Shown here: one piece after another, positions 1-64,000 of the stretch
Numbering within the stretch: the first letter of the stretch is position 1
Layout: every line of letters begins with the position of its first letter
NCBI RefSeq assembly: GCF_014960965.1
Contig: NZ_CP063169.1
Location: forward strand, 901,581 to 965,580
Source of the DNA: Ruania alkalisoli
GTDB taxonomy: Bacteria > Actinomycetota > Actinomycetes > Actinomycetales > Beutenbergiaceae
Reading direction: 5' to 3'
DNA length: 64,000 bases
Position numbers and translations under genes: made by a program
The notes under the pieces: model-generated
Databases searched by the model: none
What the model was told of the DNA's origin: nothing
The model's input: the letters and a program-made list of their open reading frames with translations, nothing else

Positions 1-801
1 TGCGGGTCCGCCCCCGAGTGCCTCGGCCGCACGGCGTAGCACCAGATCCGTCCCACAGTAGGCGTCTGGGTCCCCGAGTGCCCGCATGCGCACGTACTGT
101 GCCGTCCACGGACCGATTCCTGGCACGGCGAGCAGGCCCGCCTCGGCCTCGTCGGCGCTGCCCCCACCGTCCAGGTCCAGCCCGTCCACCACTGCCCGGG
201 CCAGAGCGAGCACCGCCCGACGGCGTCCGGCCGGCATGGCGAGAATGCTCTCCTCCGGTCCGGCGTCCGTGCCGACGGCTGCCACCTGGGCGGGCGTCGG
301 GAACAGGTGCGTCACTTCGCCCACCGGCACCGGTAGTCGCGTGCCCGCCGCACTCACCAGGCGAGCGGTGTGGGTGCGCGCCGCCGAGAGCGAGACCTGC
401 TGGGCGAGCACCGCCCGGAGCGCGGTCTCGAAGCCGCCGGGATGCTGGGGTGCTCGCAAACCCGGCCGTGCGCGCACGAGCGGCCCCAGCCAGGGGTGCT
501 CGCCGAGCCCAGCGACCACATCGGCCGGGTCCCGGTCCAGATCCGCGGTCCGGCGCAGCAGCACTTCGGCCTCACCCCTGTCGACCGGCTCGCTCAGGTG
601 CACCCGCCCACGGAGGCGAGCTTCGCCGTCGGGGCGGTGGAGCTCGAGCACCCCCGGACCGGAGGTGAGGTGCACCGCGCGACGGTAGCGGACGCCGTCG
701 AGGCCCTCCACCCCGGCGATCGTGCGGGCCGCAAGATAGGCCCACAGCGCCTCCCCGTCCAGGGGAGGGGTGAACGGTAGCGCGACCTCGACCAGATGCA
801 T
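1..801 (-). CDS. alkA: DNA-3-methyladenine glycosylase II (AlkA family), 3' end outside window
   Basis: Base-excision repair glycosylase that removes alkylated purines in the cytoplasm. The frame is open from ATG at 801 to base 1 (267 codons, no stop), so the C-terminus lies outside the window. Seen: the AlkA N-terminal subdomain pattern near residues 9-45 (PFTPPLDGEALWAYL, GVEGLDGVRYRR), the family signature HPGGFETALRAVLAQQVSL in the middle, and the helix-hairpin-helix PGIGPWTAQYVRMRALGD. This is followed by TDLVLRRA, whose Asp (about residue 252) sits at the catalytic Asp position. An in-frame stop at 814-816 limits the start, so the Ada methyl-sensor/HTH domains found fused to AlkA in some actinobacteria are absent. 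CACGAT at 808-813 ends 6 nt before the ATG, which suggests a leaderless message. Divergent from the ROK gene. Confidence 0.9.
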   Translation of the reverse strand, partial: MHLVEVALPFTPPLDGEALWAYLAARTIAGVEGLDGVRYRRAVHLTSGPGVLELHRPDGEARLRGRVHLSEPVDRGEAEVLLRRTADLDRDPADVVAGLGEHPWLGPLVRARPGLRAPQHPGGFETALRAVLAQQVSLSAARTHTARLVSAAGTRLPVPVGEVTHLFPTPAQVAAVGTDAGPEESILAMPAGRRRAVLALARAVVDGLDLDGGGSADEAEAGLLAVPGIGPWTAQYVRMRALGDPDAYCGTDLVLRRAAEALGGGPA

Positions 802-850
802 GCCGGCATCGTGTCATCCGGGTCTGACATCGAGCGTCCGGCGCTGCGGC

Positions 851-856
851 TAGCAT
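851..856 (+). promoter_or_regulatory. -10 box of leaderless ROK-regulator gene
   Basis: TAGCAT (TANNNT) is followed by 6 nt and then the ATG at 863, so transcription should start at or next to the start codon. No Shine-Dalgarno sequence is present. A -35-like CTGACA at 824-829 is poorly spaced (21 nt). Confidence 0.55.
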
Positions 857-862
857 CAAAGC

Positions 863-2065
863 ATGCGACTGACGGAGACTGGCGCGCCGCTGGCCACCGC
901 GGTACGGGACCGTCACCTCTCCGCGGTGCTCGCAGCGCTGATGGACAAGCCGCTCGCGCGTAAGGAGATCGCCGAACGCACCGGCATCAGTTTCACCACC
1001 ATCACCGTGCTCGCCCAATTCCTGATTGCCTCCGGGCTGGTCGAGGAGGTCGCCAGCTCTGCTCCCGCGCGCTCCCGCGGGCGGCCGCGGACGCCGCTGC
1101 GTCTGGTCGAGGGGCGGCGAGGCAAGGTGGTCCTCGGGATCAACATCGGCGACTCCGACGTGGCGTGCGCTGCCTACTCACTGACCGGAGAACGGATCGA
1201 GGCTGCGGAGGAGGCCGTGCCCGGGCGAGAGCCGGGTCAGGTGCTTGAGGGCGTCGCGAGCCTCGCGCGGGGTGTGGTGGAGCGGATCGGCCGCTCGCGG
1301 GTGCTCGGGGTGGGGGTCAGCACTGGGGGTGTCATCGACTTCGAAGGAGGGCGAGTTGTCTACGGCCCGTTGCGTGGGTGGAAGGATGTCGAGGTTCGTG
1401 CGTACCTGACCGAGACCCTGGGGGTGCCGGTCGTGGTGGATGAGTCGGTGCGAACCTTGGCGTTGCTGCGCTTGTGGTGGGAGCGCGAGCAGGCCGACTC
1501 GATGATGGTCGTGTTCGCCCAGCGGGTTGTCGGATCGGCGCTGGTGATCCATGGCGAGCTCTACCGGGGGCCAGGTGCCACGGCCGGCGACATCAGTCAC
1601 ATGCCGGTGGCTGGTGGCCCCGGCATCCAGTGCCCGTGCGGCGCGGTCGACTGCGCGGGGATGCTTCTGACGAACACGGCAGTGCTCGAGCGTGCGATCG
1701 AGCTGGGACTGCTGCCTCCGGCCGCCCCGCCCAGTGCCATCAACGCGACCGCCGGCGCTAACGCCGAGCAGCTCGGCGAACTCCGGCGGGAGCGTGCGGT
1801 GCGGCTGGGCGAGACGATCGGTCATCTGCTGGAGATCATCGACCCGGAGAAGCTGATCCTCGTCGGCGGTATCGGCACCGCCGATGAGGTCGAGCTCTGC
1901 CTGGACACGGCGCGGCGGCGTGGGCGCACGACCACCGGCCGATCAGGCCATCAGATCGAGCACTGGTCCTACGACCACTCGATCTGGGCCCGGGCCTCTG
2001 CTGCCTTGGCCCTGGATGAGGTGATGCGTCACCCGACCCGTTCGCTCGACGCAGTGTCAGGGTGA
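863..2065 (+). CDS. ROK-family transcriptional regulator
   Basis: Sugar-responsive DNA-binding regulator (400 aa). A winged-helix HTH lies at about residues 17-62 (HLSAVLAALMDKPLARKEIA), followed by a ROK sugar-kinase-like domain from about residue 88. The zinc-binding cluster is intact (CPCGAVDC, 257-264, with an upstream SHM His). At the usual ROK kinase E-N-D active site the protein has D-E-S (193-195), so the catalytic Asp is Ser. I infer a sensor without kinase activity. It stands at the edge of the sulfatase/ABC-transporter island and converges on the sulfatase operon (9-bp gap), so it is the natural candidate to bind the shared operator at 5276-5291. The ligand is unknown. Confidence 0.88.
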   Translation: MRLTETGAPLATAVRDRHLSAVLAALMDKPLARKEIAERTGISFTTITVLAQFLIASGLVEEVASSAPARSRGRPRTPLRLVEGRRGKVVLGINIGDSDVACAAYSLTGERIEAAEEAVPGREPGQVLEGVASLARGVVERIGRSRVLGVGVSTGGVIDFEGGRVVYGPLRGWKDVEVRAYLTETLGVPVVVDESVRTLALLRLWWEREQADSMMVVFAQRVVGSALVIHGELYRGPGATAGDISHMPVAGGPGIQCPCGAVDCAGMLLTNTAVLERAIELGLLPPAAPPSAINATAGANAEQLGELRRERAVRLGETIGHLLEIIDPEKLILVGGIGTADEVELCLDTARRRGRTTTGRSGHQIEHWSYDHSIWARASAALALDEVMRHPTRSLDAVSG

Positions 2066-2074
2066 GCCTAGGCC

Positions 2075-3838
2075 TCACGCCCCGGCGGCCCCCAGATGAC
2101 GGCTCATGTGCTCGGCGATCCGCGGTAGATAGCGGTCCTGGGTGGCCGTCGGGGCGGTGAGTGCCGCCGTCAGTCGATCGGTCAGCGACGTGGGGATACG
2201 TCCTCGCTCGGCCAGCCGGTCGAGCGCGTTGGCGGACTGCAGGCGCACAGGTTCGTCGTCGTGGCCGAGCAGGGCGATGAGGTGCCCGATGGCGGCCTCG
2301 TCGGCCACGGCCTCGAGGGCGATGATCCGGATGCCCGGCACCGGGTCGTGCACCAGCAGCTCGAGCGTGCGTTGGTGCTCCTCGCGCAGTGCCGCATCGA
2401 TGCCCGGGTGCTCGGGGCAGGTCAGCGCCGCCTGGGCAGCCCGCGCGGCCCAGGCGCGGATGGCCGAGTGTGGATGCGTCGCGTGCTCGCCGCTAGGGAC
2501 CGGCTCGTGGCGGGCGACGGTGGCTGCCAGCGTCATGAGGGTGCCGAGGTCGCCGTCGCCGAGTGGCTCGAAGGAGCCCTCGAGGAGGAACCCGGTGTCG
2601 CCCACCTCCCGCATGTGGTCGTCGAGACTGGCGCTGAGACGGTCGCGGATGTCCGCATGGCGAGGGTCGCCGGCGAGGTTGTGCACCTCGTCCGGATCGG
2701 CCTGCAGGTCGTAGAGCGCCTCCGCGTGCTTGTGCTCCCAGAAGGTCCGCTGGACGGCGGGCAGGTCACCCGTGCGCGCGAGCTCCTCCCACTCCTGGAC
2801 CGACTGCTGCTGCCACATGTACCCCAGGTGCTGGCCTGCAGGCAGGCACGGCTGGTAGTTGCGCAGGTAGCGGAAGCGGTGGTCTCGGACGGTGCGCTGC
2901 AGGTCGTAGCGTTCGTCCATCCGGGACCGGCCGCCGAACACCAAGGTGGGCGCGGGGCGGCGGTGCGGGCCCAACGCGGCCCGGCCGTGCAGGTGGTCCG
3001 GTGGGCGGATCCCGGCCAGGCTGAGCACGGTGGCTGGCAGGTCCATCAGCGTGATCGCCTCGGCGGACGGGCCAGGATCTGCGGCTGCATGTGCGCGCCA
3101 ACGTTCCGGGACGTGTACGAGCAGGGGCACAGCGAGGCCCGAGTCGTAGCAGAAGCGTTTGCTGCGTGGCTGCACCCCACCGTGGTCGGCGTAGTAGACG
3201 ACGATCGTGTCCTCGCTCAGGCCGTCGCGCTCGATCTCGTCCAGGACGGTACCGATCTGGTCGTCCAGCCGGCTCATGTGGTCGTAGTAGTGGGCCAGAT
3301 CCGCGCGGACCGTCGCCGTGTCCGGCAGGTAGGCGGGCACGCGCACGCTGCCCGGGTCCGTGTCGGTCTGATCGTGACCGTCGAACAGGCAGCTCTCGTG
3401 GGTCTCCATGAAGTTGACCACGCTGAAGAACGGCTGGCCGGGTGCGCGGTCACGCCAGTGCGCGTCCTCGCTGCACTGGTCCCACGCCGCCTCGATCGAG
3501 ACCTTCGCGTTGTAGTCGGTCTTGCTGGCGTTCGTGCAGTAGTAGCCGACCTGGCGCAGGTACGCGGTGAACGGGTGCACATGGGGCGGAAGGTCCACGT
3601 TGGCCCGCATGTGCTCGGCGCCGGGGACCGACCAGGGGTACATCCCGGTGATGATGCTGAACCGGGATGGTGCACAGACGGGGGCGACGGCGTACGCCTG
3701 GTCGTAGCGGATCCCCTCGGCGGCCAGGGCGTCGAGCCGGGGGGTGTGCGCCACCGGGTCGCCGTAGCAGCCCAGGTAGCGTGAGTTGTCCTCACTGACC
3801 AGCCACAGGATGTTGGGCTGTGCTGTTGACGGCGGCAT
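2075..3838 (-). CDS. Sulfatase with C-terminal HEAT-like repeats
   Basis: Sulfate-ester (or N-sulfate) hydrolase of the formylglycine sulfatase superfamily, 587 aa. Seen: N-terminal metal-site strand with E16-D17 (LWLVSEDNS), and the formylglycine motif C-A-P-S-R with Cys55 (PVCAPSRFSIITG). The YYADHGG metal-ligand segment is near residue 220, followed by a Lys-containing loop. No signal peptide or membrane segment, so it should act in the cytoplasm. The last about 140 residues (from about 445) are Ala/Leu-rich helical repeats (VPGIRIIALEAVADEAAI) resembling HEAT repeats, an unusual addition. The overall pattern resembles heparan-N-sulfatase-like sulfatases, but the substrate cannot be read from sequence. 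Second gene of a two-gene operon, 22 nt after the upstream sulfatase, with SD GAAGGAG 4 nt before the ATG. Confidence 0.9.
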   Translation of the reverse strand: MPPSTAQPNILWLVSEDNSRYLGCYGDPVAHTPRLDALAAEGIRYDQAYAVAPVCAPSRFSIITGMYPWSVPGAEHMRANVDLPPHVHPFTAYLRQVGYYCTNASKTDYNAKVSIEAAWDQCSEDAHWRDRAPGQPFFSVVNFMETHESCLFDGHDQTDTDPGSVRVPAYLPDTATVRADLAHYYDHMSRLDDQIGTVLDEIERDGLSEDTIVVYYADHGGVQPRSKRFCYDSGLAVPLLVHVPERWRAHAAADPGPSAEAITLMDLPATVLSLAGIRPPDHLHGRAALGPHRRPAPTLVFGGRSRMDERYDLQRTVRDHRFRYLRNYQPCLPAGQHLGYMWQQQSVQEWEELARTGDLPAVQRTFWEHKHAEALYDLQADPDEVHNLAGDPRHADIRDRLSASLDDHMREVGDTGFLLEGSFEPLGDGDLGTLMTLAATVARHEPVPSGEHATHPHSAIRAWAARAAQAALTCPEHPGIDAALREEHQRTLELLVHDPVPGIRIIALEAVADEAAIGHLIALLGHDDEPVRLQSANALDRLAERGRIPTSLTDRLTAALTAPTATQDRYLPRIAEHMSRHLGAAGA

Positions 3839-3860
3839 TGCTCTCCTTCAAGTCGTCCGT

Positions 3861-5246
3861 TCAGCCGGGTAGGTCGGCGAACGGTGGGATCGGGTTCGGC
3901 GCCGGAACGCCGGCACCGATCTCGCTCAGGTAGTCGTCCAGCAGCCGGCCGAGTTCGGCGGCCCGGCGGGGATGCTCAGCGGCGACGTCCGACGACTCGG
4001 ACTCGTCGTCGGCCATCCGGTACAGCTCGTCGCGGTCGGTCTCGTAGTGGCGGACCAGCTTCCAGCGCCCCGCCCTGACGGCGGTCGCCGGGGTAGCGCC
4101 GCTGTGGCTGTAGTGCGGGTAGTGCCAGTAGATCGGACCGCGGTCCTGCTCCTCGCCGCGCAGCATCGGCGCGACATCGACACCGTCGATGCCGACCGGA
4201 GGGAGTGTCGCGTCCGTCGCGCTGTTCAGCGTGGGGAAAAGGTCCACCAGACTGACGGGGGCGTCGATCACCGCTCCCGCTCTGGTGACCCCAGGCCACC
4301 GGACGAGCAAGGGGACCCGCACTCCGCCGTCGTAGGTCCAACCCTTGCCCTCGCGTAGGGGAAGGTTGCACGTGGGTGCCACATCGGTGGAGGACAGGCC
4401 GCCGTTGTCGGAGGTGAGCACGATCAGGGTCCGATCGGCTCGCCCGGACTCGGAGATCGCATCGAGCAGCCGGCCGACATTCGCGTCGAGGTTCTCGATC
4501 ATGGCGGCGTAGCCGGGATCGCTCTGCGTGACGCGCCGGCGCACCAGGTGGTGGCGCCGGTGCCAGACCGGGTAGGGCTCACCGGTCTCGAATTCGGGCT
4601 GATCGTCGAGCAGAGAGCGCTTGCGTTCGTACTTCTCCACCAGCTCCGCCGGACCCTGGATGGGTGTGTGGACCGCGTAGTGCCACAGGTTCAGGAAGTA
4701 GGGCCGATCGCCTGCGGTGCGGATCAGGTCGATCGCCTCGTCGGTGAGCCGGTCGGTCAGGTACTCACCCTCGCGCCCATCCGGCAGGGTGTCGATGCCG
4801 TAGGGGCTGTGGTAGCTGCCCGGCCGGCCGCGTTCGCACCCTCCGACGTTGACGTCGAAGCCGTGCTGGTCCGGCCAGCTATGTCGTGGGCCGAGGTGCC
4901 ACTTGCCGACGTGCCAGGTGGCGTAACCTGCCTCGCGCAGCGTTCGCGCTAACGTCACCTCGTTCGCCGGGAGCGCCGGCAGCGTGGGCACCTCACCCAG
5001 CCGGCCGACGCCGTGGCCACCGATGAACTGCGTCAGCCCGATCCTGGCCGGATCGCGCCCGGTGAGGATGGCCGCACGGCTGGGGGAGCAGACCGGAGAA
5101 GGGGCGTAGGCCTGCGTGAACCGGGCGCCGGAGGACGCCAGCCGGTCGATGTGGGGTGTCTCGTAGAACGTGCTGCCCATGCAGGCCAGGTCACGCCAGC
5201 CCAGGTCGTCAATGACGATGAGCACGATGTCCGGTCGGTGAACCAC
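3861..5246 (-). CDS. Arylsulfatase-type sulfatase
   Basis: Formylglycine-dependent sulfatase of 461 aa, normal full length for the arylsulfatase A-like branch. Seen: VIDDLGW with the metal pair D13-D14, C-S-P-S-R with Cys53 (PVCSPSRAAILTG), the conserved VGKWHLG Lys/His segment near residue 115, and SDNGG near 285. No export signal, so probably cytoplasmic; activation needs a formylglycine-generating enzyme that is not in this window. GTG start at 5246 chosen because a promoter (-35 TTGATT, -10 TACGGT) ends 6 nt before it and no SD is present, which points to leaderless translation. First gene of the minus-strand sulfatase operon, divergent from the transporter operon. Confidence 0.92.
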   Translation of the reverse strand: MVHRPDIVLIVIDDLGWRDLACMGSTFYETPHIDRLASSGARFTQAYAPSPVCSPSRAAILTGRDPARIGLTQFIGGHGVGRLGEVPTLPALPANEVTLARTLREAGYATWHVGKWHLGPRHSWPDQHGFDVNVGGCERGRPGSYHSPYGIDTLPDGREGEYLTDRLTDEAIDLIRTAGDRPYFLNLWHYAVHTPIQGPAELVEKYERKRSLLDDQPEFETGEPYPVWHRRHHLVRRRVTQSDPGYAAMIENLDANVGRLLDAISESGRADRTLIVLTSDNGGLSSTDVAPTCNLPLREGKGWTYDGGVRVPLLVRWPGVTRAGAVIDAPVSLVDLFPTLNSATDATLPPVGIDGVDVAPMLRGEEQDRGPIYWHYPHYSHSGATPATAVRAGRWKLVRHYETDRDELYRMADDESESSDVAAEHPRRAAELGRLLDDYLSEIGAGVPAPNPIPPFADLPG

Positions 5247-5252
5247 CCGTCC

Positions 5253-5280
5253 ACCGTAGCGACCTTCGCTATTTAATCAA
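5253..5280 (-). promoter_or_regulatory. Promoter of sulfatase operon (leaderless)
   Basis: On the minus strand: -35 TTGATT (5280-5275), 16-bp spacer, -10 TACGGT (5258-5253), then 6 nt to the GTG at 5246. The -35 lies within the inverted repeat at 5276-5291. Confidence 0.6.
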
Positions 5281-5291
5281 ACCACCTTGAT
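5276..5291. promoter_or_regulatory. Candidate operator shared by divergent promoters
   Basis: Perfect inverted repeat ATCAA-N6-TTGAT in a locally AT-rich stretch. It covers the -35 elements of both the sulfatase operon (minus) and the beta-helix/transporter operon (plus), so one bound repressor could shut both. Assignment to the ROK regulator at 863-2065 is inference. Confidence 0.5.
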
Positions 5292-5315
5292 CTATACGGG
5301 TTCCGGTGCTAGCGT
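5287..5315 (+). promoter_or_regulatory. Promoter of beta-helix/ABC transporter operon
   Basis: -35 TTGATC (5287-5292), 17-bp spacer, -10 TAGCGT (5310-5315). Good match to an actinobacterial housekeeping-sigma promoter. Predicted start near 5322, giving a leader of about 70 nt. Confidence 0.6.
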
Positions 5316-5390
5316 CCTCGCAACCCGCTGGAAAAACACAGAGAGGTGTGTCCCGTGCAGCACGACAAGCAGGTACAGGAATCCCAAACG

Positions 5391-7625
5391 ATGAAGCGAC
5401 GTGTGTTCCTGGGGACGGCGTCCGCTGGTCTCGTCTCGGCGATCGCAGCCGGACCCGCGGTTGCGGCGTCGCCGGGTTCGGGCCCGCTGCCAGCCGGCCT
5501 CGGAGCCGGTCGGTCCTGTGCTGCACCGGTGGTACCGGAGGCGGTTCCCTCCTCGGAGCTGATCCGGTTCCCGGAGGCTGCGTATGCGACTGAGCCGGAT
5601 GCGCCGGGCGTGCTGAACGTGAAGACCCTGTTCGGCGCTGTGGGCGATGGCGTGACCGATGACACCGATGCGATCATCGCCGCGATCGACGCAGTGGAAG
5701 GCGGCATTGCCGACTCCATCCCGGAGGAGCGCCCATTCCACATCGGACCGCTCACGACGCAGAAGGTCATCTACTTCCCCGAGGGCACCTACCTGGTCTC
5801 CCGGACTCTCGTCTACTCCTTCCCCTACTTCACAACACGCCCCACCACCACCATCGAGGGCCATACCTCACTGCGACTACGAGGTGAGTCGCAGACCGGC
5901 ACCGTCATCAGGCTGGCCGACAACGCCCCCGGCTTCGGCGAGGGAGAGCAGCGCCCGGTGCTCGCCTGGGGAAAGGCATACGAGAACGACAACCCGTACA
6001 ACAACACTGCCGGCTCCAACTTTCTCGAGAACCTCACAGTCGATACCGGCAGCGGCAACTCCGGCGCGATCGGCGTGATCCTCAGCGGATCGAACTGCAA
6101 CGCATTGCGGAACGTCACGATCCGCAGCGGTGACGGTGCCGGTGTGGCCGGGCTGGACCTGTTCGTGGCCGGTACGCAGTGGTACGGCTACAACGTCGAT
6201 ATCCACGGGTTCGATGTCGGTGTGCGGTTCGCCGACACCGGTGCGGCCTGCTGCGGGTTCGAACGGTTCAGCCTGTACGACCAGAACGTGCACGCCGTCG
6301 AGGTGACGTTCGGTTCGTTGTCGCTGTTCAACCTGCGCACCAACGGCTCGGTCCCGGCGGTCGTCGTCGATGGCGAGGGCGCGATGGCCACGATCACGGC
6401 GAGCGACCTGCGAACCGACGCCGCCGGTCTTGCGGCGATCACGCTCGGTAGGGGAGCACTCGCGGTCCGCGACGTGGCCGTCTCCGGTTTCGCCAGCGGG
6501 ATCGAGCGTGACGGTGCCGTGGTCGAACCGGCATCCATCGGGCACTACGTCTCCGAAGGGCCGTTCACGGCGTTGCCGACCGAGCCTGCGACAGCGCTGG
6601 GTCTGCGGCCGCCTGCGCCGGGAGGGTTCACCTGCCCGCCGGGGCGTGCCGGCGCGTTGGGATACCCGCCCGGGCGCCCCTACGAGCACAGCTGGGGCGA
6701 CCCGTCGACCTGGGTGAGTGTGGCCGATTTCGGTACCGTGGCAGACGCCATCGCTGATGACACGGCGGCGATCGCGGCCGCCTTCGCTTCGGGCGCGGCG
6801 ACGATCTGGTTCCCGCCGGGACAGTACCGCGTCACCGACACGATCGAGATCCCGGGCTCGGTGAACCGCATCAACTTCATGTACTGCCGCATCAACGTCG
6901 ACGAGGTCTTGGTGCAGCCCGCGGGAACGTCGGTCGAGGACGAGTACAGCGTCTTCCGGATCACCGGCTCCTACGACGACGAGCCCCTCCTTCTCGAGGA
7001 TCTCTACACACGCCCGATGCCGTCCGTCCCGGGCGCTTACCGGATGTTCGAGCACGCTTCGGACCGCACGCTACTCATGCAGGACATGCATCTGCACCAA
7101 GCGGCGGCGTACCGGAACACGGCGCCTGGTGGCGTCGTGCACTTCGAGGCCGTCGCGAGCCGCACCAGCGGTGTGGGCGAAGGCAACCCGGCCATCGTCC
7201 TCGATGGCGGGAAGGTCGCCTGGGCTCGCCACATCAACCCCGAAGACGGCTTCCCCGACATCCTCGTGCGCGGCGGTTCCCAGCTGTGGGTGCTCAGCAT
7301 GAAGAAGCAGAACAAGGGCACGATGCTGCACGTCGAGGGGAACTCCGTGGTGGAGATCCTCGGCGCCATCGTCTTCGGCGGACGTACGGAGGACGGGATC
7401 CCGCTGATCCGGTGCATCGACTCCACCGTGAGCGTCTCGCTCGCCCACCGCACCGCACCGGGCATCCTGCGCGGGTACACGCCACTGGTGCACGAGACCC
7501 GCGACGGTGTGGACGGGTACGTCCACGACAGTGAGCTCCCGGCCCGCAACGTTCCCCCGCTCTCGGATGCCGAACGCTTCCTGCCCCTGTACGTGGCGCG
7601 CCACACCGCCGCACAGCCGATCTGA
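5391..7625 (+). CDS. Tat-exported pectate-lyase-like beta-helix protein
   Basis: Probable extracellular polysaccharide lyase or hydrolase with a right-handed beta-helix (Pectate_lyase_3 type). The ATG at 5391 gives 744 aa that begin directly with a twin-arginine signal (MKRRVFLGT, then an Ala-rich h-region ending AVAAS). A GTG at 5346 would add 15 residues before the signal and is less likely. Two copies of the family's opening pattern are visible: LFGAVGDGVTDDTDAI with VIYFPEGTYLVS near residues 70-130, and VADFGTVADAIADDTAAI with IWFPPGQYRVTDTI near 430-480. This suggests two helix domains. I cannot identify catalytic residues, so it could also be a binding or scaffold protein. It leads the operon that feeds the ABC importer, and is the only clearly exported enzyme of the island. 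Confidence 0.75.
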   Translation: MKRRVFLGTASAGLVSAIAAGPAVAASPGSGPLPAGLGAGRSCAAPVVPEAVPSSELIRFPEAAYATEPDAPGVLNVKTLFGAVGDGVTDDTDAIIAAIDAVEGGIADSIPEERPFHIGPLTTQKVIYFPEGTYLVSRTLVYSFPYFTTRPTTTIEGHTSLRLRGESQTGTVIRLADNAPGFGEGEQRPVLAWGKAYENDNPYNNTAGSNFLENLTVDTGSGNSGAIGVILSGSNCNALRNVTIRSGDGAGVAGLDLFVAGTQWYGYNVDIHGFDVGVRFADTGAACCGFERFSLYDQNVHAVEVTFGSLSLFNLRTNGSVPAVVVDGEGAMATITASDLRTDAAGLAAITLGRGALAVRDVAVSGFASGIERDGAVVEPASIGHYVSEGPFTALPTEPATALGLRPPAPGGFTCPPGRAGALGYPPGRPYEHSWGDPSTWVSVADFGTVADAIADDTAAIAAAFASGAATIWFPPGQYRVTDTIEIPGSVNRINFMYCRINVDEVLVQPAGTSVEDEYSVFRITGSYDDEPLLLEDLYTRPMPSVPGAYRMFEHASDRTLLMQDMHLHQAAAYRNTAPGGVVHFEAVASRTSGVGEGNPAIVLDGGKVAWARHINPEDGFPDILVRGGSQLWVLSMKKQNKGTMLHVEGNSVVEILGAIVFGGRTEDGIPLIRCIDSTVSVSLAHRTAPGILRGYTPLVHETRDGVDGYVHDSELPARNVPPLSDAERFLPLYVARHTAAQPI

Positions 7626-7637
7626 AGGAGACCGTAG

Positions 7638-8606
7638 GTGACGCAGACCATCAGTCGCAGCGGCCGGCGGGCAGGTGGCACCGCCGCTCCGTCAGGCAGT
7701 CCCCCTGCTACCGGCCGCAAGCCGTGGCGCCGCCGCGACCGCGCGATCGCGAGCGTGGCCGTCCTGCCCCTCCTGCTGCCTTTCGTCCTGTTCGCTCTGG
7801 TGCCCATCGGCTACGTCGTCTACCTCAGTTTCACCAAGTACAACGGCGTTCTCGACCCGGTCTGGGTGGGCCTGAGCAACTACGAGATCCTCATCACGGA
7901 CACGGTGTGGTGGCGGTCGGTACGCAACACGCTGATCTTCGGTGCTGGGTCGGTGGTGTTCGAGATCCCGCTCGCGCTGGGCCTGGCGCTCCTGCTCAAC
8001 AGGCGGGTGCGCTTCGGTGGCGGCTTCCGGGCGATCTTCTTCATCCCCAACGTGGTCTCCATCGCCGTGATCGGCATCGTCTTCTACTTCCTGCTGCGCC
8101 CGGTCGACGGCGTGATCAACGGCCTGCTCAGCTGGACGGGGCTGGTCCCCGAGCACTACGACTGGCTCGGCTCGGGACCGAGCGCGATGGCCAGCCTGAT
8201 CGCGATCGGCGTGTGGTCCGGGTTCGGGGTCAACACGGTGTTCTTCCTTGTCGGTCTGCAGACGATCCCGAAGGAGGTGGTGGAGAGCGCCACCCTGGAC
8301 GGTGCCACCGGCTGGAAGCACTTCTGGCACATCACGTTGCCGCTGCTGGCACCGATCCTGCGGGTGGTCATCATGCTCACGATTATCTTCACGATGCGCT
8401 CGTTCGACATCGTCAAGACCCTCACCGACGGCGGACCGGCGGGCCAGACCGAGGTGATGTTCACCTACCTGTTCGGCTACTTCTTCAGCCTCGATCGCGG
8501 CGCGCAGTACGGCTACGCCTCGGCGCTCGCAGTGGTCGCGAGCATCATCATCGCGATCATCTCCCTGATCTACATGCGGTTCAGCCGGGACGGAGGTTCC
8601 CGATGA
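7638..8606 (+). CDS. Carbohydrate ABC transporter permease, MalF/UgpA type
   Basis: Inner-membrane subunit of a sugar importer (322 aa, six predicted membrane segments). The cytoplasmic EAA loop that docks the ATPase is at about residues 213-236 (ESATLDGATGWKHFWHITLP). The Arg/Gly-rich N-terminal tail of about 35 residues is cytoplasmic. GTG start at 7638 has AAGGAG 7 nt upstream and lies 12 nt after the beta-helix gene. Its stop overlaps the next permease start (ATGA). No ATPase gene is in the operon; the UgpC-type ATPase at 31092-32216 is a likely partner. Confidence 0.93.
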   Translation: MTQTISRSGRRAGGTAAPSGSPPATGRKPWRRRDRAIASVAVLPLLLPFVLFALVPIGYVVYLSFTKYNGVLDPVWVGLSNYEILITDTVWWRSVRNTLIFGAGSVVFEIPLALGLALLLNRRVRFGGGFRAIFFIPNVVSIAVIGIVFYFLLRPVDGVINGLLSWTGLVPEHYDWLGSGPSAMASLIAIGVWSGFGVNTVFFLVGLQTIPKEVVESATLDGATGWKHFWHITLPLLAPILRVVIMLTIIFTMRSFDIVKTLTDGGPAGQTEVMFTYLFGYFFSLDRGAQYGYASALAVVASIIIAIISLIYMRFSRDGGSR

Positions 8607-9475
8607 GCCCGACGACGCAGATGCGCGGGGGATACCGTGCGCGCCAGCGCACCGCGAACGTGGCGACCTACATCATTCTGATCTCGGTGGCGATCCTCAC
8701 GCTGCTGCCTCTCGTGTACGCCTTCTTCGCCTCCTTCAAACCACTGGACGAGCTGCTCTCACAGGGCGCGCAGCTCTTCCCGGAGGAGTGGACGACAGGC
8801 AGCTATCAGGAGGTCTGGGAGCTGGGTGGGTTCCAGCGCTACTTCATGAACTCCATCCTGGTGGCGGCGGGTGTGGTCGCGGTCGACTTCTTGATCGCCT
8901 CCCTGATCGGGTGGATGCTCGCCCGCAACCTCCTCGTCTACGGCCGCGCACTGTCCGCTGTCATGGCGAGCGTGCTCTTCATCGGCGTGGGCACCGCAAC
9001 GCTGTACCCACGCTTCCTCATCGCCCAGGCTCTCGGTATCGACAACCTCATCGGCATCATCCTGGTGGAGGTCTCCGGCATGTCGGTGATCCACACCTTC
9101 CTGGTCCGGGCGTTCGTGCAGACCCTGCCACCGGAGCTGGAGGACGCCGCGCGCGTGGACGGCTGCCGGACCTTCGGGGTCTACCGCAGGATCTCCCTGC
9201 CCCTGATGCGACCGATCCTGACCACCACGGTGATCCTCGCTTTCCAGGCTGCGTGGAATAACTTCCAGATCCCGTACGTGTTCACGCTCGCTCAACCGGA
9301 GATGCGCACACTCGTCGTCGGCGTGTACGCCCTGCGAACAGGGGGTGAGGTGACCGATCCCTACCACCTGATGATCGCCGGAGCGATGGTGGTGATCGTC
9401 CCGATCGTGGTCGTGTTCCTGCTGTTGCAAAGGCACTTCATGCGCGGGATGACCGAAGGCGGCGTGAAGGCATGA
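8603..9475 (+). CDS. Carbohydrate ABC transporter permease, MalG/UgpE type
   Basis: Second permease of the importer, 290 aa, six predicted membrane helices. EAA motif at about residues 180-203 (ELEDAARVDGCRTFGVYRRI). The start is the ATG of the ATGA overlap with the MalF-like gene; upstream sequence in the same frame belongs to that gene. It overlaps the following membrane-protein gene by the same 4-nt arrangement, which implies translational coupling. The product should form the translocation pore with the 7638 product and receive substrate from the lipoprotein at 10095. Confidence 0.93.
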   Translation: MSPTTQMRGGYRARQRTANVATYIILISVAILTLLPLVYAFFASFKPLDELLSQGAQLFPEEWTTGSYQEVWELGGFQRYFMNSILVAAGVVAVDFLIASLIGWMLARNLLVYGRALSAVMASVLFIGVGTATLYPRFLIAQALGIDNLIGIILVEVSGMSVIHTFLVRAFVQTLPPELEDAARVDGCRTFGVYRRISLPLMRPILTTTVILAFQAAWNNFQIPYVFTLAQPEMRTLVVGVYALRTGGEVTDPYHLMIAGAMVVIVPIVVVFLLLQRHFMRGMTEGGVKA

Positions 9476-10098
9476 ACAGCGCAAGCGTTCTCGAGTCCCG
9501 CTGGCACCGTGTGCTCGCCGTGTACGCCGATCTGGTGAAACTGTGCGCAATCACCGCGCTGCTCAGCCTCGGGGTGGTCACCATCCCGGTCGCGCTCGCC
9601 ACGGCCTACGACGGCGTCCGGCACCTGGTGCGCACTGGTGACCTTCCGCCCTCGGGCAGGGCTGTGCAGGAGCTGTGGCGCCCTGCCACCGTGACCGGTC
9701 TGCCGCCTCTTGCCCTCGGAGCCGGAGCGGTCCTCATCGTGGTGCGCTCGCCGTCGCCCTTTCTCAGCGCGGCCGCCCTGGCCATCGCAGTGATCACGAT
9801 CATCGTGCTCGTGCGTGCCGCGGCCACGATCTCCCGTTCACCCGGAGCGACCGATGCTGCGGCGTGGCAGAGGGTGCTGCGCGATCTCGTGCTGTACCCC
9901 GCGCAGACCGTGCTTCTCGTCCTGCCATGGGCAGTGGTCGCCCTCGTCGTGGTGTTCGTGCCGGTAGCGATGACGGTCCCGCTCTGGTGCGTCGCACTCT
10001 CCCTCCCACCGTGGGCCGGTGTGCTCACCGTCCGGTGGGCATCCACCCTCCTCACAACCCGTTCCACGCACGTCCTGACAGAGAGGTCAATCCCATGA
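9472..10098 (+). CDS. DUF624/YesL-like membrane protein
   Basis: Small integral membrane protein (208 aa) with about five hydrophobic segments, near residues 22-45, 73-90, 96-118, 142-160 and 163-185. Length, topology and position inside a sugar ABC operon match the DUF624/YesL family, whose members often sit beside carbohydrate importers. The family's function is unknown; a role in transporter assembly or sensing is only inference. It is linked to both neighbours by 4-nt ATGA overlaps. Confidence 0.55.
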   Translation: MNSASVLESRWHRVLAVYADLVKLCAITALLSLGVVTIPVALATAYDGVRHLVRTGDLPPSGRAVQELWRPATVTGLPPLALGAGAVLIVVRSPSPFLSAAALAIAVITIIVLVRAAATISRSPGATDAAAWQRVLRDLVLYPAQTVLLVLPWAVVALVVVFVPVAMTVPLWCVALSLPPWAGVLTVRWASTLLTTRSTHVLTERSIP

Positions 10099-11450
10099 CA
10101 CGACAACAGCTCCGGCGCCGTGGGCGCCTCCTCGGCGTCGGCGCCACCGTGGCCGCGCTGCTGGCCACTGCCGCATGCGGCGGCCCCGATACACCCGGTG
10201 GCGGAACAGAGGGTGGCGGCGTCGGCTCCGAAGGTCCCGTGACCGTCTGGACCGACAGCGGCGTCGACGCCCAGCTCGTGGAGCAGTATCTGAGCGACTG
10301 GGCCGAGGAGAACGGTGTCGACCTGACCGTCGAGCACCAGGTGGGCAACGAGTACCAGCAGACCATCCAGTTGGCGTTGCAGACCGGGAACGGCCCGGAC
10401 GTGTTCGCCGGCAACCGCACCAACGTGCTCATCGCAGCCGGCTACGTGATGCCGCTGGACGACTTCGTCACCGACGACATCCGCGAGGCATACGGCGACC
10501 TGCTCGACCCGCCGCAGACCTACATGTCGGGCGGGAGCCTGTACACCCTCCCCAGTTCGATCACGACGACGAGGCTGGCCTACAACCGGGACATCTTCAC
10601 CGCGGCCGGTCTCGATCCGGATGCCCCGCCCGAGACCCTGGGTGAAATGCGCGAAGCCTGCGAGGCGATCGTCGCGGCCGGAGACGCGTCCTGTGTCGGC
10701 GTCCCGCTGAACTGGAACGGCTTCGCCACGTGGTATGTCGACCGGATGGCGGCCTCCTCCGACGACGATCTGACCGTGCAGGGCGCGTTCCGGCTCAGCG
10801 AGCAGCAGTACGACTTCAGTGTCTACGAACCCGTGATCGAGTTCTTCCGCGAGGCAGTGGCGCAGGGCTGGGCCTACCCCGGCGCCAGCTCTGTGGCCAA
10901 CGACATCATCCGCACCGAGTTCGCCGCCGGAAACATCGGGATGGTGATGTCGGCCTCCTGGGACGTCGGGGAACTCAACGAGGTCCTGAACACCGAGATC
11001 GGCTGGTCGGCCAGCAACATTCCGGTGCCCGACGGTGCGGAGTTCGTGCAGAACCTCGGCAGCAGCGGTGGCGGCTGGGCGATCAATGCCGCGACCGAAG
11101 CACCCGAGACTGCCGGGGCGATCGTGATGGCCCTCGCGAGCCCCGAGGTCGCCGAGATGAACGCCGCTGAGTTCGCCACCATGCCGATCCGCCCCGACGT
11201 CGAGATGCCGGACCGCGACGACCAGCTCCTCGACTACGCGCCGACCGATACCGACAACCCGACCCTCAACTCTCCCGTCGCAGGGCTCGCGATCCAGGGA
11301 GAGACCTATCGGGATGTCCTCACCGCGCTCGTGCTCGGCGATGAGGAGATCGCGCCAGCGCTGCAAGAGCTCACCGACCGCTACAACGCCGCCCTCGACG
11401 AGGCCGTGGAGGACGGTTCGGTGAACCTGGCTGACTACGCCGGGTCCTGA
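10095..11450 (+). CDS. Extracellular sugar-binding lipoprotein (SBP family 1)
   Basis: Substrate-binding component of the ABC importer, 451 aa. The start is the ATG of the ATGA overlap at 10095, which gives a lipoprotein signal: Arg-rich n-region, hydrophobic core and lipobox LATAAC with Cys28. A Gly/Pro/Glu linker follows, then a two-lobed binding fold starting VTVWTDSGVD. Family features include FAAGNIGMVMSASWDVGEL in the second half. Anchored to the outer face of the membrane by lipidation. A strong hairpin lies just after the stop (11462-11499), which often keeps binding-protein mRNA more abundant than the downstream enzymes. Confidence 0.93.
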   Translation: MTRQQLRRRGRLLGVGATVAALLATAACGGPDTPGGGTEGGGVGSEGPVTVWTDSGVDAQLVEQYLSDWAEENGVDLTVEHQVGNEYQQTIQLALQTGNGPDVFAGNRTNVLIAAGYVMPLDDFVTDDIREAYGDLLDPPQTYMSGGSLYTLPSSITTTRLAYNRDIFTAAGLDPDAPPETLGEMREACEAIVAAGDASCVGVPLNWNGFATWYVDRMAASSDDDLTVQGAFRLSEQQYDFSVYEPVIEFFREAVAQGWAYPGASSVANDIIRTEFAAGNIGMVMSASWDVGELNEVLNTEIGWSASNIPVPDGAEFVQNLGSSGGGWAINAATEAPETAGAIVMALASPEVAEMNAAEFATMPIRPDVEMPDRDDQLLDYAPTDTDNPTLNSPVAGLAIQGETYRDVLTALVLGDEEIAPALQELTDRYNAALDEAVEDGSVNLADYAGS

Positions 11451-11461
11451 CGCATCACCCA

Positions 11462-11499
11462 CGGTTCGGCGGTCGGGTACCGGCTCGACCGCCGAACCG
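11462..11499 (+). terminator. Intercistronic hairpin after binding-protein gene
   Basis: Perfect 14-bp stem (CGGTTCGGCGGTCG and its complement) with a 10-nt loop and no T-run. It stands 11 nt after the binding-protein stop and 41 nt before the next gene of the same direction, so it may be a partial terminator or an mRNA-stabilising structure. Confidence 0.6.
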
Positions 11500-11539
11500 A
11501 CCCGCAGACCGACATCCCACGAACGCCTGGAGACCCTTG

Positions 11540-12913
11540 ATGCCACGAGATGGACAGCACCGTCCGGACCTGCCGGACGTGGTGGTCATCCACTGCCACG
11601 ACCTGGGCAGACACCTCGGCTGTTACGGTGCCGCCACCGTGGCCTCCCCCCACCTCGACGCACTGGCCGCCGAAGGTGTGCTGCTCGAGCAGATGTTCGC
11701 CGCCGCTCCGCAATGCAGCCCCTCGCGCGCTGCGCTGTTCACCGGCCGGTGGCCGCATACCGCCGGTGTGCTCGGCCTGACGCACCACACCTTCGGCTGG
11801 GACCTGAACGCGGGTGAGAAGCACCTGGCCCGGCACCTCGGCGAGGCCGGATACCGCACCGAGCTTGTCGGGGTGATGCACGAGGCGCGGCGCGGCAGCA
11901 ACGAGCAGATCGCCGCCGCCCTCGGGATCGACAGGGTCAGGACCGGGGGGCGGCACATGCAGGTCGCGGAGGCTGCCGAGGAGGCGGTTGCGCGGCTGGC
12001 CGGCGAGCCGGAGCCGTACTACCTGCAGGTCGGGTTCTCCGAACCGCACCGGTTGCCCGGAGAGCACGACGCCCCGGGCGTGATGGGTTTCCTGGGCGAC
12101 GAGATCAGCCCCGACCAGAGTCTGGGTGTCCAGGTGCCGGCTTACCTGGAGGACACCGCGTCCGCCCGCGAGGAGGTGGCCGAGCTGCAGGGCGCCATCC
12201 GGGCGATGGACAGCGCTTCCGGCCGGGTGCTCGCGGCGATCGAGGCCGGTGGGCGTGCACACAACACCGTGGTGGTGTTCACCACCGACCATGGCCTTGC
12301 CCTGCCGCGCGCCAAGTGCTCGCTCTACGACCCGGGTCTTGAGGTGGCGTTCATCGTCCGTTGGCCGGCCGGTGGGTGGGACGGCGGACGCCGCCTGCAC
12401 CGCGCGCGCACCAATATCGACGTCGTCCCCACCCTGCTGGATGCGCTCGGGCTCGAATCCACGGATGCGCCCCCGATGCACGGGGAGAGCTTCGCCGCAG
12501 ACCTGGGCGGCGCCTTGGAGGTGGATGACCCCGAGGAGGTGATCTACGGTGAGATGACGTACCACGACTACTACGACCCACGGCGGTGCATCCGCACCCC
12601 CCGGGCCAAGCTCATCGTGAACTTCACCTCGGCCCCGGAGTTCATGGACCCGAGCCAGTCCTGGAACCGCCGATGCGTGCCCGTCGAGCGCCGGAACGGC
12701 AACGCCGGATCGCACCCTACGGTCGAGCTGTACGACCTCCTCGCCGATCCGCTGGAGCTGACCAACATGGCCGAGGACCCGGCCTACGCTCAGACGCGTG
12801 CCGACCTGCTGCGCCAGCTCGGCGACTGGATGCTGCAGACCCAGGATCCGCTGCTGGACGGAGCGGTGACCTCGCCGCTGCACCAGGACAGCCTGAAGGC
12901 GGTCCGGGGGTGA
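11540..12913 (+). CDS. Sulfatase (heparan-N-sulfatase-like)
   Basis: Third formylglycine sulfatase of the island, 457 aa. C-S-P-S-R motif with Cys59 (PQCSPSRAALFTG), FTTDHGLALPRAK near residue 250, and a GWDLN segment near 90. The usual N-terminal Asp-Asp metal pair reads H-D here (VIHCHDLG). No signal peptide. ATG at 11540 preferred over the TTG at 11537 because GGAG lies 7 nt upstream. Its stop overlaps the GTG of the next gene (GTGA), so it is co-translated with the GH36-like enzyme. The similarity to sulfoglucosamine sulfohydrolases is an impression from motifs, not an alignment. Substrate unknown. Confidence 0.88.
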   Translation: MPRDGQHRPDLPDVVVIHCHDLGRHLGCYGAATVASPHLDALAAEGVLLEQMFAAAPQCSPSRAALFTGRWPHTAGVLGLTHHTFGWDLNAGEKHLARHLGEAGYRTELVGVMHEARRGSNEQIAAALGIDRVRTGGRHMQVAEAAEEAVARLAGEPEPYYLQVGFSEPHRLPGEHDAPGVMGFLGDEISPDQSLGVQVPAYLEDTASAREEVAELQGAIRAMDSASGRVLAAIEAGGRAHNTVVVFTTDHGLALPRAKCSLYDPGLEVAFIVRWPAGGWDGGRRLHRARTNIDVVPTLLDALGLESTDAPPMHGESFAADLGGALEVDDPEEVIYGEMTYHDYYDPRRCIRTPRAKLIVNFTSAPEFMDPSQSWNRRCVPVERRNGNAGSHPTVELYDLLADPLELTNMAEDPAYAQTRADLLRQLGDWMLQTQDPLLDGAVTSPLHQDSLKAVRG

Positions 12914-14247
12914 GTGACCGCGTGACGTTCCGCGTTCCGTGCGCCGGTCCGGTGCTACTGCCTGCGCTCAACGCCTGGGGTCAGGACGTCTACCTCCAGC
13001 AGGCGGACTTCGAGCTCGACCCGGTCACGGTCGCGGCGTCGTCCACGTCGGGGTCTCCCGTGCTCCTGGCCGAGGGTCTGTTCGTGGGTGTTCTCTCACC
13101 GATGCCCGGGACGAGGTTTCGCCGGGTGGACGGTGTGCTGGAGGTCAGCTCCGAGGCCGACCTATTCGTGCGTACCGGTGCCGAACCGTTCGACGCCTGG
13201 GCCGAGTACTCCCGTGTGGTCATCGGCGGCGGGTGGCGCACCGGCCCGACCAGTGCTTTCCACGACGCGGTCGAGTACTGCACCTGGGTGGAGCAGAAGG
13301 CTCGAGCGACGCGGACCGGGGGGACGGCGCGCGAAGCACTCGACGAGGGGATGCTGAACGAGTTCCTGGACCGTATTGATGCGATGGACCTGCCGCGCGG
13401 CAAGGTGACCATCGACGACGGCTGGGCACCCGGGAACGCCCCGGGCGGGGTCGGTGACTGGGAGCCGGACACCGAGCGCTTCGCCGACCTGGACAAGACC
13501 GCGGCCCGCATCCGCGCCCGCGGGCACGTCCCCGGCCTGTGGTTCGCCCCAGGTCGCGCGGCGCTGCGATCGGCCTTCCGGGCCGCGGACCCGGCGGCCT
13601 TCCACCCGGTGGCCGATGGCGCCGCCGAGACGGGGAGCCGGGTGGCCGAGGAGTGCTACGCGGACGCCACCAGCACCGTTCTCGACCACTACCGCCGGGT
13701 ATTCGGCCGGTACGCCGGGATGGGCTTCGAAAAGTTCAAGCTCGACCTGTACTACGGCCCGAAACACCGGATGACCTCCCAGCTGCAGCTCGCCTACGCC
13801 GCCATCAAGGAGATCGACCCCGGCCTGGAGGTGGAGCACCACGTGCCGGACGTGTTCGCCAGCAGATGGGCCGACGTCGTCCGCAGCAACGACGTCCTCG
13901 TCGGGCCCGGGCGGCCGTGGCGTTCGGTGGCCACGGCGCACTGGCTGATCACGCGCTGGTCGGCGCCCGACACGGTGGTCAACCTCGATCACATCGGTGG
14001 CAACGCGGCCGACGTGACGGCCGAGGACTTCTGCGCGCACCTGGACCTGATGGACGGTGAGTACGGGCACCCGGTGGTCAGCCTGCTTCCGGACCGGTTC
14101 GGTGACGAGGTCGTCCAGCGACTGCGGCACTCCCTGGCGACCCACCACGCGGCCAGGCCGTTGCAGACCAGACCGCCGGCTCCGCCGTCGTGGGAGGACT
14201 ACCAGCAGGCACGGGCCGAGCTACGGGCACGGGAGGATGAGGCATGA
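12910..14247 (+). CDS. GH36-like TIM-barrel glycoside hydrolase
   Basis: Probable cytoplasmic glycosidase of 445 aa. The start is the GTG in the GTGA overlap with the sulfatase gene. An N-terminal beta-rich part covers about 1-115. The barrel follows, with IDDGWAPG (168-175), a hallmark of alpha-galactosidase-like GH36 enzymes, and FKLDLYYG, where Asp279 sits at the K-x-D nucleophile position of GH31/GH36 enzymes. It is shorter than classical GH36 alpha-galactosidases (about 700 aa), and the acid/base residue is not obvious to me. Coupled by overlaps to the sulfatase before and the FAD oxidoreductase after, so the three probably act on the same imported sugar. Confidence 0.65.
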   Translation: MSDRVTFRVPCAGPVLLPALNAWGQDVYLQQADFELDPVTVAASSTSGSPVLLAEGLFVGVLSPMPGTRFRRVDGVLEVSSEADLFVRTGAEPFDAWAEYSRVVIGGGWRTGPTSAFHDAVEYCTWVEQKARATRTGGTAREALDEGMLNEFLDRIDAMDLPRGKVTIDDGWAPGNAPGGVGDWEPDTERFADLDKTAARIRARGHVPGLWFAPGRAALRSAFRAADPAAFHPVADGAAETGSRVAEECYADATSTVLDHYRRVFGRYAGMGFEKFKLDLYYGPKHRMTSQLQLAYAAIKEIDPGLEVEHHVPDVFASRWADVVRSNDVLVGPGRPWRSVATAHWLITRWSAPDTVVNLDHIGGNAADVTAEDFCAHLDLMDGEYGHPVVSLLPDRFGDEVVQRLRHSLATHHAARPLQTRPPAPPSWEDYQQARAELRAREDEA

Positions 14248-16505
14248 CCGCGGGCATGGTGCGCACGGACGACTACCACGTGGATGTCGCTGTGATCGGC
14301 GGGGGCCTGGCAGGAGTGTGCGCCGCGATCGCGGCGGCACGGCAAGGCGCGGACGTCGCCCTGGTGCAGAACCGCCCGGTGCTCGGCGGCAACTCCTCCA
14401 GCGAGGTGCGGGTGTGGGTGTGCGGTGCGACGGCGCACGGGGTGCACCACTTCGCGCGCGAGACCGGGATCATGGGCGAGCTGTTTGTGGAGAACCAGTT
14501 CACCAACCCCGAGGGCAACCCGTACTACTGGGACCTGGTGCTGCTCGAGGCCGTGCGCGCCGAGCCGCGGATCCAATTGTTCCTGAACACCGACGTGACC
14601 GACGTCGAGGCGAGCGGCCCGGACGATGCGCGCCGAATCCACGCCGTGACCGGGTGGCAGTCCGGATCCGAACGGCGTGTCCGCGTGAGCGCCGGCGCCT
14701 TCGTCGACGCCACCGGGGACGGGCTCGTGGGGTACCTCGCCGGTGCCTGGTACCGGCTCGGCCGGGAGGCCCGGGAGGTCTACGGGGAATCGTGGGCACC
14801 GGAGGTCGAGGACGGGGCGACGCTGGGATCGACGATCCTGTTCTACTCCACCGATGCCGGCCGGCCGGTGAAGTTCGTGCCGCCGTCCTTCGCCGTCGAC
14901 ATCATGAAGACCGCCATCCCGGAGCTGCGACCCATCAGCGTGGAGGCGAAGGGCTGCCGCTACTGGTGGATCGAGTGGGGCGGCGAGCTGGACGTGGTCG
15001 CCGACAACGAGCGCATCCGGGATGAGCTGCAGGGTGTGGTGTACGGGATCTGGGACTACATCAAGAACTCCGGGAGGTTCGACGCGGACAGCCTGACGTT
15101 GGAGTGGATCGGGTCGGTCCCGGGCAAGCGGGAGTACCGCAGGTTCGAAGGTGGGTACACGCTCACCCAGCACGACGTGCTCGACCAGACCGTGTTCGAC
15201 GATCGCGTGGCCTTCGGGGGCTGGTCCATCGATCTGCATCCCCCGGGCGGGGTGTATGCCACGGAGAAGGGCTCGCGGCACTGGCACCCGGACGGGAACT
15301 ATCACATCCCGCTGCGCTGCCTGTACTCGGCGAACGTGACGAACATGTGGATGGGGGGCCGCAACATCTCCGCTTCGCACGTGGCGTTCGGTTCGGTCCG
15401 GGTGATGGCCACCTGTGGCTTGACCGGTGAGGCCGCGGGTCTCGGTGCCGCGGTCGCGCTCGCGGAGGGGGTCAGTCCGGCCGAGCTGGCGACGCAGCGG
15501 TTCGACGTGATGCGGCGGGCGCTGATCCGTTCGGACGCGTCGGTGCTCGGCTTGGTGCACGAGGACCCGGCCGACCTGGCGCTGCAGGCCAGCGTGGACG
15601 TCTCCTCCACCTGGGACCGCGTGGAGGAGACCGGCGCCGTCTCGGGCTCCTACCCGCTGACGAACCATCTGGGGATCCTCGTGCCCGTGGCGCCGGCGAT
15701 CGACGGGGTGCAGGTGCAAGTCGATGCCTCGCGGGACACCGAGTTGGTTGCGGAGCTCTGGAGAACCGGGGCGCCCCATGTCTACCTGCCGAAGCAGCAG
15801 GTGGCCGTGGAGCGCGTGGGTGTTCCCCAGGGGAAGGGTGGGTGGGTACGCCTTCCCCTGGCCTGGCGGCCGAAGACCGAGTGCAACGCGGTCATCGTGC
15901 TGAGGGCCAATCCGGACGTGACAGTCTGCCTGCAGGACGAACCGATCCCCGGGGTGGCCACGATCGGGCACAAACCCTTGCCCGATGGCGAAGCCATGCC
16001 GGAGATCTGGCGGTACTGGCGGCAGGCGCTCGAGCATCACGTGCCGCGGCTGCGGTTGGACGCACCGACGGCCGCGTATGCGCCGCGGCGTGCGGTCGGC
16101 GGCTACGCGCGCCCCTATGCTGGTCCGCAGATGTGGGTCTCCGCCCCGTTCGCGGAGGACCCCGAGCCCTGGCTGCAGCTGACCTGGCATGCTCCGGCCG
16201 ATGTGGGCGAGGTGACGATTGTCTTCGACGACGATGTGCAGGAGGACCTCGTCAACCTGCACCGTCACCGCACACCGTTCGAGGTGCTGCCGACTCTGGT
16301 GCGCGACTACCGCGTCGAGGTGGTGCCGGAAGGCGCCGACGAGTGGCAGGTCGTGGCCGAGGTGACCGGGAACCGGGTCCGGCACCGCCGCCATGAGCTG
16401 TCGCGGCGGGTGACGCGGCTGCGGGTGGTCGTCTCGGCGACGAACGGTGTGCAATCCGCGCGGATCGTCTCGGTGCGGGCGTGGGCAACTGCCGGTCAGC
16501 AATGA
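14244..16505 (+). CDS. FAD-dependent oxidoreductase with C-terminal beta-rich domain
   Basis: FAD_oxidored-family protein of 753 aa. Rossmann motif GGGLAG at 19-24 (VDVAVIGGGLAGVCAAIAAA), followed by LGGNSSSEVRVWVCGA, typical of the family found in carbohydrate loci. The FAD domain runs to about residue 420 (ATCGLTGEAAGLGAAVA). The remaining about 330 residues contain beta-sandwich-like stretches, perhaps sugar-binding. No signal peptide. ATG at 14244 overlaps the GH36-like stop (ATGA). Oxidation of a sugar or uronate hydroxyl is plausible, but the reaction is unknown. Last gene of the island; a strong hairpin follows. Confidence 0.8.
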   Translation: MTAGMVRTDDYHVDVAVIGGGLAGVCAAIAAARQGADVALVQNRPVLGGNSSSEVRVWVCGATAHGVHHFARETGIMGELFVENQFTNPEGNPYYWDLVLLEAVRAEPRIQLFLNTDVTDVEASGPDDARRIHAVTGWQSGSERRVRVSAGAFVDATGDGLVGYLAGAWYRLGREAREVYGESWAPEVEDGATLGSTILFYSTDAGRPVKFVPPSFAVDIMKTAIPELRPISVEAKGCRYWWIEWGGELDVVADNERIRDELQGVVYGIWDYIKNSGRFDADSLTLEWIGSVPGKREYRRFEGGYTLTQHDVLDQTVFDDRVAFGGWSIDLHPPGGVYATEKGSRHWHPDGNYHIPLRCLYSANVTNMWMGGRNISASHVAFGSVRVMATCGLTGEAAGLGAAVALAEGVSPAELATQRFDVMRRALIRSDASVLGLVHEDPADLALQASVDVSSTWDRVEETGAVSGSYPLTNHLGILVPVAPAIDGVQVQVDASRDTELVAELWRTGAPHVYLPKQQVAVERVGVPQGKGGWVRLPLAWRPKTECNAVIVLRANPDVTVCLQDEPIPGVATIGHKPLPDGEAMPEIWRYWRQALEHHVPRLRLDAPTAAYAPRRAVGGYARPYAGPQMWVSAPFAEDPEPWLQLTWHAPADVGEVTIVFDDDVQEDLVNLHRHRTPFEVLPTLVRDYRVEVVPEGADEWQVVAEVTGNRVRHRRHELSRRVTRLRVVVSATNGVQSARIVSVRAWATAGQQ

Positions 16506-16524
16506 GCATGCACAGCGCGAGAAT

Positions 16525-16552
16525 CGCCTCCGGCTCCGGTGAGCCGGAGGCG
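16525..16552 (+). terminator. Terminator hairpin after glycan operon
   Basis: Perfect 12-bp GC-rich stem (CGCCTCCGGCTC with its complement) and CGGT loop, 20 nt after the oxidoreductase stop, without a T-tract. I see no gene in the rest of 16506-16721. Confidence 0.75.
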
Positions 16553-16709
16553 CCATCGTCGACGGATTCCTCCGCGTGCACTTCTCGGACATGAGGGCCG
16601 ATCCGGGTGGGAAGCCGAACCTGGCGACCGAGGAGACCCGGCCCGTGGCCGCGTGCGGACCGGCACGCTCCGCACCGCGTCGAAGGGAGCGAACCTCACC
16701 TCCCGTCGC

Positions 16710-16715
16710 TAGACT
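16710..16715 (+). promoter_or_regulatory. -10 box of leaderless cysS
   Basis: TAGACT followed by 6 nt and the GTG start of cysS; no SD sequence. No convincing -35. Confidence 0.55.
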
Positions 16716-16721
16716 CTCCGA

Positions 16722-18152
16722 GTGACTGTTCGCCTGCATGATTCCGCCACTCGCGAGGTTCGTGACCTCGCGCCCCGACGACCGGGCCATGTGGGGATCT
16801 ACCTGTGCGGCGCGACCGTCCAGGGGGCTCCCCACATCGGGCACCTGCGCTCGGCGATCGCCTTCGACATCCTGGTGCGCTGGCTGCGCCGATCGGGTCT
16901 TGAGGTGACCTTGATCCGCAATGTCACCGACATCGACGACAAGATCCTCGTCAAGTCGGCCGAGGCGGACGTGCCGTGGTGGGCCTGGGCACACCGGTTC
17001 GAGCGGGAGTTCGCCGCCGCCTACGCCGCGCTCGGGGTCCTCCCGCCCACCTACGAACCGCGGGCCACCGGCCATGTGCCGGAGATGATCGAGCTGATCG
17101 ACCGGCTGATCGAGCGCGGTCACGCCTACCGCGGCGAGGAGGGCAACGTCTACTTCGACGTGCACTCCTGGGGGAAGTACGGAGCGCTCACCCGGCAGCT
17201 GCTGGAGAATCTCTCCGTCGACGAGGACGAGGCCTCCGACAAGCGAGACCCGCGCGACTTCGCCCTCTGGAAGGCCACCAAGCCCACCGACCCCGACGGC
17301 GCCGCATGGTCCACCCCGTGGGGCCGGGGCCGGCCCGGCTGGCACCTGGAGTGCTCGGCCATGGCCCGCAAGTACCTCGGTGAGGGCTTCGACATCCACG
17401 GCGGCGGGATTGACTTGCGCTTCCCGCACCACGAGAACGAGCTCGCACAATCGCAGGCCGCCGGGTGGGACTTCACCGAGCTGTGGATGCACAACGCCTG
17501 GGTGACCGTCGGTGGGGAGAAGATGAGCAAGTCGCTCGGGAACTCCCTCACGGTGGACGCCGTGCTCGAACGCACGTCCCCCGTGGTGCTCCGTTACGCC
17601 CTCGGCGCCGTGCACTACCGCTCCACGCTGGAGTTCACCGATGACACACTCGCCGAGTCGAGTGCTGCATGGGACAGGATCAGCCAGTTCGTGACCCGCG
17701 CCGGTGAACTCGCCGGCGTCGTCTCCGGCGAGGACGTCGCCAGCGCGAGGCTTCCCGAGGCGTTCAGCGCCGCCCTGGACGACGATCTCAACGTCTCCGC
17801 AGCGCTCGCCGTCGTGCACGAGCACGTCCGCCGCGGCAACACCGCCCTCGCCTCAGGTGAGGACGCCACTGTCGCCACCGAGGCGGTCGCAGTACGGGCG
17901 ATGCTGTCCGTCCTGGGCCTGGACCCGCTCGCCGAGCCGTGGGCCGGTGAGGCAGCCCATGACGGCGGAGCTCACCACGCCCTGTCCGTTCTGGTCGAGG
18001 CTGTGCTCGCCGAACGAGCCGAGGCCCGTGCGGCCAAGGATTACCCCCGTGCCGATCTGTTGCGGGACCGCCTCGCGGAGGCGGGAATCGTCGTCGAAGA
18101 CTCTGCCGGCGGCGTCCGGTGGAGCGTGAAGGGTGGCACCCGTGGCCGGTAA
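16722..18152 (+). CDS. cysS: Cysteinyl-tRNA synthetase
   Basis: Class I aminoacyl-tRNA synthetase that charges tRNA-Cys (476 aa, full length). Seen: [15 protein letters not shown], containing the zinc-ligand Cys29 and the HIGH signature (38-41); [18 protein letters not shown] with further zinc ligands; and KMSKS at 267-271 ([11 protein letters not shown]). The C-terminal helical anticodon-binding part is complete. GTG start fits the TAGACT box 6 nt upstream. The last 11 nt overlap rlmB, the usual cysS-rlmB pairing in actinobacteria. Confidence 0.97.
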
Positions 18153-19107
18153 CTCGAAGCGTCCGGGGGCCGTGCGCAAGCCCGGCTCCAAGAAGGGCGC
18201 GCAGGTCGGAACAGGCGGGCACCGGCGTAAGGCGCTCGAAGGCAAGGGCCCGACGCCCAAGGCCGAGGACCGCCCCTACCACCCGGCGCACAAGCGTAAG
18301 GCGGCGGCCGAACGTGCTGCCGGGAAGACCGCGGGGGGCGCTCGGAGGGTCCAGCGGGTAGCCAAGAGCCACGAGCTGGTCGTCGGCCGCAACTCGGCGG
18401 TGGAGGCGCTGCGCGCGCAGATCCCGGTCAGTGCCGTGTACCTCGCAGCGGGAATCGATGCCGATGACCGCACCCGGGAGATCGTGGCCGCCGTGGCGGC
18501 ACGGAATCTGCCCGTCAAAGAGATCCGCAAACCCGAGCTCGACGCGCTGACCGACCGGGCCGTGCACCAAGGCGTGGCCCTGGAGGTTCCCGCCTACTCC
18601 TATGCCGACCCGGCGGATCTGCTCGACATCGCGGCCGAGCGCGGCGATGCGCCGCTGATCGTCGCGCTCGACGGCATCACCGATCCGCGCAACCTGGGAG
18701 CCACGTTGCGCTCGGCAGGAGCGTTCGGGGTGGACGGACTGGTGGTGCCCTCACGTCGCTCCGCTGGCGTGACGGCCACGGCGTGGAAGGTCTCCGCCGG
18801 TGCGGCTGCGCGGGTGCCGGTGGCGCGTGCGACGAACCTGGTGCGTGCGTTGCAGGACTACAAGAAGGCCGGTTGCTTCGTCGTCGGCCTCGATGGTCAC
18901 GGCGAGACCCGGATCGGTGACCTGGAGCTGGCGACCGAGCCCCTGGTGGTGGTGCTGGGGTCGGAAGGGAAGGGCCTGAGCAGGCTCGTCCAGGAGACGT
19001 GCGACCTCGTGGTGTCCATCCCGATGGCCGCGGCCACCGAATCGCTCAACGCGGGCACCGCCGTCGGGATCGCGTTGTATGAGATCGCGCAGCGCCGGAA
19101 TCGGTAG
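18142..19107 (+). CDS. rlmB: 23S rRNA (guanosine-2'-O-)-methyltransferase RlmB
   Basis: SPOUT-class TrmH-family enzyme that 2'-O-methylates a guanosine in 23S rRNA (321 aa). A basic, disordered N-terminal extension of about 70 residues ([19 protein letters not shown]) is typical of actinobacterial RlmB. The substrate-binding domain follows, then the three TrmH motifs: [28 protein letters not shown] (near 273) and [17 protein letters not shown] (near 300). GTG at 18142 chosen over the GTG at 18133 because the protein then begins M-A-G-N as in relatives, and GAAGG lies 9 nt upstream. Confidence 0.95.
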
Positions 19108-19110
19108 GCT
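19105..19110 (+). promoter_or_regulatory. -10 box of leaderless gene at 19118
   Basis: TAGGCT, 7 nt before the ATG at 19118 and overlapping the rlmB stop codon. No SD sequence. Confidence 0.55.
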
Positions 19111-19117
19111 CGGACAT

Positions 19118-20329
19118 ATGAGTACCTCGACGTCGTGGCACCGTTGTCAGGGACAGATCACGGCGCCGGAGCAGCAGGTGCTGCGGGCGGCCGGCTTCCT
19201 CGACGGTGCCCTGGTGGTCGCGATCCTGGAGGCCGATCCGGAGGAGCCGACGACGGTCACCGTCACGGTCGCCACCGACGACGAGCAGCGGGTCGCCGTT
19301 CTGAACGAGTCCCTGACCTCGGTCATCCCCGGACCTCCGCTGACCGAACTGGTCGAGGCGCTCGCCGCCGAGTGCCAGGGGCGTGCGCTCTTCGGTGACG
19401 TGACGGCAGGCGACGATGATGACGACGAGGACCCGTTCGAACCGCATCTGGATATCGCGAGCGTCACCGAACGCGCTGTGATCCTCACGCCGGCCACCGG
19501 CGAGGAGCTCGACGATCTCGCCACCGACGCGACGATGAACGTGTACGCGCTCTCGGTGGCCGGTGGCTCGGCGGTCCTGGTCGAGGACGTCGCTGGGATC
19601 GACGATCTGGGACTTCGTGAGGGACGTCTGCCGGCGGTCGTGCTCGAGCAGCGCACCGTGCGTGCGGCGCTCTCCGTGGTCGGTGCGATGAGCGCGCAGC
19701 ACGTGTGGGGCCTGGAGCGAGCGACGATCCCGGACGGGCATCTTGCCGAGTCTTTCGCCGAGCAGGTGCTCGGCCTGGACCTGCTCCTCGACCGGGCGCA
19801 GGAGGCGTGGCCGGGCGACCGGGACCGGCTCCGCACCGCTCTCCTGGGCGAGGTGCAGTTCGCGGATGTGCTCGGCTCGCTTGGCCTGGACGACGAGGCC
19901 GTGCGGCTCACCCGGTTCCTTGAGGGGGAGACCACCGCCTCGGAGGTGGAGGGCGCGCAGCTCATCGAGCCGCTGACCGTGTCCGAGCAGGTGCGCAGGC
20001 GCGCCCACGTGGCGGCCGAGGATGCCCGGCGGGCCGCCCACCAGGCTCGCGAGGATGCGCGCGCACGTGCCCATCAGGCGGCCGAGGATGCCCGCACCGG
20101 GATGACGGCCTTCGCAGATGCGGCCGAGGAACCGGTGCGCACCTGGGCCCCGTACGTCGTTGCCGGGGTGGAGGCCGCGCTCGGCGGACTGCTCTGGCAC
20201 CGGGCCTCCCGCCCGGGCACCCGCCAGGGGTGGGCGATCGCCGGCAAGGTGACGGCGGGTGTGCTCTGGGGTGGTGCCGTCGCCAACGTGGCGGCGGCTG
20301 TGTGGCCGCGCGTGCGCGGCGAGCGCTGA
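19118..20329 (+). CDS. Unknown protein with charged coiled coil and C-terminal membrane segments
   Basis: I do not recognise this 403-aa protein. The first about 285 residues are an Ala/Val/Leu/Glu-rich soluble part with an acidic loop (DDDDDEDPFEP near 105). Residues about 287-330 form an Ala/Arg/Glu heptad-like region (AEDARRAAHQAREDARARAH). Two moderately hydrophobic stretches follow (VVAGVEAALGGLLW and IAGKVTAGVLWGGAVANVAA), which suggests membrane association of the C-terminus. ATG at 19118 agrees with the TAGGCT box 7 nt upstream. It may be transcribed from its own leaderless promoter. Function unknown. Confidence 0.75.
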   Translation: MSTSTSWHRCQGQITAPEQQVLRAAGFLDGALVVAILEADPEEPTTVTVTVATDDEQRVAVLNESLTSVIPGPPLTELVEALAAECQGRALFGDVTAGDDDDDEDPFEPHLDIASVTERAVILTPATGEELDDLATDATMNVYALSVAGGSAVLVEDVAGIDDLGLREGRLPAVVLEQRTVRAALSVVGAMSAQHVWGLERATIPDGHLAESFAEQVLGLDLLLDRAQEAWPGDRDRLRTALLGEVQFADVLGSLGLDDEAVRLTRFLEGETTASEVEGAQLIEPLTVSEQVRRRAHVAAEDARRAAHQAREDARARAHQAAEDARTGMTAFADAAEEPVRTWAPYVVAGVEAALGGLLWHRASRPGTRQGWAIAGKVTAGVLWGGAVANVAAAVWPRVRGER

Positions 20330-20343
20330 GCCGACTGCATCCG

Positions 20344-21342
20344 ATGGCCGTGACGATGCGCCAGGTGGCGAGCCACGCCGGGGTGTCGTTGAAGACGGTC
20401 TCGAACGTCGTGAACCAGTACGAGCACGTCAGTGTCGCGATGCGGGCTCGGGTGATGGCGGCGATCGACGAGCTGGGCTATCAGATGAACGTCACCGCGC
20501 GGAACCTCAGCACCGGCCGGACCGGCATGCTCGCGCTCGCCGTACCGGAGTTGCGACTGCCGTATTTCGCCGAGCTTGCCGATGCGGTGATGAGCGCCGC
20601 CGACCGGCTCGGATACACGGTGCTCATCGAGCCGACCACCGGTGATCCCGCCGGTGAGCTCGAGGTGCTGCGCAGCCCCCGGCGCAGTATGACCGATGGG
20701 CTCATCTACTCCCCGACAGCGCTTCGTGAAGCCGACGCCGCCGCGCTGGCTGTCGACTTCCCGATGGTGCTGCTGGGGGAGCGCTCATTGCGCTCGGATG
20801 TGGACCATGTGGCCATGGCGAATGAGGCGGGTGGGACGATGCTCACCGAGCATCTGCTCGCGCGCGGGTGCCGCCGGATCGCGCTGATCGGTGCGCACGA
20901 TGCGGAGGTGGGTGCCGGCTCACTGCGTGTGCGCGGTGTGCGGGCGGCACTCGCCCGCGCCGGGCTGGATCCGGACGGTCTGCCGTCGGCCGGTTCGCAA
21001 CGATGGTCGAGGGAAACCGGTCGGGCCGCCGCTGCCGAGCTGCTGGCCCGGGGGGAGACGTTCGACGCTCTGGTGGCACTCAACGATGCGATGGCGCTGG
21101 GGGCGATGCGCGCGCTGTGGGACGCCGGAGTGGACGTGCCCGGTGAGGTGCGGGTGGCCGGCTTCGACGACATCGAGGACTCGGAGTATGCGCGACCATC
21201 ACTGACCACGGTGAATCCGGGCCGGGAGGAGATCGCGCGCACGGCCGTCCGGCTGCTCGTCGATCGCATCGAGGGGCGAGCCGACGCGGCCTCTGAGCAT
21301 CAGGTTCCGGCCGAACTGGTGGTTCGCGAGTCCACCGGCTGA
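20344..21342 (+). CDS. LacI-family transcriptional regulator
   Basis: DNA-binding sugar regulator of 332 aa. The LacI HTH is at about residues 5-24 (MRQVASHAGVSLKTVSNVVN) with the hinge following, and a periplasmic-binding-protein-like effector domain from about 60 (MLALAVPELRLPYFAELADA) to the end. ATG at 20344; no good SD. It immediately precedes, on the same strand, the promoter and perfect 18-bp palindrome at 21391-21408 in front of a sugar-binding lipoprotein gene, which makes that site its likely target. Confidence 0.92.
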   Translation: MAVTMRQVASHAGVSLKTVSNVVNQYEHVSVAMRARVMAAIDELGYQMNVTARNLSTGRTGMLALAVPELRLPYFAELADAVMSAADRLGYTVLIEPTTGDPAGELEVLRSPRRSMTDGLIYSPTALREADAAALAVDFPMVLLGERSLRSDVDHVAMANEAGGTMLTEHLLARGCRRIALIGAHDAEVGAGSLRVRGVRAALARAGLDPDGLPSAGSQRWSRETGRAAAAELLARGETFDALVALNDAMALGAMRALWDAGVDVPGEVRVAGFDDIEDSEYARPSLTTVNPGREEIARTAVRLLVDRIEGRADAASEHQVPAELVVRESTG

Positions 21343-21363
21343 GAGATCGCTGGCGTGAGGGCC

Positions 21364-21392
21364 TTGACATCGCCGCTGCGGCAAGTCACCAT
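21364..21392 (+). promoter_or_regulatory. Promoter of sugar-binding lipoprotein gene
   Basis: Perfect -35 TTGACA (21364-21369), 17-bp spacer and a weak -10 CACCAT (21387-21392). The -10 abuts the operator at 21391-21408, so repressor binding would cover the transcription start. Confidence 0.55.
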
Positions 21393-21408
21393 TTACACCG
21401 GTGTAAAT
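21391..21408. promoter_or_regulatory. LacI-type operator, perfect palindrome
   Basis: ATTTACACCGGTGTAAAT is an 18-bp perfect palindrome with the central CG step typical of LacI-family operators. It is AT-rich at the ends and stands out from its GC-rich surroundings. Confidence 0.8.
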
Positions 21409-21455
21409 TTCGAGTGACGAGCAACGGCGCATCGGAGCGCCGGGATGGAGCCGAC

Positions 21456-22763
21456 ATGGGAACTGTCAGGAACGCACAGGTGTGGGGGGCGCTGGCACTC
21501 GCCGGCCTGGTCGCACTGGCCGGATGCTCTCGCGGAGGTGCTGCTGAGTCCACCGGAGACGAAGGCGATGTCACCATCCGGTTCGCCTGGTGGGGCAACG
21601 ACGAGCGTGCCGCCGTCACGAACGCGGCCGTGGACGCGTTCGAAGACGCGAACCCGGGCATCGTCGTCGAGACCGAGTTCATCGACTTCAACTCCTACTT
21701 CGACCGCCTCGCCACCGCGACCGCAGGCGGTGACGCGCCGGACGTCATCACGATGGGCGGGGCCTACCCGCGCGAGTACGGCGACCGCGGGGCGCTGCTT
21801 GATCTGGCCGAGGTCTCCGAGTGGCTCGACCTCACCGAGATCGATGACAGTGCCCTCGCCAACGGCTACTTCAGCGACACCCAGTACGGCGTGCCCACCG
21901 GCGCCAACACCTTCGGCGCGATCATCAACCGGGATCTGTTCGCCGATGCCGGCGTGCCGCTGCCCGATGACGAGACGTGGACTTGGGAGGACTACGCCGA
22001 CCTCGCGGTGCAGATCAGCGAGGCCACCGACGAGGACACCTATGGTGCCCAGGACCCGACCGCGGCTGACATGCTGGACGTCTACCTCTATCAGCACACC
22101 GGGCAGGGCCTCTACACCGAGGAGGGAACGCTTGCCGCACCTGCTGAGGTGATCGCCGACTGGTTCACCCTCACCACCGCGTTGCGGGACAGCGGCGGCA
22201 CGCCGTCGGCCTCCCTCACCTCGGAGCTGAGCACCCAGACGGCGCCCGAGCAGAGTCTGCTCGGCCAAGGTCGCGTTGCCATGGGCTTCGGCTGGTCGAA
22301 CAGTATCGGCGCCCTGCGTGAGGCATCCGGTGACGACATCGTGCCCGTGCGGGTCCCCGGGGACTCCGGTGAGCACGGTTCGGGCATGTGGCTGCAGGCG
22401 TCGCAGCTGTACACGATCAGCTCGGGAACCGAGCACCCGGCGGCAGCCGCGCGGCTCGTGGACTTCCTGGTCAGCAGCACCGAGGCGGCCGACCACATCG
22501 GCACCGATCGTGGCATCCCGTCCCACCCCGAGATCCGCGAGCACCTTGCGTCCGCAGGGCTGGAGGAGAACACTCAGATCGAGTTCGACTTCATCGGGAG
22601 GGTGAGCGAGTTCGTGGACGGCCATTTCGTGATCGGGCCGACCGGCTCCACTGAGACCGCGCTGATCGTGGACCGGCTCAATGACGCGGTGCTCTTCGAC
22701 GAGATCACCCCCGAGCAGGCAGGCGAGCAGTTCGTGGACGAGGTCACGGAGGCCATCTCCTGA
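21456..22763 (+). CDS. Orphan sugar-binding lipoprotein (SBP family 1)
   Basis: ABC-type extracellular solute-binding protein, 435 aa. Lipoprotein signal with lipobox LAGC (Cys24), followed by VTIRFAWWGNDERA, the usual opening of sugar-binding proteins, and PDVITMGGAYPREYG. ATG at 21456 has a GGATGGAG-like SD; the longer in-frame GTG at 21414 lies just after the operator and would spoil the signal. No permease or ATPase gene is adjacent, so the partner importer must be encoded elsewhere. It is co-directional with the glycosidase-like gene 14 nt downstream. Confidence 0.92.
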   Translation: MGTVRNAQVWGALALAGLVALAGCSRGGAAESTGDEGDVTIRFAWWGNDERAAVTNAAVDAFEDANPGIVVETEFIDFNSYFDRLATATAGGDAPDVITMGGAYPREYGDRGALLDLAEVSEWLDLTEIDDSALANGYFSDTQYGVPTGANTFGAIINRDLFADAGVPLPDDETWTWEDYADLAVQISEATDEDTYGAQDPTAADMLDVYLYQHTGQGLYTEEGTLAAPAEVIADWFTLTTALRDSGGTPSASLTSELSTQTAPEQSLLGQGRVAMGFGWSNSIGALREASGDDIVPVRVPGDSGEHGSGMWLQASQLYTISSGTEHPAAAARLVDFLVSSTEAADHIGTDRGIPSHPEIREHLASAGLEENTQIEFDFIGRVSEFVDGHFVIGPTGSTETALIVDRLNDAVLFDEITPEQAGEQFVDEVTEAIS

Positions 22764-22777
22764 GAACCCAGCACTCG

Positions 22778-24865
22778 GTGAGGAGAATCGATCGGCGGGC
22801 GCTCGTCGAGCGGCACTGCGTTGAGGTGGACGGAAGTGATCCCCGCTCGCCCCTGAGCGTGGGCAACGGGGAGCACTGCCTGACGTTGGACGTGACCGGC
22901 ACGCAGACCCTCCCTGAGTGCTACCCAGTGGCTGATCCTGCTGGGGGGCCCGACGGGACGCTGCTCGGGACGTTCACCCAGTGGGCGTGGCACTCGACGC
23001 CTCGCCCGCCGGGCGCCGAACTCGACGCCTTCCGTCGGCCCTACAGCACTGCACGCGGTCCGGTGCCCTACGTCGACGCACCACCGCTGAGCCGCGACGA
23101 CTCGGGCCTGGATCCTGCGCTGCTCTGGCTCCGGTCCAATCCGCACCGCCTGCACCTGTACCGGATCGGCTGGGTGTTGACCGACGGGTTCCGGCAGCCG
23201 CACAGCGGTGAGATCACCGGGCATCAGCGGCTCGACCTGTGGACCGGGACTGCGCGCTCCCAGGTGCGCCTGGCTGGGCATCCGCTCACGGTGCGTACCG
23301 CATGCCATCCGGTCAGGGACGCCGTCGGGTGGGTCGCCGACGTGCCTGCGGGCGCGGTGGCGCTGGAGCTGGAGTTTCCCTACGGATCCGAGGCGTGGAG
23401 CGGCGGAGCGGACTGGGCAAGTCCTGAGCGCCATCGCACCCGGGTGCGCTCTCGGGCGCGCGGCACCGAGGTGGTGCGCACCCTGGACGGCGCCGACCAC
23501 CATCGCCTGCGCCTCTGGCACGGACCGGAGCTCACGGTCAGACAGGTGGCCGAGCATCGCCTCCTCCTGGTTCCGTCCGGGTCGACGATCGAGCTGGTGG
23601 TGGAGGTGCTGCCGATCGCGGCCCCGGTCGGCAGGCCGCTGACGGCGTCCGGTGTGCTGACCGCATCGGCGCGGCACTGGCCGGGGTTCTGGAGGTCAGG
23701 TGGTGCCCTGGACCTGCACGGGTCGGATGATCCGCGTGCCGGGGAGTTGGAGCGCCGGGCCGTTCTCTCGCAGTACCTCACGGCGATCCACTGTGCAGGG
23801 TCGACGCCACCGGCCGAGACGGGCCTCATGGTCAACAGCTGGCGCGGGCGCTTCCACCTGGAGATGCACTACTGGCACGCGGCCCACTTTCCGCTGTGGG
23901 GAAGGCCGCAGCTGCTGGAACGGTCGATGCCCTGGTACCACCGGATCCTGGACGTGGCGCGGGGGATCGCCTCGGCGCAGGGATACGCCGGCGCCCGGTG
24001 GCCCAAGCAGGTTGCCCCGGATGGTCGTGAGAGTCCGAGCAACATCGGCCCGTTTCTGCTGTGGCAGCAACCGCACCCGATCCACCTCGCCGAGCTGCTG
24101 TACCGTGCGGGCTCGCCGGAGGTGGTCGAACGTCACGGTGAACTGGTCCTGGCCACTGCCGAGCTGATGGCCGATCTGGTGGAAGCCGGACCGGACGGGT
24201 ACGCGCTCGGGCCGCCGCTGATACCGGCGCAGGAGTGCGACGCGGACCAACGCGAGCTGCTGCGTGATCCGCCGTTCGAGTTGGCCTACTGGCGTTGGGG
24301 GCTGGAGGTAGCGAACCGGTGGCGAGGCCATCTCGGTCTTCCGGTCGACCCGCGCTGGGCCGAGGTGTCAGCCTGGATGCGTCCCGCGCATGTGCGCGAT
24401 GGGGTCTACGCAGCGGTGGGTGCACCGCCGTGGACCACGCGCCGTGATCACCCCTCGCACCTCTATGCCCTCGGTGTGGTGCCCGACACCGGGTACGTGG
24501 ATCGGGCGACGATGTTGCGAACTCTCAAGGACGTGCTCGCGGACTGGGACTGGGAGAGCACCTGGGGCTGGGACTACCCGGCCATGGCGATGACGGCCGC
24601 CCGCTTGGGAGAGCAGGGACTCGCCGTCGATCTGCTGTTGGCAGACCGCCCGAAGAATGCCTACCTGCCGAACGGGCATAACTGGCAGACCGATTCGTTG
24701 CCGGCCTACCTTCCGGGCAACGGGGCGCTGCTCACCGCCCTGGCGCTCATGGCCGGTGGCTGGGACGGGGCGGACGGCATGGACGGCACGGACTCGTCAG
24801 CACCGGGTTTCCCGCAGAACCGGTCGTGGGTGGTGCGGCACGAGGGGCTGGTTCCGAGCCCATGA
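22778..24865 (+). CDS. Six-hairpin glycosidase-like protein
   Basis: Cytoplasmic protein of 695 aa that looks like an (alpha/alpha)6-barrel carbohydrate-active enzyme related to the GH65/GH95 fold. Seen: an N-terminal beta-rich region starting SPLSVGNGEHCLTLDVTG (about 25-42), and a central helical domain with NSWRGRFHLEMHYWHAAHFP near residue 350, whose Glu/His pair resembles the entry of six-hairpin active sites. WESTWGWDYPAMAMTAARLG is near 590. No signal peptide. GTG at 22778 keeps an N-terminus conserved in pattern, although no clear SD precedes it. The substrate is presumably delivered by the lipoprotein encoded just upstream. Exact GH family not assignable by eye. Confidence 0.62.
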   Translation: MRRIDRRALVERHCVEVDGSDPRSPLSVGNGEHCLTLDVTGTQTLPECYPVADPAGGPDGTLLGTFTQWAWHSTPRPPGAELDAFRRPYSTARGPVPYVDAPPLSRDDSGLDPALLWLRSNPHRLHLYRIGWVLTDGFRQPHSGEITGHQRLDLWTGTARSQVRLAGHPLTVRTACHPVRDAVGWVADVPAGAVALELEFPYGSEAWSGGADWASPERHRTRVRSRARGTEVVRTLDGADHHRLRLWHGPELTVRQVAEHRLLLVPSGSTIELVVEVLPIAAPVGRPLTASGVLTASARHWPGFWRSGGALDLHGSDDPRAGELERRAVLSQYLTAIHCAGSTPPAETGLMVNSWRGRFHLEMHYWHAAHFPLWGRPQLLERSMPWYHRILDVARGIASAQGYAGARWPKQVAPDGRESPSNIGPFLLWQQPHPIHLAELLYRAGSPEVVERHGELVLATAELMADLVEAGPDGYALGPPLIPAQECDADQRELLRDPPFELAYWRWGLEVANRWRGHLGLPVDPRWAEVSAWMRPAHVRDGVYAAVGAPPWTTRRDHPSHLYALGVVPDTGYVDRATMLRTLKDVLADWDWESTWGWDYPAMAMTAARLGEQGLAVDLLLADRPKNAYLPNGHNWQTDSLPAYLPGNGALLTALALMAGGWDGADGMDGTDSSAPGFPQNRSWVVRHEGLVPSP

Positions 24866-24879
24866 GGGTGCCCGCCCAA

Positions 24880-24897
24880 TGATGTATCGTTGCATCA
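24880..24897. promoter_or_regulatory. Imperfect palindromic operator upstream of thuA-like gene
   Basis: TGATGTATCGTTGCATCA: 7 of 9 position pairs are complementary, with a central CG step as in LacI-family sites. It lies 16 nt upstream of the -35 at 24913. Confidence 0.45.
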
Positions 24898-24912
24898 TCA
24901 AGAGGACGACGG

Positions 24913-24941
24913 TTGGTTGTTCGACGCAACATATCTAGACT
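24913..24941 (+). promoter_or_regulatory. Promoter of thuA-like/dehydrogenase operon
   Basis: -35 TTGGTT (24913-24918), 17-bp spacer, -10 TAGACT (24936-24941). Start predicted near 24948, giving a short leader with GAGGACGAGG before the ATG at 24971. Confidence 0.6.
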
Positions 24942-24970
24942 GTCGATAACCGTGACCTTCGAGGACGAGG

Positions 24971-25699
24971 ATGGCTGTGACGACGCACGACACGCCCGCA
25001 CGCCGGGCCCTGGTAGTACGAGGCGGCTGGGAGGGGCATGCTCCGGTCGAGGCGACCGACATGTTCCTGCCCTACCTGCGTGAGCACGGGTTCGAGGTAG
25101 AGGTGCACGACTCCCTCGACGTCTATGCCGACGCCGAGGTCATGGCCGCGACCGATCTGATCGTGCAGTGCTGGACGATGGGCACGATCGAGAAGGATCA
25201 GTTCTCCGGCCTGGCTGCCACGGTCGCGGCGGGTACCGGGTTCGCCGGATGGCACGGCGGGATCGCCGACTCCTTCCGTAACACCAACCATTACCTCCAC
25301 CTGGTAGGCGGCCAGTTCGCCACCCACCCCTCCCGTCCGGCCGAGCAGTGCGTCGGGGAGCAGCAGGACAACTACCTGCCGCACCGGGTGAACGTCACCT
25401 CCGACCATGAGGTGGTCGCCGGTATCGAGGACTTCGACCTGGACACCGAGCAGTACTGGGTGCTCACCGACGATCTCATCGACGTGCACGCCACCACCAC
25501 CCACCCCGCGCGCGAGGACCAGCCGTGGCACCGCGAGGTCACCTGCCCGGCGGTGTGGACGCGTAACTGGGGTGAGGGGCGCGTCTTCGTGGCCACCCCC
25601 GGGCACTCGGTGGACGTGCTCGAGCACCCGAGTGTGCGCACCATCATCGAGCGCGGACTGCTGTGGGCGGCGCGCGAGCAGGCGGGGGAGCAGAGATGA
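24971..25699 (+). CDS. ThuA-domain protein (trehalose-utilization family)
   Basis: Cytoplasmic ThuA-like protein, 242 aa, with a class I glutamine amidotransferase-like fold. Motifs: ALVVRGGWEGHAP at the N-terminus, DLIVQCWTMGTI near 62 and GFAGWHGGIADSFRNTNHY near 90, with the paired Gly-Trp-His-Gly typical of the family. In Rhizobium ThuA works with the dehydrogenase ThuB in 3-keto-disaccharide metabolism. Here the next gene (ATGA overlap) is likewise a Gfo/Idh/MocA dehydrogenase, so an oxidised-sugar pathway is a reasonable inference. Confidence 0.88.
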   Translation: MAVTTHDTPARRALVVRGGWEGHAPVEATDMFLPYLREHGFEVEVHDSLDVYADAEVMAATDLIVQCWTMGTIEKDQFSGLAATVAAGTGFAGWHGGIADSFRNTNHYLHLVGGQFATHPSRPAEQCVGEQQDNYLPHRVNVTSDHEVVAGIEDFDLDTEQYWVLTDDLIDVHATTTHPAREDQPWHREVTCPAVWTRNWGEGRVFVATPGHSVDVLEHPSVRTIIERGLLWAAREQAGEQR

Positions 25700-26778
25700 A
25701 CGTGCGCATCGGCATCGTCGGCCTGGGCAAAATCCTCGACCAGTACCTCGCTACCTTCGATCGGCTCCCGAACGCCCGGGTCACGGCGGTCGCGGATCTG
25801 AACGCGGCACGCGCCGAGGAGGTCGCCGCCCAGGTGGGTGCGCGGGCTCTCAGCGTCGAGGCGCTGGTCGCCGATCCTGAGGTGGACGTGGTGCTCAACC
25901 TGACGATCCCCGCCGCGCACGCCGAGATCGCACACGCGGCGATCGCCGCTGGGAAGCCGGTGTACTCCGAGAAGCCGTTGGCGGCCACCACGGCCGACGG
26001 GATCGGAGTGCTGGAGGCGGCGCGGGCTGCCGGGATCCGCGTCGGGGGAGCGCCGGACACAGTGCTGGGCGCGGGGATCCAGACCGCACGAGCCGCCGTC
26101 GACGCCGGACGCATCGGTACCCCCACGTCGGCGACGGCCACCTTCGCCTGCCCGGGGCACGAGTCCTGGCACCCGAATCCGGACTTCTACTACCAGGCCG
26201 GTGGCGGCCCGCTGCTGGACATGGGTCCCTACTATCTGACGACGCTGGTAACCCTGCTGGGTGAGGTGACGTCCGTCGTCGGGGCCTCAGGCGCGGCGCA
26301 CGAATCCCGCACGATCGGCTCTGGCCCGCGGGCGGGGGAAAGCGTACCGGTGGACGTGGCCACGCACGTGACAGGCATTCTCACCCATGCCAGTGGTGCG
26401 ATCTCGACGGTGGTCATGAGCTTCGACACGGCCGGTACGGAGGCGCCGAAGATCGAGGTGCACGGGACGAAGGGATCGCTGAGCGTGCCGGACCCCAACC
26501 GGTTCGACGGCGACGTCCGGCTACGCGAGCTCGGTTCGCCCGAGTGGGCGGTGCTGGAGCCCTCAGCCGGTGACATCCCCGGCGGTCGCGGGATCGGCGT
26601 CGTGGACATGATGGTGGCTGAGAACGAGGCCGGGGTGCGGGCCTCGGGCGATCTCGCGTTGCATGTGCTTGAGATGATGGAGGGGATGCTCAGCTCTGCT
26701 GAGACGGGCCAGGCGGTCAGAATCTCCTCCCGGGTGGAGCGTCCGGCCCCGGTGCCCCTCACCACCACCCACCCCTAG
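25696..26778 (+). CDS. Gfo/Idh/MocA-family oxidoreductase
   Basis: NAD(P)-dependent sugar or inositol-type dehydrogenase, 360 aa. Rossmann motif at the start (IGIVGLGKILDQYL), YSEKPLA near residue 96 containing the conserved EKP with the catalytic Lys, and GGGPLLDMGPYYL near 170 with the second-domain Asp/Tyr. ATG at 25696 overlaps the ThuA-like stop and is preceded by GGGGGAG. Its TAG stop lies in a CTAG that also supplies the stop of the convergent LacI gene. Confidence 0.92.
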   Translation: MNVRIGIVGLGKILDQYLATFDRLPNARVTAVADLNAARAEEVAAQVGARALSVEALVADPEVDVVLNLTIPAAHAEIAHAAIAAGKPVYSEKPLAATTADGIGVLEAARAAGIRVGGAPDTVLGAGIQTARAAVDAGRIGTPTSATATFACPGHESWHPNPDFYYQAGGGPLLDMGPYYLTTLVTLLGEVTSVVGASGAAHESRTIGSGPRAGESVPVDVATHVTGILTHASGAISTVVMSFDTAGTEAPKIEVHGTKGSLSVPDPNRFDGDVRLRELGSPEWAVLEPSAGDIPGGRGIGVVDMMVAENEAGVRASGDLALHVLEMMEGMLSSAETGQAVRISSRVERPAPVPLTTTHP

Positions 26779-27791
26779 CGGGTGCTGCCGCGGGTGAGGA
26801 GCCGGTGGGGCACCACCACCTCCGCTGGGGGCGTGCCGGCCCCTTCGATCCGGGCGATCACGAGGTCGACGGCGGCCCTCGCCACCGTGCGAACGTCCAG
26901 GTCGACCGTGGTCAGCGGGGGTGAGGTGTAGGCGCCTTCGTCGATCCCGTCCCAGCCGATCACCTGGACCTCGCCGGGGACGTCGCTTCCCAGCTCGCGC
27001 AACGCGTGCAGGGCGCCGACGGCGAGGATGTCGCTGGCACACACGAGGGCGTCGAACGGGCGGTCGGCCCGGTGCAGGTCCGTGACCGCTCGTGCCCCCG
27101 CGGCGCGGGTGTAGTGCGGTGTGCGGACGATCAGGTCCTCGCTCGCTCGCGACCCGAGTGCGTCCATGAAGCCCTCGGCCCGCAGCCAGCCCGTGCCGTA
27201 CCGGTGCCCCGGGTCGGCGCCCAGGAACAGCGGGCTCGTCGACCCGCCGGCGAGGACGTGCTCGGTGGCCTCACGGGCGGCACGGTGGTTGTCGTAGATC
27301 ACGTGGTCCAGTGGTGAGTCGGCCACGCGTTCGCCCAGCAGCACCAGCGGCACATGACTCTGCGCGGTCACGATGCTGGCGCCGTCCAGTGCGACGGGGC
27401 TGAGGATGACGCCGTCGGCCACCTGGGTATCGAATCCTCGTAGGGCTGCCCGTTCACGTGCTTCGTCTCCGCGGGTCTCCGTGATCAGCGCCGTGTACCC
27501 GCGCTCGGCGGCTGCTGCAAGCACCTCGTGCGCGAGGTCGGCGAAGTAGGGCGTGGTCAGTTCGGAGACGGCGAGAGCGATGATGAACGAGCGGCCGTAC
27601 CGGAGCTGACGGCCGGCGGCGCTGCGGCGGTACCCGAGATCGGCGATCGCCTGCTCGACGCGTTCGCGGGTCGCGGGGCGCACGTTGATCTGCCCGTTCA
27701 TCACGTTCGAGACCGTCTTCCAGGAGACTCCGGCACGTGCGGCGACGTCCTTGATGCTGGGTGGGCGCTGCGGACCGGGCTCCTCGGGCAC
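26775..27791 (-). CDS. LacI-family transcriptional regulator
   Basis: Second LacI regulator, 338 aa. HTH at about residues 12-31 (SIKDVAARAGVSWKTVSNVM), then hinge and effector-binding domain (FIIALAVSELTTPYFADLA from about 69). GTG start with GAGAGGGA upstream. Divergent from the GH2 gene; the 116-bp intergenic region contains a perfect inverted repeat (27863-27883) that is its probable operator. Convergent with the dehydrogenase gene by 4 nt. Confidence 0.92.
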   Translation of the reverse strand: MPEEPGPQRPPSIKDVAARAGVSWKTVSNVMNGQINVRPATRERVEQAIADLGYRRSAAGRQLRYGRSFIIALAVSELTTPYFADLAHEVLAAAAERGYTALITETRGDEARERAALRGFDTQVADGVILSPVALDGASIVTAQSHVPLVLLGERVADSPLDHVIYDNHRAAREATEHVLAGGSTSPLFLGADPGHRYGTGWLRAEGFMDALGSRASEDLIVRTPHYTRAAGARAVTDLHRADRPFDALVCASDILAVGALHALRELGSDVPGEVQVIGWDGIDEGAYTSPPLTTVDLDVRTVARAAVDLVIARIEGAGTPPAEVVVPHRLLTRGSTR

Positions 27792-27808
27792 GTCGGGTGA
27801 TCCCTCTC

Positions 27809-27838
27809 TTGACGGGCGGACACTCTGCCACCTACGGT
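27809..27838 (+). promoter_or_regulatory. Promoter of GH2 gene
   Basis: -35 TTGACG (27809-27814), 18-bp spacer, -10 TACGGT (27833-27838). Transcription start expected near 27845, upstream of the operator. Confidence 0.6.
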
Positions 27839-27862
27839 AGCGGAGACGACGATTACAACGTG

Positions 27863-27883
27863 AGAATCCAAATGCTGGATTCT
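27863..27883. promoter_or_regulatory. Operator between divergent lacI-type and GH2 genes
   Basis: Perfect inverted repeat AGAATCCA-N5-TGGATTCT (8-bp arms, odd-length spacer), located about 20-40 nt after the predicted GH2 transcription start, suitable for roadblock repression. Confidence 0.65.
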
Positions 27884-27907
27884 TCCCCGAGACGATGAGG
27901 TTGCGCC

Positions 27908-29716
27908 ATGACCGCCGAGATCCCCCGCCCGGAGCACCCTCGCCCGCAGGTCGTCCGCGACACCTGGATCAACCTCAACGGCCGCTGGGACTTCGAGTTC
28001 GACCCGGGTGACTCCGGGCTTGAACGTGGACTGCTCGAGACGGCTCTCAGCGGGACGATCGTGGTGCCCTTCGCTCCCGAGTCCGAGCTCTCGGGAATCG
28101 GTGACGTCGATTTCCACGAGGCTGTCTGGTACCGGCGGGAGGTGACGATCCCGGCCGGGTGGGCCGGTCTGCGGCCACAGCTCCACTTCGCCGCTGTCGA
28201 CCATGACGCCACCGTGTGGGTGAACGGGAACGAGGTGGTGCGCCACCGGGGCGGCTTCACGCCGTTCACCGCCGACCTGACAGGTCTCGCCGAGGCCGGT
28301 CAGACGGTCACCGTGACCGTGCGGGCGCGGGACCCCCGCCGGGGGCCGCAGGCGCGGGGCAAACAGGCCACCTGGTACGCCAACACCGGCTGCCACTACA
28401 CGCGCACCACCGGCATCTGGCAGACCGTGTGGCTCGAAGGTGTCCCCGAGGTGGCGATCGGACGCCCCCGGATCACTCCGGACGTGGCCGGCGGCCGGTT
28501 CCACGTGAGCGTGCCACTGACGGCGAACCGTCCCGGGCAGCGCGTGCGCGTCGAGGTGCGCGACGAGGCGGGCGTGGTGGCCGCGGACGAGGTGGCAGCG
28601 GATCTGGATCTGGCGCCGGCCGCCGTCGTGAACCTCCCGGCCGAGCGGGTGCACCTGTGGCAGCCCGGCGACCCCCACCTGTATGACGTGGACATCACCC
28701 TCCTAGATGGCGACACCGTGCTGGACCAGGTGGCCAGCTACGCCGGGCTCCGGTCGGTGAGCATCGACGGACGCAAGATCCTGCTCAACGGCAAGCCCGT
28801 CTTCCAGCGGCTCGTGCTGGACCAGGGGTACTGGCCCGAGAGTCTGATGACAGCACCGAGTGAGGAGGCGCTGGTGCGCGACATCGAGCTCTCCCTGGCT
28901 GCCGGGTTCAACGGGGCACGGCTGCACCAGAAGGTGTTCGAGGAGCGCTTCCTGTACCACGCCGACCGTCTCGGCTACCTGGTGTGGGGCGAGTTCGGCG
29001 ACTGGGGTATCAGCGGCCATGGCACCCCGGGCGACCATCAGCAGCCGACGGCGTCCTTCGTCACCCAGTGGCTGGAGGCGGTGGAGCGCGACTACTCCCA
29101 CCCTTCGATCATCGGGTGGTGCCCGCTGAACGAGACCTACCAGCACCTGCACGACCGGATCACCCAGCTGGACGACGTCACGCGCGCGATGTTCCTGGCC
29201 ACCAAGGCCATGGACACCACCCGGCCCGTGCTGGACGCCTCCGGCTATTCCCACCGCGTGATCGAGACCGACGTGTGGGACTCCCACAACTACACCCAGG
29301 ATCCGGAGCAGTTCGCCCGTGAGGTCGGTGGCCTGGCCCGCGGGGAGGCCCACACGAACACCGACGATGGCGCCACGATCTCCCAGCCGTACGCCGGGCA
29401 GCCGTACTTCGTCAGCGAGTACGGGGGCATCTGGTGGAACCCCGAGCGCGCAGCCGAGGCACTCGGCACGAAGCGCGACGACTCCTGGGGATACGGCGAC
29501 CGGGTGCGCGACGAGGAAGGCTTCCACGAGCGTTTCGCGGGTCTGACGAACGCGCTCCTGGATGATCCGGAGATGTTCGGCTACTGCTACACCCAGCTCA
29601 CCGACGTCTTCCAGGAGGAGAACGGGATCTACCGCTTCGACCGGTCGGAGAAGCTGGACGTCTCCCGGGTACGGGCAGTGCAAGAGCGTCCGGCAGCGTT
29701 CGAACGGGAGGGCTGA
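27908..29716 (+). CDS. Glycoside hydrolase family 2 protein
   Basis: Cytoplasmic GH2 enzyme (beta-galactosidase/beta-glucuronidase clan), 602 aa. Domain order: jelly-roll sugar-binding domain (LNGRWDFEFDPG, WYRREVTIP, ATVWVNGNEV; about 20-185), immunoglobulin-like domain (about 186-283), then a TIM barrel. Acid/base Glu409 lies in GWCPLNETY, and the nucleophile is probably Glu504 in FVSEYGG. No signal peptide. GATGAGG lies 7 nt before the ATG. Under the LacI regulator divergent to it. The sugar specificity (galactose, glucuronate or another) cannot be told by eye. Confidence 0.92.
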   Translation: MTAEIPRPEHPRPQVVRDTWINLNGRWDFEFDPGDSGLERGLLETALSGTIVVPFAPESELSGIGDVDFHEAVWYRREVTIPAGWAGLRPQLHFAAVDHDATVWVNGNEVVRHRGGFTPFTADLTGLAEAGQTVTVTVRARDPRRGPQARGKQATWYANTGCHYTRTTGIWQTVWLEGVPEVAIGRPRITPDVAGGRFHVSVPLTANRPGQRVRVEVRDEAGVVAADEVAADLDLAPAAVVNLPAERVHLWQPGDPHLYDVDITLLDGDTVLDQVASYAGLRSVSIDGRKILLNGKPVFQRLVLDQGYWPESLMTAPSEEALVRDIELSLAAGFNGARLHQKVFEERFLYHADRLGYLVWGEFGDWGISGHGTPGDHQQPTASFVTQWLEAVERDYSHPSIIGWCPLNETYQHLHDRITQLDDVTRAMFLATKAMDTTRPVLDASGYSHRVIETDVWDSHNYTQDPEQFAREVGGLARGEAHTNTDDGATISQPYAGQPYFVSEYGGIWWNPERAAEALGTKRDDSWGYGDRVRDEEGFHERFAGLTNALLDDPEMFGYCYTQLTDVFQEENGIYRFDRSEKLDVSRVRAVQERPAAFEREG

Positions 29717-29720
29717 GGCC

Positions 29721-30971
29721 TCAGACGTCCTCGCCCAGCGCCCGCAGGGTGGCGGTGTCCAGACCGAGGATCGCCTCCTCGTCGGGGCGGTGCTGGAGCA
29801 CGGTCTCGATGTAGTGCGGCACGACTTCGCTCATCGGGATGTCGTGCCCGGCCTCCTGCGCCATGAACCAGCGGTGCTCGAGCACCTCGTGGTAGATCTC
29901 GGCCGGTTCGAGCTTGCCGCGCATGTCCCGCGGGATCGCGCGCACAGTCGGCTCGAAGACATCCGCGAGCCACTCGTGGGCGACGAACTCCTCGTCCTCG
30001 TTCTGCTGCTCGGTGGCGGCCTGGTAGGTGTCCATATCGTTGAGGAGCCGGCGGGCCTGGTTCTCCTCCACGTCCAGCCCGGTCAGGCGCATCAGCCGCC
30101 GGTGGTGGTGGCCCGGGTCGACGACCTTCGGCTGGATGGACAAGGTGGTGCCGTCGATATCGGTCGTCATCTGCACTTCGCCGACGTCGTAGCCGAGCTG
30201 GTTCAGGCGCTGGATCCGCGCTGCGACCCGCCACCGATCGTCGGCGCCGAACTCCTCGACCCCGAGGAGCTCGTTCCACAGTTCCCGGTAGCGGGTGACG
30301 ATCATCTCGCCCACGGCCACGGTGTCGACATCATCGACCAGCAGTTCCCCGGCCTCCAGGTCCATCAGCTCGCCGATGATGTTCACCCGCGCGATCTCGA
30401 GGTCGTACTCGCGCTGACCGTCGGTGAGGGTGTCGTGCAGGTCGCCGGTCTCAGCGTCCACGAGATAGGCGGCGAACTCGCCCGCGTCGCGCCGGAAGAG
30501 GGTGTTGGAGAGGGAGACATCGCCCCAGTAGAAGCCGGTCAGGTGCAGACGCACGAGTAATACGGCAAGCGCGTCGATCAACCGGGTGGCGGTGTCCGGG
30601 GCGAGGTACCGGCTGAACAGGGCGCGGTAAGGCAGGGAGAACTTCAGGTGCTGGGTGATCAGCACCGGGCTCAGCTCCTCGCCCTCGGGGGTGCTGCGCC
30701 CGGCGATCACCCCGACCGGCTCCACGGCAGGGACATCCAGCTTCTGCAGGTCGCGCAGCAGCTGGTACTCGCGATAGGCGACCGATTCGCCGATCTCCTT
30801 GACGGCAAGTACCTTGCCCGACAGACGCACGAAACGCACCACGTGCCGGGAGATACCGCGGGGAAGTGCGGCGAGATTCTCGGCCGGCCAGTCCTCGAGT
30901 GCGATGTGCCACGGCAGATCCAGGATGGCTGGATCCGGGGAGGCGGAGGTGATCTGCAAGGACTGCGGCAT
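29721..30971 (-). CDS. DUF4032-domain protein with LPS-kinase-like N-terminus
   Basis: 416-aa actinobacterial protein of unknown role. The N-terminal half resembles small kinase-like folds: VLAVKEIGESVAYREYQLLRDL contains a Lys-Glu pair, and GFYWGDVSLSNTLFRRD looks like a catalytic loop with Asp/Asn, followed by YLVDAETGDL. The C-terminal DUF4032 part (AARIQRLNQLGYDVGEVQMT and HHHRRLMRLTGLDVEENQA) is diagnostic. Ends 4 nt from the convergent GH2 stop. GAGACT 6 nt upstream of the ATG suggests leaderless expression. Confidence 0.85.
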   Translation of the reverse strand: MPQSLQITSASPDPAILDLPWHIALEDWPAENLAALPRGISRHVVRFVRLSGKVLAVKEIGESVAYREYQLLRDLQKLDVPAVEPVGVIAGRSTPEGEELSPVLITQHLKFSLPYRALFSRYLAPDTATRLIDALAVLLVRLHLTGFYWGDVSLSNTLFRRDAGEFAAYLVDAETGDLHDTLTDGQREYDLEIARVNIIGELMDLEAGELLVDDVDTVAVGEMIVTRYRELWNELLGVEEFGADDRWRVAARIQRLNQLGYDVGEVQMTTDIDGTTLSIQPKVVDPGHHHRRLMRLTGLDVEENQARRLLNDMDTYQAATEQQNEDEEFVAHEWLADVFEPTVRAIPRDMRGKLEPAEIYHEVLEHRWFMAQEAGHDIPMSEVVPHYIETVLQHRPDEEAILGLDTATLRALGEDV

Positions 30972-30977
30972 GGTCCT

Positions 30978-30983
30978 AGTCTC
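30978..30983 (-). promoter_or_regulatory. Possible -10 box of DUF4032 gene
   Basis: GAGACT on the minus strand, 6 nt before the ATG at 30971. It fits positions 2 and 6 of TANNNT only. Confidence 0.35.
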
Positions 30984-31038
30984 TCAGGTTCGGCGTTTGC
31001 GGCACCCTCTCGCCTGGGGCGGGTGCCCGGACATGCGA

Positions 31039-31071
31039 AACGGGGGCGGGCCGCAGTGGCCCGCCCCCGTT
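31039..31071 (-). terminator. Terminator after ugpC-type ATPase gene
   Basis: Perfect 14-bp stem (AACGGGGGCGGGCC with its complement) and a 5-nt loop, about 20 nt after the ATPase stop and before the DUF4032 gene. Followed by TTCGC rather than a long T-run. Confidence 0.8.
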
Positions 31072-31091
31072 CCAGGGCTAGTGCGCCCGGA

Positions 31092-32216
31092 TCACTCCGG
31101 CAGACGCTGGCCGGTGGCGGAGGAGAACAGGTGCTTCTGACCGTCCTCAATCTTGATGTAGACCGTGTCACCCTTCATCGGGGGGTTGCGCGGCTCGACG
31201 CGCACGATCACCTGGGCGTCGCCGGCACCGGAGGAGATGTGCTCGGAGGCCTCCTTGTCGAGCATCTCACCGTAGACGAAGGCGTCCGAGCCGAGCTCCT
31301 CGACCAGGTTCACCTTGATGCCGAACGATGCCTCGGTGCCCTCGGAGACGAGGTGCGTGGCCTCCGGGCGGAAGCCAAGGGTGATCTCGCCCTTGTCCTC
31401 CTCGGTGATCGCATCGAGGGTGGTGCGGGTCAGCGGGATGTGCGCCCCGCCGAGGTTGGCCTTGCCGTCGGCGACCTTGAAGGATCCCAGGTTCATGGCC
31501 GGGGAGCCGATGAAGCCAGCGACGAACACGTTCTGCGGTGTGTCGTACATGTCACGCGGGGTACCGACCTGCTGCAGCACACCGTCCTTGAGCACGCAGA
31601 TCCGGTCACCCATCGTGAGGGCCTCCGTCTGGTCGTGCGTCACGTACACGGTGGTGACGCCGAGACGGCGCTGGAGCGAGGCGATCTGGGTACGGGTCTG
31701 CACACGCAACTTCGCGTCCAGGTTCGACAGCGGCTCGTCCATGAGGAACACCTGCGGCTGACGCACGATCGCGCGGCCCATGGCCACACGCTGACGCTGA
31801 CCACCGGAGAGTGCCTTCGGCTTACGGTCCAGGTACTCGCTCAGGTCGAGGATCTTGGCGGCCTCTTCGACGCGCTGGCGGATCTCAGCCTTCGGCTTGC
31901 CGGCGATCTTGAGTGCGAAGCCCATGTTGTCGGCGACGGACATGTGCGGGTACAGCGCGTAGTTCTGGAACACCATCGCGATGTCGCGGTCCTTGGGCTG
32001 AACGTCGGTGACGTCGCGGTCACCGATGAGGATGCGGCCGGAGTTGACGTCCTCGAGACCGGCGAGCATGCGCAGGGACGTGGACTTACCGCAGCCGGAG
32101 GGGCCGACGAGAACGAGGAACTCGCCGTCCTCGACCTCGAGGTTGAGAGCGTCCACCGCGGGGCGCTCGGTGCCGGGGTAGATCCGGCTTGCGTGGTCAT
32201 AGGTCACAGTTGCCAT
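31092..32216 (-). CDS. ugpC: Sugar ABC transporter ATP-binding protein (UgpC/MsmK/MalK type)
   Basis: ATPase subunit for CUT1 sugar importers, 374 aa. Walker A GPSGCGKST (38-46), Q-loop FQNYALYP, signature LSGGQ (136-140), Walker B VFLMDE (156-161), switch His in YVTHDQTEA. The C-terminal regulatory MalK-like domain is complete (GFRPEATHLV). ATG at 32216 has GAAGGGA upstream; the longer in-frame version is unlikely. Transcribed alone, with a strong terminator and no permeases nearby, as for MsiK-like shared ATPases in actinobacteria. It probably serves the ATPase-less permease pair at 7638-9475 and others. Confidence 0.93.
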   Translation of the reverse strand: MATVTYDHASRIYPGTERPAVDALNLEVEDGEFLVLVGPSGCGKSTSLRMLAGLEDVNSGRILIGDRDVTDVQPKDRDIAMVFQNYALYPHMSVADNMGFALKIAGKPKAEIRQRVEEAAKILDLSEYLDRKPKALSGGQRQRVAMGRAIVRQPQVFLMDEPLSNLDAKLRVQTRTQIASLQRRLGVTTVYVTHDQTEALTMGDRICVLKDGVLQQVGTPRDMYDTPQNVFVAGFIGSPAMNLGSFKVADGKANLGGAHIPLTRTTLDAITEEDKGEITLGFRPEATHLVSEGTEASFGIKVNLVEELGSDAFVYGEMLDKEASEHISSGAGDAQVIVRVEPRNPPMKGDTVYIKIEDGQKHLFSSATGQRLPE

Positions 32217-32340
32217 GACTGCGTCTTTCCCTTCACCGGCAGGTACGTGCCGGACGATCCGTTGTGAAGAGTGCCATGCGAGTGTCTCCGCTGACACGGC
32301 ACCACCAGTCGGAGGTACCGCGGATCATTGTGTCACAGGT

Positions 32341-33174
32341 TCACTCGTGGTGATGTGACGCCCGCCACGATGCGAGATCGGTGAGCACCCGTGCCATCGC
32401 CGGTTCGTCCGCCACCCGGAAGGGTGCCACGGTCTCGGCGTGACCCACCTTGATGCCGAGGTCACCTGGGCCCAGCGTGGCCAGTGCGGTCTCGTCGGTC
32501 ACGTCGTCGCCGGCGTAGAGCACCGCCACGTCGCCGAGTCGCTCGCGCAGGGCTGTCAGCGCGGCTCCCTTGGTCACATCGACCACTGCGAGCTCCACCA
32601 CCTGGTTTCCGCGCATCGCGTGCACGCCGGGCCAGTGCCCCGGCCCGTCGTGGGCCGCACGGAGGGCACGCTCGGCCACATCCTCGGCCGCGGTGCGGGT
32701 GTGCAGCACGGCCGCGGCCGGTTTGTGCTCCACCCAGGTGCCCGGCTGGAGCGCGGCGATACTCTCGACGGCGGAGGTCACCTCGGCGAGCAGGTCCGCC
32801 TCGGCCCCGGCGAGGGTGAACGGCACCCGCTGCAGCGTGCCGTCGGCGTCGAGCTCAGCGGTCTCCGCCCCGTGGCTGCCGACCAGCCAGGTACGGGCCG
32901 GAGGTTCAGCGAGGTCTCGCAGCTGCTCGAGCGGACGCCCGGAGACCAGGGCGAGCTGGACGCCGTCGGCTGTTGCGAGCCGGCGCAGTGCCTCACTCGC
33001 CTCCGGGAGCGGCCGGGCGTCGGCCGGGTCGGGGACGAACGGGGCCAGGCAGCCGTCGAAGTCCAGGGCGATCAGGACGCTGGGTGCGGCGGCGAAGGTG
33101 CGCAGCGCCTCGGCGAACGGAACCTGACCAAGGTGACCTACGCCGTCGGGAGTGACATCGGGGGATGCGGACAC
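32341..33174 (-). CDS. otsB: Trehalose-6-phosphate phosphatase
   Basis: HAD-superfamily phosphatase (277 aa) that converts trehalose-6-phosphate to trehalose in the cytoplasm. Motif I LDFDGCLAP with nucleophile Asp38 and acid/base Asp40; motif II around LALVSGRPL; GDDVTDETAL near 225 carries the metal-binding Asp pair. GTG start with AGGAGGT 5 nt upstream. Lies 18 nt after otsA in the same operon, so both steps of the OtsAB pathway are co-expressed. Confidence 0.94.
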   Translation of the reverse strand: MSASPDVTPDGVGHLGQVPFAEALRTFAAAPSVLIALDFDGCLAPFVPDPADARPLPEASEALRRLATADGVQLALVSGRPLEQLRDLAEPPARTWLVGSHGAETAELDADGTLQRVPFTLAGAEADLLAEVTSAVESIAALQPGTWVEHKPAAAVLHTRTAAEDVAERALRAAHDGPGHWPGVHAMRGNQVVELAVVDVTKGAALTALRERLGDVAVLYAGDDVTDETALATLGPGDLGIKVGHAETVAPFRVADEPAMARVLTDLASWRASHHHE

Positions 33175-33192
33175 GGTGACCTCCTGGCTGGG

Positions 33193-34620
33193 CTAGACGT
33201 GGCTGGTTCGCTGCGGCATGTTCTGCAGGACGGACAGGAACTTCTTCGCCCAGCTCTGCACATCGTTCTCCAGCACCCGTTTGCGCAGCGTGCGCATCCG
33301 GCGCCGTTGCTCGGCCGGTCCCATCGTCGCGGCCTTCAGGATCGCCTCCTTCATGCCCTCGATGTCGTGCGGGTTGATCAGTAGGGCGTGGCTGAGCTCG
33401 TCCGCGGCACCGGCGAACTCGCTCAGCACCAGGGCACCGCCCAGGTCCGGCCGGGCGGCGACGTACTCCTTGGCCACGAGGTTCATCCCGTCGCGCAGGG
33501 CGGTCACGAGCATGACGTCGGCGGCCCGGTAGAGAGCCACCATTTCCTCGAACGGGTAGGAGTGGTGCATGTAGTAGATCGCCGAGCGGCCCCAGGAGCC
33601 GTGGTCGCCGTTGATATTGCCGACCATCACCTCCACCTCCTGGCGCAGAGTCTTGTACTGCTCGACCTGCTCACGGCTGGGGCTGGCCACCTGCACCAGC
33701 GCGGTCCGGGGGACCGTGACCTTTTTCTCGGCCACCAGCTCACCGAAGGCCTTGATCCGGTGCCGGATGCCCTTGGTGTAGTCGAGCCGGTCCACACCGA
33801 GCATGAGGACGTCTGGATCGCCGAGCTCGGTGCGCAGCTGTGCGGCACGCTTGGTGATCTTCTCGGTGCGGGCGAGCTGGTCGACTTTCTGGGAGTCGAT
33901 GGAGATCGGGAATGTCCCCACGCGAACGTGCCGTTCCGGGCGGTTCCAGTGCTGCCCGATGGTGATCTGCTGTCCGCGCGTGCTGTGGGAGGTGAAGCGG
34001 CGAACCGCGCGCAGGAAGTTCGCGGCGTCACCGGTGCGCTGAAAGCCGATGAGGTCGGCACCGAGAAGTCCTTCGATCACCTGCCGGCGCCACGGGAGCT
34101 GGCCGAAGAGCTCTACGGACGGGAAGGGGATGTGGTCGAAGAAGCCGATCCGCACGTCAGGGCGCAGCCGGCGCAGCATCTCCGGGACGAGCTGCAGCTG
34201 GTAGTCCTGCACCCAGACCGTCGCGCCCTTCTCGGCGGTGCCTGCTGCCGCCTCGGCGAAGCGGCGGTTGACCTCCACGTAGGAGTTCCACCAGATGCGG
34301 TGAAACTCCGGGGGCACGATCACGTCGTGGTAGAGCGGCCACAGCGTGGCATTGGAGAAGCCCTCGTAGTAGCGCGCGACCTCTTGTTCGCTCAACGGCA
34401 CCGGCACCAGGTGCATCCCGTCGGCGTCGAACGGGTCGAGCAATTGGTCGGCCGAGCCGGACCAGCCCACCCAGGCGCCGTCCTGGGCGCGCATCACGGG
34501 TGCCAGGGCGGTGACCAGTCCGCCCGGTGCGGGAGTGGAGGAGACGTTGCCTTCCTCGTCCACGCGGATGTCAGCAGGGAGGCGGTTGGCGACGACGACG
34601 AACTCGTGTGGTGCTGGCAT
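33193..34620 (-). CDS. otsA: Trehalose-6-phosphate synthase
   Basis: GT20 glycosyltransferase that makes trehalose-6-phosphate from a nucleotide-glucose donor and glucose-6-phosphate, 475 aa. Seen: VVVANRLPADIR and GGLVTALAP at the N-terminus, WVQDYQLQLVPEMLR with the conserved Asp near 140, FFDHIPFPS, LGVDRLDYTKGI near 275 (donor-site Arg and Lys), and TALRDGMNLVAKEYVAA near 375. Full length. First gene of otsA-otsB and divergent from the Ser/Thr kinase gene with a 71-bp spacer. Confidence 0.96.
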   Translation of the reverse strand: MPAPHEFVVVANRLPADIRVDEEGNVSSTPAPGGLVTALAPVMRAQDGAWVGWSGSADQLLDPFDADGMHLVPVPLSEQEVARYYEGFSNATLWPLYHDVIVPPEFHRIWWNSYVEVNRRFAEAAAGTAEKGATVWVQDYQLQLVPEMLRRLRPDVRIGFFDHIPFPSVELFGQLPWRRQVIEGLLGADLIGFQRTGDAANFLRAVRRFTSHSTRGQQITIGQHWNRPERHVRVGTFPISIDSQKVDQLARTEKITKRAAQLRTELGDPDVLMLGVDRLDYTKGIRHRIKAFGELVAEKKVTVPRTALVQVASPSREQVEQYKTLRQEVEVMVGNINGDHGSWGRSAIYYMHHSYPFEEMVALYRAADVMLVTALRDGMNLVAKEYVAARPDLGGALVLSEFAGAADELSHALLINPHDIEGMKEAILKAATMGPAEQRRRMRTLRKRVLENDVQSWAKKFLSVLQNMPQRTSHV

Positions 34621-34679
34621 TCTTGCTCTGACCCCTTTTCTCCGGCGGCGCGTCCAGGCTACTTGGTCCGGTGGTGGCG

Positions 34680-34685
34680 TAGGTT
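34680..34685 (+). promoter_or_regulatory. -10 box of leaderless Ser/Thr kinase gene
   Basis: TAGGTT followed by 6 nt and the ATG at 34692. No SD sequence. Confidence 0.55.
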
Positions 34686-34691
34686 GCCGGT

Positions 34692-36467
34692 ATGGACGCA
34701 GGGCCCGAGCAGCGGCGGCCGATCCGGGAGGTCGGCGGGTACCGCCTGCTCGAGGTGCTCGGCTCCGGTGGGATGGGCACCGTCTACGAGGCGATCGACG
34801 CTGAGGACCGGCATGTCGCGGTCAAGCTCCTGCATCCGGTCTTCAGTGCTGACGACGCTGCACGCGAGCGGCTGCGACGGGAAGTGGCGACGCTGCACCG
34901 GGTGCGCGGTGAACATGTGGCGCGTGTGCTGGACGCGGAGGCTGACTCCGCCGAGGCGTTCATCGTCACCGAGCTCATCGACGGGCAGTCGCTGGAGGAG
35001 TCCGTGCGTGAGCACGGCCCGCTGGACGCCGAGGAGCTCGCCGACCTCGCGGACGGGTTGGCTGACGCGCTCGAGGCGATCCACGCCGTCGGGGTGGTCC
35101 ATCGCGACCTGAAGCCGGGCAACGTCATGCTCACCGATGACGGTCCGGTGGTGATCGACTTCGGCATCTCCCAGCTCGCGGACGACCCTCGCCTGACCCA
35201 GACCGGGCTGGTGACCGGTACCCCCGGATACGTGGATCCGCAGGTGATGCGCGGCGCGGACCCGGGGCCGGTGGGGGACTGGTGGGGGTGGGCGGCGGTG
35301 CTCGTGTTCGCCGCCACGGGGCGTGGTCCGTTCGGGAACGCTCAGGGGGTGTTGCTGCGCGTAGAGGCCGGACGCGTCGACACCGAGGGTTTGCCGCCGC
35401 GGATAGCGCAGGTGCTGCGACGGGCTCTGCACCCGGACCCTGACCGGCGGATGCGCCCGGAGGTGGTGCGTCGCGCGCTCAGCGACCATGCGACCGGCCG
35501 GGAGCCGACGTCGCTGCTCGCCGATGGTGACGAACCGGACGAGAACCTGCACGAGCCGACGGGGCGCACAGCGTTGGTGGCAGATGATCCCGATCTGGCT
35601 GTGCCGGCGCCGCTGCCGCCCTCCATCCCACCAGGTTCGGCCCCTCCTGAGCACACGGCGGTGATGCCGCAGCAGCTGCGCGACCAGTACCCCTCCACGG
35701 CGCAGTACCCCTCCACTGCGCAGTACTCCTCCACGGCGCAGGGCGAGCAACCGCCACCTCCCGACGGCGCAGCTCGCCTCCCCGATCCGGTTCACCTGGG
35801 GACTGGGCCACCTCTCCCATCGATCCAGGCCGACCCGTCTGCACCGGTGGTGCAGCCTCCTGCGTATTCACTCGGCGCCGATGGTCTTCCCGAGCGCCCC
35901 GCATGGGCCGTGCCCGCCCGTGCCCGCCCGTGGCTGTCGCTGGTATGGCTGGTGGCGCTGTCGCTGCTCGGTGGCCTCTACCCCTCGGTGGTGATGCTCG
36001 CCGCCGTCGTGCTGGTCGTCATCTTCGGTGCCATCGGTTCGGACGCACGCGCACTGCGGCAGCGACGACTGAGCCGTGGCCCGGGGCGCTGGGACCTGCC
36101 GCGCGCCACCGCTGCCTTCCCGCTGCATGTGGTGCTCGGGTTGCTGCTGACACTGCCCGGGGTGGTCGTGGCAGCGGCCGGTGTGGTGATCGTGTGGGTG
36201 CTGGCCGTCCAGGCCGTCCCGCTGGTGTTCCTTGTGCCGGCGGTGGTGGCGGTCGCGCTGCTGCTGCTGTGGTGGACTCCCTCGAGCGGGAATGCCCGGG
36301 AAGGTCAGCGAACGGTGCTGCGAGTGCTCGCGCCCGCGGGTGCCGCCGCCGCGGTGTGGGCGCTGATCGCTGCCGGGGTTGGCCTGACCGCATTGGTCCT
36401 CACAGCCCTCGGCGACGGCGCGGTGCAGTGGTGGCCGTTCCCCGTGCCGCCGATGAGGTTCTTCTGA
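34692..36467 (+). CDS. Serine/threonine protein kinase with multi-helix membrane domain
   Basis: Eukaryotic-like kinase, 591 aa. Gly-rich loop GSGGMGTVYEA (24-34), catalytic Lys45, HRDLKPGN (Asp139) and DFG (156-158): all core residues present. A Pro/Ser/Thr/Gln linker (about 270-405) contains three copies of an 18-bp unit (QYPSTA). The C-terminal about 180 residues have roughly five hydrophobic helices instead of the single helix plus PASTA domains of PknB. Kinase domain expected in the cytoplasm. Substrates unknown. Leaderless start supported by TAGGTT 6 nt upstream. Confidence 0.9.
   Translation: MDAGPEQRRPIREVGGYRLLEVLGSGGMGTVYEAIDAEDRHVAVKLLHPVFSADDAARERLRREVATLHRVRGEHVARVLDAEADSAEAFIVTELIDGQSLEESVREHGPLDAEELADLADGLADALEAIHAVGVVHRDLKPGNVMLTDDGPVVIDFGISQLADDPRLTQTGLVTGTPGYVDPQVMRGADPGPVGDWWGWAAVLVFAATGRGPFGNAQGVLLRVEAGRVDTEGLPPRIAQVLRRALHPDPDRRMRPEVVRRALSDHATGREPTSLLADGDEPDENLHEPTGRTALVADDPDLAVPAPLPPSIPPGSAPPEHTAVMPQQLRDQYPSTAQYPSTAQYSSTAQGEQPPPPDGAARLPDPVHLGTGPPLPSIQADPSAPVVQPPAYSLGADGLPERPAWAVPARARPWLSLVWLVALSLLGGLYPSVVMLAAVVLVVIFGAIGSDARALRQRRLSRGPGRWDLPRATAAFPLHVVLGLLLTLPGVVVAAAGVVIVWVLAVQAVPLVFLVPAVVAVALLLLWWTPSSGNAREGQRTVLRVLAPAGAAAAVWALIAAGVGLTALVLTALGDGAVQWWPFPVPPMRFF
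35685..35738 (+). repeat. Three 18-bp coding repeats (QYPSTA) in kinase linker
   Basis: Units at 35685, 35703 and 35721 of the form CAGTACCCCTCCACGGCG, differing at one base each in copies 2 and 3. In-frame, so copy-number change would alter linker length only. Confidence 0.85.
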
Positions 36468-36549
36468 CGCCGGCGCCTGCCGAAGGTGGGTCAGACTGCC
36501 GGAGTTGTGCAGATGCGCCGGTGCGTGCGGCCCGTGGAGGTCGGCCGCG

Positions 36550-36555
36550 TATCCT
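36550..36555 (+). promoter_or_regulatory. -10 box of leaderless gene at 36563
   Basis: TATCCT, 7 nt before the ATG at 36563; no SD sequence. Confidence 0.5.
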
Positions 36556-36562
36556 TGCGGTC

Positions 36563-37078
36563 ATGTCCGGCTCGTTCCTGCACCACGCACGCGTTGTTCC
36601 GCGTGCGCTGCGGCGTGCTGCCCGGCTGTCCTCGCCCGCTGCGCTGGTGTCGGTGCTGAGTGGCTGGTCGGTGCTCTCGATCGTGCTGGGGCGGGTGCTG
36701 CTGCCCGCCGATTGTGTGAGCGCGGACGGCGTGGCCGGATTCGTGGCTGCGAACCTGGCGCAGATGCGCTCGGTGGCTGCTTGCCCGACCGGCACGCTCG
36801 GATACGGCCCGCACACCCTCGCCGCTGTGGGCGCCTGCGCAGCGCTGCTGGCAGCGCTGGTCGTGGCACATGTGACCCTCACCGGGGTGGCGCTCTGGGT
36901 TGCCCGGGCGGCGGCGGGCGTGCGCGGAGTCCTCGCGGCCCTGCGGATCCTCCCGGGCAAGGTGCGGGTGCCGCAGCTGCTGCCGCGGGCTGAGCAGCCT
37001 TCCTGGTACAGCCGCCCCGCTCGTACAGTCCTGCAGGTCCGCCCGGTGTGGCGCCGCGGGCCGCCGGTGCTCGTCTGA
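36563..37078 (+). CDS. Small membrane protein of unknown function
   Basis: 171 aa. A basic N-terminus (HHARVVPRALRRAARL) precedes a first membrane helix at about residues 27-48. An exported loop with two cysteines (ADCVS, VAACPTG) follows, then a second long hydrophobic region at about 88-118 and a basic, Pro/Arg-rich C-terminal tail. I do not recognise the family. The two loop cysteines could form a disulfide, and the next gene encodes a DsbA-like thioredoxin, but a link is inference. The leaderless -10 box sets the start. Confidence 0.65.
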   Translation: MSGSFLHHARVVPRALRRAARLSSPAALVSVLSGWSVLSIVLGRVLLPADCVSADGVAGFVAANLAQMRSVAACPTGTLGYGPHTLAAVGACAALLAALVVAHVTLTGVALWVARAAAGVRGVLAALRILPGKVRVPQLLPRAEQPSWYSRPARTVLQVRPVWRRGPPVLV

Positions 37079-37138
37079 GTATCCGCCCCCACCCTTTCGA
37101 CCTGTAGGCCGCGGCAGCGGCCGGACAAGGACTTTCCC

Positions 37139-37921
37139 ATGGCAACCAGCAGCAAGCAGAGCAAGATAGAGCGGCGCGAAGCCGCCCGCAAGGAGGCCGA
37201 GCGTCTCCGCAAGATCCAGGATCAGCGCAATAAGCGCAACCGAGGCGTACTCATCGTGGTGGTCGTCGCCGTCGTGGCGCTGATCGCCGTCGCCGGCGTG
37301 ATGATCTACCAGGCCTCCGGCCGCACGCTCCTGACGGACTACGAAGGCGAGAGCCCCGCGGGCTCGGACCTGCACGGTGGAATCACCTTCGGGGCCGACG
37401 GCGTCGGCTCGCCGAACGAGGGCGCCCCGACCGTCGACGTCTACCTCGACTTCCAGTGCCCGCACTGTGCAACCTTTGACGCCGTCAACGGCGAGGATGT
37501 CACGCAGGCGGCGGCTGACGGTGACGCCACGGTTGTGTACCACCCGGTGGACTTCCTGGACGGCGCCGCGATGAACTCGACCCGGTCGGCGAACGCGTTC
37601 CTCGTCATCGCCACCGAGGCTCCGGAAGCGGCGTCGGAGTTCATGGCCACGATGTTCGAGAATCAGGCGAACGACGTCACCGACGAACAGATCGCCCAGA
37701 TCGCCGTCGATGCTGGCGTGCCCCAGGAGGTGGCCGACTCCTTCACCGAGGGCACCTACAACGAGTGGATCGAGCTGGCCTCTGACCAGGCCATCCGCGA
37801 CGGTTACTCCGGCACGCCGGCGATCGTCATCGACGGTGAGGTCTGGGGTACCGACGAGAACGACCCGGCCGGGCAGTGGACCACCGAGGGGGCCCTGCTG
37901 GCCGAGCTCCAGAGTCGCTGA
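37139..37921 (+). CDS. Membrane-anchored DsbA-like thioredoxin-domain protein
   Basis: Thiol-disulfide oxidoreductase on the outer membrane face (260 aa). The first 35 residues are a charged helix (SKIERREAARKEAERLRKIQ). A single membrane helix spans about 37-58. The DsbA-like domain follows, with active site C-P-H-C (Cys107, Cys110; LDFQCPHCATFD) and the cis-Pro region SGTPAIVIDG near 222. The layout matches the actinobacterial DsbA/BdbD-like family that oxidises exported proteins. ATG with AAGGAC upstream. A hairpin at 37927-37966 ends the unit. Confidence 0.9.
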   Translation: MATSSKQSKIERREAARKEAERLRKIQDQRNKRNRGVLIVVVVAVVALIAVAGVMIYQASGRTLLTDYEGESPAGSDLHGGITFGADGVGSPNEGAPTVDVYLDFQCPHCATFDAVNGEDVTQAAADGDATVVYHPVDFLDGAAMNSTRSANAFLVIATEAPEAASEFMATMFENQANDVTDEQIAQIAVDAGVPQEVADSFTEGTYNEWIELASDQAIRDGYSGTPAIVIDGEVWGTDENDPAGQWTTEGALLAELQSR

Positions 37922-37926
37922 CCACG

Positions 37927-37966
37927 TCGGCCGGGGCAGGCAGCGATTACGCCCAGCCCCGGCCGA
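37927..37966 (+). terminator. Hairpin between thioredoxin gene and tRNA-Thr
   Basis: Perfect 11-bp stem (TCGGCCGGGGC with its complement) and an 18-nt loop, starting 5 nt after the stop codon. No T-run. Confidence 0.55.
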
Positions 37967-37998
37967 TCTGGCACACTCGACTCGCCCCTCGTGGGCGC

Positions 37999-38071
37999 GC
38001 CACCTTAGCTCAGCTGGTAGAGCACCCGCCTTGTAAGCGGACGGTCGTCGGTTCGAATCCGACAGGTGGCT
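37999..38071 (+). tRNA. tRNA-Thr (anticodon TGT)
   Basis: Complete cloverleaf of 73 nt. Acceptor arms GCCACCT/AGGTGGC, D-arm GCTC-AGCTGGTA-GAGC, anticodon loop CTTGTAA with TGT, T-arm GTCGG-TTCGAAT-CCGAC, discriminator T. The anticodon stem has a C-A mismatch at its first pair (27-43). The 3' CCA is not encoded (TCCG follows), so it is added post-transcriptionally. Confidence 0.95.
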
Positions 38072-38122
38072 CCGTGAACCTCACCCGCCTCCGGCGTTTT
38101 CCTCCTGACGGCGCAGAAGTCG

Positions 38123-38128
38123 TACCGT
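38123..38128 (+). promoter_or_regulatory. -10 box of leaderless pdxK
   Basis: TACCGT followed by 6 nt and the GTG at 38135. With only 63 bp from the tRNA to the start there is no room for a TPP riboswitch. Confidence 0.55.
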
Positions 38129-38134
38129 AGGGCC

Positions 38135-38989
38135 GTGTCCGAGACCAGCATCCCCACCGAACCTGCACGCGCCTATGTGATCGCCGGCTCCGAAGCGACC
38201 GGTGGCGCCGGGATCCAGGCAGACCTGCGGACGTTCCAGGCCCTGGGTGCCTACGGCTTCGGCACCCTCACCTGCATCGTCTCCTTCGATCCCGCGGCGG
38301 ACTGGGTGCACCGGTTCGTCCCGGTCGAGTCCGCCGTGATCGCTGACCAGATCGAGGTGGCCCTGGCATGCCACGCACCGGAGGTCGTCAAGATCGGGAT
38401 GCTCGGCACCCTCGGCACGATCGACACGGTGGCCGACGCGATCGCCGGCCACCCGTGGCGGCATGTGGTGCTCGACCCGGTCCTGATCTGCAAGGGGCAA
38501 GAACCTGGTGCCGCGCTCGACACCGACAACGCCCTCCGGGAGCGGATCCTGCCACTGGCCACCGTGATCACCCCCAATCACTTCGAGGCCCGCACCCTCG
38601 CAGGGATGGAGCGCATCGAATCGGTGGACGACCTCGCTGAGGCCGCCCGGCGCATCCACGCTCTGGGCCCGAGATATGTCGTTGCCAAGGGTGGCGTCGA
38701 GCTGGACGGGCCGGACGCCGTCGACGTGCTCTTCGACGGGACGACGACGACCGTGGTGAGTACCCCGAAGATCGGCGAAGAGCGGGTCAGCGGTGCCGGT
38801 TGCACGTTCGCCGCGGCCGTGACGGCGGAGCTCGCCAAAGGGACTGAGGTGACCGATGCCGTGCAGGTGGCCAAGCGGCTCGTGACCCAGGGGATCCTCG
38901 ACCGGCTCTCCTCCCGTGCCCCGTTCGACGCCGTTCGGCTCGCCGGGCCGGTGCCCACGGAAGGCCCCGTGCAGATCCGCACCCTCTGA
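38135..38989 (+). CDS. pdxK: Pyridoxine/pyridoxal kinase (ThiD-like family)
   Basis: Ribokinase-superfamily kinase, 284 aa, expected to phosphorylate vitamin B6 vitamers in the cytoplasm. Motifs: VIAGSEATGGAGIQADLRTF near 15-34, KIGMLGT near 87, DPVLICKG, ATVITPNHFEA near 147, and GAGCTFAAAVTAELAKG near 226 (anion hole plus catalytic region with Cys in place of the Asp seen in many kinases). This GAGCTF form and the sequence pattern match the B. subtilis PdxK type more than classical hydroxymethylpyrimidine kinase ThiD, although annotation pipelines often call it thiD. No other thiamine genes are nearby. Confidence 0.85.
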   Translation: MSETSIPTEPARAYVIAGSEATGGAGIQADLRTFQALGAYGFGTLTCIVSFDPAADWVHRFVPVESAVIADQIEVALACHAPEVVKIGMLGTLGTIDTVADAIAGHPWRHVVLDPVLICKGQEPGAALDTDNALRERILPLATVITPNHFEARTLAGMERIESVDDLAEAARRIHALGPRYVVAKGGVELDGPDAVDVLFDGTTTTVVSTPKIGEERVSGAGCTFAAAVTAELAKGTEVTDAVQVAKRLVTQGILDRLSSRAPFDAVRLAGPVPTEGPVQIRTL

Positions 38990-39002
38990 GCGGGTGGGGT
39001 TC

Positions 39003-39008
39003 TAGGCT
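39003..39008 (+). promoter_or_regulatory. -10 box of leaderless S9 peptidase gene
   Basis: TAGGCT, 7 nt before the ATG at 39016; no SD sequence. Confidence 0.55.
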
Positions 39009-39015
39009 CGCCTGT

Positions 39016-41004
39016 ATGCGACCCGAGCACCTGAGCCTGTTCCGCCAACCCGGCACGCCCGCCGCACACCCCAGCGGCACCTGGGCCGTGGTGGCGATCG
39101 CCCGCCCCGACACCGAGGCCGACACTTACCCCTCGGCGCTGTGGCGCCTCAGCCTGGACAGCAGTGAGTTGCGCCCGTTCACTCACGGGCCGGGCGACTC
39201 GGAACCGGTGTTCTCTCCGGACGGGCGGTGGCTAGCGTTCATTCGTGCTGTCTCCGGTGGCAAGCCGCAGGTCGCGCTGATGCCTGCTGGCGGCGGAGAG
39301 CCACGAATCCTCACGGCACACCCGGCCGGTGTGTCCGGCCGGCTCGTGTTCTCCCCGGACTCGACGCGCCTCGCATACACGGCCCGGGTGCCCGAGGAGG
39401 GCCGGTACGGCACCGCTGACGGCGTCGGGTCCGATGCCGAGGCGCCGCGCCACATCACGCGGCTCACGTACCGCACCGACGGTCTGGGCTACTACGCCGA
39501 CCGGCCCCAGCAGCTGTTCCTCGCGCGGATTCCCTCGTCCCGGTCCCCGTTGCTCGACCCGCTCGCCGACCCGCCGTTGACGACGGATGACGGTCAGAGC
39601 GCCCATGCTGCCGCAGGCGTCGAGGTCACGCAGGTCACCACCGAACCGTATGACCACGGCACTCCCGTCTGGACCCCGGACGGCGCGGGACTGCTGACGA
39701 TCCGCTCGGCCCCCGACGCGATCGCCGGAGACCTGCTGCATCACCGGGCGGAGGCGGAATCCCAGGCAACCGTTCTCGACGTCGGCTCCCACGTGCCCGG
39801 TGCCGTGACCTTCGATGCCGCGGGGCGGCTCTGGCTGCTGCTCACCGATCAGGGTCCGGACCGGATGGACTTCATCGGCCGCTCGCCCGCGCTGTACCGC
39901 GCCGCACTGGACGGCACCACGCTCAGCGGCCTGACCCGCCTCACGGATCCGCACACGCTCACTCTGACCGGGGTGCTGGAACCGGCCGGGGACGGCGTCT
40001 TTCTCGTCGGGGCCGAACGCGGCGCCGCCCCGGTGCTCCGGTCCGACGGGGACACGGTGGTGGCTGTGCTCGACGGGCAGGTGGAGGCGCGTGCGGTCGC
40101 GGCGATGCCTGACGGCGCAGCCCTGGTGGCCGCCGGCAGTCCGGACAGCGTGGCTGACCTCTGGCACGTCCCGGCGGTGGCCGAGCCTCGGCGCGTGACC
40201 GACCTCTCCGCCCGGCTCCGGCGGGAGGCGGGCGCGGTCGAACCGGTCGAGCTGATCGCGAGCGGGGATGACGGCTACCCGGTGCACGGCTGGGTGAGCC
40301 TTCCCGAGGGTGATGGGCCGTACCCCGTGCTGCTGCTCATCCACGGCGGACCGGCCGCGCAGTACACGCCCACGTTCTTCGATGAGGTGCAGGTCTATAC
40401 CCAGGCGGGCTACGCCGTCGTGTTCTGCAACCCGCGCGGTTCGATCGGCTACGGGCAGGACCACGTGCGGGCCATCATCGGGGCTTGGGGTGACCGGGAC
40501 GCCGCCGATGTGCTCGCCTTCCTCGACGCGGCGCTCGCAGCGCATCCACGGCTGGATGCCGAGCGAGTGGGCGTGCTCGGCGGCTCCTACGGCGGCTACA
40601 TGACGGCGTGGCTGACCACCCAGACGAGGCGGTTCGTCGCGGCGATCGTCGAACGCGGTTTCCTCGATCCGGTCAGCTTCGTCGGGTCCGCCGACATCGG
40701 ATGGTTCTTCTCCCACGCCTACCTGGGAACCGACCCGGAGCAGATCGCTGCCCAGAGCCCGATGGCACATGTGGATCGAGTGCGGACACCGACCCTGGTG
40801 ATCCACTCCGAGCAGGACTGGCGATGCCCGGTGGAGCAGGGCCAGCGCTGGTACACCGAGCTGCGCCTGCGGGACGTGGAGGCCGAGCTGCTGCTCTTCC
40901 CCGGGGAGGGGCACGAGCTGAGCCGCTCCGGTCGGCCACGGCACCGGGTGGCGCGGTTCGAGCACATCCTGCGCTGGTTGGCGAAGTACCTGCCGGTCGC
41001 CTGA
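39016..41004 (+). CDS. S9-family (prolyl oligopeptidase-like) peptidase
   Basis: Cytoplasmic serine peptidase of 662 aa that should cleave short peptides, acylaminoacyl-peptidase/DPP-like. The N-terminal about 390 residues form a beta-propeller with TolB-like units (PVFSPDGRWLAFIRA, LVFSPDSTRLAYTAR, GTPVWTPDGAGLLTI). The alpha/beta-hydrolase domain follows, with oxyanion segment LLIHGGPAAQY, nucleophile Ser524 in GGSYGGYM, Asp601 in SEQDWRCP and His633 in GEGHELSRSG. No signal peptide. Complete catalytic triad and normal length. Confidence 0.94.
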   Translation: MRPEHLSLFRQPGTPAAHPSGTWAVVAIARPDTEADTYPSALWRLSLDSSELRPFTHGPGDSEPVFSPDGRWLAFIRAVSGGKPQVALMPAGGGEPRILTAHPAGVSGRLVFSPDSTRLAYTARVPEEGRYGTADGVGSDAEAPRHITRLTYRTDGLGYYADRPQQLFLARIPSSRSPLLDPLADPPLTTDDGQSAHAAAGVEVTQVTTEPYDHGTPVWTPDGAGLLTIRSAPDAIAGDLLHHRAEAESQATVLDVGSHVPGAVTFDAAGRLWLLLTDQGPDRMDFIGRSPALYRAALDGTTLSGLTRLTDPHTLTLTGVLEPAGDGVFLVGAERGAAPVLRSDGDTVVAVLDGQVEARAVAAMPDGAALVAAGSPDSVADLWHVPAVAEPRRVTDLSARLRREAGAVEPVELIASGDDGYPVHGWVSLPEGDGPYPVLLLIHGGPAAQYTPTFFDEVQVYTQAGYAVVFCNPRGSIGYGQDHVRAIIGAWGDRDAADVLAFLDAALAAHPRLDAERVGVLGGSYGGYMTAWLTTQTRRFVAAIVERGFLDPVSFVGSADIGWFFSHAYLGTDPEQIAAQSPMAHVDRVRTPTLVIHSEQDWRCPVEQGQRWYTELRLRDVEAELLLFPGEGHELSRSGRPRHRVARFEHILRWLAKYLPVA

Positions 41005-41202
41005 TCGCGCACAGCGGCGTTCGGCGATCGTCCGTCGCAGCAGCGCTGAGTAGCCCAGCCCGCGTCCAGACCGGTGCGGGAGTCGTTCATCTCGGTGATG
41101 TCGCCTATTCATCGCGAGCACGCCGGTGAGCCATCTGGCGTACCTAGCCTCGAGAGGCTCGTCGAAGCCTGTCTATGTGTGCACCGAGAGGAACCGTCAC
41201 TC

Positions 41203-43632
41203 GTGATGTCTGGCCCCCACCGCAGAACCCGCACCGCAGTCGCCGCACTGTGCACCGCTCTGCCGATGCTGCTGTTGCCGACCGCGGCATCCAGTGCTCC
41301 GGTCGCGTCCGCGGCGACCGACCCCGTCGGCGATCTTCCACTGCTCAGCGACCCGTTCCTGCAGAGTCCTACCGCCGACGGCGTCCACGTGGTCTGGAAC
41401 ACGGAGTTCGAGGGAAGTAACCACGTCGTTCTCCTCGGTCCCCAGGTCGCCACGCTCACGGCCGAGCAAGCTCAGCAGGCCGCAGCCGGCGCGACCTTCA
41501 CCGGTGTGCGCGTCATCCACGCCGAGTCCCTGAAGTACTCACGGCTCGCGGAGGACAGTTCCTCGCGTATCCCCGATGCGGTCAGGCCCACGGAGGAGGA
41601 GGGAATCGTCCACCGTGACGTGTGGCGCCATGAGGCGACGATCGACGGTCTCGCCACCGGTGAGGTCGTGCCGTACCGGGTCGTCTCGACCGATGCGGGG
41701 GATGCGGCCGTCTCAGGCACCTTCTCACTGCGTCCTTCCCCTGCCGCCGACGACGATCTGCGCATCCTCCTCACCAGTGACCACCAGGCCATGGCGAACA
41801 CGGCCGCGAACCTCCAGCTGGCTGCTGAGACGATCGGTGACATCGACGGGGTCTTCCTCGCCGGCGACCTCGTCAACCATCCTGATCGCGCGTCGGAATG
41901 GTTCGACGATTCCCGAGGCAGCGCCTTCCTTGCGGTGCTGCAGGGCAATGGCAACCGGCTCGACAACCATGGCATCACCGCCTACCACGGCGGGGAGATC
42001 ATCCAGAACGCACCCTTGTTCCCGGCCGTGGGCAACCACGAGGTGCACGGACGAGTTGCCGGTGCGGCGAGCATCGGGGCAGCCTACGGCTCACCCGTCC
42101 CGATCGCCGTCGCCGAGGCGGAGTACGAGAGGGTCGCGGCGGAGGTGAACCCCACGGACGATCCGCAGACGAGGGCGCAGTGGATCGAGGACAACTCGTT
42201 CAGCACCACGAGCTACGAGGAGATGTTCACGCTTCCGGACGACTCTCCGGGTGGCGAGACCTACTACGCCACGACCTTCGGTGGTGTCCGTCTCGTCTCG
42301 CTCTACTCCACGCGCATCTGGCGCAGCCCGACGGCGGTTGCCGATCCCGAGGAGCGGACGTCCTCCAGCAGGTACCAGGAGGCGGCATCGAGTCTCGATG
42401 AGCCACTGGAGCAGGGGTACGGCGAACACATCTTCGAGTCACTGGCCGTCGGCAGCGAACAATACGAGTGGCTTGAAGAAGAACTCGCGAGCGATGAGTT
42501 TCAAGATGCCGCGTATCGCATTGTCATGTTGCACGAGAGTCCGCAGGGCCTGGGTGACAACGTGATGCCGCAATTCGCTGATCCGGTTCGCATCGAGGAG
42601 ACGAACGATTCTGGCGAGGTCATTGGCGTCCGCTACGAGTATCCGCCTGAGGGCAACATCTTGCGCCACGATCTGCAGCCGCTGCTCGAAGGAGCCGAGG
42701 TGGATCTGGTTCACAATGGCCACTCACACTTGTGGAACAGGTTTGAGTCGGAGAATGGCGTGAATTACCTGGAGACGTCGAATACCGGCAACACCTACGG
42801 CGCATACCACGAGCTCAGTGGCAGGTCGCGACCCCTACCAGGGCTGCCGTGGGATGACGAGAACTATCTTGCGCAAGGTAACCCCGGCGGGCTTGAGCCG
42901 ATCGTCCCGAACGTGGAGCCGTTCACCGCGGAAGACGGTACGCCGCTGCCGTTCGTTCAGAGCAACGACCTGGCGGTCTTCGCGATGTTGGACACCGGAG
43001 CCGGTGAGGTGGTCTCGTACGCGTTCGATGTGCGCACCCCCGAGATCGACCCGTGGGTGATCGATCGCTTCGAACTCGGCCGCTCCGTGGGTGAGGAGCC
43101 CGGTGGTGAGGAGCCGGGTGGTGAGGAGCCGGGTGGTGAGGAGCCGGGTGGTGAGGAGCCGGGTGGTGAGGAGCCCGGTGGTGAGGAGCCCGGTGGTGAG
43201 GAGCCCGGTGGTGAGGAGCCCGGTGACGACGGTGAACCGGCTACCGTCACGCTGTCCACGTCCTCGGTAGTTGCCGGTGATGCGCTGGAGGTGAACGGCT
43301 CCGGATTCCCTCCTGGCGAGGAAGTGCGCATCGAGCTGCACTCTCATACGATCGAGCTCGCAACGGTCGAGGCCGATGGCTCTGGAACTGTCACTGCGCA
43401 GGTGACGATCCCGGCGACGGCTGTGGGTTCGCATCGAATCGTGCTCATCTCCGAGTCGGGCGTACGGGCCTCGGCCGCGCTGACTGTGACCGCCGCGGCG
43501 GGAGGAGGCGACCTCGCCGAGACCGGCTCGGACACCCCGGTCTGGATGGTCGCCGGCAGTGCCGCACTGCTCTTCGGCGGTATGACGATGTTCCTGGTGG
43601 CCCGTCAGCGTCGCACCATTCCCGAGAGCTGA
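41203..43632 (+). CDS. Cell-wall-anchored purple-acid-phosphatase-like metallophosphoesterase
   Basis: Exported phosphoesterase of 809 aa. GTG 41203/ATG 41206 give a Sec signal (HRRTRTAVAALCTALPMLLL, then Ala-rich) preceded by AGAGGA. A fibronectin-like N-terminal domain comes first (DGVHVVWNTEFEGSNHVV). The metallophosphoesterase domain has ILLTSDHQAMANT (the usual D-x-H metal motif appears changed), FLAGDLVNHP, FPAVGNHEVHG, VMLHESPQG and VHNGHSHLWNR. Nine GGEEP units then form a spacer, followed by an Ig-like domain (VTLSTSSVVAGDALEVNGSG). A sorting signal ends the protein: LAETG, hydrophobic helix and RQRR tail. LAxTG is the class E sortase type motif of actinobacteria. Substrate unknown. 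Part of the phosphatase domain (about 42450-42790) is visibly less GC-rich. Confidence 0.85.
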   Translation: MMSGPHRRTRTAVAALCTALPMLLLPTAASSAPVASAATDPVGDLPLLSDPFLQSPTADGVHVVWNTEFEGSNHVVLLGPQVATLTAEQAQQAAAGATFTGVRVIHAESLKYSRLAEDSSSRIPDAVRPTEEEGIVHRDVWRHEATIDGLATGEVVPYRVVSTDAGDAAVSGTFSLRPSPAADDDLRILLTSDHQAMANTAANLQLAAETIGDIDGVFLAGDLVNHPDRASEWFDDSRGSAFLAVLQGNGNRLDNHGITAYHGGEIIQNAPLFPAVGNHEVHGRVAGAASIGAAYGSPVPIAVAEAEYERVAAEVNPTDDPQTRAQWIEDNSFSTTSYEEMFTLPDDSPGGETYYATTFGGVRLVSLYSTRIWRSPTAVADPEERTSSSRYQEAASSLDEPLEQGYGEHIFESLAVGSEQYEWLEEELASDEFQDAAYRIVMLHESPQGLGDNVMPQFADPVRIEETNDSGEVIGVRYEYPPEGNILRHDLQPLLEGAEVDLVHNGHSHLWNRFESENGVNYLETSNTGNTYGAYHELSGRSRPLPGLPWDDENYLAQGNPGGLEPIVPNVEPFTAEDGTPLPFVQSNDLAVFAMLDTGAGEVVSYAFDVRTPEIDPWVIDRFELGRSVGEEPGGEEPGGEEPGGEEPGGEEPGGEEPGGEEPGGEEPGGEEPGDDGEPATVTLSTSSVVAGDALEVNGSGFPPGEEVRIELHSHTIELATVEADGSGTVTAQVTIPATAVGSHRIVLISESGVRASAALTVTAAAGGGDLAETGSDTPVWMVAGSAALLFGGMTMFLVARQRRTIPES
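43090..43224 (+). repeat. Nine 15-bp coding tandem repeats (GEEPG)
   Basis: Units GGTGAGGAGCCSGGT repeat in frame nine times without indels. Units 1 and 6-9 use CCC, units 2-5 use CCG for proline, which indicates recent slippage-type expansion of sub-blocks. Encodes an acidic wall-spanning spacer. Confidence 0.95.
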
Positions 43633-43650
43633 GCCTGCAGTAATGACGGT

Positions 43651-43683
43651 GAGCCCCGGCGGGTCTGCTTCCCGCCGGGGCTC
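43651..43683 (+). terminator. Terminator after phosphatase gene
   Basis: Perfect 13-bp stem (GAGCCCCGGCGGG with its complement), 7-nt loop, 18 nt after the stop codon; no T-run. Confidence 0.8.
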
Positions 43684-43834
43684 CCGCATGGCGGTAGGTA
43701 TCCACCCGATGTCTCATGATGAAACAATCGGTTGCAGTGAAGGAAACTCTCTCGGAATCTCTATCGGGATGTCTGCCCGGATGGTGTGATGATCCACGTC
43801 AATGTTCGTCTACTCCAGAAGAATGGATCACCGC

Positions 43835-44203
43835 ATGAAATTCGTCACCAAGTTGCTGGCTATTCTGGCGTTTGTTGCCGGAGTGAGCGTTATTGCTCCG
43901 GCGCCAGCTCAGGCTGCCGATCTCAATGATGCCGTCATCGCGAACTCGAGCTCGTCCACTCATGCCTTCGTCGTGTGCCGGGACTGGGCCAGCAACGGCA
44001 CGTGTGCGTACGGCTCGCCCCGCGGGTGGCTGTATCCCGGCCAGAACACCCAGTCGAAGTTCGGGTGGGCGGATGCAGATGGATTCCATGTCGACGCAGG
44101 GTGCCGGGCCTACCTCGGGCAGGGCCGGACGGCTTACGGTCCGCAGTGGGTGAAGATGTACGGATCCTGGGGCTTGACGCAGACGGTCAACTACCGCTGC
44201 TGA
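43835..44203 (+). CDS. Small secreted four-cysteine protein
   Basis: Unrecognised secreted protein, 122 aa from the ATG at 43835 (GGA 8 nt upstream). An ATG at 43802 would add 11 residues. Clear Sec signal (KFVTKLLAILAFVAGVSVIA, cleavage after AQA), leaving about 95 residues rich in Ser, Gly, Trp and Tyr. Four cysteines: VCRDW, TCAYG, GCRAY and a C-terminal YRC. These probably form two disulfides. The 5' part of the gene is less GC-rich than its neighbours. Isolated between two terminators, so it is its own transcription unit. Role unknown: it could be a surface-active, inhibitory or binding protein. Confidence 0.75.
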   Translation: MKFVTKLLAILAFVAGVSVIAPAPAQAADLNDAVIANSSSSTHAFVVCRDWASNGTCAYGSPRGWLYPGQNTQSKFGWADADGFHVDAGCRAYLGQGRTAYGPQWVKMYGSWGLTQTVNYRC

Positions 44204-44218
44204 TCCGGACTGACCTGT

Positions 44219-44260
44219 AGCGCGGGTACCTCGGCCCACCTGGCCCGAGGTACCCGCGCT
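44219..44260. terminator. Bidirectional terminator between convergent genes
   Basis: Perfect 16-bp stem (AGCGCGGGTACCTCGG with its complement) around a 10-nt loop, placed between the stop at 44203 (+) and the stop at 44266 (-). Confidence 0.85.
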
Positions 44261-44265
44261 CACGT

Positions 44266-46179
44266 TCACAGGCGATAGCGCCGGGCCAGATTCTCGGCAG
44301 TGGACGGGCCTTCGGTGGCGGTGGCGATCCACGGGCCGGTGCCCGCTGAGGGGTCGAGCACACCCTCCTCGGCCCATCTGAAGTCTCCGGCCAGCACTTG
44401 TGCGGCCACTGCCTCGTCACCATCGTCGCTGTTACGCCACAACTCGCGGAAGAGGCGCTCCACCCGCACCCGGGACTGGCGGCAGAACGCGTCGGCGAGC
44501 CGCTGCCGGCTACCGGCTACCGGCTTGCGGGCCGCGTGCGCCTGCACGGCGGTCTGGGCGAACAGCTCGGCCCCGATGTCCACGACGCGTGCCAGGAATC
44601 CCTGCCGCTTCTCCAGGCCGCCCTGCCACCGGACCATGCCATAGAACGTGTTCCGGGCGAGCCGGCGGGAGGTTCGCTCGATGTACCGCAACGCCGGTGC
44701 GGCCGGGCCGTAGGACGCGAAGGAAGCTGGCAGGTCGCCCGGTCCGGCAACCAGTCGGGGCAGCCAACCGCCGTAGAACTTCGCGGCGTCCGTGGCTGCC
44801 CGGGCCCGGTCGGCTGAGTCGGCATCGGGGTCGATGAGCGCGCCTGCCACCCGGAGGTGCTCGTCCACGGCTTCCCGGGCGATCAGCAGGTGCATGATCT
44901 CGCTGGAGCCTTCGAAGATGCGATTGATCCGCAGGTCACGCAGCAGTTGCTCGGCGGGGACGGCGCGTTCCCCGCGCGCAGCCAGTGAGCGAGCGGTTTC
45001 ATATCCCCGGCCGCCACGAATCTGCACCATCGCATCAGCCACCTGCCAGGCCATCTCACTGCACCACAGCTTGGCCAGGGCCGCTTCGATCCGGATGTCC
45101 GCAGTCTCGGAGTCGGCCAGCTCAGCGGCAATCTGTACCACTGCCTCCTGGGCATAGGTGGTGGCGGCGATGAAGGCGACCTGATGCGCGATGGCAGCAT
45201 GCTTGCCGATGGGTACTCCCCACTGCACCCGCTCGCGCGCCCACTGCCTGGCGATAGTCAGGGACCACTTGCTGCCTGCCACGCACAGGGCCGGGATGGA
45301 CAGTCGCCCCGTGTTCAATGTGGTCAGAGCGATCTTGAGGCCCTGACCCTCGCTTCCCACCACGTTGCGTGCCGGAACCCGCACCTGGTGGAAGCGAACC
45401 ACCGCGTTCTCCAGCCCGCGTAGCCCCATGAACTCATTGCGACGTTCGATCGTGATGCCGGGGGTGTCGGCCTCCACGATGAACGCCGTGATCCCACCGG
45501 CCCGGCCGTCGGGATCGGGTGGCACCCGGGCCATCACCACGAACACCTCGGCGATCACGGCGTTCGTGGCCCACAGCTTGATCCCGTCGATCAGGTAGTC
45601 CCCCTCGGGGGTGCGGCTGGCGCTGGCATGCAGCCGCGCCGGGTCCGATCCCACATCGGGTTCGGTGAGCAGGAAGGCGGAGATCGCGCCCTCGGCGCAG
45701 CGCCGCAGGTAGATCTCCTTCTGCTCCGGGGTTCCGAACACCTTGACGGGCTCGGGGACCCCGATGGACTGGTGGGCCGAGAGCAGCGCACCCAGGCTGG
45801 GGTTCGCGCTCCCCGCGAGTATCAGTGCGCGGTTGTAGTCCACATGCGAGAGGGACGCACCGCCGTACTCGCGTGGAATGGTCATTCCGAATGCGCCGAT
45901 CCGGGCGAGCCCGGCCAGTACCTCGTCGTCGATGTGGTCCTCGGCCTCGATCCGCGCTCCGTCGACGTGCTCGTCGAGATAGGTGCGCAGGTCTGTCAGG
46001 AACGCTTCCGCCCGGGGATCTGATGGTGGCGCTGTCTCGTCCGGGTGCGGCCAGAGCACCTCGGGCCGGAACCGGCCGAGGTAGAGCTCTCGTGCGAACG
46101 AGGCGTGTGTGAATTGGCTGCTGCGTGCCTCTTCGGCCACCCGGCGGGCTTCCCGCGCGGTGACCTCCGGTTGCGACAT
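44266..46179 (-). CDS. Acyl-CoA dehydrogenase (long FadE type)
   Basis: FAD-dependent acyl-CoA dehydrogenase, 637 aa, first step of fatty-acid beta-oxidation. An N-terminal extension of about 60 residues precedes the helical domain (GAFGMTIPREYGGASLSHVD). The beta domain has FLLTEPDVGSDPARLHA and GIKLWATNAV. The C-terminal helical domain has QIRGGRGYETARSL and NRIFEGSSEIMHL, where the catalytic Glu of VLCAD-like enzymes is expected. An additional C-terminal domain of about 190 residues is as in long VLCAD/ACAD9-like proteins. ATG at 46179 preferred over GTG 46203 because GAGGAGG lies 5 nt upstream. Confidence 0.92.
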   Translation of the reverse strand: MSQPEVTAREARRVAEEARSSQFTHASFARELYLGRFRPEVLWPHPDETAPPSDPRAEAFLTDLRTYLDEHVDGARIEAEDHIDDEVLAGLARIGAFGMTIPREYGGASLSHVDYNRALILAGSANPSLGALLSAHQSIGVPEPVKVFGTPEQKEIYLRRCAEGAISAFLLTEPDVGSDPARLHASASRTPEGDYLIDGIKLWATNAVIAEVFVVMARVPPDPDGRAGGITAFIVEADTPGITIERRNEFMGLRGLENAVVRFHQVRVPARNVVGSEGQGLKIALTTLNTGRLSIPALCVAGSKWSLTIARQWARERVQWGVPIGKHAAIAHQVAFIAATTYAQEAVVQIAAELADSETADIRIEAALAKLWCSEMAWQVADAMVQIRGGRGYETARSLAARGERAVPAEQLLRDLRINRIFEGSSEIMHLLIAREAVDEHLRVAGALIDPDADSADRARAATDAAKFYGGWLPRLVAGPGDLPASFASYGPAAPALRYIERTSRRLARNTFYGMVRWQGGLEKRQGFLARVVDIGAELFAQTAVQAHAARKPVAGSRQRLADAFCRQSRVRVERLFRELWRNSDDGDEAVAAQVLAGDFRWAEEGVLDPSAGTGPWIATATEGPSTAENLARRYRL

Positions 46180-46272
46180 GAGGGCCTCCTCGGATGCTCC
46201 CACCAGTGTGATCGGTCGGGGCCGAGCCCGCCAGCGGACGCTATTGGGCCGTCCCGACGGCGCAGCGTCAGT

Positions 46273-46503
46273 TCATATGCCGCGTCTGCGCTGATTCCGG
46301 GGATGGTTGCGTGCGGTGCGCTCGTTGCCCCGCTTGTAGTTGCCGGTCAGCCGGGCCATCAGTTCCTGGGGATCTTCGCGCTCCACCCGGGCGACGAACT
46401 CCGCCGCGCGGTTGCCACGGAGGACGACGGCGGAGCGCCCGTGGTGGGTGATGTGCACCTGGCTGCCGTGGACGGTGTACTCAAACCCGTGCGCGTCAGG
46501 CAT
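46273..46503 (-). CDS. Small conserved-looking protein of unknown function
   Basis: 76-aa reading frame from the ATG at 46503, preceded by a strong AGGAGGA 8 nt upstream and overlapping the end of the SGNH hydrolase gene by 8 nt, so it is translationally linked to it. Sequence features: VHGSQVHITHHGRSAVVLRG in the first half, and a basic Arg/Asn-rich C-terminus (RNHPRNQRRRGI) suggestive of nucleic-acid or membrane-surface binding. No recognised domain. Confidence 0.6.
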   Translation of the reverse strand: MPDAHGFEYTVHGSQVHITHHGRSAVVLRGNRAAEFVARVEREDPQELMARLTGNYKRGNERTARNHPRNQRRRGI

Positions 46504-47329
46504 GGGAGTGTTCCTCCTGGTCGGGGAAGGACACCGGACGAGGTTCGGGTCGCTTGGGCAGGTGTGCGTCACCGGAGGAGCGCCCCCGCAGCCTGCGGGT
46601 CGCCCACGGGTACACGTCGCGGGCCATCCACTCTGCGTCCGCGCGGAGCCGCTCGGCGGCCGGGCGAACTGGCGGGCGCGGCAGCGGAACACGCCAGTTC
46701 GAGTGCTCCGGCGCCAGTCCCAGCGCGACCAGCGCGGCGTCGGCTACCCGTGCATGCCCCAGGCTGCTGAGGTGGATCCGGTCCTGCGCCCACATGCGCC
46801 AGTCCTGTAACGGATGTAGGCCCCAGACGTCGAGCACGGTGGCGCCATGGCGCTGCGCGATCGACCAGATGTGCGCGTTGTAGATCGCGACCTTGGGCCG
46901 GATCCGGCGCAGCAGTCCCGCATTGCGAGTATCGGTCCCCGTGGCCAGCAGCACGTCAGCGCCCGTGCGGCGAGCGGTGCGGACGGCGCGGTCCAGGCTG
47001 ACGGCGAGCCGGTCCGGGTCTGCCCCGGGGCGCAACAGGTCGTTACCGCCGCCCACGATCGAGATCAGATCGGGTTCGGCGCTGAGGGCGCGGGGCAGCT
47101 GGTCGGTGAGGATCGGGTCGAGGAGACGGCCGCGGACGGCGAGGTTCGCGTACTCGAGCGGCTCCACCCCGTGCTGGGCCTGCCGTGCGGCGATCGCGGC
47201 AGCGAGCCGGTCGGCCCACCCACCGAGCTCGCCGGGGCGGTGGGGGTTCTCGTCCCACAGTCCCTCGGTCATGCTGTCGCCGATTGCGACGTACCGGCGC
47301 CACGGGAGAGTCGGGCTCGAGGTGCTCAC
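46496..47329 (-). CDS. SGNH/GDSL-family hydrolase
   Basis: Cytoplasmic lipase/esterase-like hydrolase, 277 aa. Block I YVAIGDSMTEG with nucleophile Ser19; block II Gly in NLAVRGRLLD near 63; block III GGGNDLL with Asn near 95; block V DRIHLSSLGH with the Asp-x-x-His pair near 185-188. No signal peptide. GTG start with GGAAGGA just upstream. The C-terminal about 60 residues are a charged, Arg/Pro-rich tail. Physiological substrate unknown. Confidence 0.9.
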   Translation of the reverse strand: MSTSSPTLPWRRYVAIGDSMTEGLWDENPHRPGELGGWADRLAAAIAARQAQHGVEPLEYANLAVRGRLLDPILTDQLPRALSAEPDLISIVGGGNDLLRPGADPDRLAVSLDRAVRTARRTGADVLLATGTDTRNAGLLRRIRPKVAIYNAHIWSIAQRHGATVLDVWGLHPLQDWRMWAQDRIHLSSLGHARVADAALVALGLAPEHSNWRVPLPRPPVRPAAERLRADAEWMARDVYPWATRRLRGRSSGDAHLPKRPEPRPVSFPDQEEHSHA

Positions 47330-47414
47330 CCGTCCTTCCTATCCCGGACGGTGCCCTCGCGCCAGGTCTTTGCCGCCCCGACGGCGACCGGTCACCTCCC
47401 TGGGAGGTGCCCCA

Positions 47415-48110
47415 CTAGGGGAGGGTCCAGTCCACTGGGGCACCACCCTGCTCGGTCAGGAGTGCGTTGGCGCGGGAGAATGGACGTGAGCCGAAGAACC
47501 CTCGCGAGGCTGACAGGGGGCTCGGGTGGGTGGTCGCGATGATCGGGGTCTGGCCGAGCAGGGTGCGCAACGACTGGGCATCGCGTCCCCACAGGATTGC
47601 CACGAGCGGCTGGTTGCGCGCGACCAGGGCCTGGATCGCGGCGTCGGTCACGCGCTCCCACCCCTTGCCGCGATGGGAGGCCGGCTCGCCCGGTCGCACG
47701 GTGAGGCTGCGGTTGAGCAGCAGTACCCCGGCGTCGGCCCAGGCGGTGAGGTCGCCGGTCGAAGGGGCCGGCACACCGAGGTCCTCGGTGAGCTCGCGGA
47801 AGATGTTCTGCAGCGAGCGCGGAATCGGCCGCACGTGCGGCTGTACCGAGAACGACAGGCCCATCGCGTGCCCGGGCGTGGGGTAGGGGTCCTGGCCGAC
47901 GATCAGCACCCGCACCCGCTCCAGCGGGTGGGTGAAGGCCCGCAGCACATGCTCACCCGCCGGGAGGTACCCGCGCCCCGCGGCGATCTCGGCTCGCAGG
48001 AAGTCGCCCATCGCGTGAATGTCGCTCTCGACCGGCGCCAGGGCTGTGGCCCATCCCGGGTCGACGAGGTCGGTGAGCGGGCGGTGCGGGGGTGCTGGCG
48101 TCGTCTCCAC
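47415..48110 (-). CDS. ung: Uracil-DNA glycosylase
   Basis: Family 1 UDG that excises uracil from DNA, 231 aa, full length. Water-activating motif [13 protein letters not shown] with Asp74; [16 protein letters not shown] with the Asn of the uracil pocket; THPSPLS (His195) plus the leucine-loop region [17 protein letters not shown] start with TACGCT 6 nt upstream and no SD, so leaderless. Confidence 0.97.
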
Positions 48111-48116
48111 CGGCCC

Positions 48117-48122
48117 AGCGTA
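48117..48122 (-). promoter_or_regulatory. -10 box of leaderless ung
   Basis: TACGCT on the minus strand followed by 6 nt and the GTG at 48110. Confidence 0.55.
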
Positions 48123-48192
48123 AGAGATTGCAGGCTCCCGGGCGGGTGCGACGGTGCCGCGCGATTATCACACCGAGGTGCGGCGAGGGCGA

Positions 48193-48221
48193 ATGACACG
48201 GGTGTGGTTTGCCCGTAGGAT
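48193..48221 (+). promoter_or_regulatory. Promoter of DUF3263 gene
   Basis: -35 ATGACA (48193-48198), 17-bp spacer, -10 TAGGAT (48216-48221). The leader of about 45 nt carries GAGGAGG before the ATG at 48273. Confidence 0.6.
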
Positions 48222-48272
48222 GGCCGTCAGTTTGCAGATGTCCGATGCACAACGACCACACGAGGAGGACCG

Positions 48273-48569
48273 ATGGCGGCAGCGCAACCGCTCCCCACGT
48301 CGAGCAGTACGGTCGAGTCCGGGCTCAGTGAACGCGATGCCGAGATCCTCGCCTTCGAGCGGCAGTGGTGGAAGTACGCCGGCGCCAAGGAGAGCGCGAT
48401 CCGCGAACTCTTCGACATGTCTGCCACCCGGTACTACCAGGTCCTGAACGCCCTCATCGACGAGCCGGCTGCGCTCGCGGCCGAGCCGATGTTGGTCAAG
48501 CGCCTGCGGCGTATGCGTAGCGTGCGTCAGCGGGAGCGCTCCGCGCGTCGTCTCGGTCACGAGCTGTGA
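48273..48569 (+). CDS. DUF3263-domain protein
   Basis: 98-aa actinobacterial protein. The core LSERDAEILAFERQWWKYAGAKESAIRE, followed by FDMSATRYYQVLNALIDEP, is diagnostic of DUF3263. The helix-turn-helix-like pattern (AIRELFDMSATRYYQVLN) suggests DNA binding, and the family is commonly treated as a small regulator. It precedes the LytR_C-domain gene by 29 bp, an arrangement common in actinobacteria. Confidence 0.9.
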   Translation: MAAAQPLPTSSSTVESGLSERDAEILAFERQWWKYAGAKESAIRELFDMSATRYYQVLNALIDEPAALAAEPMLVKRLRRMRSVRQRERSARRLGHEL

Positions 48570-48585
48570 CCGCCCGCTGACGGGT

Positions 48586-48591
48586 TAGCCT
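48586..48591 (+). promoter_or_regulatory. -10 box of leaderless LytR_C gene
   Basis: TAGCCT, 7 nt before the GTG at 48599; no SD sequence. Confidence 0.5.
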
Positions 48592-48598
48592 GCCTGTC

Positions 48599-49246
48599 GT
48601 GAGCAACCCGGACCCCTCCTACCCCTACGACGAGGACGAGTTCGACACCCTCGGTGCCGAGCGCACGCCCGAGGGCGTGCACCGTGCGCGGGTGCCGTGG
48701 TGGCGGCAGGCACTGCCGTTCCTGGTGGTGCTGGTGCTGGCCCCGCTGCTGGCGTTCGTGGTGGTGCAGGCGGTCTCCCGGGATACCGGTGGAGATCCGG
48801 AGCCCACCGCGAGCGTGAGCTCGTCGGAGACCGGCGGTGAGACGGAACCCACCGAGGAGCCTGCGGAGGGCGAGTCCGAGACGGACGCCGACGGCGCCGG
48901 CGATGGTGACGCGACCGACGAGCCCACCGACGACGAGACCGACCCCACGGACGAGCCGGCCGACCTTGACTTCGGCACCGCGGTCTGGGTGCTCAACGGT
49001 GCTGGTGTGGGGGGTCTCGCCGGAGAGAACCAGGGGGTTCTGGCCGCGGCCGGGTGGACGAACGTCGTGGCCGACGACTATGCCTACAGTCAGCCGGCGA
49101 CGACCACCATCTACTACCGCGACGCGCAGATCGCTGCTGAGGCGGAGGCGATCGGGGCCGAGCTGGGCATCACCGACCTGGTCGAGGATGCGGCGGCGGC
49201 GCCGAACGGCATCTATGTGGTGCTGCGTCCTGACTTCGTTGGCTGA
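48599..49246 (+). CDS. LytR C-terminal-domain membrane protein
   Basis: 215 aa. A cytoplasmic acidic N-terminus, a membrane helix at about 40-61 (LPFLVVLVLAPLLAFVVV), an Asp/Glu/Thr/Pro-rich linker (about 62-123), and a C-terminal LytR_C domain (TAVWVLNGAGVGGLAGENQG to IYVVLRPDFVG). The LytR_C fold is outside the cell. The catalytic LCP domain of LytR-CpsA-Psr ligases is absent, so it probably has a binding or assembly role at the wall. GTG start fits the TAGCCT box. Confidence 0.85.
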   Translation: MSNPDPSYPYDEDEFDTLGAERTPEGVHRARVPWWRQALPFLVVLVLAPLLAFVVVQAVSRDTGGDPEPTASVSSSETGGETEPTEEPAEGESETDADGAGDGDATDEPTDDETDPTDEPADLDFGTAVWVLNGAGVGGLAGENQGVLAAAGWTNVVADDYAYSQPATTTIYYRDAQIAAEAEAIGAELGITDLVEDAAAAPNGIYVVLRPDFVG

Positions 49247-49283
49247 CGAACGGTCTCGGCTGAGGAGATGGTGAGGGACGCCG

Positions 49284-50606
49284 TCAGGGGTTCTGTTCGA
49301 GGGCGACCAGGGTGAGCAGCACGAGCGCGCAGGTCCAGGCGAGCGGGGCGACGGCGGCCGGTGCGCCGTCGGGCCCGACCTTCTCAGGGATCGCGCCGGT
49401 GGTGGTGCGGTGGTTGTCGAGCCAGTCGAGCATCTCGATGGCGCGTGTGCGGTCGCCGAGGCTGGCTGCGGTCCAGGCGTAGAGCGCGGTCTGCGGAGTC
49501 CAGGAGTACTGCGTCTCCGGCCATGCGGCCCCCGGCGCCAGCCCGCCTCCGGGGCGGGTCATCGTCTCGATCGAGGCCCGCCACGCGGTGGCTGCACCCG
49601 GGAGCGGCTCGGCCACGAACGGTGGCAGCACGAAGGAAGCAGCGGCGTCCTGCAGGGATCGGCCTGGATAGCGACCGTAGCCGAAGGTGCCGAACCTTTC
49701 GGTGATGGCCTCCCGCAGCGCCTCTGCTGCCGCGGTGCTGCGGGTGGCGTTTCCGGTGTCGCCGCGCAGGTCGTGCAGTCGCGCGGCAGCTTCCAGGCCC
49801 GCGAGTACCGGTGCGGCGGTCCCGAGGGTCACCTGGGTCTCGCGGTGCTCCCAGTAGTCCGACGACGGCGCAGGCAGTGGAGACCGGTCACTCACCTGGG
49901 CGAGCAGGAAGGTCGTCGAACGCTCGATGAGCGGGGCGAAGCGGGTGAGCAGCGCGTCGCGTTCGCGGTCGGTCCCGACGGTGTCCGTCGCCTGCGCGAG
50001 AGCCCATAGTCCCCAGCCGGTTCCGTCTGTCTGGGTGCCGCGGTCGTCTGGAGGGAGTTGCTCGGCGACGGTGTACCGGGCGTGGAAGGAGCCGTCTGGG
50101 GCCTGGACGGCCTGGAGGTAGTCGAGGATCTCGAAGGCGTCGTGGTGGTGGCTGGTGGCGCTGAGTGCCGCGGCGATGAAGGCGGCATCGCGGGGCCAGA
50201 CGTAGCGCCAGGCCGTACTGGCGCCGGCGATGGCCCCTCCGCCTCCGCGCAGCAGTGCGTGCAGGTCGAGTAGGGCGTCGTGGCCGAGGTCGGCGAACGG
50301 GGTGCCGGCTCCCGGGAGGGTTCCCGCAGCGAGCCATGTGCGGGTCTCCTCGGCGAGATGCTCGGCGGCGGCGATGGCGTCCTCGTTGGCGCCCGGGTCC
50401 GGGGCGAGGACGCGGGTGCCGGCGAGGTACCGGGGGGTCTCGCCGGTGGGGATGGTGGCGAGCGCTCCCGCGGCGGTGAGGCCGATTCCCTCGTGGTAAA
50501 GGCTGACGTTGTCGGCGCGGGTCTGCGGCGTTGTCAGCAGTCCGACAGCGATCAGCGCAGCCACGAGAACGGTGCCGCAGACGACGGGCAGCGGGCGTCC
50601 GGACAT
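49284..50606 (-). CDS. GH15-like (glucoamylase-type) protein
   Basis: 440-aa protein with one N-terminal hydrophobic helix (signal or anchor, about residues 8-26) and an (alpha/alpha)6-barrel domain. WRYVWPRDAAFIAAAL (133-148) is the classic GH15 start, with the substrate-binding Trp, Arg and Asp. YWEHRET near 245, SWTPQTALYAWTAASLGDR near 385 and TTGAIPEKVGPDG near 408 follow; the PEK Glu is a candidate catalytic base. Shorter than cytoplasmic GH15 trehalases/glucoamylases (about 600 aa), which have an extra N-terminal beta-domain. ATG at 50606 fits a leaderless TACGCT box 7 nt upstream. Confidence 0.78.
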   Translation of the reverse strand: MSGRPLPVVCGTVLVAALIAVGLLTTPQTRADNVSLYHEGIGLTAAGALATIPTGETPRYLAGTRVLAPDPGANEDAIAAAEHLAEETRTWLAAGTLPGAGTPFADLGHDALLDLHALLRGGGGAIAGASTAWRYVWPRDAAFIAAALSATSHHHDAFEILDYLQAVQAPDGSFHARYTVAEQLPPDDRGTQTDGTGWGLWALAQATDTVGTDRERDALLTRFAPLIERSTTFLLAQVSDRSPLPAPSSDYWEHRETQVTLGTAAPVLAGLEAAARLHDLRGDTGNATRSTAAAEALREAITERFGTFGYGRYPGRSLQDAAASFVLPPFVAEPLPGAATAWRASIETMTRPGGGLAPGAAWPETQYSWTPQTALYAWTAASLGDRTRAIEMLDWLDNHRTTTGAIPEKVGPDGAPAAVAPLAWTCALVLLTLVALEQNP

Positions 50607-50613
50607 AGCGTCG

Positions 50614-50619
50614 AGCGTA
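50614..50619 (-). promoter_or_regulatory. -10 box of leaderless GH15-like gene
   Basis: TACGCT on the minus strand, 7 nt before the ATG at 50606. Confidence 0.5.
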
Positions 50620-50707
50620 TCCCGGAGGCACACCTGGATCCTCTGTCGACGCGTCCAGCGCGCCACGCTCAGGATCTGAGACGTTATCGATTTGTGACAT
50701 TTGTGAG

Positions 50708-50736
50708 GTGACATACACCTTGAACGTCCGTAGAGT
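50708..50736 (+). promoter_or_regulatory. Promoter of LPDTG surface-protein gene
   Basis: -35 GTGACA (50708-50713), 17-bp spacer, -10 TAGAGT (50731-50736); start near 50743, leader of about 95 nt. The -35 region carries repeated TGTGA/GTGACA-like words. Confidence 0.6.
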
Positions 50737-50839
50737 CTGGCTGTCGCCGTCTGTTCACGGGGCGGCATCCAACTGCAAAGGCCACGAGCCCCGATCGGGG
50801 TGACGGGCACCACGCACACAAATGGCTCGGGGGAGTTAC

Positions 50840-53800
50840 GTGCAGAAGAGAAAGCATGTCGCGCGCAGACGAGCGCGCACCGCATGGCAGCGGCCGCTGG
50901 CCGGCGCAACCGCCATGGTCGCTGCAGTCGCACTGGGGGCCGTCGGCCTCTCTGGCACGCTGTCACCAGCGGTTGCTGCGCCGGGCGATGACAGTGAGGC
51001 GCTCGCTGAACTGATCGACCTGGACGCGCTCGGACTCGGCGTCGTTGACGCGGTCCGGACCGAGTCCGGCTTCACCAGCGAACCGGGCCCGAACGACGCT
51101 GATCTCGACGTGTCCGTCCTGGAAGGCCTCGCTGACATCACTGTTGGCGGTGTCAACATCCCGCTGATCGGCGATGGCACCAACGATGGCCTGCTCGACC
51201 TCGGTCCCGGCGCCGAAGCGGGGCTGCTGAACGGCTACGCCTCCTCGCTCGATGGGCAGTCGTCCATCGCTGCGTCTGGTGCGCTCGGCGCCGACGGTGC
51301 GATCAACGCTGACGCCGGTGGCGACTCCGACGTAGCGACCGTTGACCTGACAGCACTGCTCGGCCAGCTGGGCGTGGACGGTCTGACGGACGAGATCGTC
51401 GACCAGGTGGGCCTCGAGCTCGGAGCGATCGCCTCCCGCGCCGAGGTCACCGACGGTGACAACGTCACGAGCGAGTACCTCATCGCCGATGCGCAGGTCG
51501 TCATCAGCAGCCCGCTGGTCGGAGACCTGAGCACGACTGTCCAGAACACCGTGGGGACCGCCGAGGACGCGGTCAACGGCACTCTTGGGCCGGATGGAGC
51601 AGTTCAGGGCCTGTTGGATGCCATTGATCTCGGGTCCGTTGGTATCCCGACGGTTCTGGAGATTGATCTTGGCTCGCCAACCCTCAACGCGAGTGTCGAC
51701 CTCACCGGAGTCACGGACGGCATTCTGACCGACTCGATCAGTGACGGCGCGGTGTCGATCAACCTCGCCGACGGCACGATCGCCATCGACCTGGAGCAGC
51801 TGCACCCAGGCGGGCTGAATGGGCTGGACCCGAACACGCAGGTGCTGACCGCTGCCCAGATCGACCAGGTGCAGATCGGGGTCACGAACCTCCTCGATGA
51901 CTTGCTTGACGACATCGTTCAGGCGGTTGACGATGCGATCCTCGGGACCAACGTCACCTTGACACTCGACCCGACCTTGGACGCGCTTGCTGGAACCCTG
52001 ACCGGCGACGTAGGGGTCACACTCGCAGGGTCTCTTGGGGACTTCCTTGGGCTGACGGGAACGGACCCCGTTCTGGATGTCACGGGAAGTGTCACCGTGG
52101 ACCTGCCGGTCCTGCCGGACGTCACTCTAGAGGCGGACGGGCTGTTCGACCTGATCGAGCCAGTCATCCTGGGTGCGCTCACTACTATCGGTGACGCCTT
52201 CGACGGCCTGCTGAACCCGGATGGCTCCGACGGTGCACCAGCACTCGGCGTGGTGGGCGTCTTGCAGGCCACCCTGTCTGGCGTGATCGGCGAGCTCGAC
52301 GTGCTCGACCCGCTGCTCAGCCAGTTGCTCACGATCACGATCAACGAGCAGCCCACCGAGGAGCCGATCAACGCAGCGGGCGGCGACCTGGGTGACGGTT
52401 CCTTCACGGTCCGCGCCCTGGCGATCGATGTCCTCCCGGGGCTTGGTGCCGAGACGGGCATCGACCTTGCCTCCTCCTCGGTCCGTGCGACCGTTGACGA
52501 CGGCGGCGACGCTGACACGAACGCCAACGCCTCGGCGTCGGCGGCCGCGTCCGCGACGGCGGACGACGACAACAATGCAGCGGCCGATGCTGCGGCTGAA
52601 GCCGCGGCGTATGCCGACAACACCACGGACTCCTCGGCTGCGGCCGACGTGACCGCGGCTGCTGCGGCTGATGTTGCTGCTGACACGGACGCCTCGCAGG
52701 ATGCGTCGGCGGATGCGACCACGGACCCGGATGCTTCTGCTGCTGCGGCGGCAGAGGCGGCGGCGAACGCGGACAACACCTCCGACACCAACGCGGACGC
52801 TTCGGCAGCGGTCTCGGCGGACTCGACCTCGGACGCCACTTCGGAGGCTGCCTCGGCGGCTGACGCGGCGGCCACGGCGGACTCCTCCACCGACGCCTCT
52901 GTCGCGGCATCGGCTGACGCTGACTCGTCCACGGACCCGGACTCCTCGACGGACCCGGACTCGTCCACGGACCCGGACTCCTCGACGGACCCGGACTCGT
53001 CCACGGACCCGGACTCCTCGACGGACCCGGACTCCTCGACGGACCCGGACTCCTCGACGGACCCGGACTCGTCCACGGACCCGGACTCGTCCACGGACCC
53101 GGACTCCTCGACGGACCCGGACTCCTCCATGGATGCGGACACGAACACCAACGCCTCGGCGTCGGCTGCTGCTGCGGCGGACGCTGACGACGACAGCAAC
53201 GCGGCGGCAGAGGCTGCTGCAGAGGCGGCGGCGTATGCCGACAACACGACGGACTCTTCGGCTGCGACCGACGTGACTGCGGCTGCGGCGGCGGAGACGG
53301 CTGCTGACACCGACGCCTCGCAGGATGCGTCGGCGGATGCGACCACGGACCCGGATGCCTCGGCTGCTGCGGCTGCAGAGGCGGCGGCGAACGCGGACAA
53401 CAGCTCCGACACCAACGCGGATGCTTCTGCAGCGGTCTCGGCGGACTCGACGTCTGACGCCACTTCGGAGGCTGCTTCGGCGGCTGACGCGGCGGCCACG
53501 GCGGACTCCTCCACTGACGCCTCGGCGGCGGCTTCGGCCGACGCGGATGCTTCGGCGGCTGCTGCTGCGGACCCGTCCAGCGACGCGGACTCCGACGCAG
53601 ACGCCGGTGACCTCAGCGCCACGGTTCTCTACAAGAGCATCGTGCGTGACACCGGTGTGGAGCAGGAGGCCTACGGCTTCGGTTTCGAGCCGGGTGAGTC
53701 GGTCACTGCGACCGTGAACTCCACCCCGTTCGACCTGACCGCCACGGCGGACGAGGACGGTGACGTCACGTTCACCTTCCCGATCGACGCTGACTTCGAG

Positions 53801-54016
53801 CTCGGTGATCACCACGTGACGATGGTCGGCGAGGTTTCCGGTGAGATCCTGGCGGAGAACCTCGACACCGACTTCGTGGTGACTGAGGCCAGCGGCCCGT
53901 CGCTCCCGGACACCGGTGCCGAGCTCGACCAGTTGTTCGGGCTGATCGCCGCGGCGCTCATGTGCCTCGGAGCTGGCCTGCTGCTGACCGGCAACCGGCG
54001 GTCGACAGTGCGCTGA
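50840..54016 (+). CDS. Choice-of-anchor-G-type surface protein with LPDTG sorting signal
   Basis: Wall-anchored surface protein of 1058 aa. GTG 50840 has GGGGGAG just upstream; the ATG at 50822 without SD would add six residues. A basic Sec signal ends near PAVAAPG. The folded N-terminal about 510 residues (LADITVGGVNIPLIGDG, SSIAASGALGADGAINADAG) resemble choice-of-anchor G proteins. From about residue 557 comes a 139-residue Asp/Ala/Ser/Thr block, then eleven DSSTDP units, then a near-identical second 139-residue block. A small beta domain follows (VEQEAYGFGFEPGESVTATV), then LPDTG, a hydrophobic helix and a basic tail. The low-complexity stalk should project the N-terminal domain from the wall. 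No enzymatic motif seen. Confidence 0.85.
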   Translation: MQKRKHVARRRARTAWQRPLAGATAMVAAVALGAVGLSGTLSPAVAAPGDDSEALAELIDLDALGLGVVDAVRTESGFTSEPGPNDADLDVSVLEGLADITVGGVNIPLIGDGTNDGLLDLGPGAEAGLLNGYASSLDGQSSIAASGALGADGAINADAGGDSDVATVDLTALLGQLGVDGLTDEIVDQVGLELGAIASRAEVTDGDNVTSEYLIADAQVVISSPLVGDLSTTVQNTVGTAEDAVNGTLGPDGAVQGLLDAIDLGSVGIPTVLEIDLGSPTLNASVDLTGVTDGILTDSISDGAVSINLADGTIAIDLEQLHPGGLNGLDPNTQVLTAAQIDQVQIGVTNLLDDLLDDIVQAVDDAILGTNVTLTLDPTLDALAGTLTGDVGVTLAGSLGDFLGLTGTDPVLDVTGSVTVDLPVLPDVTLEADGLFDLIEPVILGALTTIGDAFDGLLNPDGSDGAPALGVVGVLQATLSGVIGELDVLDPLLSQLLTITINEQPTEEPINAAGGDLGDGSFTVRALAIDVLPGLGAETGIDLASSSVRATVDDGGDADTNANASASAAASATADDDNNAAADAAAEAAAYADNTTDSSAAADVTAAAAADVAADTDASQDASADATTDPDASAAAAAEAAANADNTSDTNADASAAVSADSTSDATSEAASAADAAATADSSTDASVAASADADSSTDPDSSTDPDSSTDPDSSTDPDSSTDPDSSTDPDSSTDPDSSTDPDSSTDPDSSTDPDSSTDPDSSMDADTNTNASASAAAAADADDDSNAAAEAAAEAAAYADNTTDSSAATDVTAAAAAETAADTDASQDASADATTDPDASAAAAAEAAANADNSSDTNADASAAVSADSTSDATSEAASAADAAATADSSTDASAAASADADASAAAAADPSSDADSDADAGDLSATVLYKSIVRDTGVEQEAYGFGFEPGESVTATVNSTPFDLTATADEDGDVTFTFPIDADFELGDHHVTMVGEVSGEILAENLDTDFVVTEASGPSLPDTGAELDQLFGLIAAALMCLGAGLLLTGNRRSTVR
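52508..52924 (+). repeat. First copy of duplicated 417-bp coding block
   Basis: Encodes 139 Asp/Ala/Ser/Thr-rich residues starting DADTNANASAS. Its partner of identical length is at 53132-53548. The two differ at scattered codons but keep long identical words (for example ADSTSDATSEAASAADAAAT). Confidence 0.9.
52922..53119 (+). repeat. Eleven 18-bp coding tandem repeats (DSSTDP)
   Basis: Eleven in-frame units of two synonymous forms, A (GAC TCG TCC ACG GAC CCG) and B (GAC TCC TCG ACG GAC CCG), in the order A B A B A B B B A A B. A degenerate twelfth unit with an ATG follows at 53120-53137. Same protein sequence, two DNA versions. Confidence 0.95.
53132..53548 (+). repeat. Second copy of duplicated 417-bp coding block
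   Basis: 139 codons starting DADTNTNASAS, same length as the copy at 52508-52924, so no indel has accumulated since duplication. Confidence 0.9.
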
Positions 54017-54045
54017 TCTGCATCTGCGGATGAGCACAGAATGAG

Positions 54046-54085
54046 GGTTCGGTCCCGGAGCGCACAGACGCTCCGGGACCGAACC
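54046..54085 (+). terminator. Terminator after surface-protein gene
   Basis: Perfect 17-bp stem (GGTTCGGTCCCGGAGCG with its complement), 6-nt loop, 29 nt after the stop. It separates the surface protein from the DUF5819 operon. Confidence 0.85.
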
Positions 54086-54137
54086 TCGTCCGCTGACTGT
54101 TCTTGCAGCACGATGGCCCGGTGGGGAACGAACTGAT

Positions 54138-54968
54138 ATGACGAGCAAGGATGCGGCGGCTGACGCCGACGCAGTCGCGGAAGGACCTGCGGTGGACCCA
54201 GCCGGCGACGGTGCGGTCCGTACACCGCTCAGCAGGCTCAAGCGGGCCGTGGTGGTGGCGGCGGTCTTGTTCACCGCCTTCCACATCTTCGCCACGTTCC
54301 TGTGGATCGCGCCCGCTTCCGGACTCCGTCAGGTGATCCCGGGCGACCTCCTGCACCGGTACATGATCCCGATGCACGGGCAGAGCTGGAGCGTGTTTGC
54401 CCCCGAGCCCATCAATGGGGACTACCGTCTCCAGGTTCGCGCCACCCTCAACCGAGACGGTGAGGAGATCGAGACCGAATGGGTCGATGCAACGGCCGCC
54501 GAGCTCGACATGCTCACCCATAACCTCTTCCCGCCGCGCGCGGCGATCACGGCCAGTCAGGTGGCCAGCACCTTCCGTGGCGCTTACCTCGACCTCAACG
54601 ACGAACAGGAAGAGATCGTCGCGCTCGGCTACTACAACGGCAACGACTGGCGTCCGCGGCTGGAATCTGCGCTGCGTTCACACGACAACGCCGGCGCCGT
54701 CGCCGAGTACATGCAAGCCGAGGAACTCGCCAATGCCTATGCTACCCAGGTGGCCTACGCCATGTGGGGCGAGGACGTCGTCCTAGTGCAGTTCGTCGTC
54801 AGCCGGCAGAACGTCGTCCCCTACGGGCAGCGCAACGAGCCCGACGCCGAACGCCCGGCTGTGCAGCCCTACGTCACCGGCTGGCGTGGCCTGATCGAGT
54901 ATCCCGGTCAGTCGCGCGAACGATTCGCCGAGATCTTCCGCCCGGCCGTCGAGGAGTCCACCCGATGA
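54138..54968 (+). CDS. DUF5819-family membrane protein
   Basis: 276 aa. An acidic/Ala-rich N-terminus, one membrane helix at about 36-60 (VVVAAVLFTAFHIFATFLWI), then an exported domain with IPMHGQSWSVFAPEPINGDYRLQVRAT, the pattern of DUF5819 proteins (SdpA-like in gene context). GGGGAAC serves as SD. Its stop overlaps the start of the HTTM gene (ATGA), a pairing comparable to sdpA-sdpB of B. subtilis, where both are needed to mature the SDP toxin. Whether a peptide substrate exists here is open. Confidence 0.75.
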   Translation: MTSKDAAADADAVAEGPAVDPAGDGAVRTPLSRLKRAVVVAAVLFTAFHIFATFLWIAPASGLRQVIPGDLLHRYMIPMHGQSWSVFAPEPINGDYRLQVRATLNRDGEEIETEWVDATAAELDMLTHNLFPPRAAITASQVASTFRGAYLDLNDEQEEIVALGYYNGNDWRPRLESALRSHDNAGAVAEYMQAEELANAYATQVAYAMWGEDVVLVQFVVSRQNVVPYGQRNEPDAERPAVQPYVTGWRGLIEYPGQSRERFAEIFRPAVEESTR

Positions 54969-56134
54969 CCTCCCGCGCCCGCACCCTTGCTCGCACCAGT
55001 GCCCGTGCGACCGGCACACTCGTCGGCGATCTCTACGGTGCTGTTTCCTCGCTGGTACACCGCACTCTGACCTGGACCGAGAACTGGCTCGTCGGTGCCA
55101 AGCGTGCCCGATACGGACTCGCCGTCACCCGCATCCTCCTCGGACTGACCGCTTTGGGCCTGCTTGCCACGAACTGGCGCACCCGCTACTACGCCTTCGG
55201 AAGCGGCTCGGTCTGGAACGGCGAAGCAGCCCAGCCGCTGAGCGACTTCCCGCAGATCCCGCTGTTCAGCATCTTCCACCGGGTGGCGTTGAACGACTGG
55301 TCCTTCACGATCCTCTACGTCGCGCTCGCCTGGCTCGCGATCCTCGTGACCCTGGGTTGGCGCATGAAGATCGTGCTGCCGATCTTCTTCGTCGCCTGGA
55401 CCTCGTTCATCGAGATGAACGACACCCTGGGCGATCAGGGCGACAACATGTTCCGCATCACCCTGCTGGCACTGCTGTTCGCCGACACCGCGGGCCGGTG
55501 GTCACTGGATGCGCGCCGCCGCGCTGATACCGACGCCCAGACCGGACCCTGGCTGCGCCGTGCCTGGAACGGTGAGCCGTGGGCGCCCGCATGGCTGACG
55601 AACCTGAGCCACAACCTCGTACTCGTCGCCGTCACCTGCCACGTGTGCTTCGTCTACGCCTCCGGTGCCCTCTTCAAGGCCGGGGGAGCGCCGTGGCAGC
55701 ACGGGTACGCCATCTACAACCCGCTGCAGACAGTGCGTTTCGGGTCCTGGCCAGAGCTCAGTGACCTGCTGACCGCGTGGGCGCCCGTGGTCACGATCAT
55801 CTCCTGGAGCTCGATCATCCTGCAGATGATCTTCCCGCTCGCACTGCTGTGGCGACCCTCCCGGGTGATTGCGCTCTTCGGCATCACCTCCTTCCACATC
55901 GGCATCGCCGTCCTCATGGGGCTGCCCTGGTTCTCCCTGGCAATGATCGCGATCGACGCGATCTTCATCCGGGACGTCACCTGGCGGAGGCTGGCCGACC
56001 GGATCACCGGGGCCTGGCGCAGCGCACGCGACCAGGACGGTGAGACCGACGAAAGTCCGCCAGAAGAACCCGAAGGCGCAGACTCCGACCCTCCGGATGA
56101 ATCCGCACGGGAACGCGCCAGCGTGACGCACTGA
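54965..56134 (+). CDS. HTTM-domain membrane protein (SdpB/gamma-carboxylase-like)
   Basis: 389-aa polytopic membrane protein with about six to eight hydrophobic segments. Features of the HTTM (horizontally transferred transmembrane) family: RYGLAVTRILLGLTALGLLA, NDWSFTILYVALAWLAILV, FVAWTSFIEMNDTLGDQGDN and HVCFVYASGALFKAGGAPWQ. This fold includes vitamin-K-dependent gamma-glutamyl carboxylase and SdpB. The C-terminal tail of about 45 residues is acidic. The start overlaps the DUF5819 stop, so the two are translationally coupled. Reaction unknown. Confidence 0.82.
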   Translation: MTSRARTLARTSARATGTLVGDLYGAVSSLVHRTLTWTENWLVGAKRARYGLAVTRILLGLTALGLLATNWRTRYYAFGSGSVWNGEAAQPLSDFPQIPLFSIFHRVALNDWSFTILYVALAWLAILVTLGWRMKIVLPIFFVAWTSFIEMNDTLGDQGDNMFRITLLALLFADTAGRWSLDARRRADTDAQTGPWLRRAWNGEPWAPAWLTNLSHNLVLVAVTCHVCFVYASGALFKAGGAPWQHGYAIYNPLQTVRFGSWPELSDLLTAWAPVVTIISWSSIILQMIFPLALLWRPSRVIALFGITSFHIGIAVLMGLPWFSLAMIAIDAIFIRDVTWRRLADRITGAWRSARDQDGETDESPPEEPEGADSDPPDESARERASVTH

Positions 56135-56157
56135 CCCCGCCCTCACCCACGACCAGG

Positions 56158-56163
56158 CAGACT
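56158..56163 (+). promoter_or_regulatory. Possible -10 box of FAD-oxidoreductase gene
   Basis: CAGACT, 6 nt before the ATG at 56170; the intervening GGAGG is too close to act as a normal SD. May allow expression independent of the upstream pair. Confidence 0.4.
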
Positions 56164-56169
56164 GGAGGC

Positions 56170-57645
56170 ATGGTGCGCACCAGCACGGACGCCGTCGTGA
56201 TCGGATCCGGCCCGAACGGACTGACGGCCGCGGTCACCCTCGCCCGCGCAGGGCTCGAGGTGACCGTGCTGGAGGCGCAGCCGGTCGCCGGTGGGGGAGC
56301 CCGCACGCTGGCTTCACCCCTGGCCGACGGTCTGCGCCACGACATCTGCTCGGCTGTGCACGCCCTGGCCCTGGCCAGCCCGGCGTTCCGGGAGTTCGAC
56401 TTCGCCGCACGAGGCGTCGAGTTGGTCAGCCCTGAGATCTCCTACGCACAGCCACTGGACGGTGGCCGTGCTGCGGTTGCCTATCACTCACTCGGACGGA
56501 CCGTGGCTGAGCTGGGCGTCGACGGGACGGCCTGGCGGCGGTTCTTCGCCCCGCTGGTGGAGAACGCGGAACTGCTCACCGCTCTCGCACTCGGGAACCG
56601 GCGCGAACTGCCCGCCGGGGCGCTGAGTATCCGCGGGATCGCAGCGATGGCGGCGACCGCAGTGCGACTGGTGGAGCAAGGAAGCCCCGCATGGAATCTA
56701 CGTTTTCGTGAGGATCTCGCCCCAGCGCTGCTGACAGGAGTCGCCGCGCACGCGATCTCCACTCTCCCGAGTCCGGCGGCCGCCGGTACCTCGATCATGC
56801 TCGCCACCTTGGCGCACACCGTCGGCTGGCCGATCCCCGTGGGCGGCTCCGGTGCCCTGACGGCGGCCCTGGTGTCGGACCTGGAGGCCCACGGTGGTCG
56901 TGTGGTCACCGAGCACGAAGTCACAGCCTGGCACGAACTCCCTCGTGCTCGCGCCTACCTCGCCGACACCTCGCCGGCCGGTCTGGTCCGCATCTGGGGC
57001 GACCGGATGCGCCCGTCGGTGCGTCATGCGCTGGAACGCTTCCGCTATGGCAATGCAGCCGCGAAGGTGGACTTCGTGCTCTCCGGGTCAGTGCCGTGGG
57101 CTGATGAGCGCGTGGGTCGCGCAGGCACCGTGCACGTCGGCGGGCGGCGGGAGGAGATGGCCCGTGCCGAGGCCGACGTTGCTGCCGGCCGGGTCCCGGA
57201 GCGCCCGATGATCCTGTTCTCCGACCCCACCGGTTCCGATCCGGCACGAGAGGTCGGGGGGCTGCGCCCGGGCTGGGCGTACGCGCATGTGCCGGCTGGC
57301 AGTGGTGTGGACGTCACGGAGGCTGTGACGGCGCAGATCGAACGCTTCGCGCCGGGCTTCAGGGACGTCGTCGTGAGTGCGCGCTGCACCCCGGCATCCC
57401 GGATGAGCGAGCACAACGCCAACTACGTGGGCGGAGACATCGCCGCCGGGGCGCTCTCGACATGGCAGATGGCGGCACGGCCCCGGCCCGCGCTGGACCC
57501 GTATGCGACGTCAATCCCGGGCGTCTACCTCTGCTCGCAGTCGGCGCCACCCGGACCAGGGGTGCACGGGATGGCCGGCTGGCACGCCGCCCGGCGCGCA
57601 CTCTCGCAGCGGTTCTCCCTCCCGGTGCCCTCGCTCGCCCCCTGA
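56170..57645 (+). CDS. Phytoene-desaturase-like FAD/NAD(P) oxidoreductase
   Basis: 491 aa. N-terminal dinucleotide fold [21 protein letters not shown] (8-28) followed by [13 protein letters not shown], and a C-terminal [14 protein letters not shown] with [20 protein letters not shown], the FAD-closing segment of the carotenoid/retinol desaturase-like branch. No signal peptide. Starts 35 nt after the HTTM gene in the same direction. Substrate unknown; no carotenoid genes nearby. Possible coupling with the membrane proteins upstream is inference. Confidence 0.88.
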
Positions 57646-57657
57646 TTCAGTCCGCAT

Positions 57658-57684
57658 CTTGCACTCTCGACCCGAGAGTGCCAA
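57658..57684. promoter_or_regulatory. CIRCE element 1 (HrcA operator)
   Basis: CTTGCACTC-N9-GAGTGCCAA, close to the CIRCE consensus (9-bp arms, 9-bp spacer) with two mismatches in the left arm and one in the right. Confidence 0.85.
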
Positions 57685-57688
57685 TAAT
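57659..57688 (+). promoter_or_regulatory. groEL promoter
   Basis: -35 TTGCAC (57659-57664), 18-bp spacer, -10 AATAAT (57683-57688). It is interwoven with CIRCE 1 and followed by CIRCE 2 over the start region. Confidence 0.6.
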
Positions 57689-57692
57689 GGCA

Positions 57693-57719
57693 TTAGCACT
57701 CTCGCACTGAGAGTGACAA
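57693..57719. promoter_or_regulatory. CIRCE element 2 (HrcA operator)
   Basis: TTAGCACTC-N9-GAGTGACAA: perfect left arm, one mismatch in the right arm. Confidence 0.92.
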
Positions 57720-57757
57720 CTGTGGTCAGCGAGACGAGGCGCCGACCCGGTGCGTGA

Positions 57758-59476
<1,719 letters not shown>

Positions 59477-59606
59477 CGACACACGTCGTGGAGGTTGGGA
59501 GCGAGGAACGAGCTTCCGGCCGAAACTGAGTGTGAGGAAGAAGCCCGGGCGGGCAAGGCTTCTAAGAAGCCAGCACCGCCTAAGCTGCTGAGCTCAGCAC
59601 CCTGTC

Positions 59607-59643
59607 GAAAGCCCCCGGTTCCCTTGCGGAGCCGGGGGCTTTC
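59607..59643 (+). terminator. groEL terminator
   Basis: 12-bp stem GAAAGCCCCCGG/CCGGGGGCTTTC with a 13-nt loop, ending in TTTC. The rest of 59477-59690 holds no gene that I can support. Confidence 0.85.
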
Positions 59644-59690
59644 GCATTGCCGGCACCGTTCTCCGCCGGCCGCCAGCAACTCCGAATAGC

Positions 59691-60581
59691 TCAGAGCCCG
59701 CGCAGCTCCGCCTTGAGGTTGGCGCGTGCCTGCGCCTGCCATCGTGCTGCGCCGACCCTCGTGCGGAAGAGCGGTTCCTGAGCGAGCAGGTGCTTCACGA
59801 CGGCGGAGCGACCCGTCCGCCAGTCCGCGTCCGTGACGTGGGCGTACTCCGCCCGCACCTGCCGCTGATAGCGGGCGTAGCCGGCCTCGTCCCGGCCCAG
59901 GACCGCCAGGTCAGCATCGCAGAGCAGCGCACCGTGCGTATCGCCGGGCCCGGGGGAGTGGTCCCGCGTGAGCAGCACCAGGCGAACCGCCTCGTCGATC
60001 TCCGTGCGGTCCAGACCGGCCCCCGCCAGCGTGGACTGTGCCAGCTCGGCGGACGCCTGCTCGTCCACACCGGCGACGCCGCGGTAGACGGCGTCGTGGA
60101 ACCAGGCAGCGAGCAGCACCGGCCGCGGCGCCTTCCTGGGAACGCAGAGGAGGTCCAGCGCCTCCAGCACATCCAGCAGGTGCGCACTCGTCTGATAACT
60201 GCGATGTGTCTCCTCCCACCGGTCGAGCAGGTCGTTCCCCAGGGTCGCGGCCGTGCCCGGCGCGGCTTCGGGCACCATCTGCTCCCAGCGGCTCAGCAGC
60301 GCAGCCCGGCGGTAGTGCGGGCGCTGCCGTGCCGGGATCCGCAGCCCGCTTGCCCGTAGCCGCCTGATCAGCTCCCCGGCCGGAACGCTCACTGCGCCGC
60401 GCGTCACCAGATCGTCGTGCATCCGCGCGGGCACGTCGTAGTGGTCGGCATCGAAGGCCCGGGTGCTGACCCCCGCCGCTGCGGCGAACGCGTGCAGCTC
60501 GGCGAGCGAGGCGTCTGAGACCAGGTGTGAGAACCAGGTGCCGTGTGCCGGCCACAGCGGCGGGTCGATGAGGATGGCCAC
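59691..60581 (-). CDS. DUF4031-HD domain fusion protein
   Basis: 296 aa. Residues 1-90 are a DUF4031 domain (AILIDPPLWPAHGTWFSHLV, DADHYDVPARMHDDL). The rest is an HD-superfamily metal phosphohydrolase-like domain with H162-D163 (LLAAWFHDAVYRG), RDH near 208, CDADLAVLG near 221 and YARYQRQVRAEYAHV. GTG at 60581 is chosen because it makes the protein begin at the DUF4031 core; TACGCT lies 6 nt upstream, which fits leaderless initiation, although GAGGAG abuts the codon. It follows the WXG100 gene by 34 bp and shares its HD part with the protein at 61076-62047. Substrate unknown. Confidence 0.8.
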   Translation of the reverse strand: MAILIDPPLWPAHGTWFSHLVSDASLAELHAFAAAAGVSTRAFDADHYDVPARMHDDLVTRGAVSVPAGELIRRLRASGLRIPARQRPHYRRAALLSRWEQMVPEAAPGTAATLGNDLLDRWEETHRSYQTSAHLLDVLEALDLLCVPRKAPRPVLLAAWFHDAVYRGVAGVDEQASAELAQSTLAGAGLDRTEIDEAVRLVLLTRDHSPGPGDTHGALLCDADLAVLGRDEAGYARYQRQVRAEYAHVTDADWRTGRSAVVKHLLAQEPLFRTRVGAARWQAQARANLKAELRGL

Positions 60582-60587
60582 CTCCTC

Positions 60588-60593
60588 AGCGTA
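60588..60593 (-). promoter_or_regulatory. Possible -10 box of DUF4031-HD gene
   Basis: TACGCT on the minus strand, 6 nt before the GTG at 60581, in the short gap after the WXG100 gene. Confidence 0.4.
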
Positions 60594-60615
60594 GATCCGG
60601 GGCGAGCCGACCCGC

Positions 60616-60906
60616 TCAGCGGGCGAAGAGCCTCGTGTTCGTGGTCTCGGCCGCCTCGTACTCTCGGGCACCGGTGTCCAGCGCCAGCGAGATCTGCTCC
60701 AACGATGCTTCCACTTGCTGCTGCGTGGCACGCCACTCGGTGATGAGCGCCGTGAACGAGGCCGAGGCGCTCCCGTGCCACGAGCTCTGCAGCGAGGTGA
60801 GGTGCCGCATCATGTTCGTCACTTCGGTACGGATCGCCGCCGCCGACACCCGGGCGCTCGCACCTGCCCGCGCCACCTCCGCGCTGTCCACCTGGAACTG
60901 TGCCAT
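60616..60906 (-). CDS. WXG100-family (ESAT-6-like) protein
   Basis: 96 aa, the exact size of type VII secretion WXG100 substrates. A helix-turn-helix hairpin with the W-x-G turn at 43-45 (LQSSWHGSASASF), and a C-terminal YEAAE segment matching the Y-x-x-x-D/E export signal. Probably forms a dimeric four-helix bundle, either exported by a type VII system or acting as an adaptor. No EccC-type ATPase is in the window. GAGGAGGA provides a strong SD. Placed between two HD-type genes on the same strand. Confidence 0.92.
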   Translation of the reverse strand: MAQFQVDSAEVARAGASARVSAAAIRTEVTNMMRHLTSLQSSWHGSASASFTALITEWRATQQQVEASLEQISLALDTGAREYEAAETTNTRLFAR

Positions 60907-61075
60907 CTCGTCCTCCTCGTTCTCCAGGCGGCCCTGTGCGCGCCCGGTACTCGGAGGCTAGGCAACAGGGGCGCAGCGGCGAGGTGCGTCGTCGTGAGGG
61001 TTGTGGACGCACCTGCATCGGCACGCATGTATCGGCACGCAGGTCAGGGCGAACGCATCCGCCGGGCCACCTGCG

Positions 61076-62047
61076 TCACTGGCGGGAAGCGCGCCGCCCG
61101 TACTTGATGGCCGGCATCTTCGGGGGCCGGCTCAGTGACGGTACTGTCCCCGAATCCGAGCGGTCGTCCACCTGCTCGCTCTGATCGGTGCGGGTTGCCG
61201 TCCGTTCCGCGTCGGGCGTCTCCTCGGGCTCAGACCTCTGTTCGGGCTCGGATTCCTGTGTGGTCTCCGCACGAACGGGCACCGGGCGGTCGTGGTCCTC
61301 GAGATCCGTCCGCTCCTCCTCGGCCAGTGTGGCCTCGGCATCGGCACTACCGGCGGCCGGGATCTCGGCGAGTGCAGCGGTCAGCCGGTCGTGCTCGGCA
61401 GTGAGGTTCTCGCGCGCGGCGTCCTCCCACGACTGCGCCAGCGGGCTGGCGAACAGATTGTTCCGGCCGAGCAGCTTGGTCACGATCGCCAGCCGGGCCT
61501 CCAGGTAGTCCCGGTCCGGGATGTGCCGGTACTCCTCGCGCACCTCGCGGCGATACGCCTGGTAGCGCTGCGGTTCGGACGCCAGCCCGCCGAGGTCGGC
61601 ATCACAGAGCGCCTGGGCGTCGATATCGCCCTTCGGTGCGGCATGCCGGGAAATGGCGATGATCAACTCTGAAACCCTGTCGACCACGTCACTGGGCACG
61701 CCCAGCTCTGTCAGCTCCGCGCGGGCCAGGTCGGCCGAGGCGATCTCGTCCACACCGCCGCGGTGGGCGTAGGCCTGGCGGGCGGCCGCGTCGAAGGCAG
61801 CACCGTGGAACCAGGCCGCGATCCGAACCACATCCGGGTTGTGAGTCTCGGGAGCGAGTTCATCCACCCGGGCCAGCACCCCGATGAGCCGCTTCAGATT
61901 GTGGTGGATCCGGCTGGGATCTGACCAACGCTCGATCAACCGCTCACCGCAGGACTCGATCGCCTCGCGGTCGGCCGTCGCGCCGACGGCCTCCAGGCTC
62001 CGGCGCCATGCCGCGAGTACCCATCCCGGTGCGTCAACGACGCCCAT
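61076..62047 (-). CDS. HD-superfamily-like protein with altered HD motif
   Basis: 323 aa from the ATG at 62047 (GAGGAAC about 11 nt upstream); the ATG at 62065 is an alternative. The first about 220 residues resemble the HD part of the neighbouring DUF4031 protein: IAAWFHGAAFDAA, DEIASADLARAEL, ALCDADLGGLASEPQRYQAY, REVREEYRHI. The central His-Asp pair reads H81-G82, so one metal ligand is lost. The last about 100 residues are a Glu/Thr/Ser-rich disordered tail ending PPKMPAIKYGRRASRQ. Catalytic activity is therefore doubtful; it could be a regulator or partner. Confidence 0.75.
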   Translation of the reverse strand: MGVVDAPGWVLAAWRRSLEAVGATADREAIESCGERLIERWSDPSRIHHNLKRLIGVLARVDELAPETHNPDVVRIAAWFHGAAFDAAARQAYAHRGGVDEIASADLARAELTELGVPSDVVDRVSELIIAISRHAAPKGDIDAQALCDADLGGLASEPQRYQAYRREVREEYRHIPDRDYLEARLAIVTKLLGRNNLFASPLAQSWEDAARENLTAEHDRLTAALAEIPAAGSADAEATLAEEERTDLEDHDRPVPVRAETTQESEPEQRSEPEETPDAERTATRTDQSEQVDDRSDSGTVPSLSRPPKMPAIKYGRRASRQ

Positions 62048-62085
62048 CGCGCTCACGTTCCTCATTCGGAGAACAGGTTCACGTC

Positions 62086-62091
62086 ATCGTA
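62086..62091 (-). promoter_or_regulatory. -10 box upstream of HD-like gene
   Basis: TACGAT on the minus strand, predicted start about 62079, leaving a leader of about 30 nt to the ATG at 62047. Confidence 0.4.
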
Positions 62092-62189
62092 GACCCGCGC
62101 CGCCGCTTCTCGGACCCAGGAGAGGCGGCCAGGCGCCAACTGTTACCGCCATGTCATCTGCGCCAGCGGGGTGCCGGCCCACCCGCGAC

Positions 62190-62195
62190 TACGCT
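62190..62195 (+). promoter_or_regulatory. -10 box of leaderless molybdopterin operon
   Basis: TACGCT followed by 6 nt and the ATG at 62202; no SD sequence. Confidence 0.5.
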
Positions 62196-62201
62196 GGGAC
62201 C

Positions 62202-62687
62202 ATGTCAGCAGCTGTTCCGGCCGCCGTGATCACGGTCTCGGACCGATGCGCCCGCGGGGAGCGGGCGGACCGGTCAGGGCCTGCGGCTGCTGCGATGCTC
62301 GCCGAGGCAGGCTACGACGTGGCACCTGTGGTGCTGATCCCGGACGGACAGGACACGGTCGAGAGCGCCATCCGATCGGCACTGGCCCGGGGAACCCGCG
62401 TGGTGCTGACCACGGGCGGCACCGGGGTCTCACCGCGAGACCTGACGCCGGAGGGCACCGCCCGCGTGCTGGACCGGCTGCTTCCCGGGGTCGCCGAGCA
62501 GATTCGCAGGCAGGACGCCGACGACGTCCCCACCGCGGTCCTCAGCCGTGGGCTCGCAGGGGTGGCTGGGCATGCCCTGGTCGTGAACGCGCCCGGTTCC
62601 GTCGGGGGCGTCACCTCGGCCGTACGCGTGCTCTTGCCGCTGATCCGTCACCTTCTTGATCAGCTGGACGGGGGCGATCACGCGTGA
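62202..62687 (+). CDS. MogA/MoaB-family molybdopterin protein
   Basis: 161-aa protein of the molybdenum cofactor pathway, expected to adenylylate molybdopterin before metal insertion. Motifs: VITVSDRCARGERADRSGP at the start, VVLTTGGTGVSPRDLTPEGT near 67, and HALVVNAPGSVGGVTSAV near 124. Whether it is the MogA or MoaB type cannot be settled by eye. The start is leaderless, and its end overlaps moaE by a GTGA. Confidence 0.92.
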   Translation: MSAAVPAAVITVSDRCARGERADRSGPAAAAMLAEAGYDVAPVVLIPDGQDTVESAIRSALARGTRVVLTTGGTGVSPRDLTPEGTARVLDRLLPGVAEQIRRQDADDVPTAVLSRGLAGVAGHALVVNAPGSVGGVTSAVRVLLPLIRHLLDQLDGGDHA

Positions 62688-63130
62688 GTTCGACGTTGAA
62701 TGACGCGCCGGTGGTCCGCGCGGCGATCTGCGCGCAACCGTTGGGCGTGGGCGCCCACCAGGATGCCGTGACCGGGCCTGCGGACGGTGCGATGGCCTGC
62801 TTCGTCGGGACAGTGCGGGACCACAGCCCGGATGCGGCCGGACGCGTCGTGCTGCTGGAGTACATAGCGCATCCAGACGCGCAGGAGACGCTGGAGCGGA
62901 TCGCCGCCGACGTGGCGGACCGATACGGCCAGGTGCGGGTCGCCGTCAGCCACCGCACCGGTGAGCTGGGCGTGGGGGATGTAGCGATCGTGGCGTGCGT
63001 GGCGTCGGCCCACCGGGCGGACGCGTTCGACGCCTGCCGCGACCTGGTGGAGACCGTCAAGGCCGAACTGCCGATCTGGAAGAAGCAGGTGCTGGCGGAC
63101 GGATCGCACACGTGGGTGGGGGCGCCGTGA
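62684..63130 (+). CDS. moaE: Molybdopterin synthase catalytic subunit MoaE
   Basis: Large subunit of molybdopterin synthase (148 aa), which transfers sulfur from MoaD thiocarboxylate to precursor Z. Seen: MACFVGTVRDHSPD near 38, LEYIAHPDAQETLERI, SHRTGELGVGDVAIVACVAS near 89, and ETVKAELPIWKKQ near 125, which contains the active-site Lys residues. GTG start within a GTGA overlap; moaA follows with the same overlap, so all three are translationally coupled. Confidence 0.95.
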   Translation: MSSTLNDAPVVRAAICAQPLGVGAHQDAVTGPADGAMACFVGTVRDHSPDAAGRVVLLEYIAHPDAQETLERIAADVADRYGQVRVAVSHRTGELGVGDVAIVACVASAHRADAFDACRDLVETVKAELPIWKKQVLADGSHTWVGAP

Positions 63131-64000
63131 GCACGAGTAGCCCCGTGAACGTCTCCGCCCACCTCGCCCGGCCCCTGGTCGACTCCTTCGGACGCGTGCA
63201 CCGGGATCTGCGCATCTCCCTGACGGACAAGTGCAATCTGCGCTGCGCCTACTGCATGCCGCCCGAGGGTGTGCCGTGGCTGAGCAAGAACAACATCCTC
63301 ACCACCGATGAACTTGTGCGAGTGGCCCAGGTGGCCGCAGCGTTGGGCATCGTGGAGGTCCGGCTGACCGGCGGGGAACCGCTGCTGCGCCAGGATGCGG
63401 TGGACGTGGTGCGCCGGATGGCAGCGATCGAGGGATCCACCGGGAAGCTCGAGGTCTCGATGACCACGAACGGGATGGCGCTGCCACGGGTGGCCGCCGA
63501 TCTCGCCGATGCTGGTCTGGCGCGCGTCAACATCAGCCTCGACACCTTGAGCAAGGAACGCTTCCACGAACTCACCCACCGCGACCGGCTCGACGATGTG
63601 CTCGCCGGGATCGATGCGGCCCTCGCGGCCGGGCTGAACCCGGTGAAGATCAACGCTGTGGCGATGCGGGACGTGAACGATGACGAGTTGGTGGACCTCG
63701 TACGTTTCGCCGCCCGCTCCGGGTGCGAGATGCGGTTCATCGAGCAGATGCCCCTGGATGCCGGGCACATCTGGTCCAGGGTAGCGATGGTGCGCGGGGA
63801 GGAGATCCTGGCGCAGCTGGAGCAGGCGTTCGAGCTCACTCCGCTTCCCGGGCGTGGGGCGGCGCCTGCGGAACGGTTCCTCGTCGACGGCGGCCCCACC
63901 ACCGTCGGCGTGATCCGGTCGGTGACGAAACCGTTCTGTGGGGCGTGTGACCGGGTCCGGATCACTGCCGACGGTCAGTTGCGCAACTGCCTGTTCGCGC
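63127..64000 (+). CDS. moaA: GTP 3',8-cyclase MoaA, 3' end outside window
   Basis: Radical-SAM enzyme for the first step of molybdenum cofactor synthesis. 291 codons are visible with no stop before the window end; the family is usually 330-360 aa. N-terminal cluster motif C-x3-C-x2-C at Cys36/40/43 (DKCNLRCAYCMPPEG), TGGEPLLR near 80, RVNISLDTL near 137, and the C-terminal cluster start KPFCGACDRVRIT near 273 with the third Cys in LRNCLF. GTG start within a GTGA overlap with moaE. Confidence 0.96.
   Translation, partial: MSTSSPVNVSAHLARPLVDSFGRVHRDLRISLTDKCNLRCAYCMPPEGVPWLSKNNILTTDELVRVAQVAAALGIVEVRLTGGEPLLRQDAVDVVRRMAAIEGSTGKLEVSMTTNGMALPRVAADLADAGLARVNISLDTLSKERFHELTHRDRLDDVLAGIDAALAAGLNPVKINAVAMRDVNDDELVDLVRFAARSGCEMRFIEQMPLDAGHIWSRVAMVRGEEILAQLEQAFELTPLPGRGAAPAERFLVDGGPTTVGVIRSVTKPFCGACDRVRITADGQLRNCLFA

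Follow-up and report, generated by a model that had tools for sequence, protein, structure and literature searches.

A 16-kb island of Ruania alkalisoli with three sulfatases that may act on imported sulfated oligosaccharides

Intracellular desulfation in an actinobacterium has a precedent in Bifidobacterium breve UCC2003, whose cluster, described by Egan et al. in 2016, reportedly has a maturase beside a single sulfatase. The sulfatases of this strain are intracellular and are used on GlcNAc-6-sulfate, according to the available text of PMC7326374. In the lambda-carrageenan locus of Pseudoalteromonas distincta, as described in the available text of PMC12549532, S1_8-type sulfatases and alpha-galactosidases carry out stepwise desulfation and galactose cleavage; that system is Gram-negative and periplasmic, and includes GH150, GH110, GH2 and S1_15 enzymes. 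The island of R. alkalisoli described here resembles the first system in that an actinobacterium appears to use intracellular sulfatases on a sulfated sugar, and the second in that S1_8-like sulfatases stand with a relative of alpha-galactosidases. Unlike the B. breve cluster, it has three sulfatases, a formylglycine-generating enzyme (FGE) encoded elsewhere, a CUT1-type importer, a relative of clan GH-D enzymes and a flavoprotein. GH150, GH110 and GH2 had no match within it.

The window, that is, the whole stretch analysed, comprises 64,000 nucleotides of contig NZ_CP063169.1. The island spans positions 863-16505 and holds 11 genes, all of which were recovered both by the open reading frame list and by a separate codon-usage gene caller, which had been trained on some of them. 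Every part listed for the island in the initial annotation was found in the sequence.

845..16659, no strand: segment that the closest congener lacks between alkA and cysS (congener comparison)
863..2065, + strand: ROK-family regulator with MarR-like HTH and ROK domain (Pfam ROK 93.4 bits, MarR_2 27.2 bits)
2075..3838, - strand: sulfatase A, CAPSR (PF00884), with HEAT-like C-terminus (HEAT 24.5 bits)
3861..5246, - strand: sulfatase B, CSPSR, S1_16-like (PF00884; 6ust 485 bits, 9fo1 398 bits)
5391..7625, + strand: Tat-type beta-helix protein (PF12708 in two stretches; KRRVFLG)
7638..8606, + strand: CUT1-type permease 1 (BPD_transp_1 64.7 bits)
8603..9475, + strand: CUT1-type permease 2 (BPD_transp_1 44.9 bits; 4-nt overlap)
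9472..10098, + strand: small membrane protein, weakly MusI-like (NF052431 34.1 bits, cut-off 160)
10095..11450, + strand: solute-binding lipoprotein (SBP_bac_1 97.8 bits; lipobox LATAAC by eye)
11540..12913, + strand: sulfatase C, CSPSR, SGSH/S1_8-like (PF00884; 4mhx 114 bits, 9bb9 107 bits)
12910..14247, + strand: GH36L, remote clan GH-D relative (conserved motifs; profile match to GH36)
14244..16505, + strand: FAD_oxidored flavoprotein with C-terminal CBM32/discoidin-like domain (PF12831 318.9 bits)
16525..16552, + strand: perfect 12-bp inverted repeat past the last gene (possible transcription end)
31092..32207, - strand: orphan UgpC-type sugar ABC ATPase (NF008653 465.8 bits, cut-off 432)

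We favour, with a probability of roughly 0.6 for the reading as a whole, the view that the island was acquired by horizontal transfer and serves the catabolism of a sulfated oligosaccharide, most likely one containing 2-O- and 4-O-sulfated galactose. The Tat-exported beta-helix enzyme would trim the glycan outside the cell, and the lipoprotein binder and CUT1 permeases, powered by a shared ATPase encoded elsewhere, would import the sulfated pieces. Inside, the three formylglycine sulfatases, once activated by an FGE in the cytosol, would take off sulfate, after which GH36L would cleave the desulfated alpha-galactoside-like end and the flavoprotein would oxidise or reduce the sugar or oligosaccharide. 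The ROK protein, likely the regulator of the island, would sense the inducer. The order of outside trimming, import and inside desulfation had been proposed in the initial annotation, and it appears to fit the gene anatomy and the presence of an FGE-family protein.

Sulfatases A, B and C match PF00884 above the cut-off with the motifs CAPSR, CSPSR and CSPSR, respectively, and no export signal was recognised in them by eye, in agreement with their description as formylglycine-type sulfatases lacking signal peptides. CxPxR is present in all 31 sulfatase genes of the genome. With visual inspection and hydrophobicity as the only criteria for export signals, one of these proteins had a clear signal, one an unclear signal and 29 none, so cytoplasmic desulfation looks general in this genome. 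An FGE-family protein is encoded at C1:1449800 (E 1.2e-75); it has no export signal by eye and carries CHDSYC, which we take to be the active-site pair. A second, weaker FGE-family match scored 46.6 bits. The presence of this family removes the main objection that could have been raised against the earlier scheme, namely the lack of a maturing enzyme. The scheme had also been set against the desulfation outside the cytoplasm that is usual in Bacteroidetes. This contrast overstated the surprise, because sulfatases in which no export signal was seen are the rule in this genome and intracellular ones have been described in B. breve, a precedent by which the import-then-desulfate scheme is already known. 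The island would point to a role for actinobacteria in the consumption of sulfated glycans in which import precedes desulfation.

The importer parts in the island are a binding protein and two permeases, which we take to be of the CUT1 type, and the claim that no ATPase gene accompanies them within the island was borne out. A UgpC-type ATPase occurs in the window only as an orphan, approximately 15 kb from the island, and could power this importer. The beta-helix protein, whose reading frame is open from a GTG at 5346, carries MKRRVFLGTASAGLVSAIAAGPAVAA close to its N-terminus; by eye this is a Tat-type signal, which together with PF12708 agrees with its earlier description as Tat-exported. 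It matched 5m5z and 3eqn, presumably GH55 enzymes, at 38-44 bits and, as a two-member profile, at 42-47 bits. These scores suggest a remote GH55-type relative and make the protein a candidate extracellular depolymerase. A second beta-helix gene forms an insertion on the far side of ogt-alkA. Its reading as a pseudogene was rejected, since the reported TGA is the gene's own terminal stop.

Subfamilies of the three sulfatases were assigned by nearest solved relatives, not by SulfAtlas. Sulfatase A matched 9bba (S1_8C) at 246 bits over residues 7-421, 9bb9 (S1_8A) at 218 bits and SGSH at 96 bits, whereas sulfatase C scored slightly higher with 4mhx (SGSH) than with 9bb9 (S1_8A). In the available text of PMC12549532, the lambda-carrageenan S1_8C enzyme is a galactose-2-sulfatase and S1_8A is read by its authors in the same way. 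As the same text also places N-sulfoglucosamine and xylose-2-sulfate enzymes in S1_8, galactose is not forced as the substrate. The solved chains nearest to sulfatase B, 6ust (HhSulf) and 9fo1 (AMOR_S1_16A), are S1_16 GalNAc/Gal sulfatases, and the alignments show the metal, Lys and His positions conserved. According to the available text of PMC11760155, AMOR_S1_16A has a signal peptide, and none was seen in sulfatase B; the same source links the subsite-0 Trp of S1_16 enzymes to 4-O specificity. In place of this Trp, which HhSulf and AMOR_S1_16A have, sulfatase B has Phe74 (four aligned relatives have F, W, Y and F), and it therefore lacks the Trp stacking of characterised 4-O enzymes. In a review, only 37% of S1_16 sequences retain the Trp, so Phe74 does not exclude sulfatase B from S1_16. 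Near O2, an H-S pair replaces the N-Q pair that is kept in three of the four aligned relatives. Both replacements weigh against the favoured substrate.

Taken with GH36L, the nearest relatives of the three sulfatases suggest a 2-O/4-O-sulfated galactoside as our best guess for the substrate. As a point against this guess, no beta-galactosidase was found among the island genes; 11 kb further along, at 27908-29716, there is a GH2 gene. The same import and desulfation could instead serve a fragment of a host-type glycan (mucin, glycosaminoglycan or ganglioside-like) bearing GalNAc/Gal 4-sulfate and GlcN N-sulfate, which we regard as unlikely. The best match of sulfatase B, 6ust, is named a GalNAc-6-sulfatase, S1_16 includes enzymes for 4-sulfated Gal/GalNAc, and sulfatase C is nearest to SGSH, all in keeping with such a glycan. 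However, the island gave no match to any family of uronyl hydrolases, lyases or hexosaminidases, and sulfatase A is far nearer to the carrageenan S1_8C enzyme than to SGSH. The GH36L region of another genome (G134) bears on both sides: alongside a sulfatase it carries three BNR/LamG proteins and a DHDPS-family aldolase, for which NanA is one possible type, but this aldolase scored under the cut-off of all seven NCBIfam families listed.

The designation "GH36-like" in the initial annotation proved right but remote. The window protein had no Pfam match, one weak NCBIfam match (19.5 bits) and no match in the plasmid search, while a profile of three members reached 1zy9, a GH36 alpha-galactosidase, at E 8.5e-8, including the KxD stretch. 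IDDGW and K277-x-D279 are conserved in all three full-length members, as in the barrel core of GH36 alpha-galactosidases (1ZY9, 6LCJ), and GDW in two of them; only about 100-220 columns align with these enzymes, and the E-values are remote. The Asp of K-x-D, which aligns with 1zy9, is presumably the nucleophile. Besides the window protein, the full-length members come from Paenibacillus and G134. Melibiase (PF02065) matched the G134 member (30.4 bits, cut-off 27), and neither of the other two. All three members stand behind CUT1-type importers and two beside a sulfatase; the Paenibacillus stretch had no relatives of sulfatases A-C. GH36L has no export signal by eye, and predicted alone it gave a low-confidence model (pLDDT 36), which was set aside. 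The protein offers a candidate new glycosidase family.

For the flavoprotein, PF12831 agrees with its earlier designation as an FAD_oxidored protein. Its model had a mean pLDDT of 80.5; whole-model Foldseek matches had low TM-scores, and among re-ranked matches the C-terminus resembled CBM32-type folds (Z 15-18 over approximately 130 residues). The family is widespread and, in Actinomycetota and Bacillota, stands beside importers of the sugar type: 63 of 80 relatives lie near CUT1-type permeases (63/80 for each permease cluster), whereas searches with A, B or C revealed a sulfatase in only 4 of the 80 loci. The protein was therefore rejected as a marker of sulfation, and its earlier inclusion as a sulfation component did not survive. 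In one further genome (G209), a relative of sulfatase B (56%) adjoins a relative of the flavoprotein (54%). Among the 25 families shown, no enzyme family exceeded 3 of 97 neighbour genes; these were scanned out of 116, part of 237, after ROK proteins, permeases and binding proteins had been taken out. Across the full set of 80 loci, one BNR_4 cluster occurred in 17 and GH35 and GH42 clusters in five each. The island draws attention to this family, on whose reaction no report was found in the open-licence literature.

The frequent company of a regulator and a CUT1-type importer, without one recurring depolymerase, would also suit an island whose substrate is not a polysaccharide but a sulfated small molecule of plant or microbial origin, or a short glycoside, with the beta-helix protein as a side activity. 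We consider this quite unlikely, as three differing sulfatases and a CBM32-like domain better suit a multiply sulfated oligosaccharide. In a further reading, GH36L might represent a new clan GH-D family for imported, formerly sulfated galactosides, and the flavoprotein with its CBM32-like tail might act alongside it in the cytosol by oxidising the sugar ring (a 3-keto type route). This reading is speculative and rather unlikely; if true, pieces of sulfated galactan would be broken down inside the cell with the help of a redox step.

The 16-kb island is an insertion between alkA and cysS: it is absent in all seven congeners, where these genes are adjacent. Its G+C content (0.686, against 0.690 in the rest of the window) equals that of its surroundings, so composition gives no hint of a distant donor. 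No direct repeats were seen at its ends, and its Pfam matches included no integrase or transposase. Genes had been described as mostly joined by 4-nt overlaps, and five such start/stop junctions occur (8603, 9472, 10095, 12910 and 14244); the frame of sulfatase C is also open from a TTG at 11537. The inverted repeat past the last gene, which was not among the results of the terminator scan, is a possible transcription end. A loose pile-up of sugar genes that are unrelated, share no pathway and gathered at a hot spot for insertion would agree with the varying gene neighbours among the relatives examined and with the beta-helix gene inserted beyond ogt-alkA. Such a pile-up is highly improbable in view of the five unidirectional overlaps and of a parallel locus, located elsewhere in this genome, with a comparable set of genes.

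The initial annotation could match the gene set to no locus, and the same composition was indeed found in none of the genomes examined, although the class- and phylum-wide negatives are weak because some of these searches scored only two to four candidates per genome. At E 1e-100, a class- and phylum-wide search found relatives of the flavoprotein in its own genome only, and another search found many elsewhere. The combination with GH36L and the flavoprotein was not encountered in the genomes searched. In the open-licence literature, no locus of this kind was found by title and abstract start, and no report was found on Ruania with sulfatase or on PF12831 with sulfatase. The parallel locus in the same genome comprises ROK, LacI, beta-helix, solute-binding, permease, DUF624 and sulfatase genes and an alpha-amylase-family enzyme. 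Its Pfam DUF624 protein follows the permeases, the position that the small membrane protein (9472..10098), itself without a Pfam match, takes in the island.

Eleven genes make up the island (window 863-16505). The open reading frame list, Pfam, NCBIfam and a codon-usage caller concurred on all of them. The gene list of the initial annotation was correct.

Genes of the island (window coordinates)
863-2065: ROK regulator (ORF list, Pfam/NCBIfam, codon-usage caller)
2075-3838, minus strand: sulfatase A (ORF list, Pfam/NCBIfam, codon-usage caller)
3861-5246, minus strand: sulfatase B (ORF list, Pfam/NCBIfam, codon-usage caller)
Plus strand, in order: beta-helix protein, two permeases, weakly MusI-like membrane protein, binding lipoprotein, sulfatase C, GH36L (remote GH36 relative), FAD protein (FAD_oxidored flavoprotein)

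Five gene junctions have 4-nt overlaps, 22 nt separate the genes of sulfatases A and B, and the divergent spacer lies between position 5246 and the start of the beta-helix gene.

The island is real, coherent and inserted. In all seven congeners, about 0.1 to 1 kb separates alkA from cysS (gene names by Pfam), and nothing in between matches an island protein. The closest congener, G411, lacks window positions 845-16659, and its cysS DNA is 95% identical. Left of the window (G000:C1:898807-900996, or 16254-18497 of the left-hand stretch L182) lies another Tat-type beta-helix gene, which shares 59% identity with that of the island. It is flanked by ogt and a gene for an ABC exporter; G411 has no beta-helix gene at this site. 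The ogt-alkA DNA (L182:18516-19882 and window 1-801) is 82% identical to G411, and the flanking DNA 93-95% (93-94% further left), a sign of recombination. We infer that another strain was the source of a ~20-kb tract, which seems to extend leftwards past the start of the window. A search of both island end regions found no direct repeats, and the island has the same G+C content as the rest of the window.

The genome (4.45 Mb, single contig) has 31 sulfatase-family genes, listed as 32 rows of which two are halves of sulfatase A, and CxPxR is present in 31/31. By inspection, no export signal was recognised in 29 of the 31; of the other two, the protein encoded at C1:484248 shows a clear Tat signal and that in stretch L020 is ambiguous. 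A formylglycine-generating enzyme carrying CHDSYC was also found, without an export signal by eye. These results give good support to cytoplasmic desulfation in the island, as initially proposed, although it appears to be a general feature of this genome. Intracellular sulfatases are described for B. breve in the excerpted part of a review (PMC7326374). The seven other genus genomes have 5 to 57 sulfatase-family matches each; G407 (4.8 Mb) has 57, compared with 5-32 in the genus' other seven genomes.

The closest solved relative of sulfatase A is S1_8C, which excerpts of PMC12549532 give as an exo-galactose-2-sulfatase of the lambda-carrageenan cascade. The nearest relatives of sulfatase C are SGSH and S1_8A of the same cascade; the authors of those excerpts read S1_8A as a monosaccharide galactose-2-sulfatase, and the S1_8 range given there also takes in xylose-2-sulfate and N-sulfoglucosamine. 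For sulfatase B, the nearest solved structures are 6UST and 9FO1. Excerpts of PMC11760155 and a review describe the substrates of characterised S1_16 enzymes as 4S-Gal/GalNAc, kappa-carrageenan ends or 6S-GalNAc. In sulfatase B, Phe74 replaces the subsite-0 Trp, and H-S replaces the pair near O2 that is N-Q in three of four aligned relatives and N-N in one. The GH36 relationship of GH36L suggests an alpha-galactoside-like end of the substrate. Taken together, these observations make a 2-O/4-O sulfated galactoside the favoured substrate, with moderate confidence.

The scheme of the island is already known; the greatest novelty lies in GH36L and in the flavoprotein, whose functions are putative. 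GH36L matched 35 of 394 class genomes (own included) at E 1e-5, and the only full-length member outside the own genome in this search, which scored 2-4 candidates per genome, was in G134 (60%). None of the 23 other family genomes matched at E 1e-20. Among 49 genomes with a relative of the FAD protein, one gave a match, Paenibacillus sp. HB172176 (39%). A CUT1-type importer precedes GH36L in all three full-length members, and a sulfatase adjoins in two; the Paenibacillus stretch contains no relatives of sulfatases A-C. The GH36L profile matched Melibiase-like proteins with 99.4% probability over 215 columns, with 1zy9 as the best PDB match; IDDGW and KxD are present in all three members and GDW in two. 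By these motifs and matches, GH36L appears to represent an unnamed family within clan GH-D. The G134 region also encodes a sulfatase, three BNR/LamG proteins and a DHDPS-family aldolase. In Paenibacillus, the GH36L gene overlaps one for a 737-aa protein without a Pfam hit, after the CUT1-type importer, and an arabinose/fucose-isomerase-like gene is close by.

Relatives of the FAD protein were surveyed as the best 80 of 127 from one scan, and belong to Actinomycetota and Bacillota by record titles. Among these 80 loci, two permease clusters each occurred in 63 (within seven called genes), and a BNR_4 protein in 17; no other enzyme recurred strongly. A sulfatase detectable with A-C occurred in 4 of the 80, and relatives of GH36L and the beta-helix protein in none. 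The regulators differ (RpiR, AraC, IclR, LacI). The structure model has a mean pLDDT of 80.5, but <50 in several inner stretches; its flavin part is most like fumarate reductases and FixC (weak whole-model matches) and its C-terminal domain is CBM32-type. We take the protein to be a putative redox enzyme acting on imported sugars. A paralog (65%) at G000:C1:2614000-2633999 has an RpiR regulator and CUT1-type permeases as neighbours, with no relatives of the island sulfatases in that 20-kb stretch.

Sister locus in the same genome
G000:C1:450000-469999 (L076): ROK, LacI, beta-helix, SBP, permeases, DUF624, sulfatase, alpha-amylase-family enzyme, sulfatase C paralog

The gene of the sulfatase C paralog (53%) overlaps that of the alpha-amylase-family enzyme by 4 nt. 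The island thus has at least one counterpart of similar make-up in its own genome. An orphan UgpC-type sugar ABC ATPase (window 31092-32207) is a candidate shared ATPase for CUT1 importers. Window 20344-29716 is a further sugar locus with LacI-type regulators, a binding protein (by eye), ThuA, Gfo/Idh/MocA and a GH2 enzyme.
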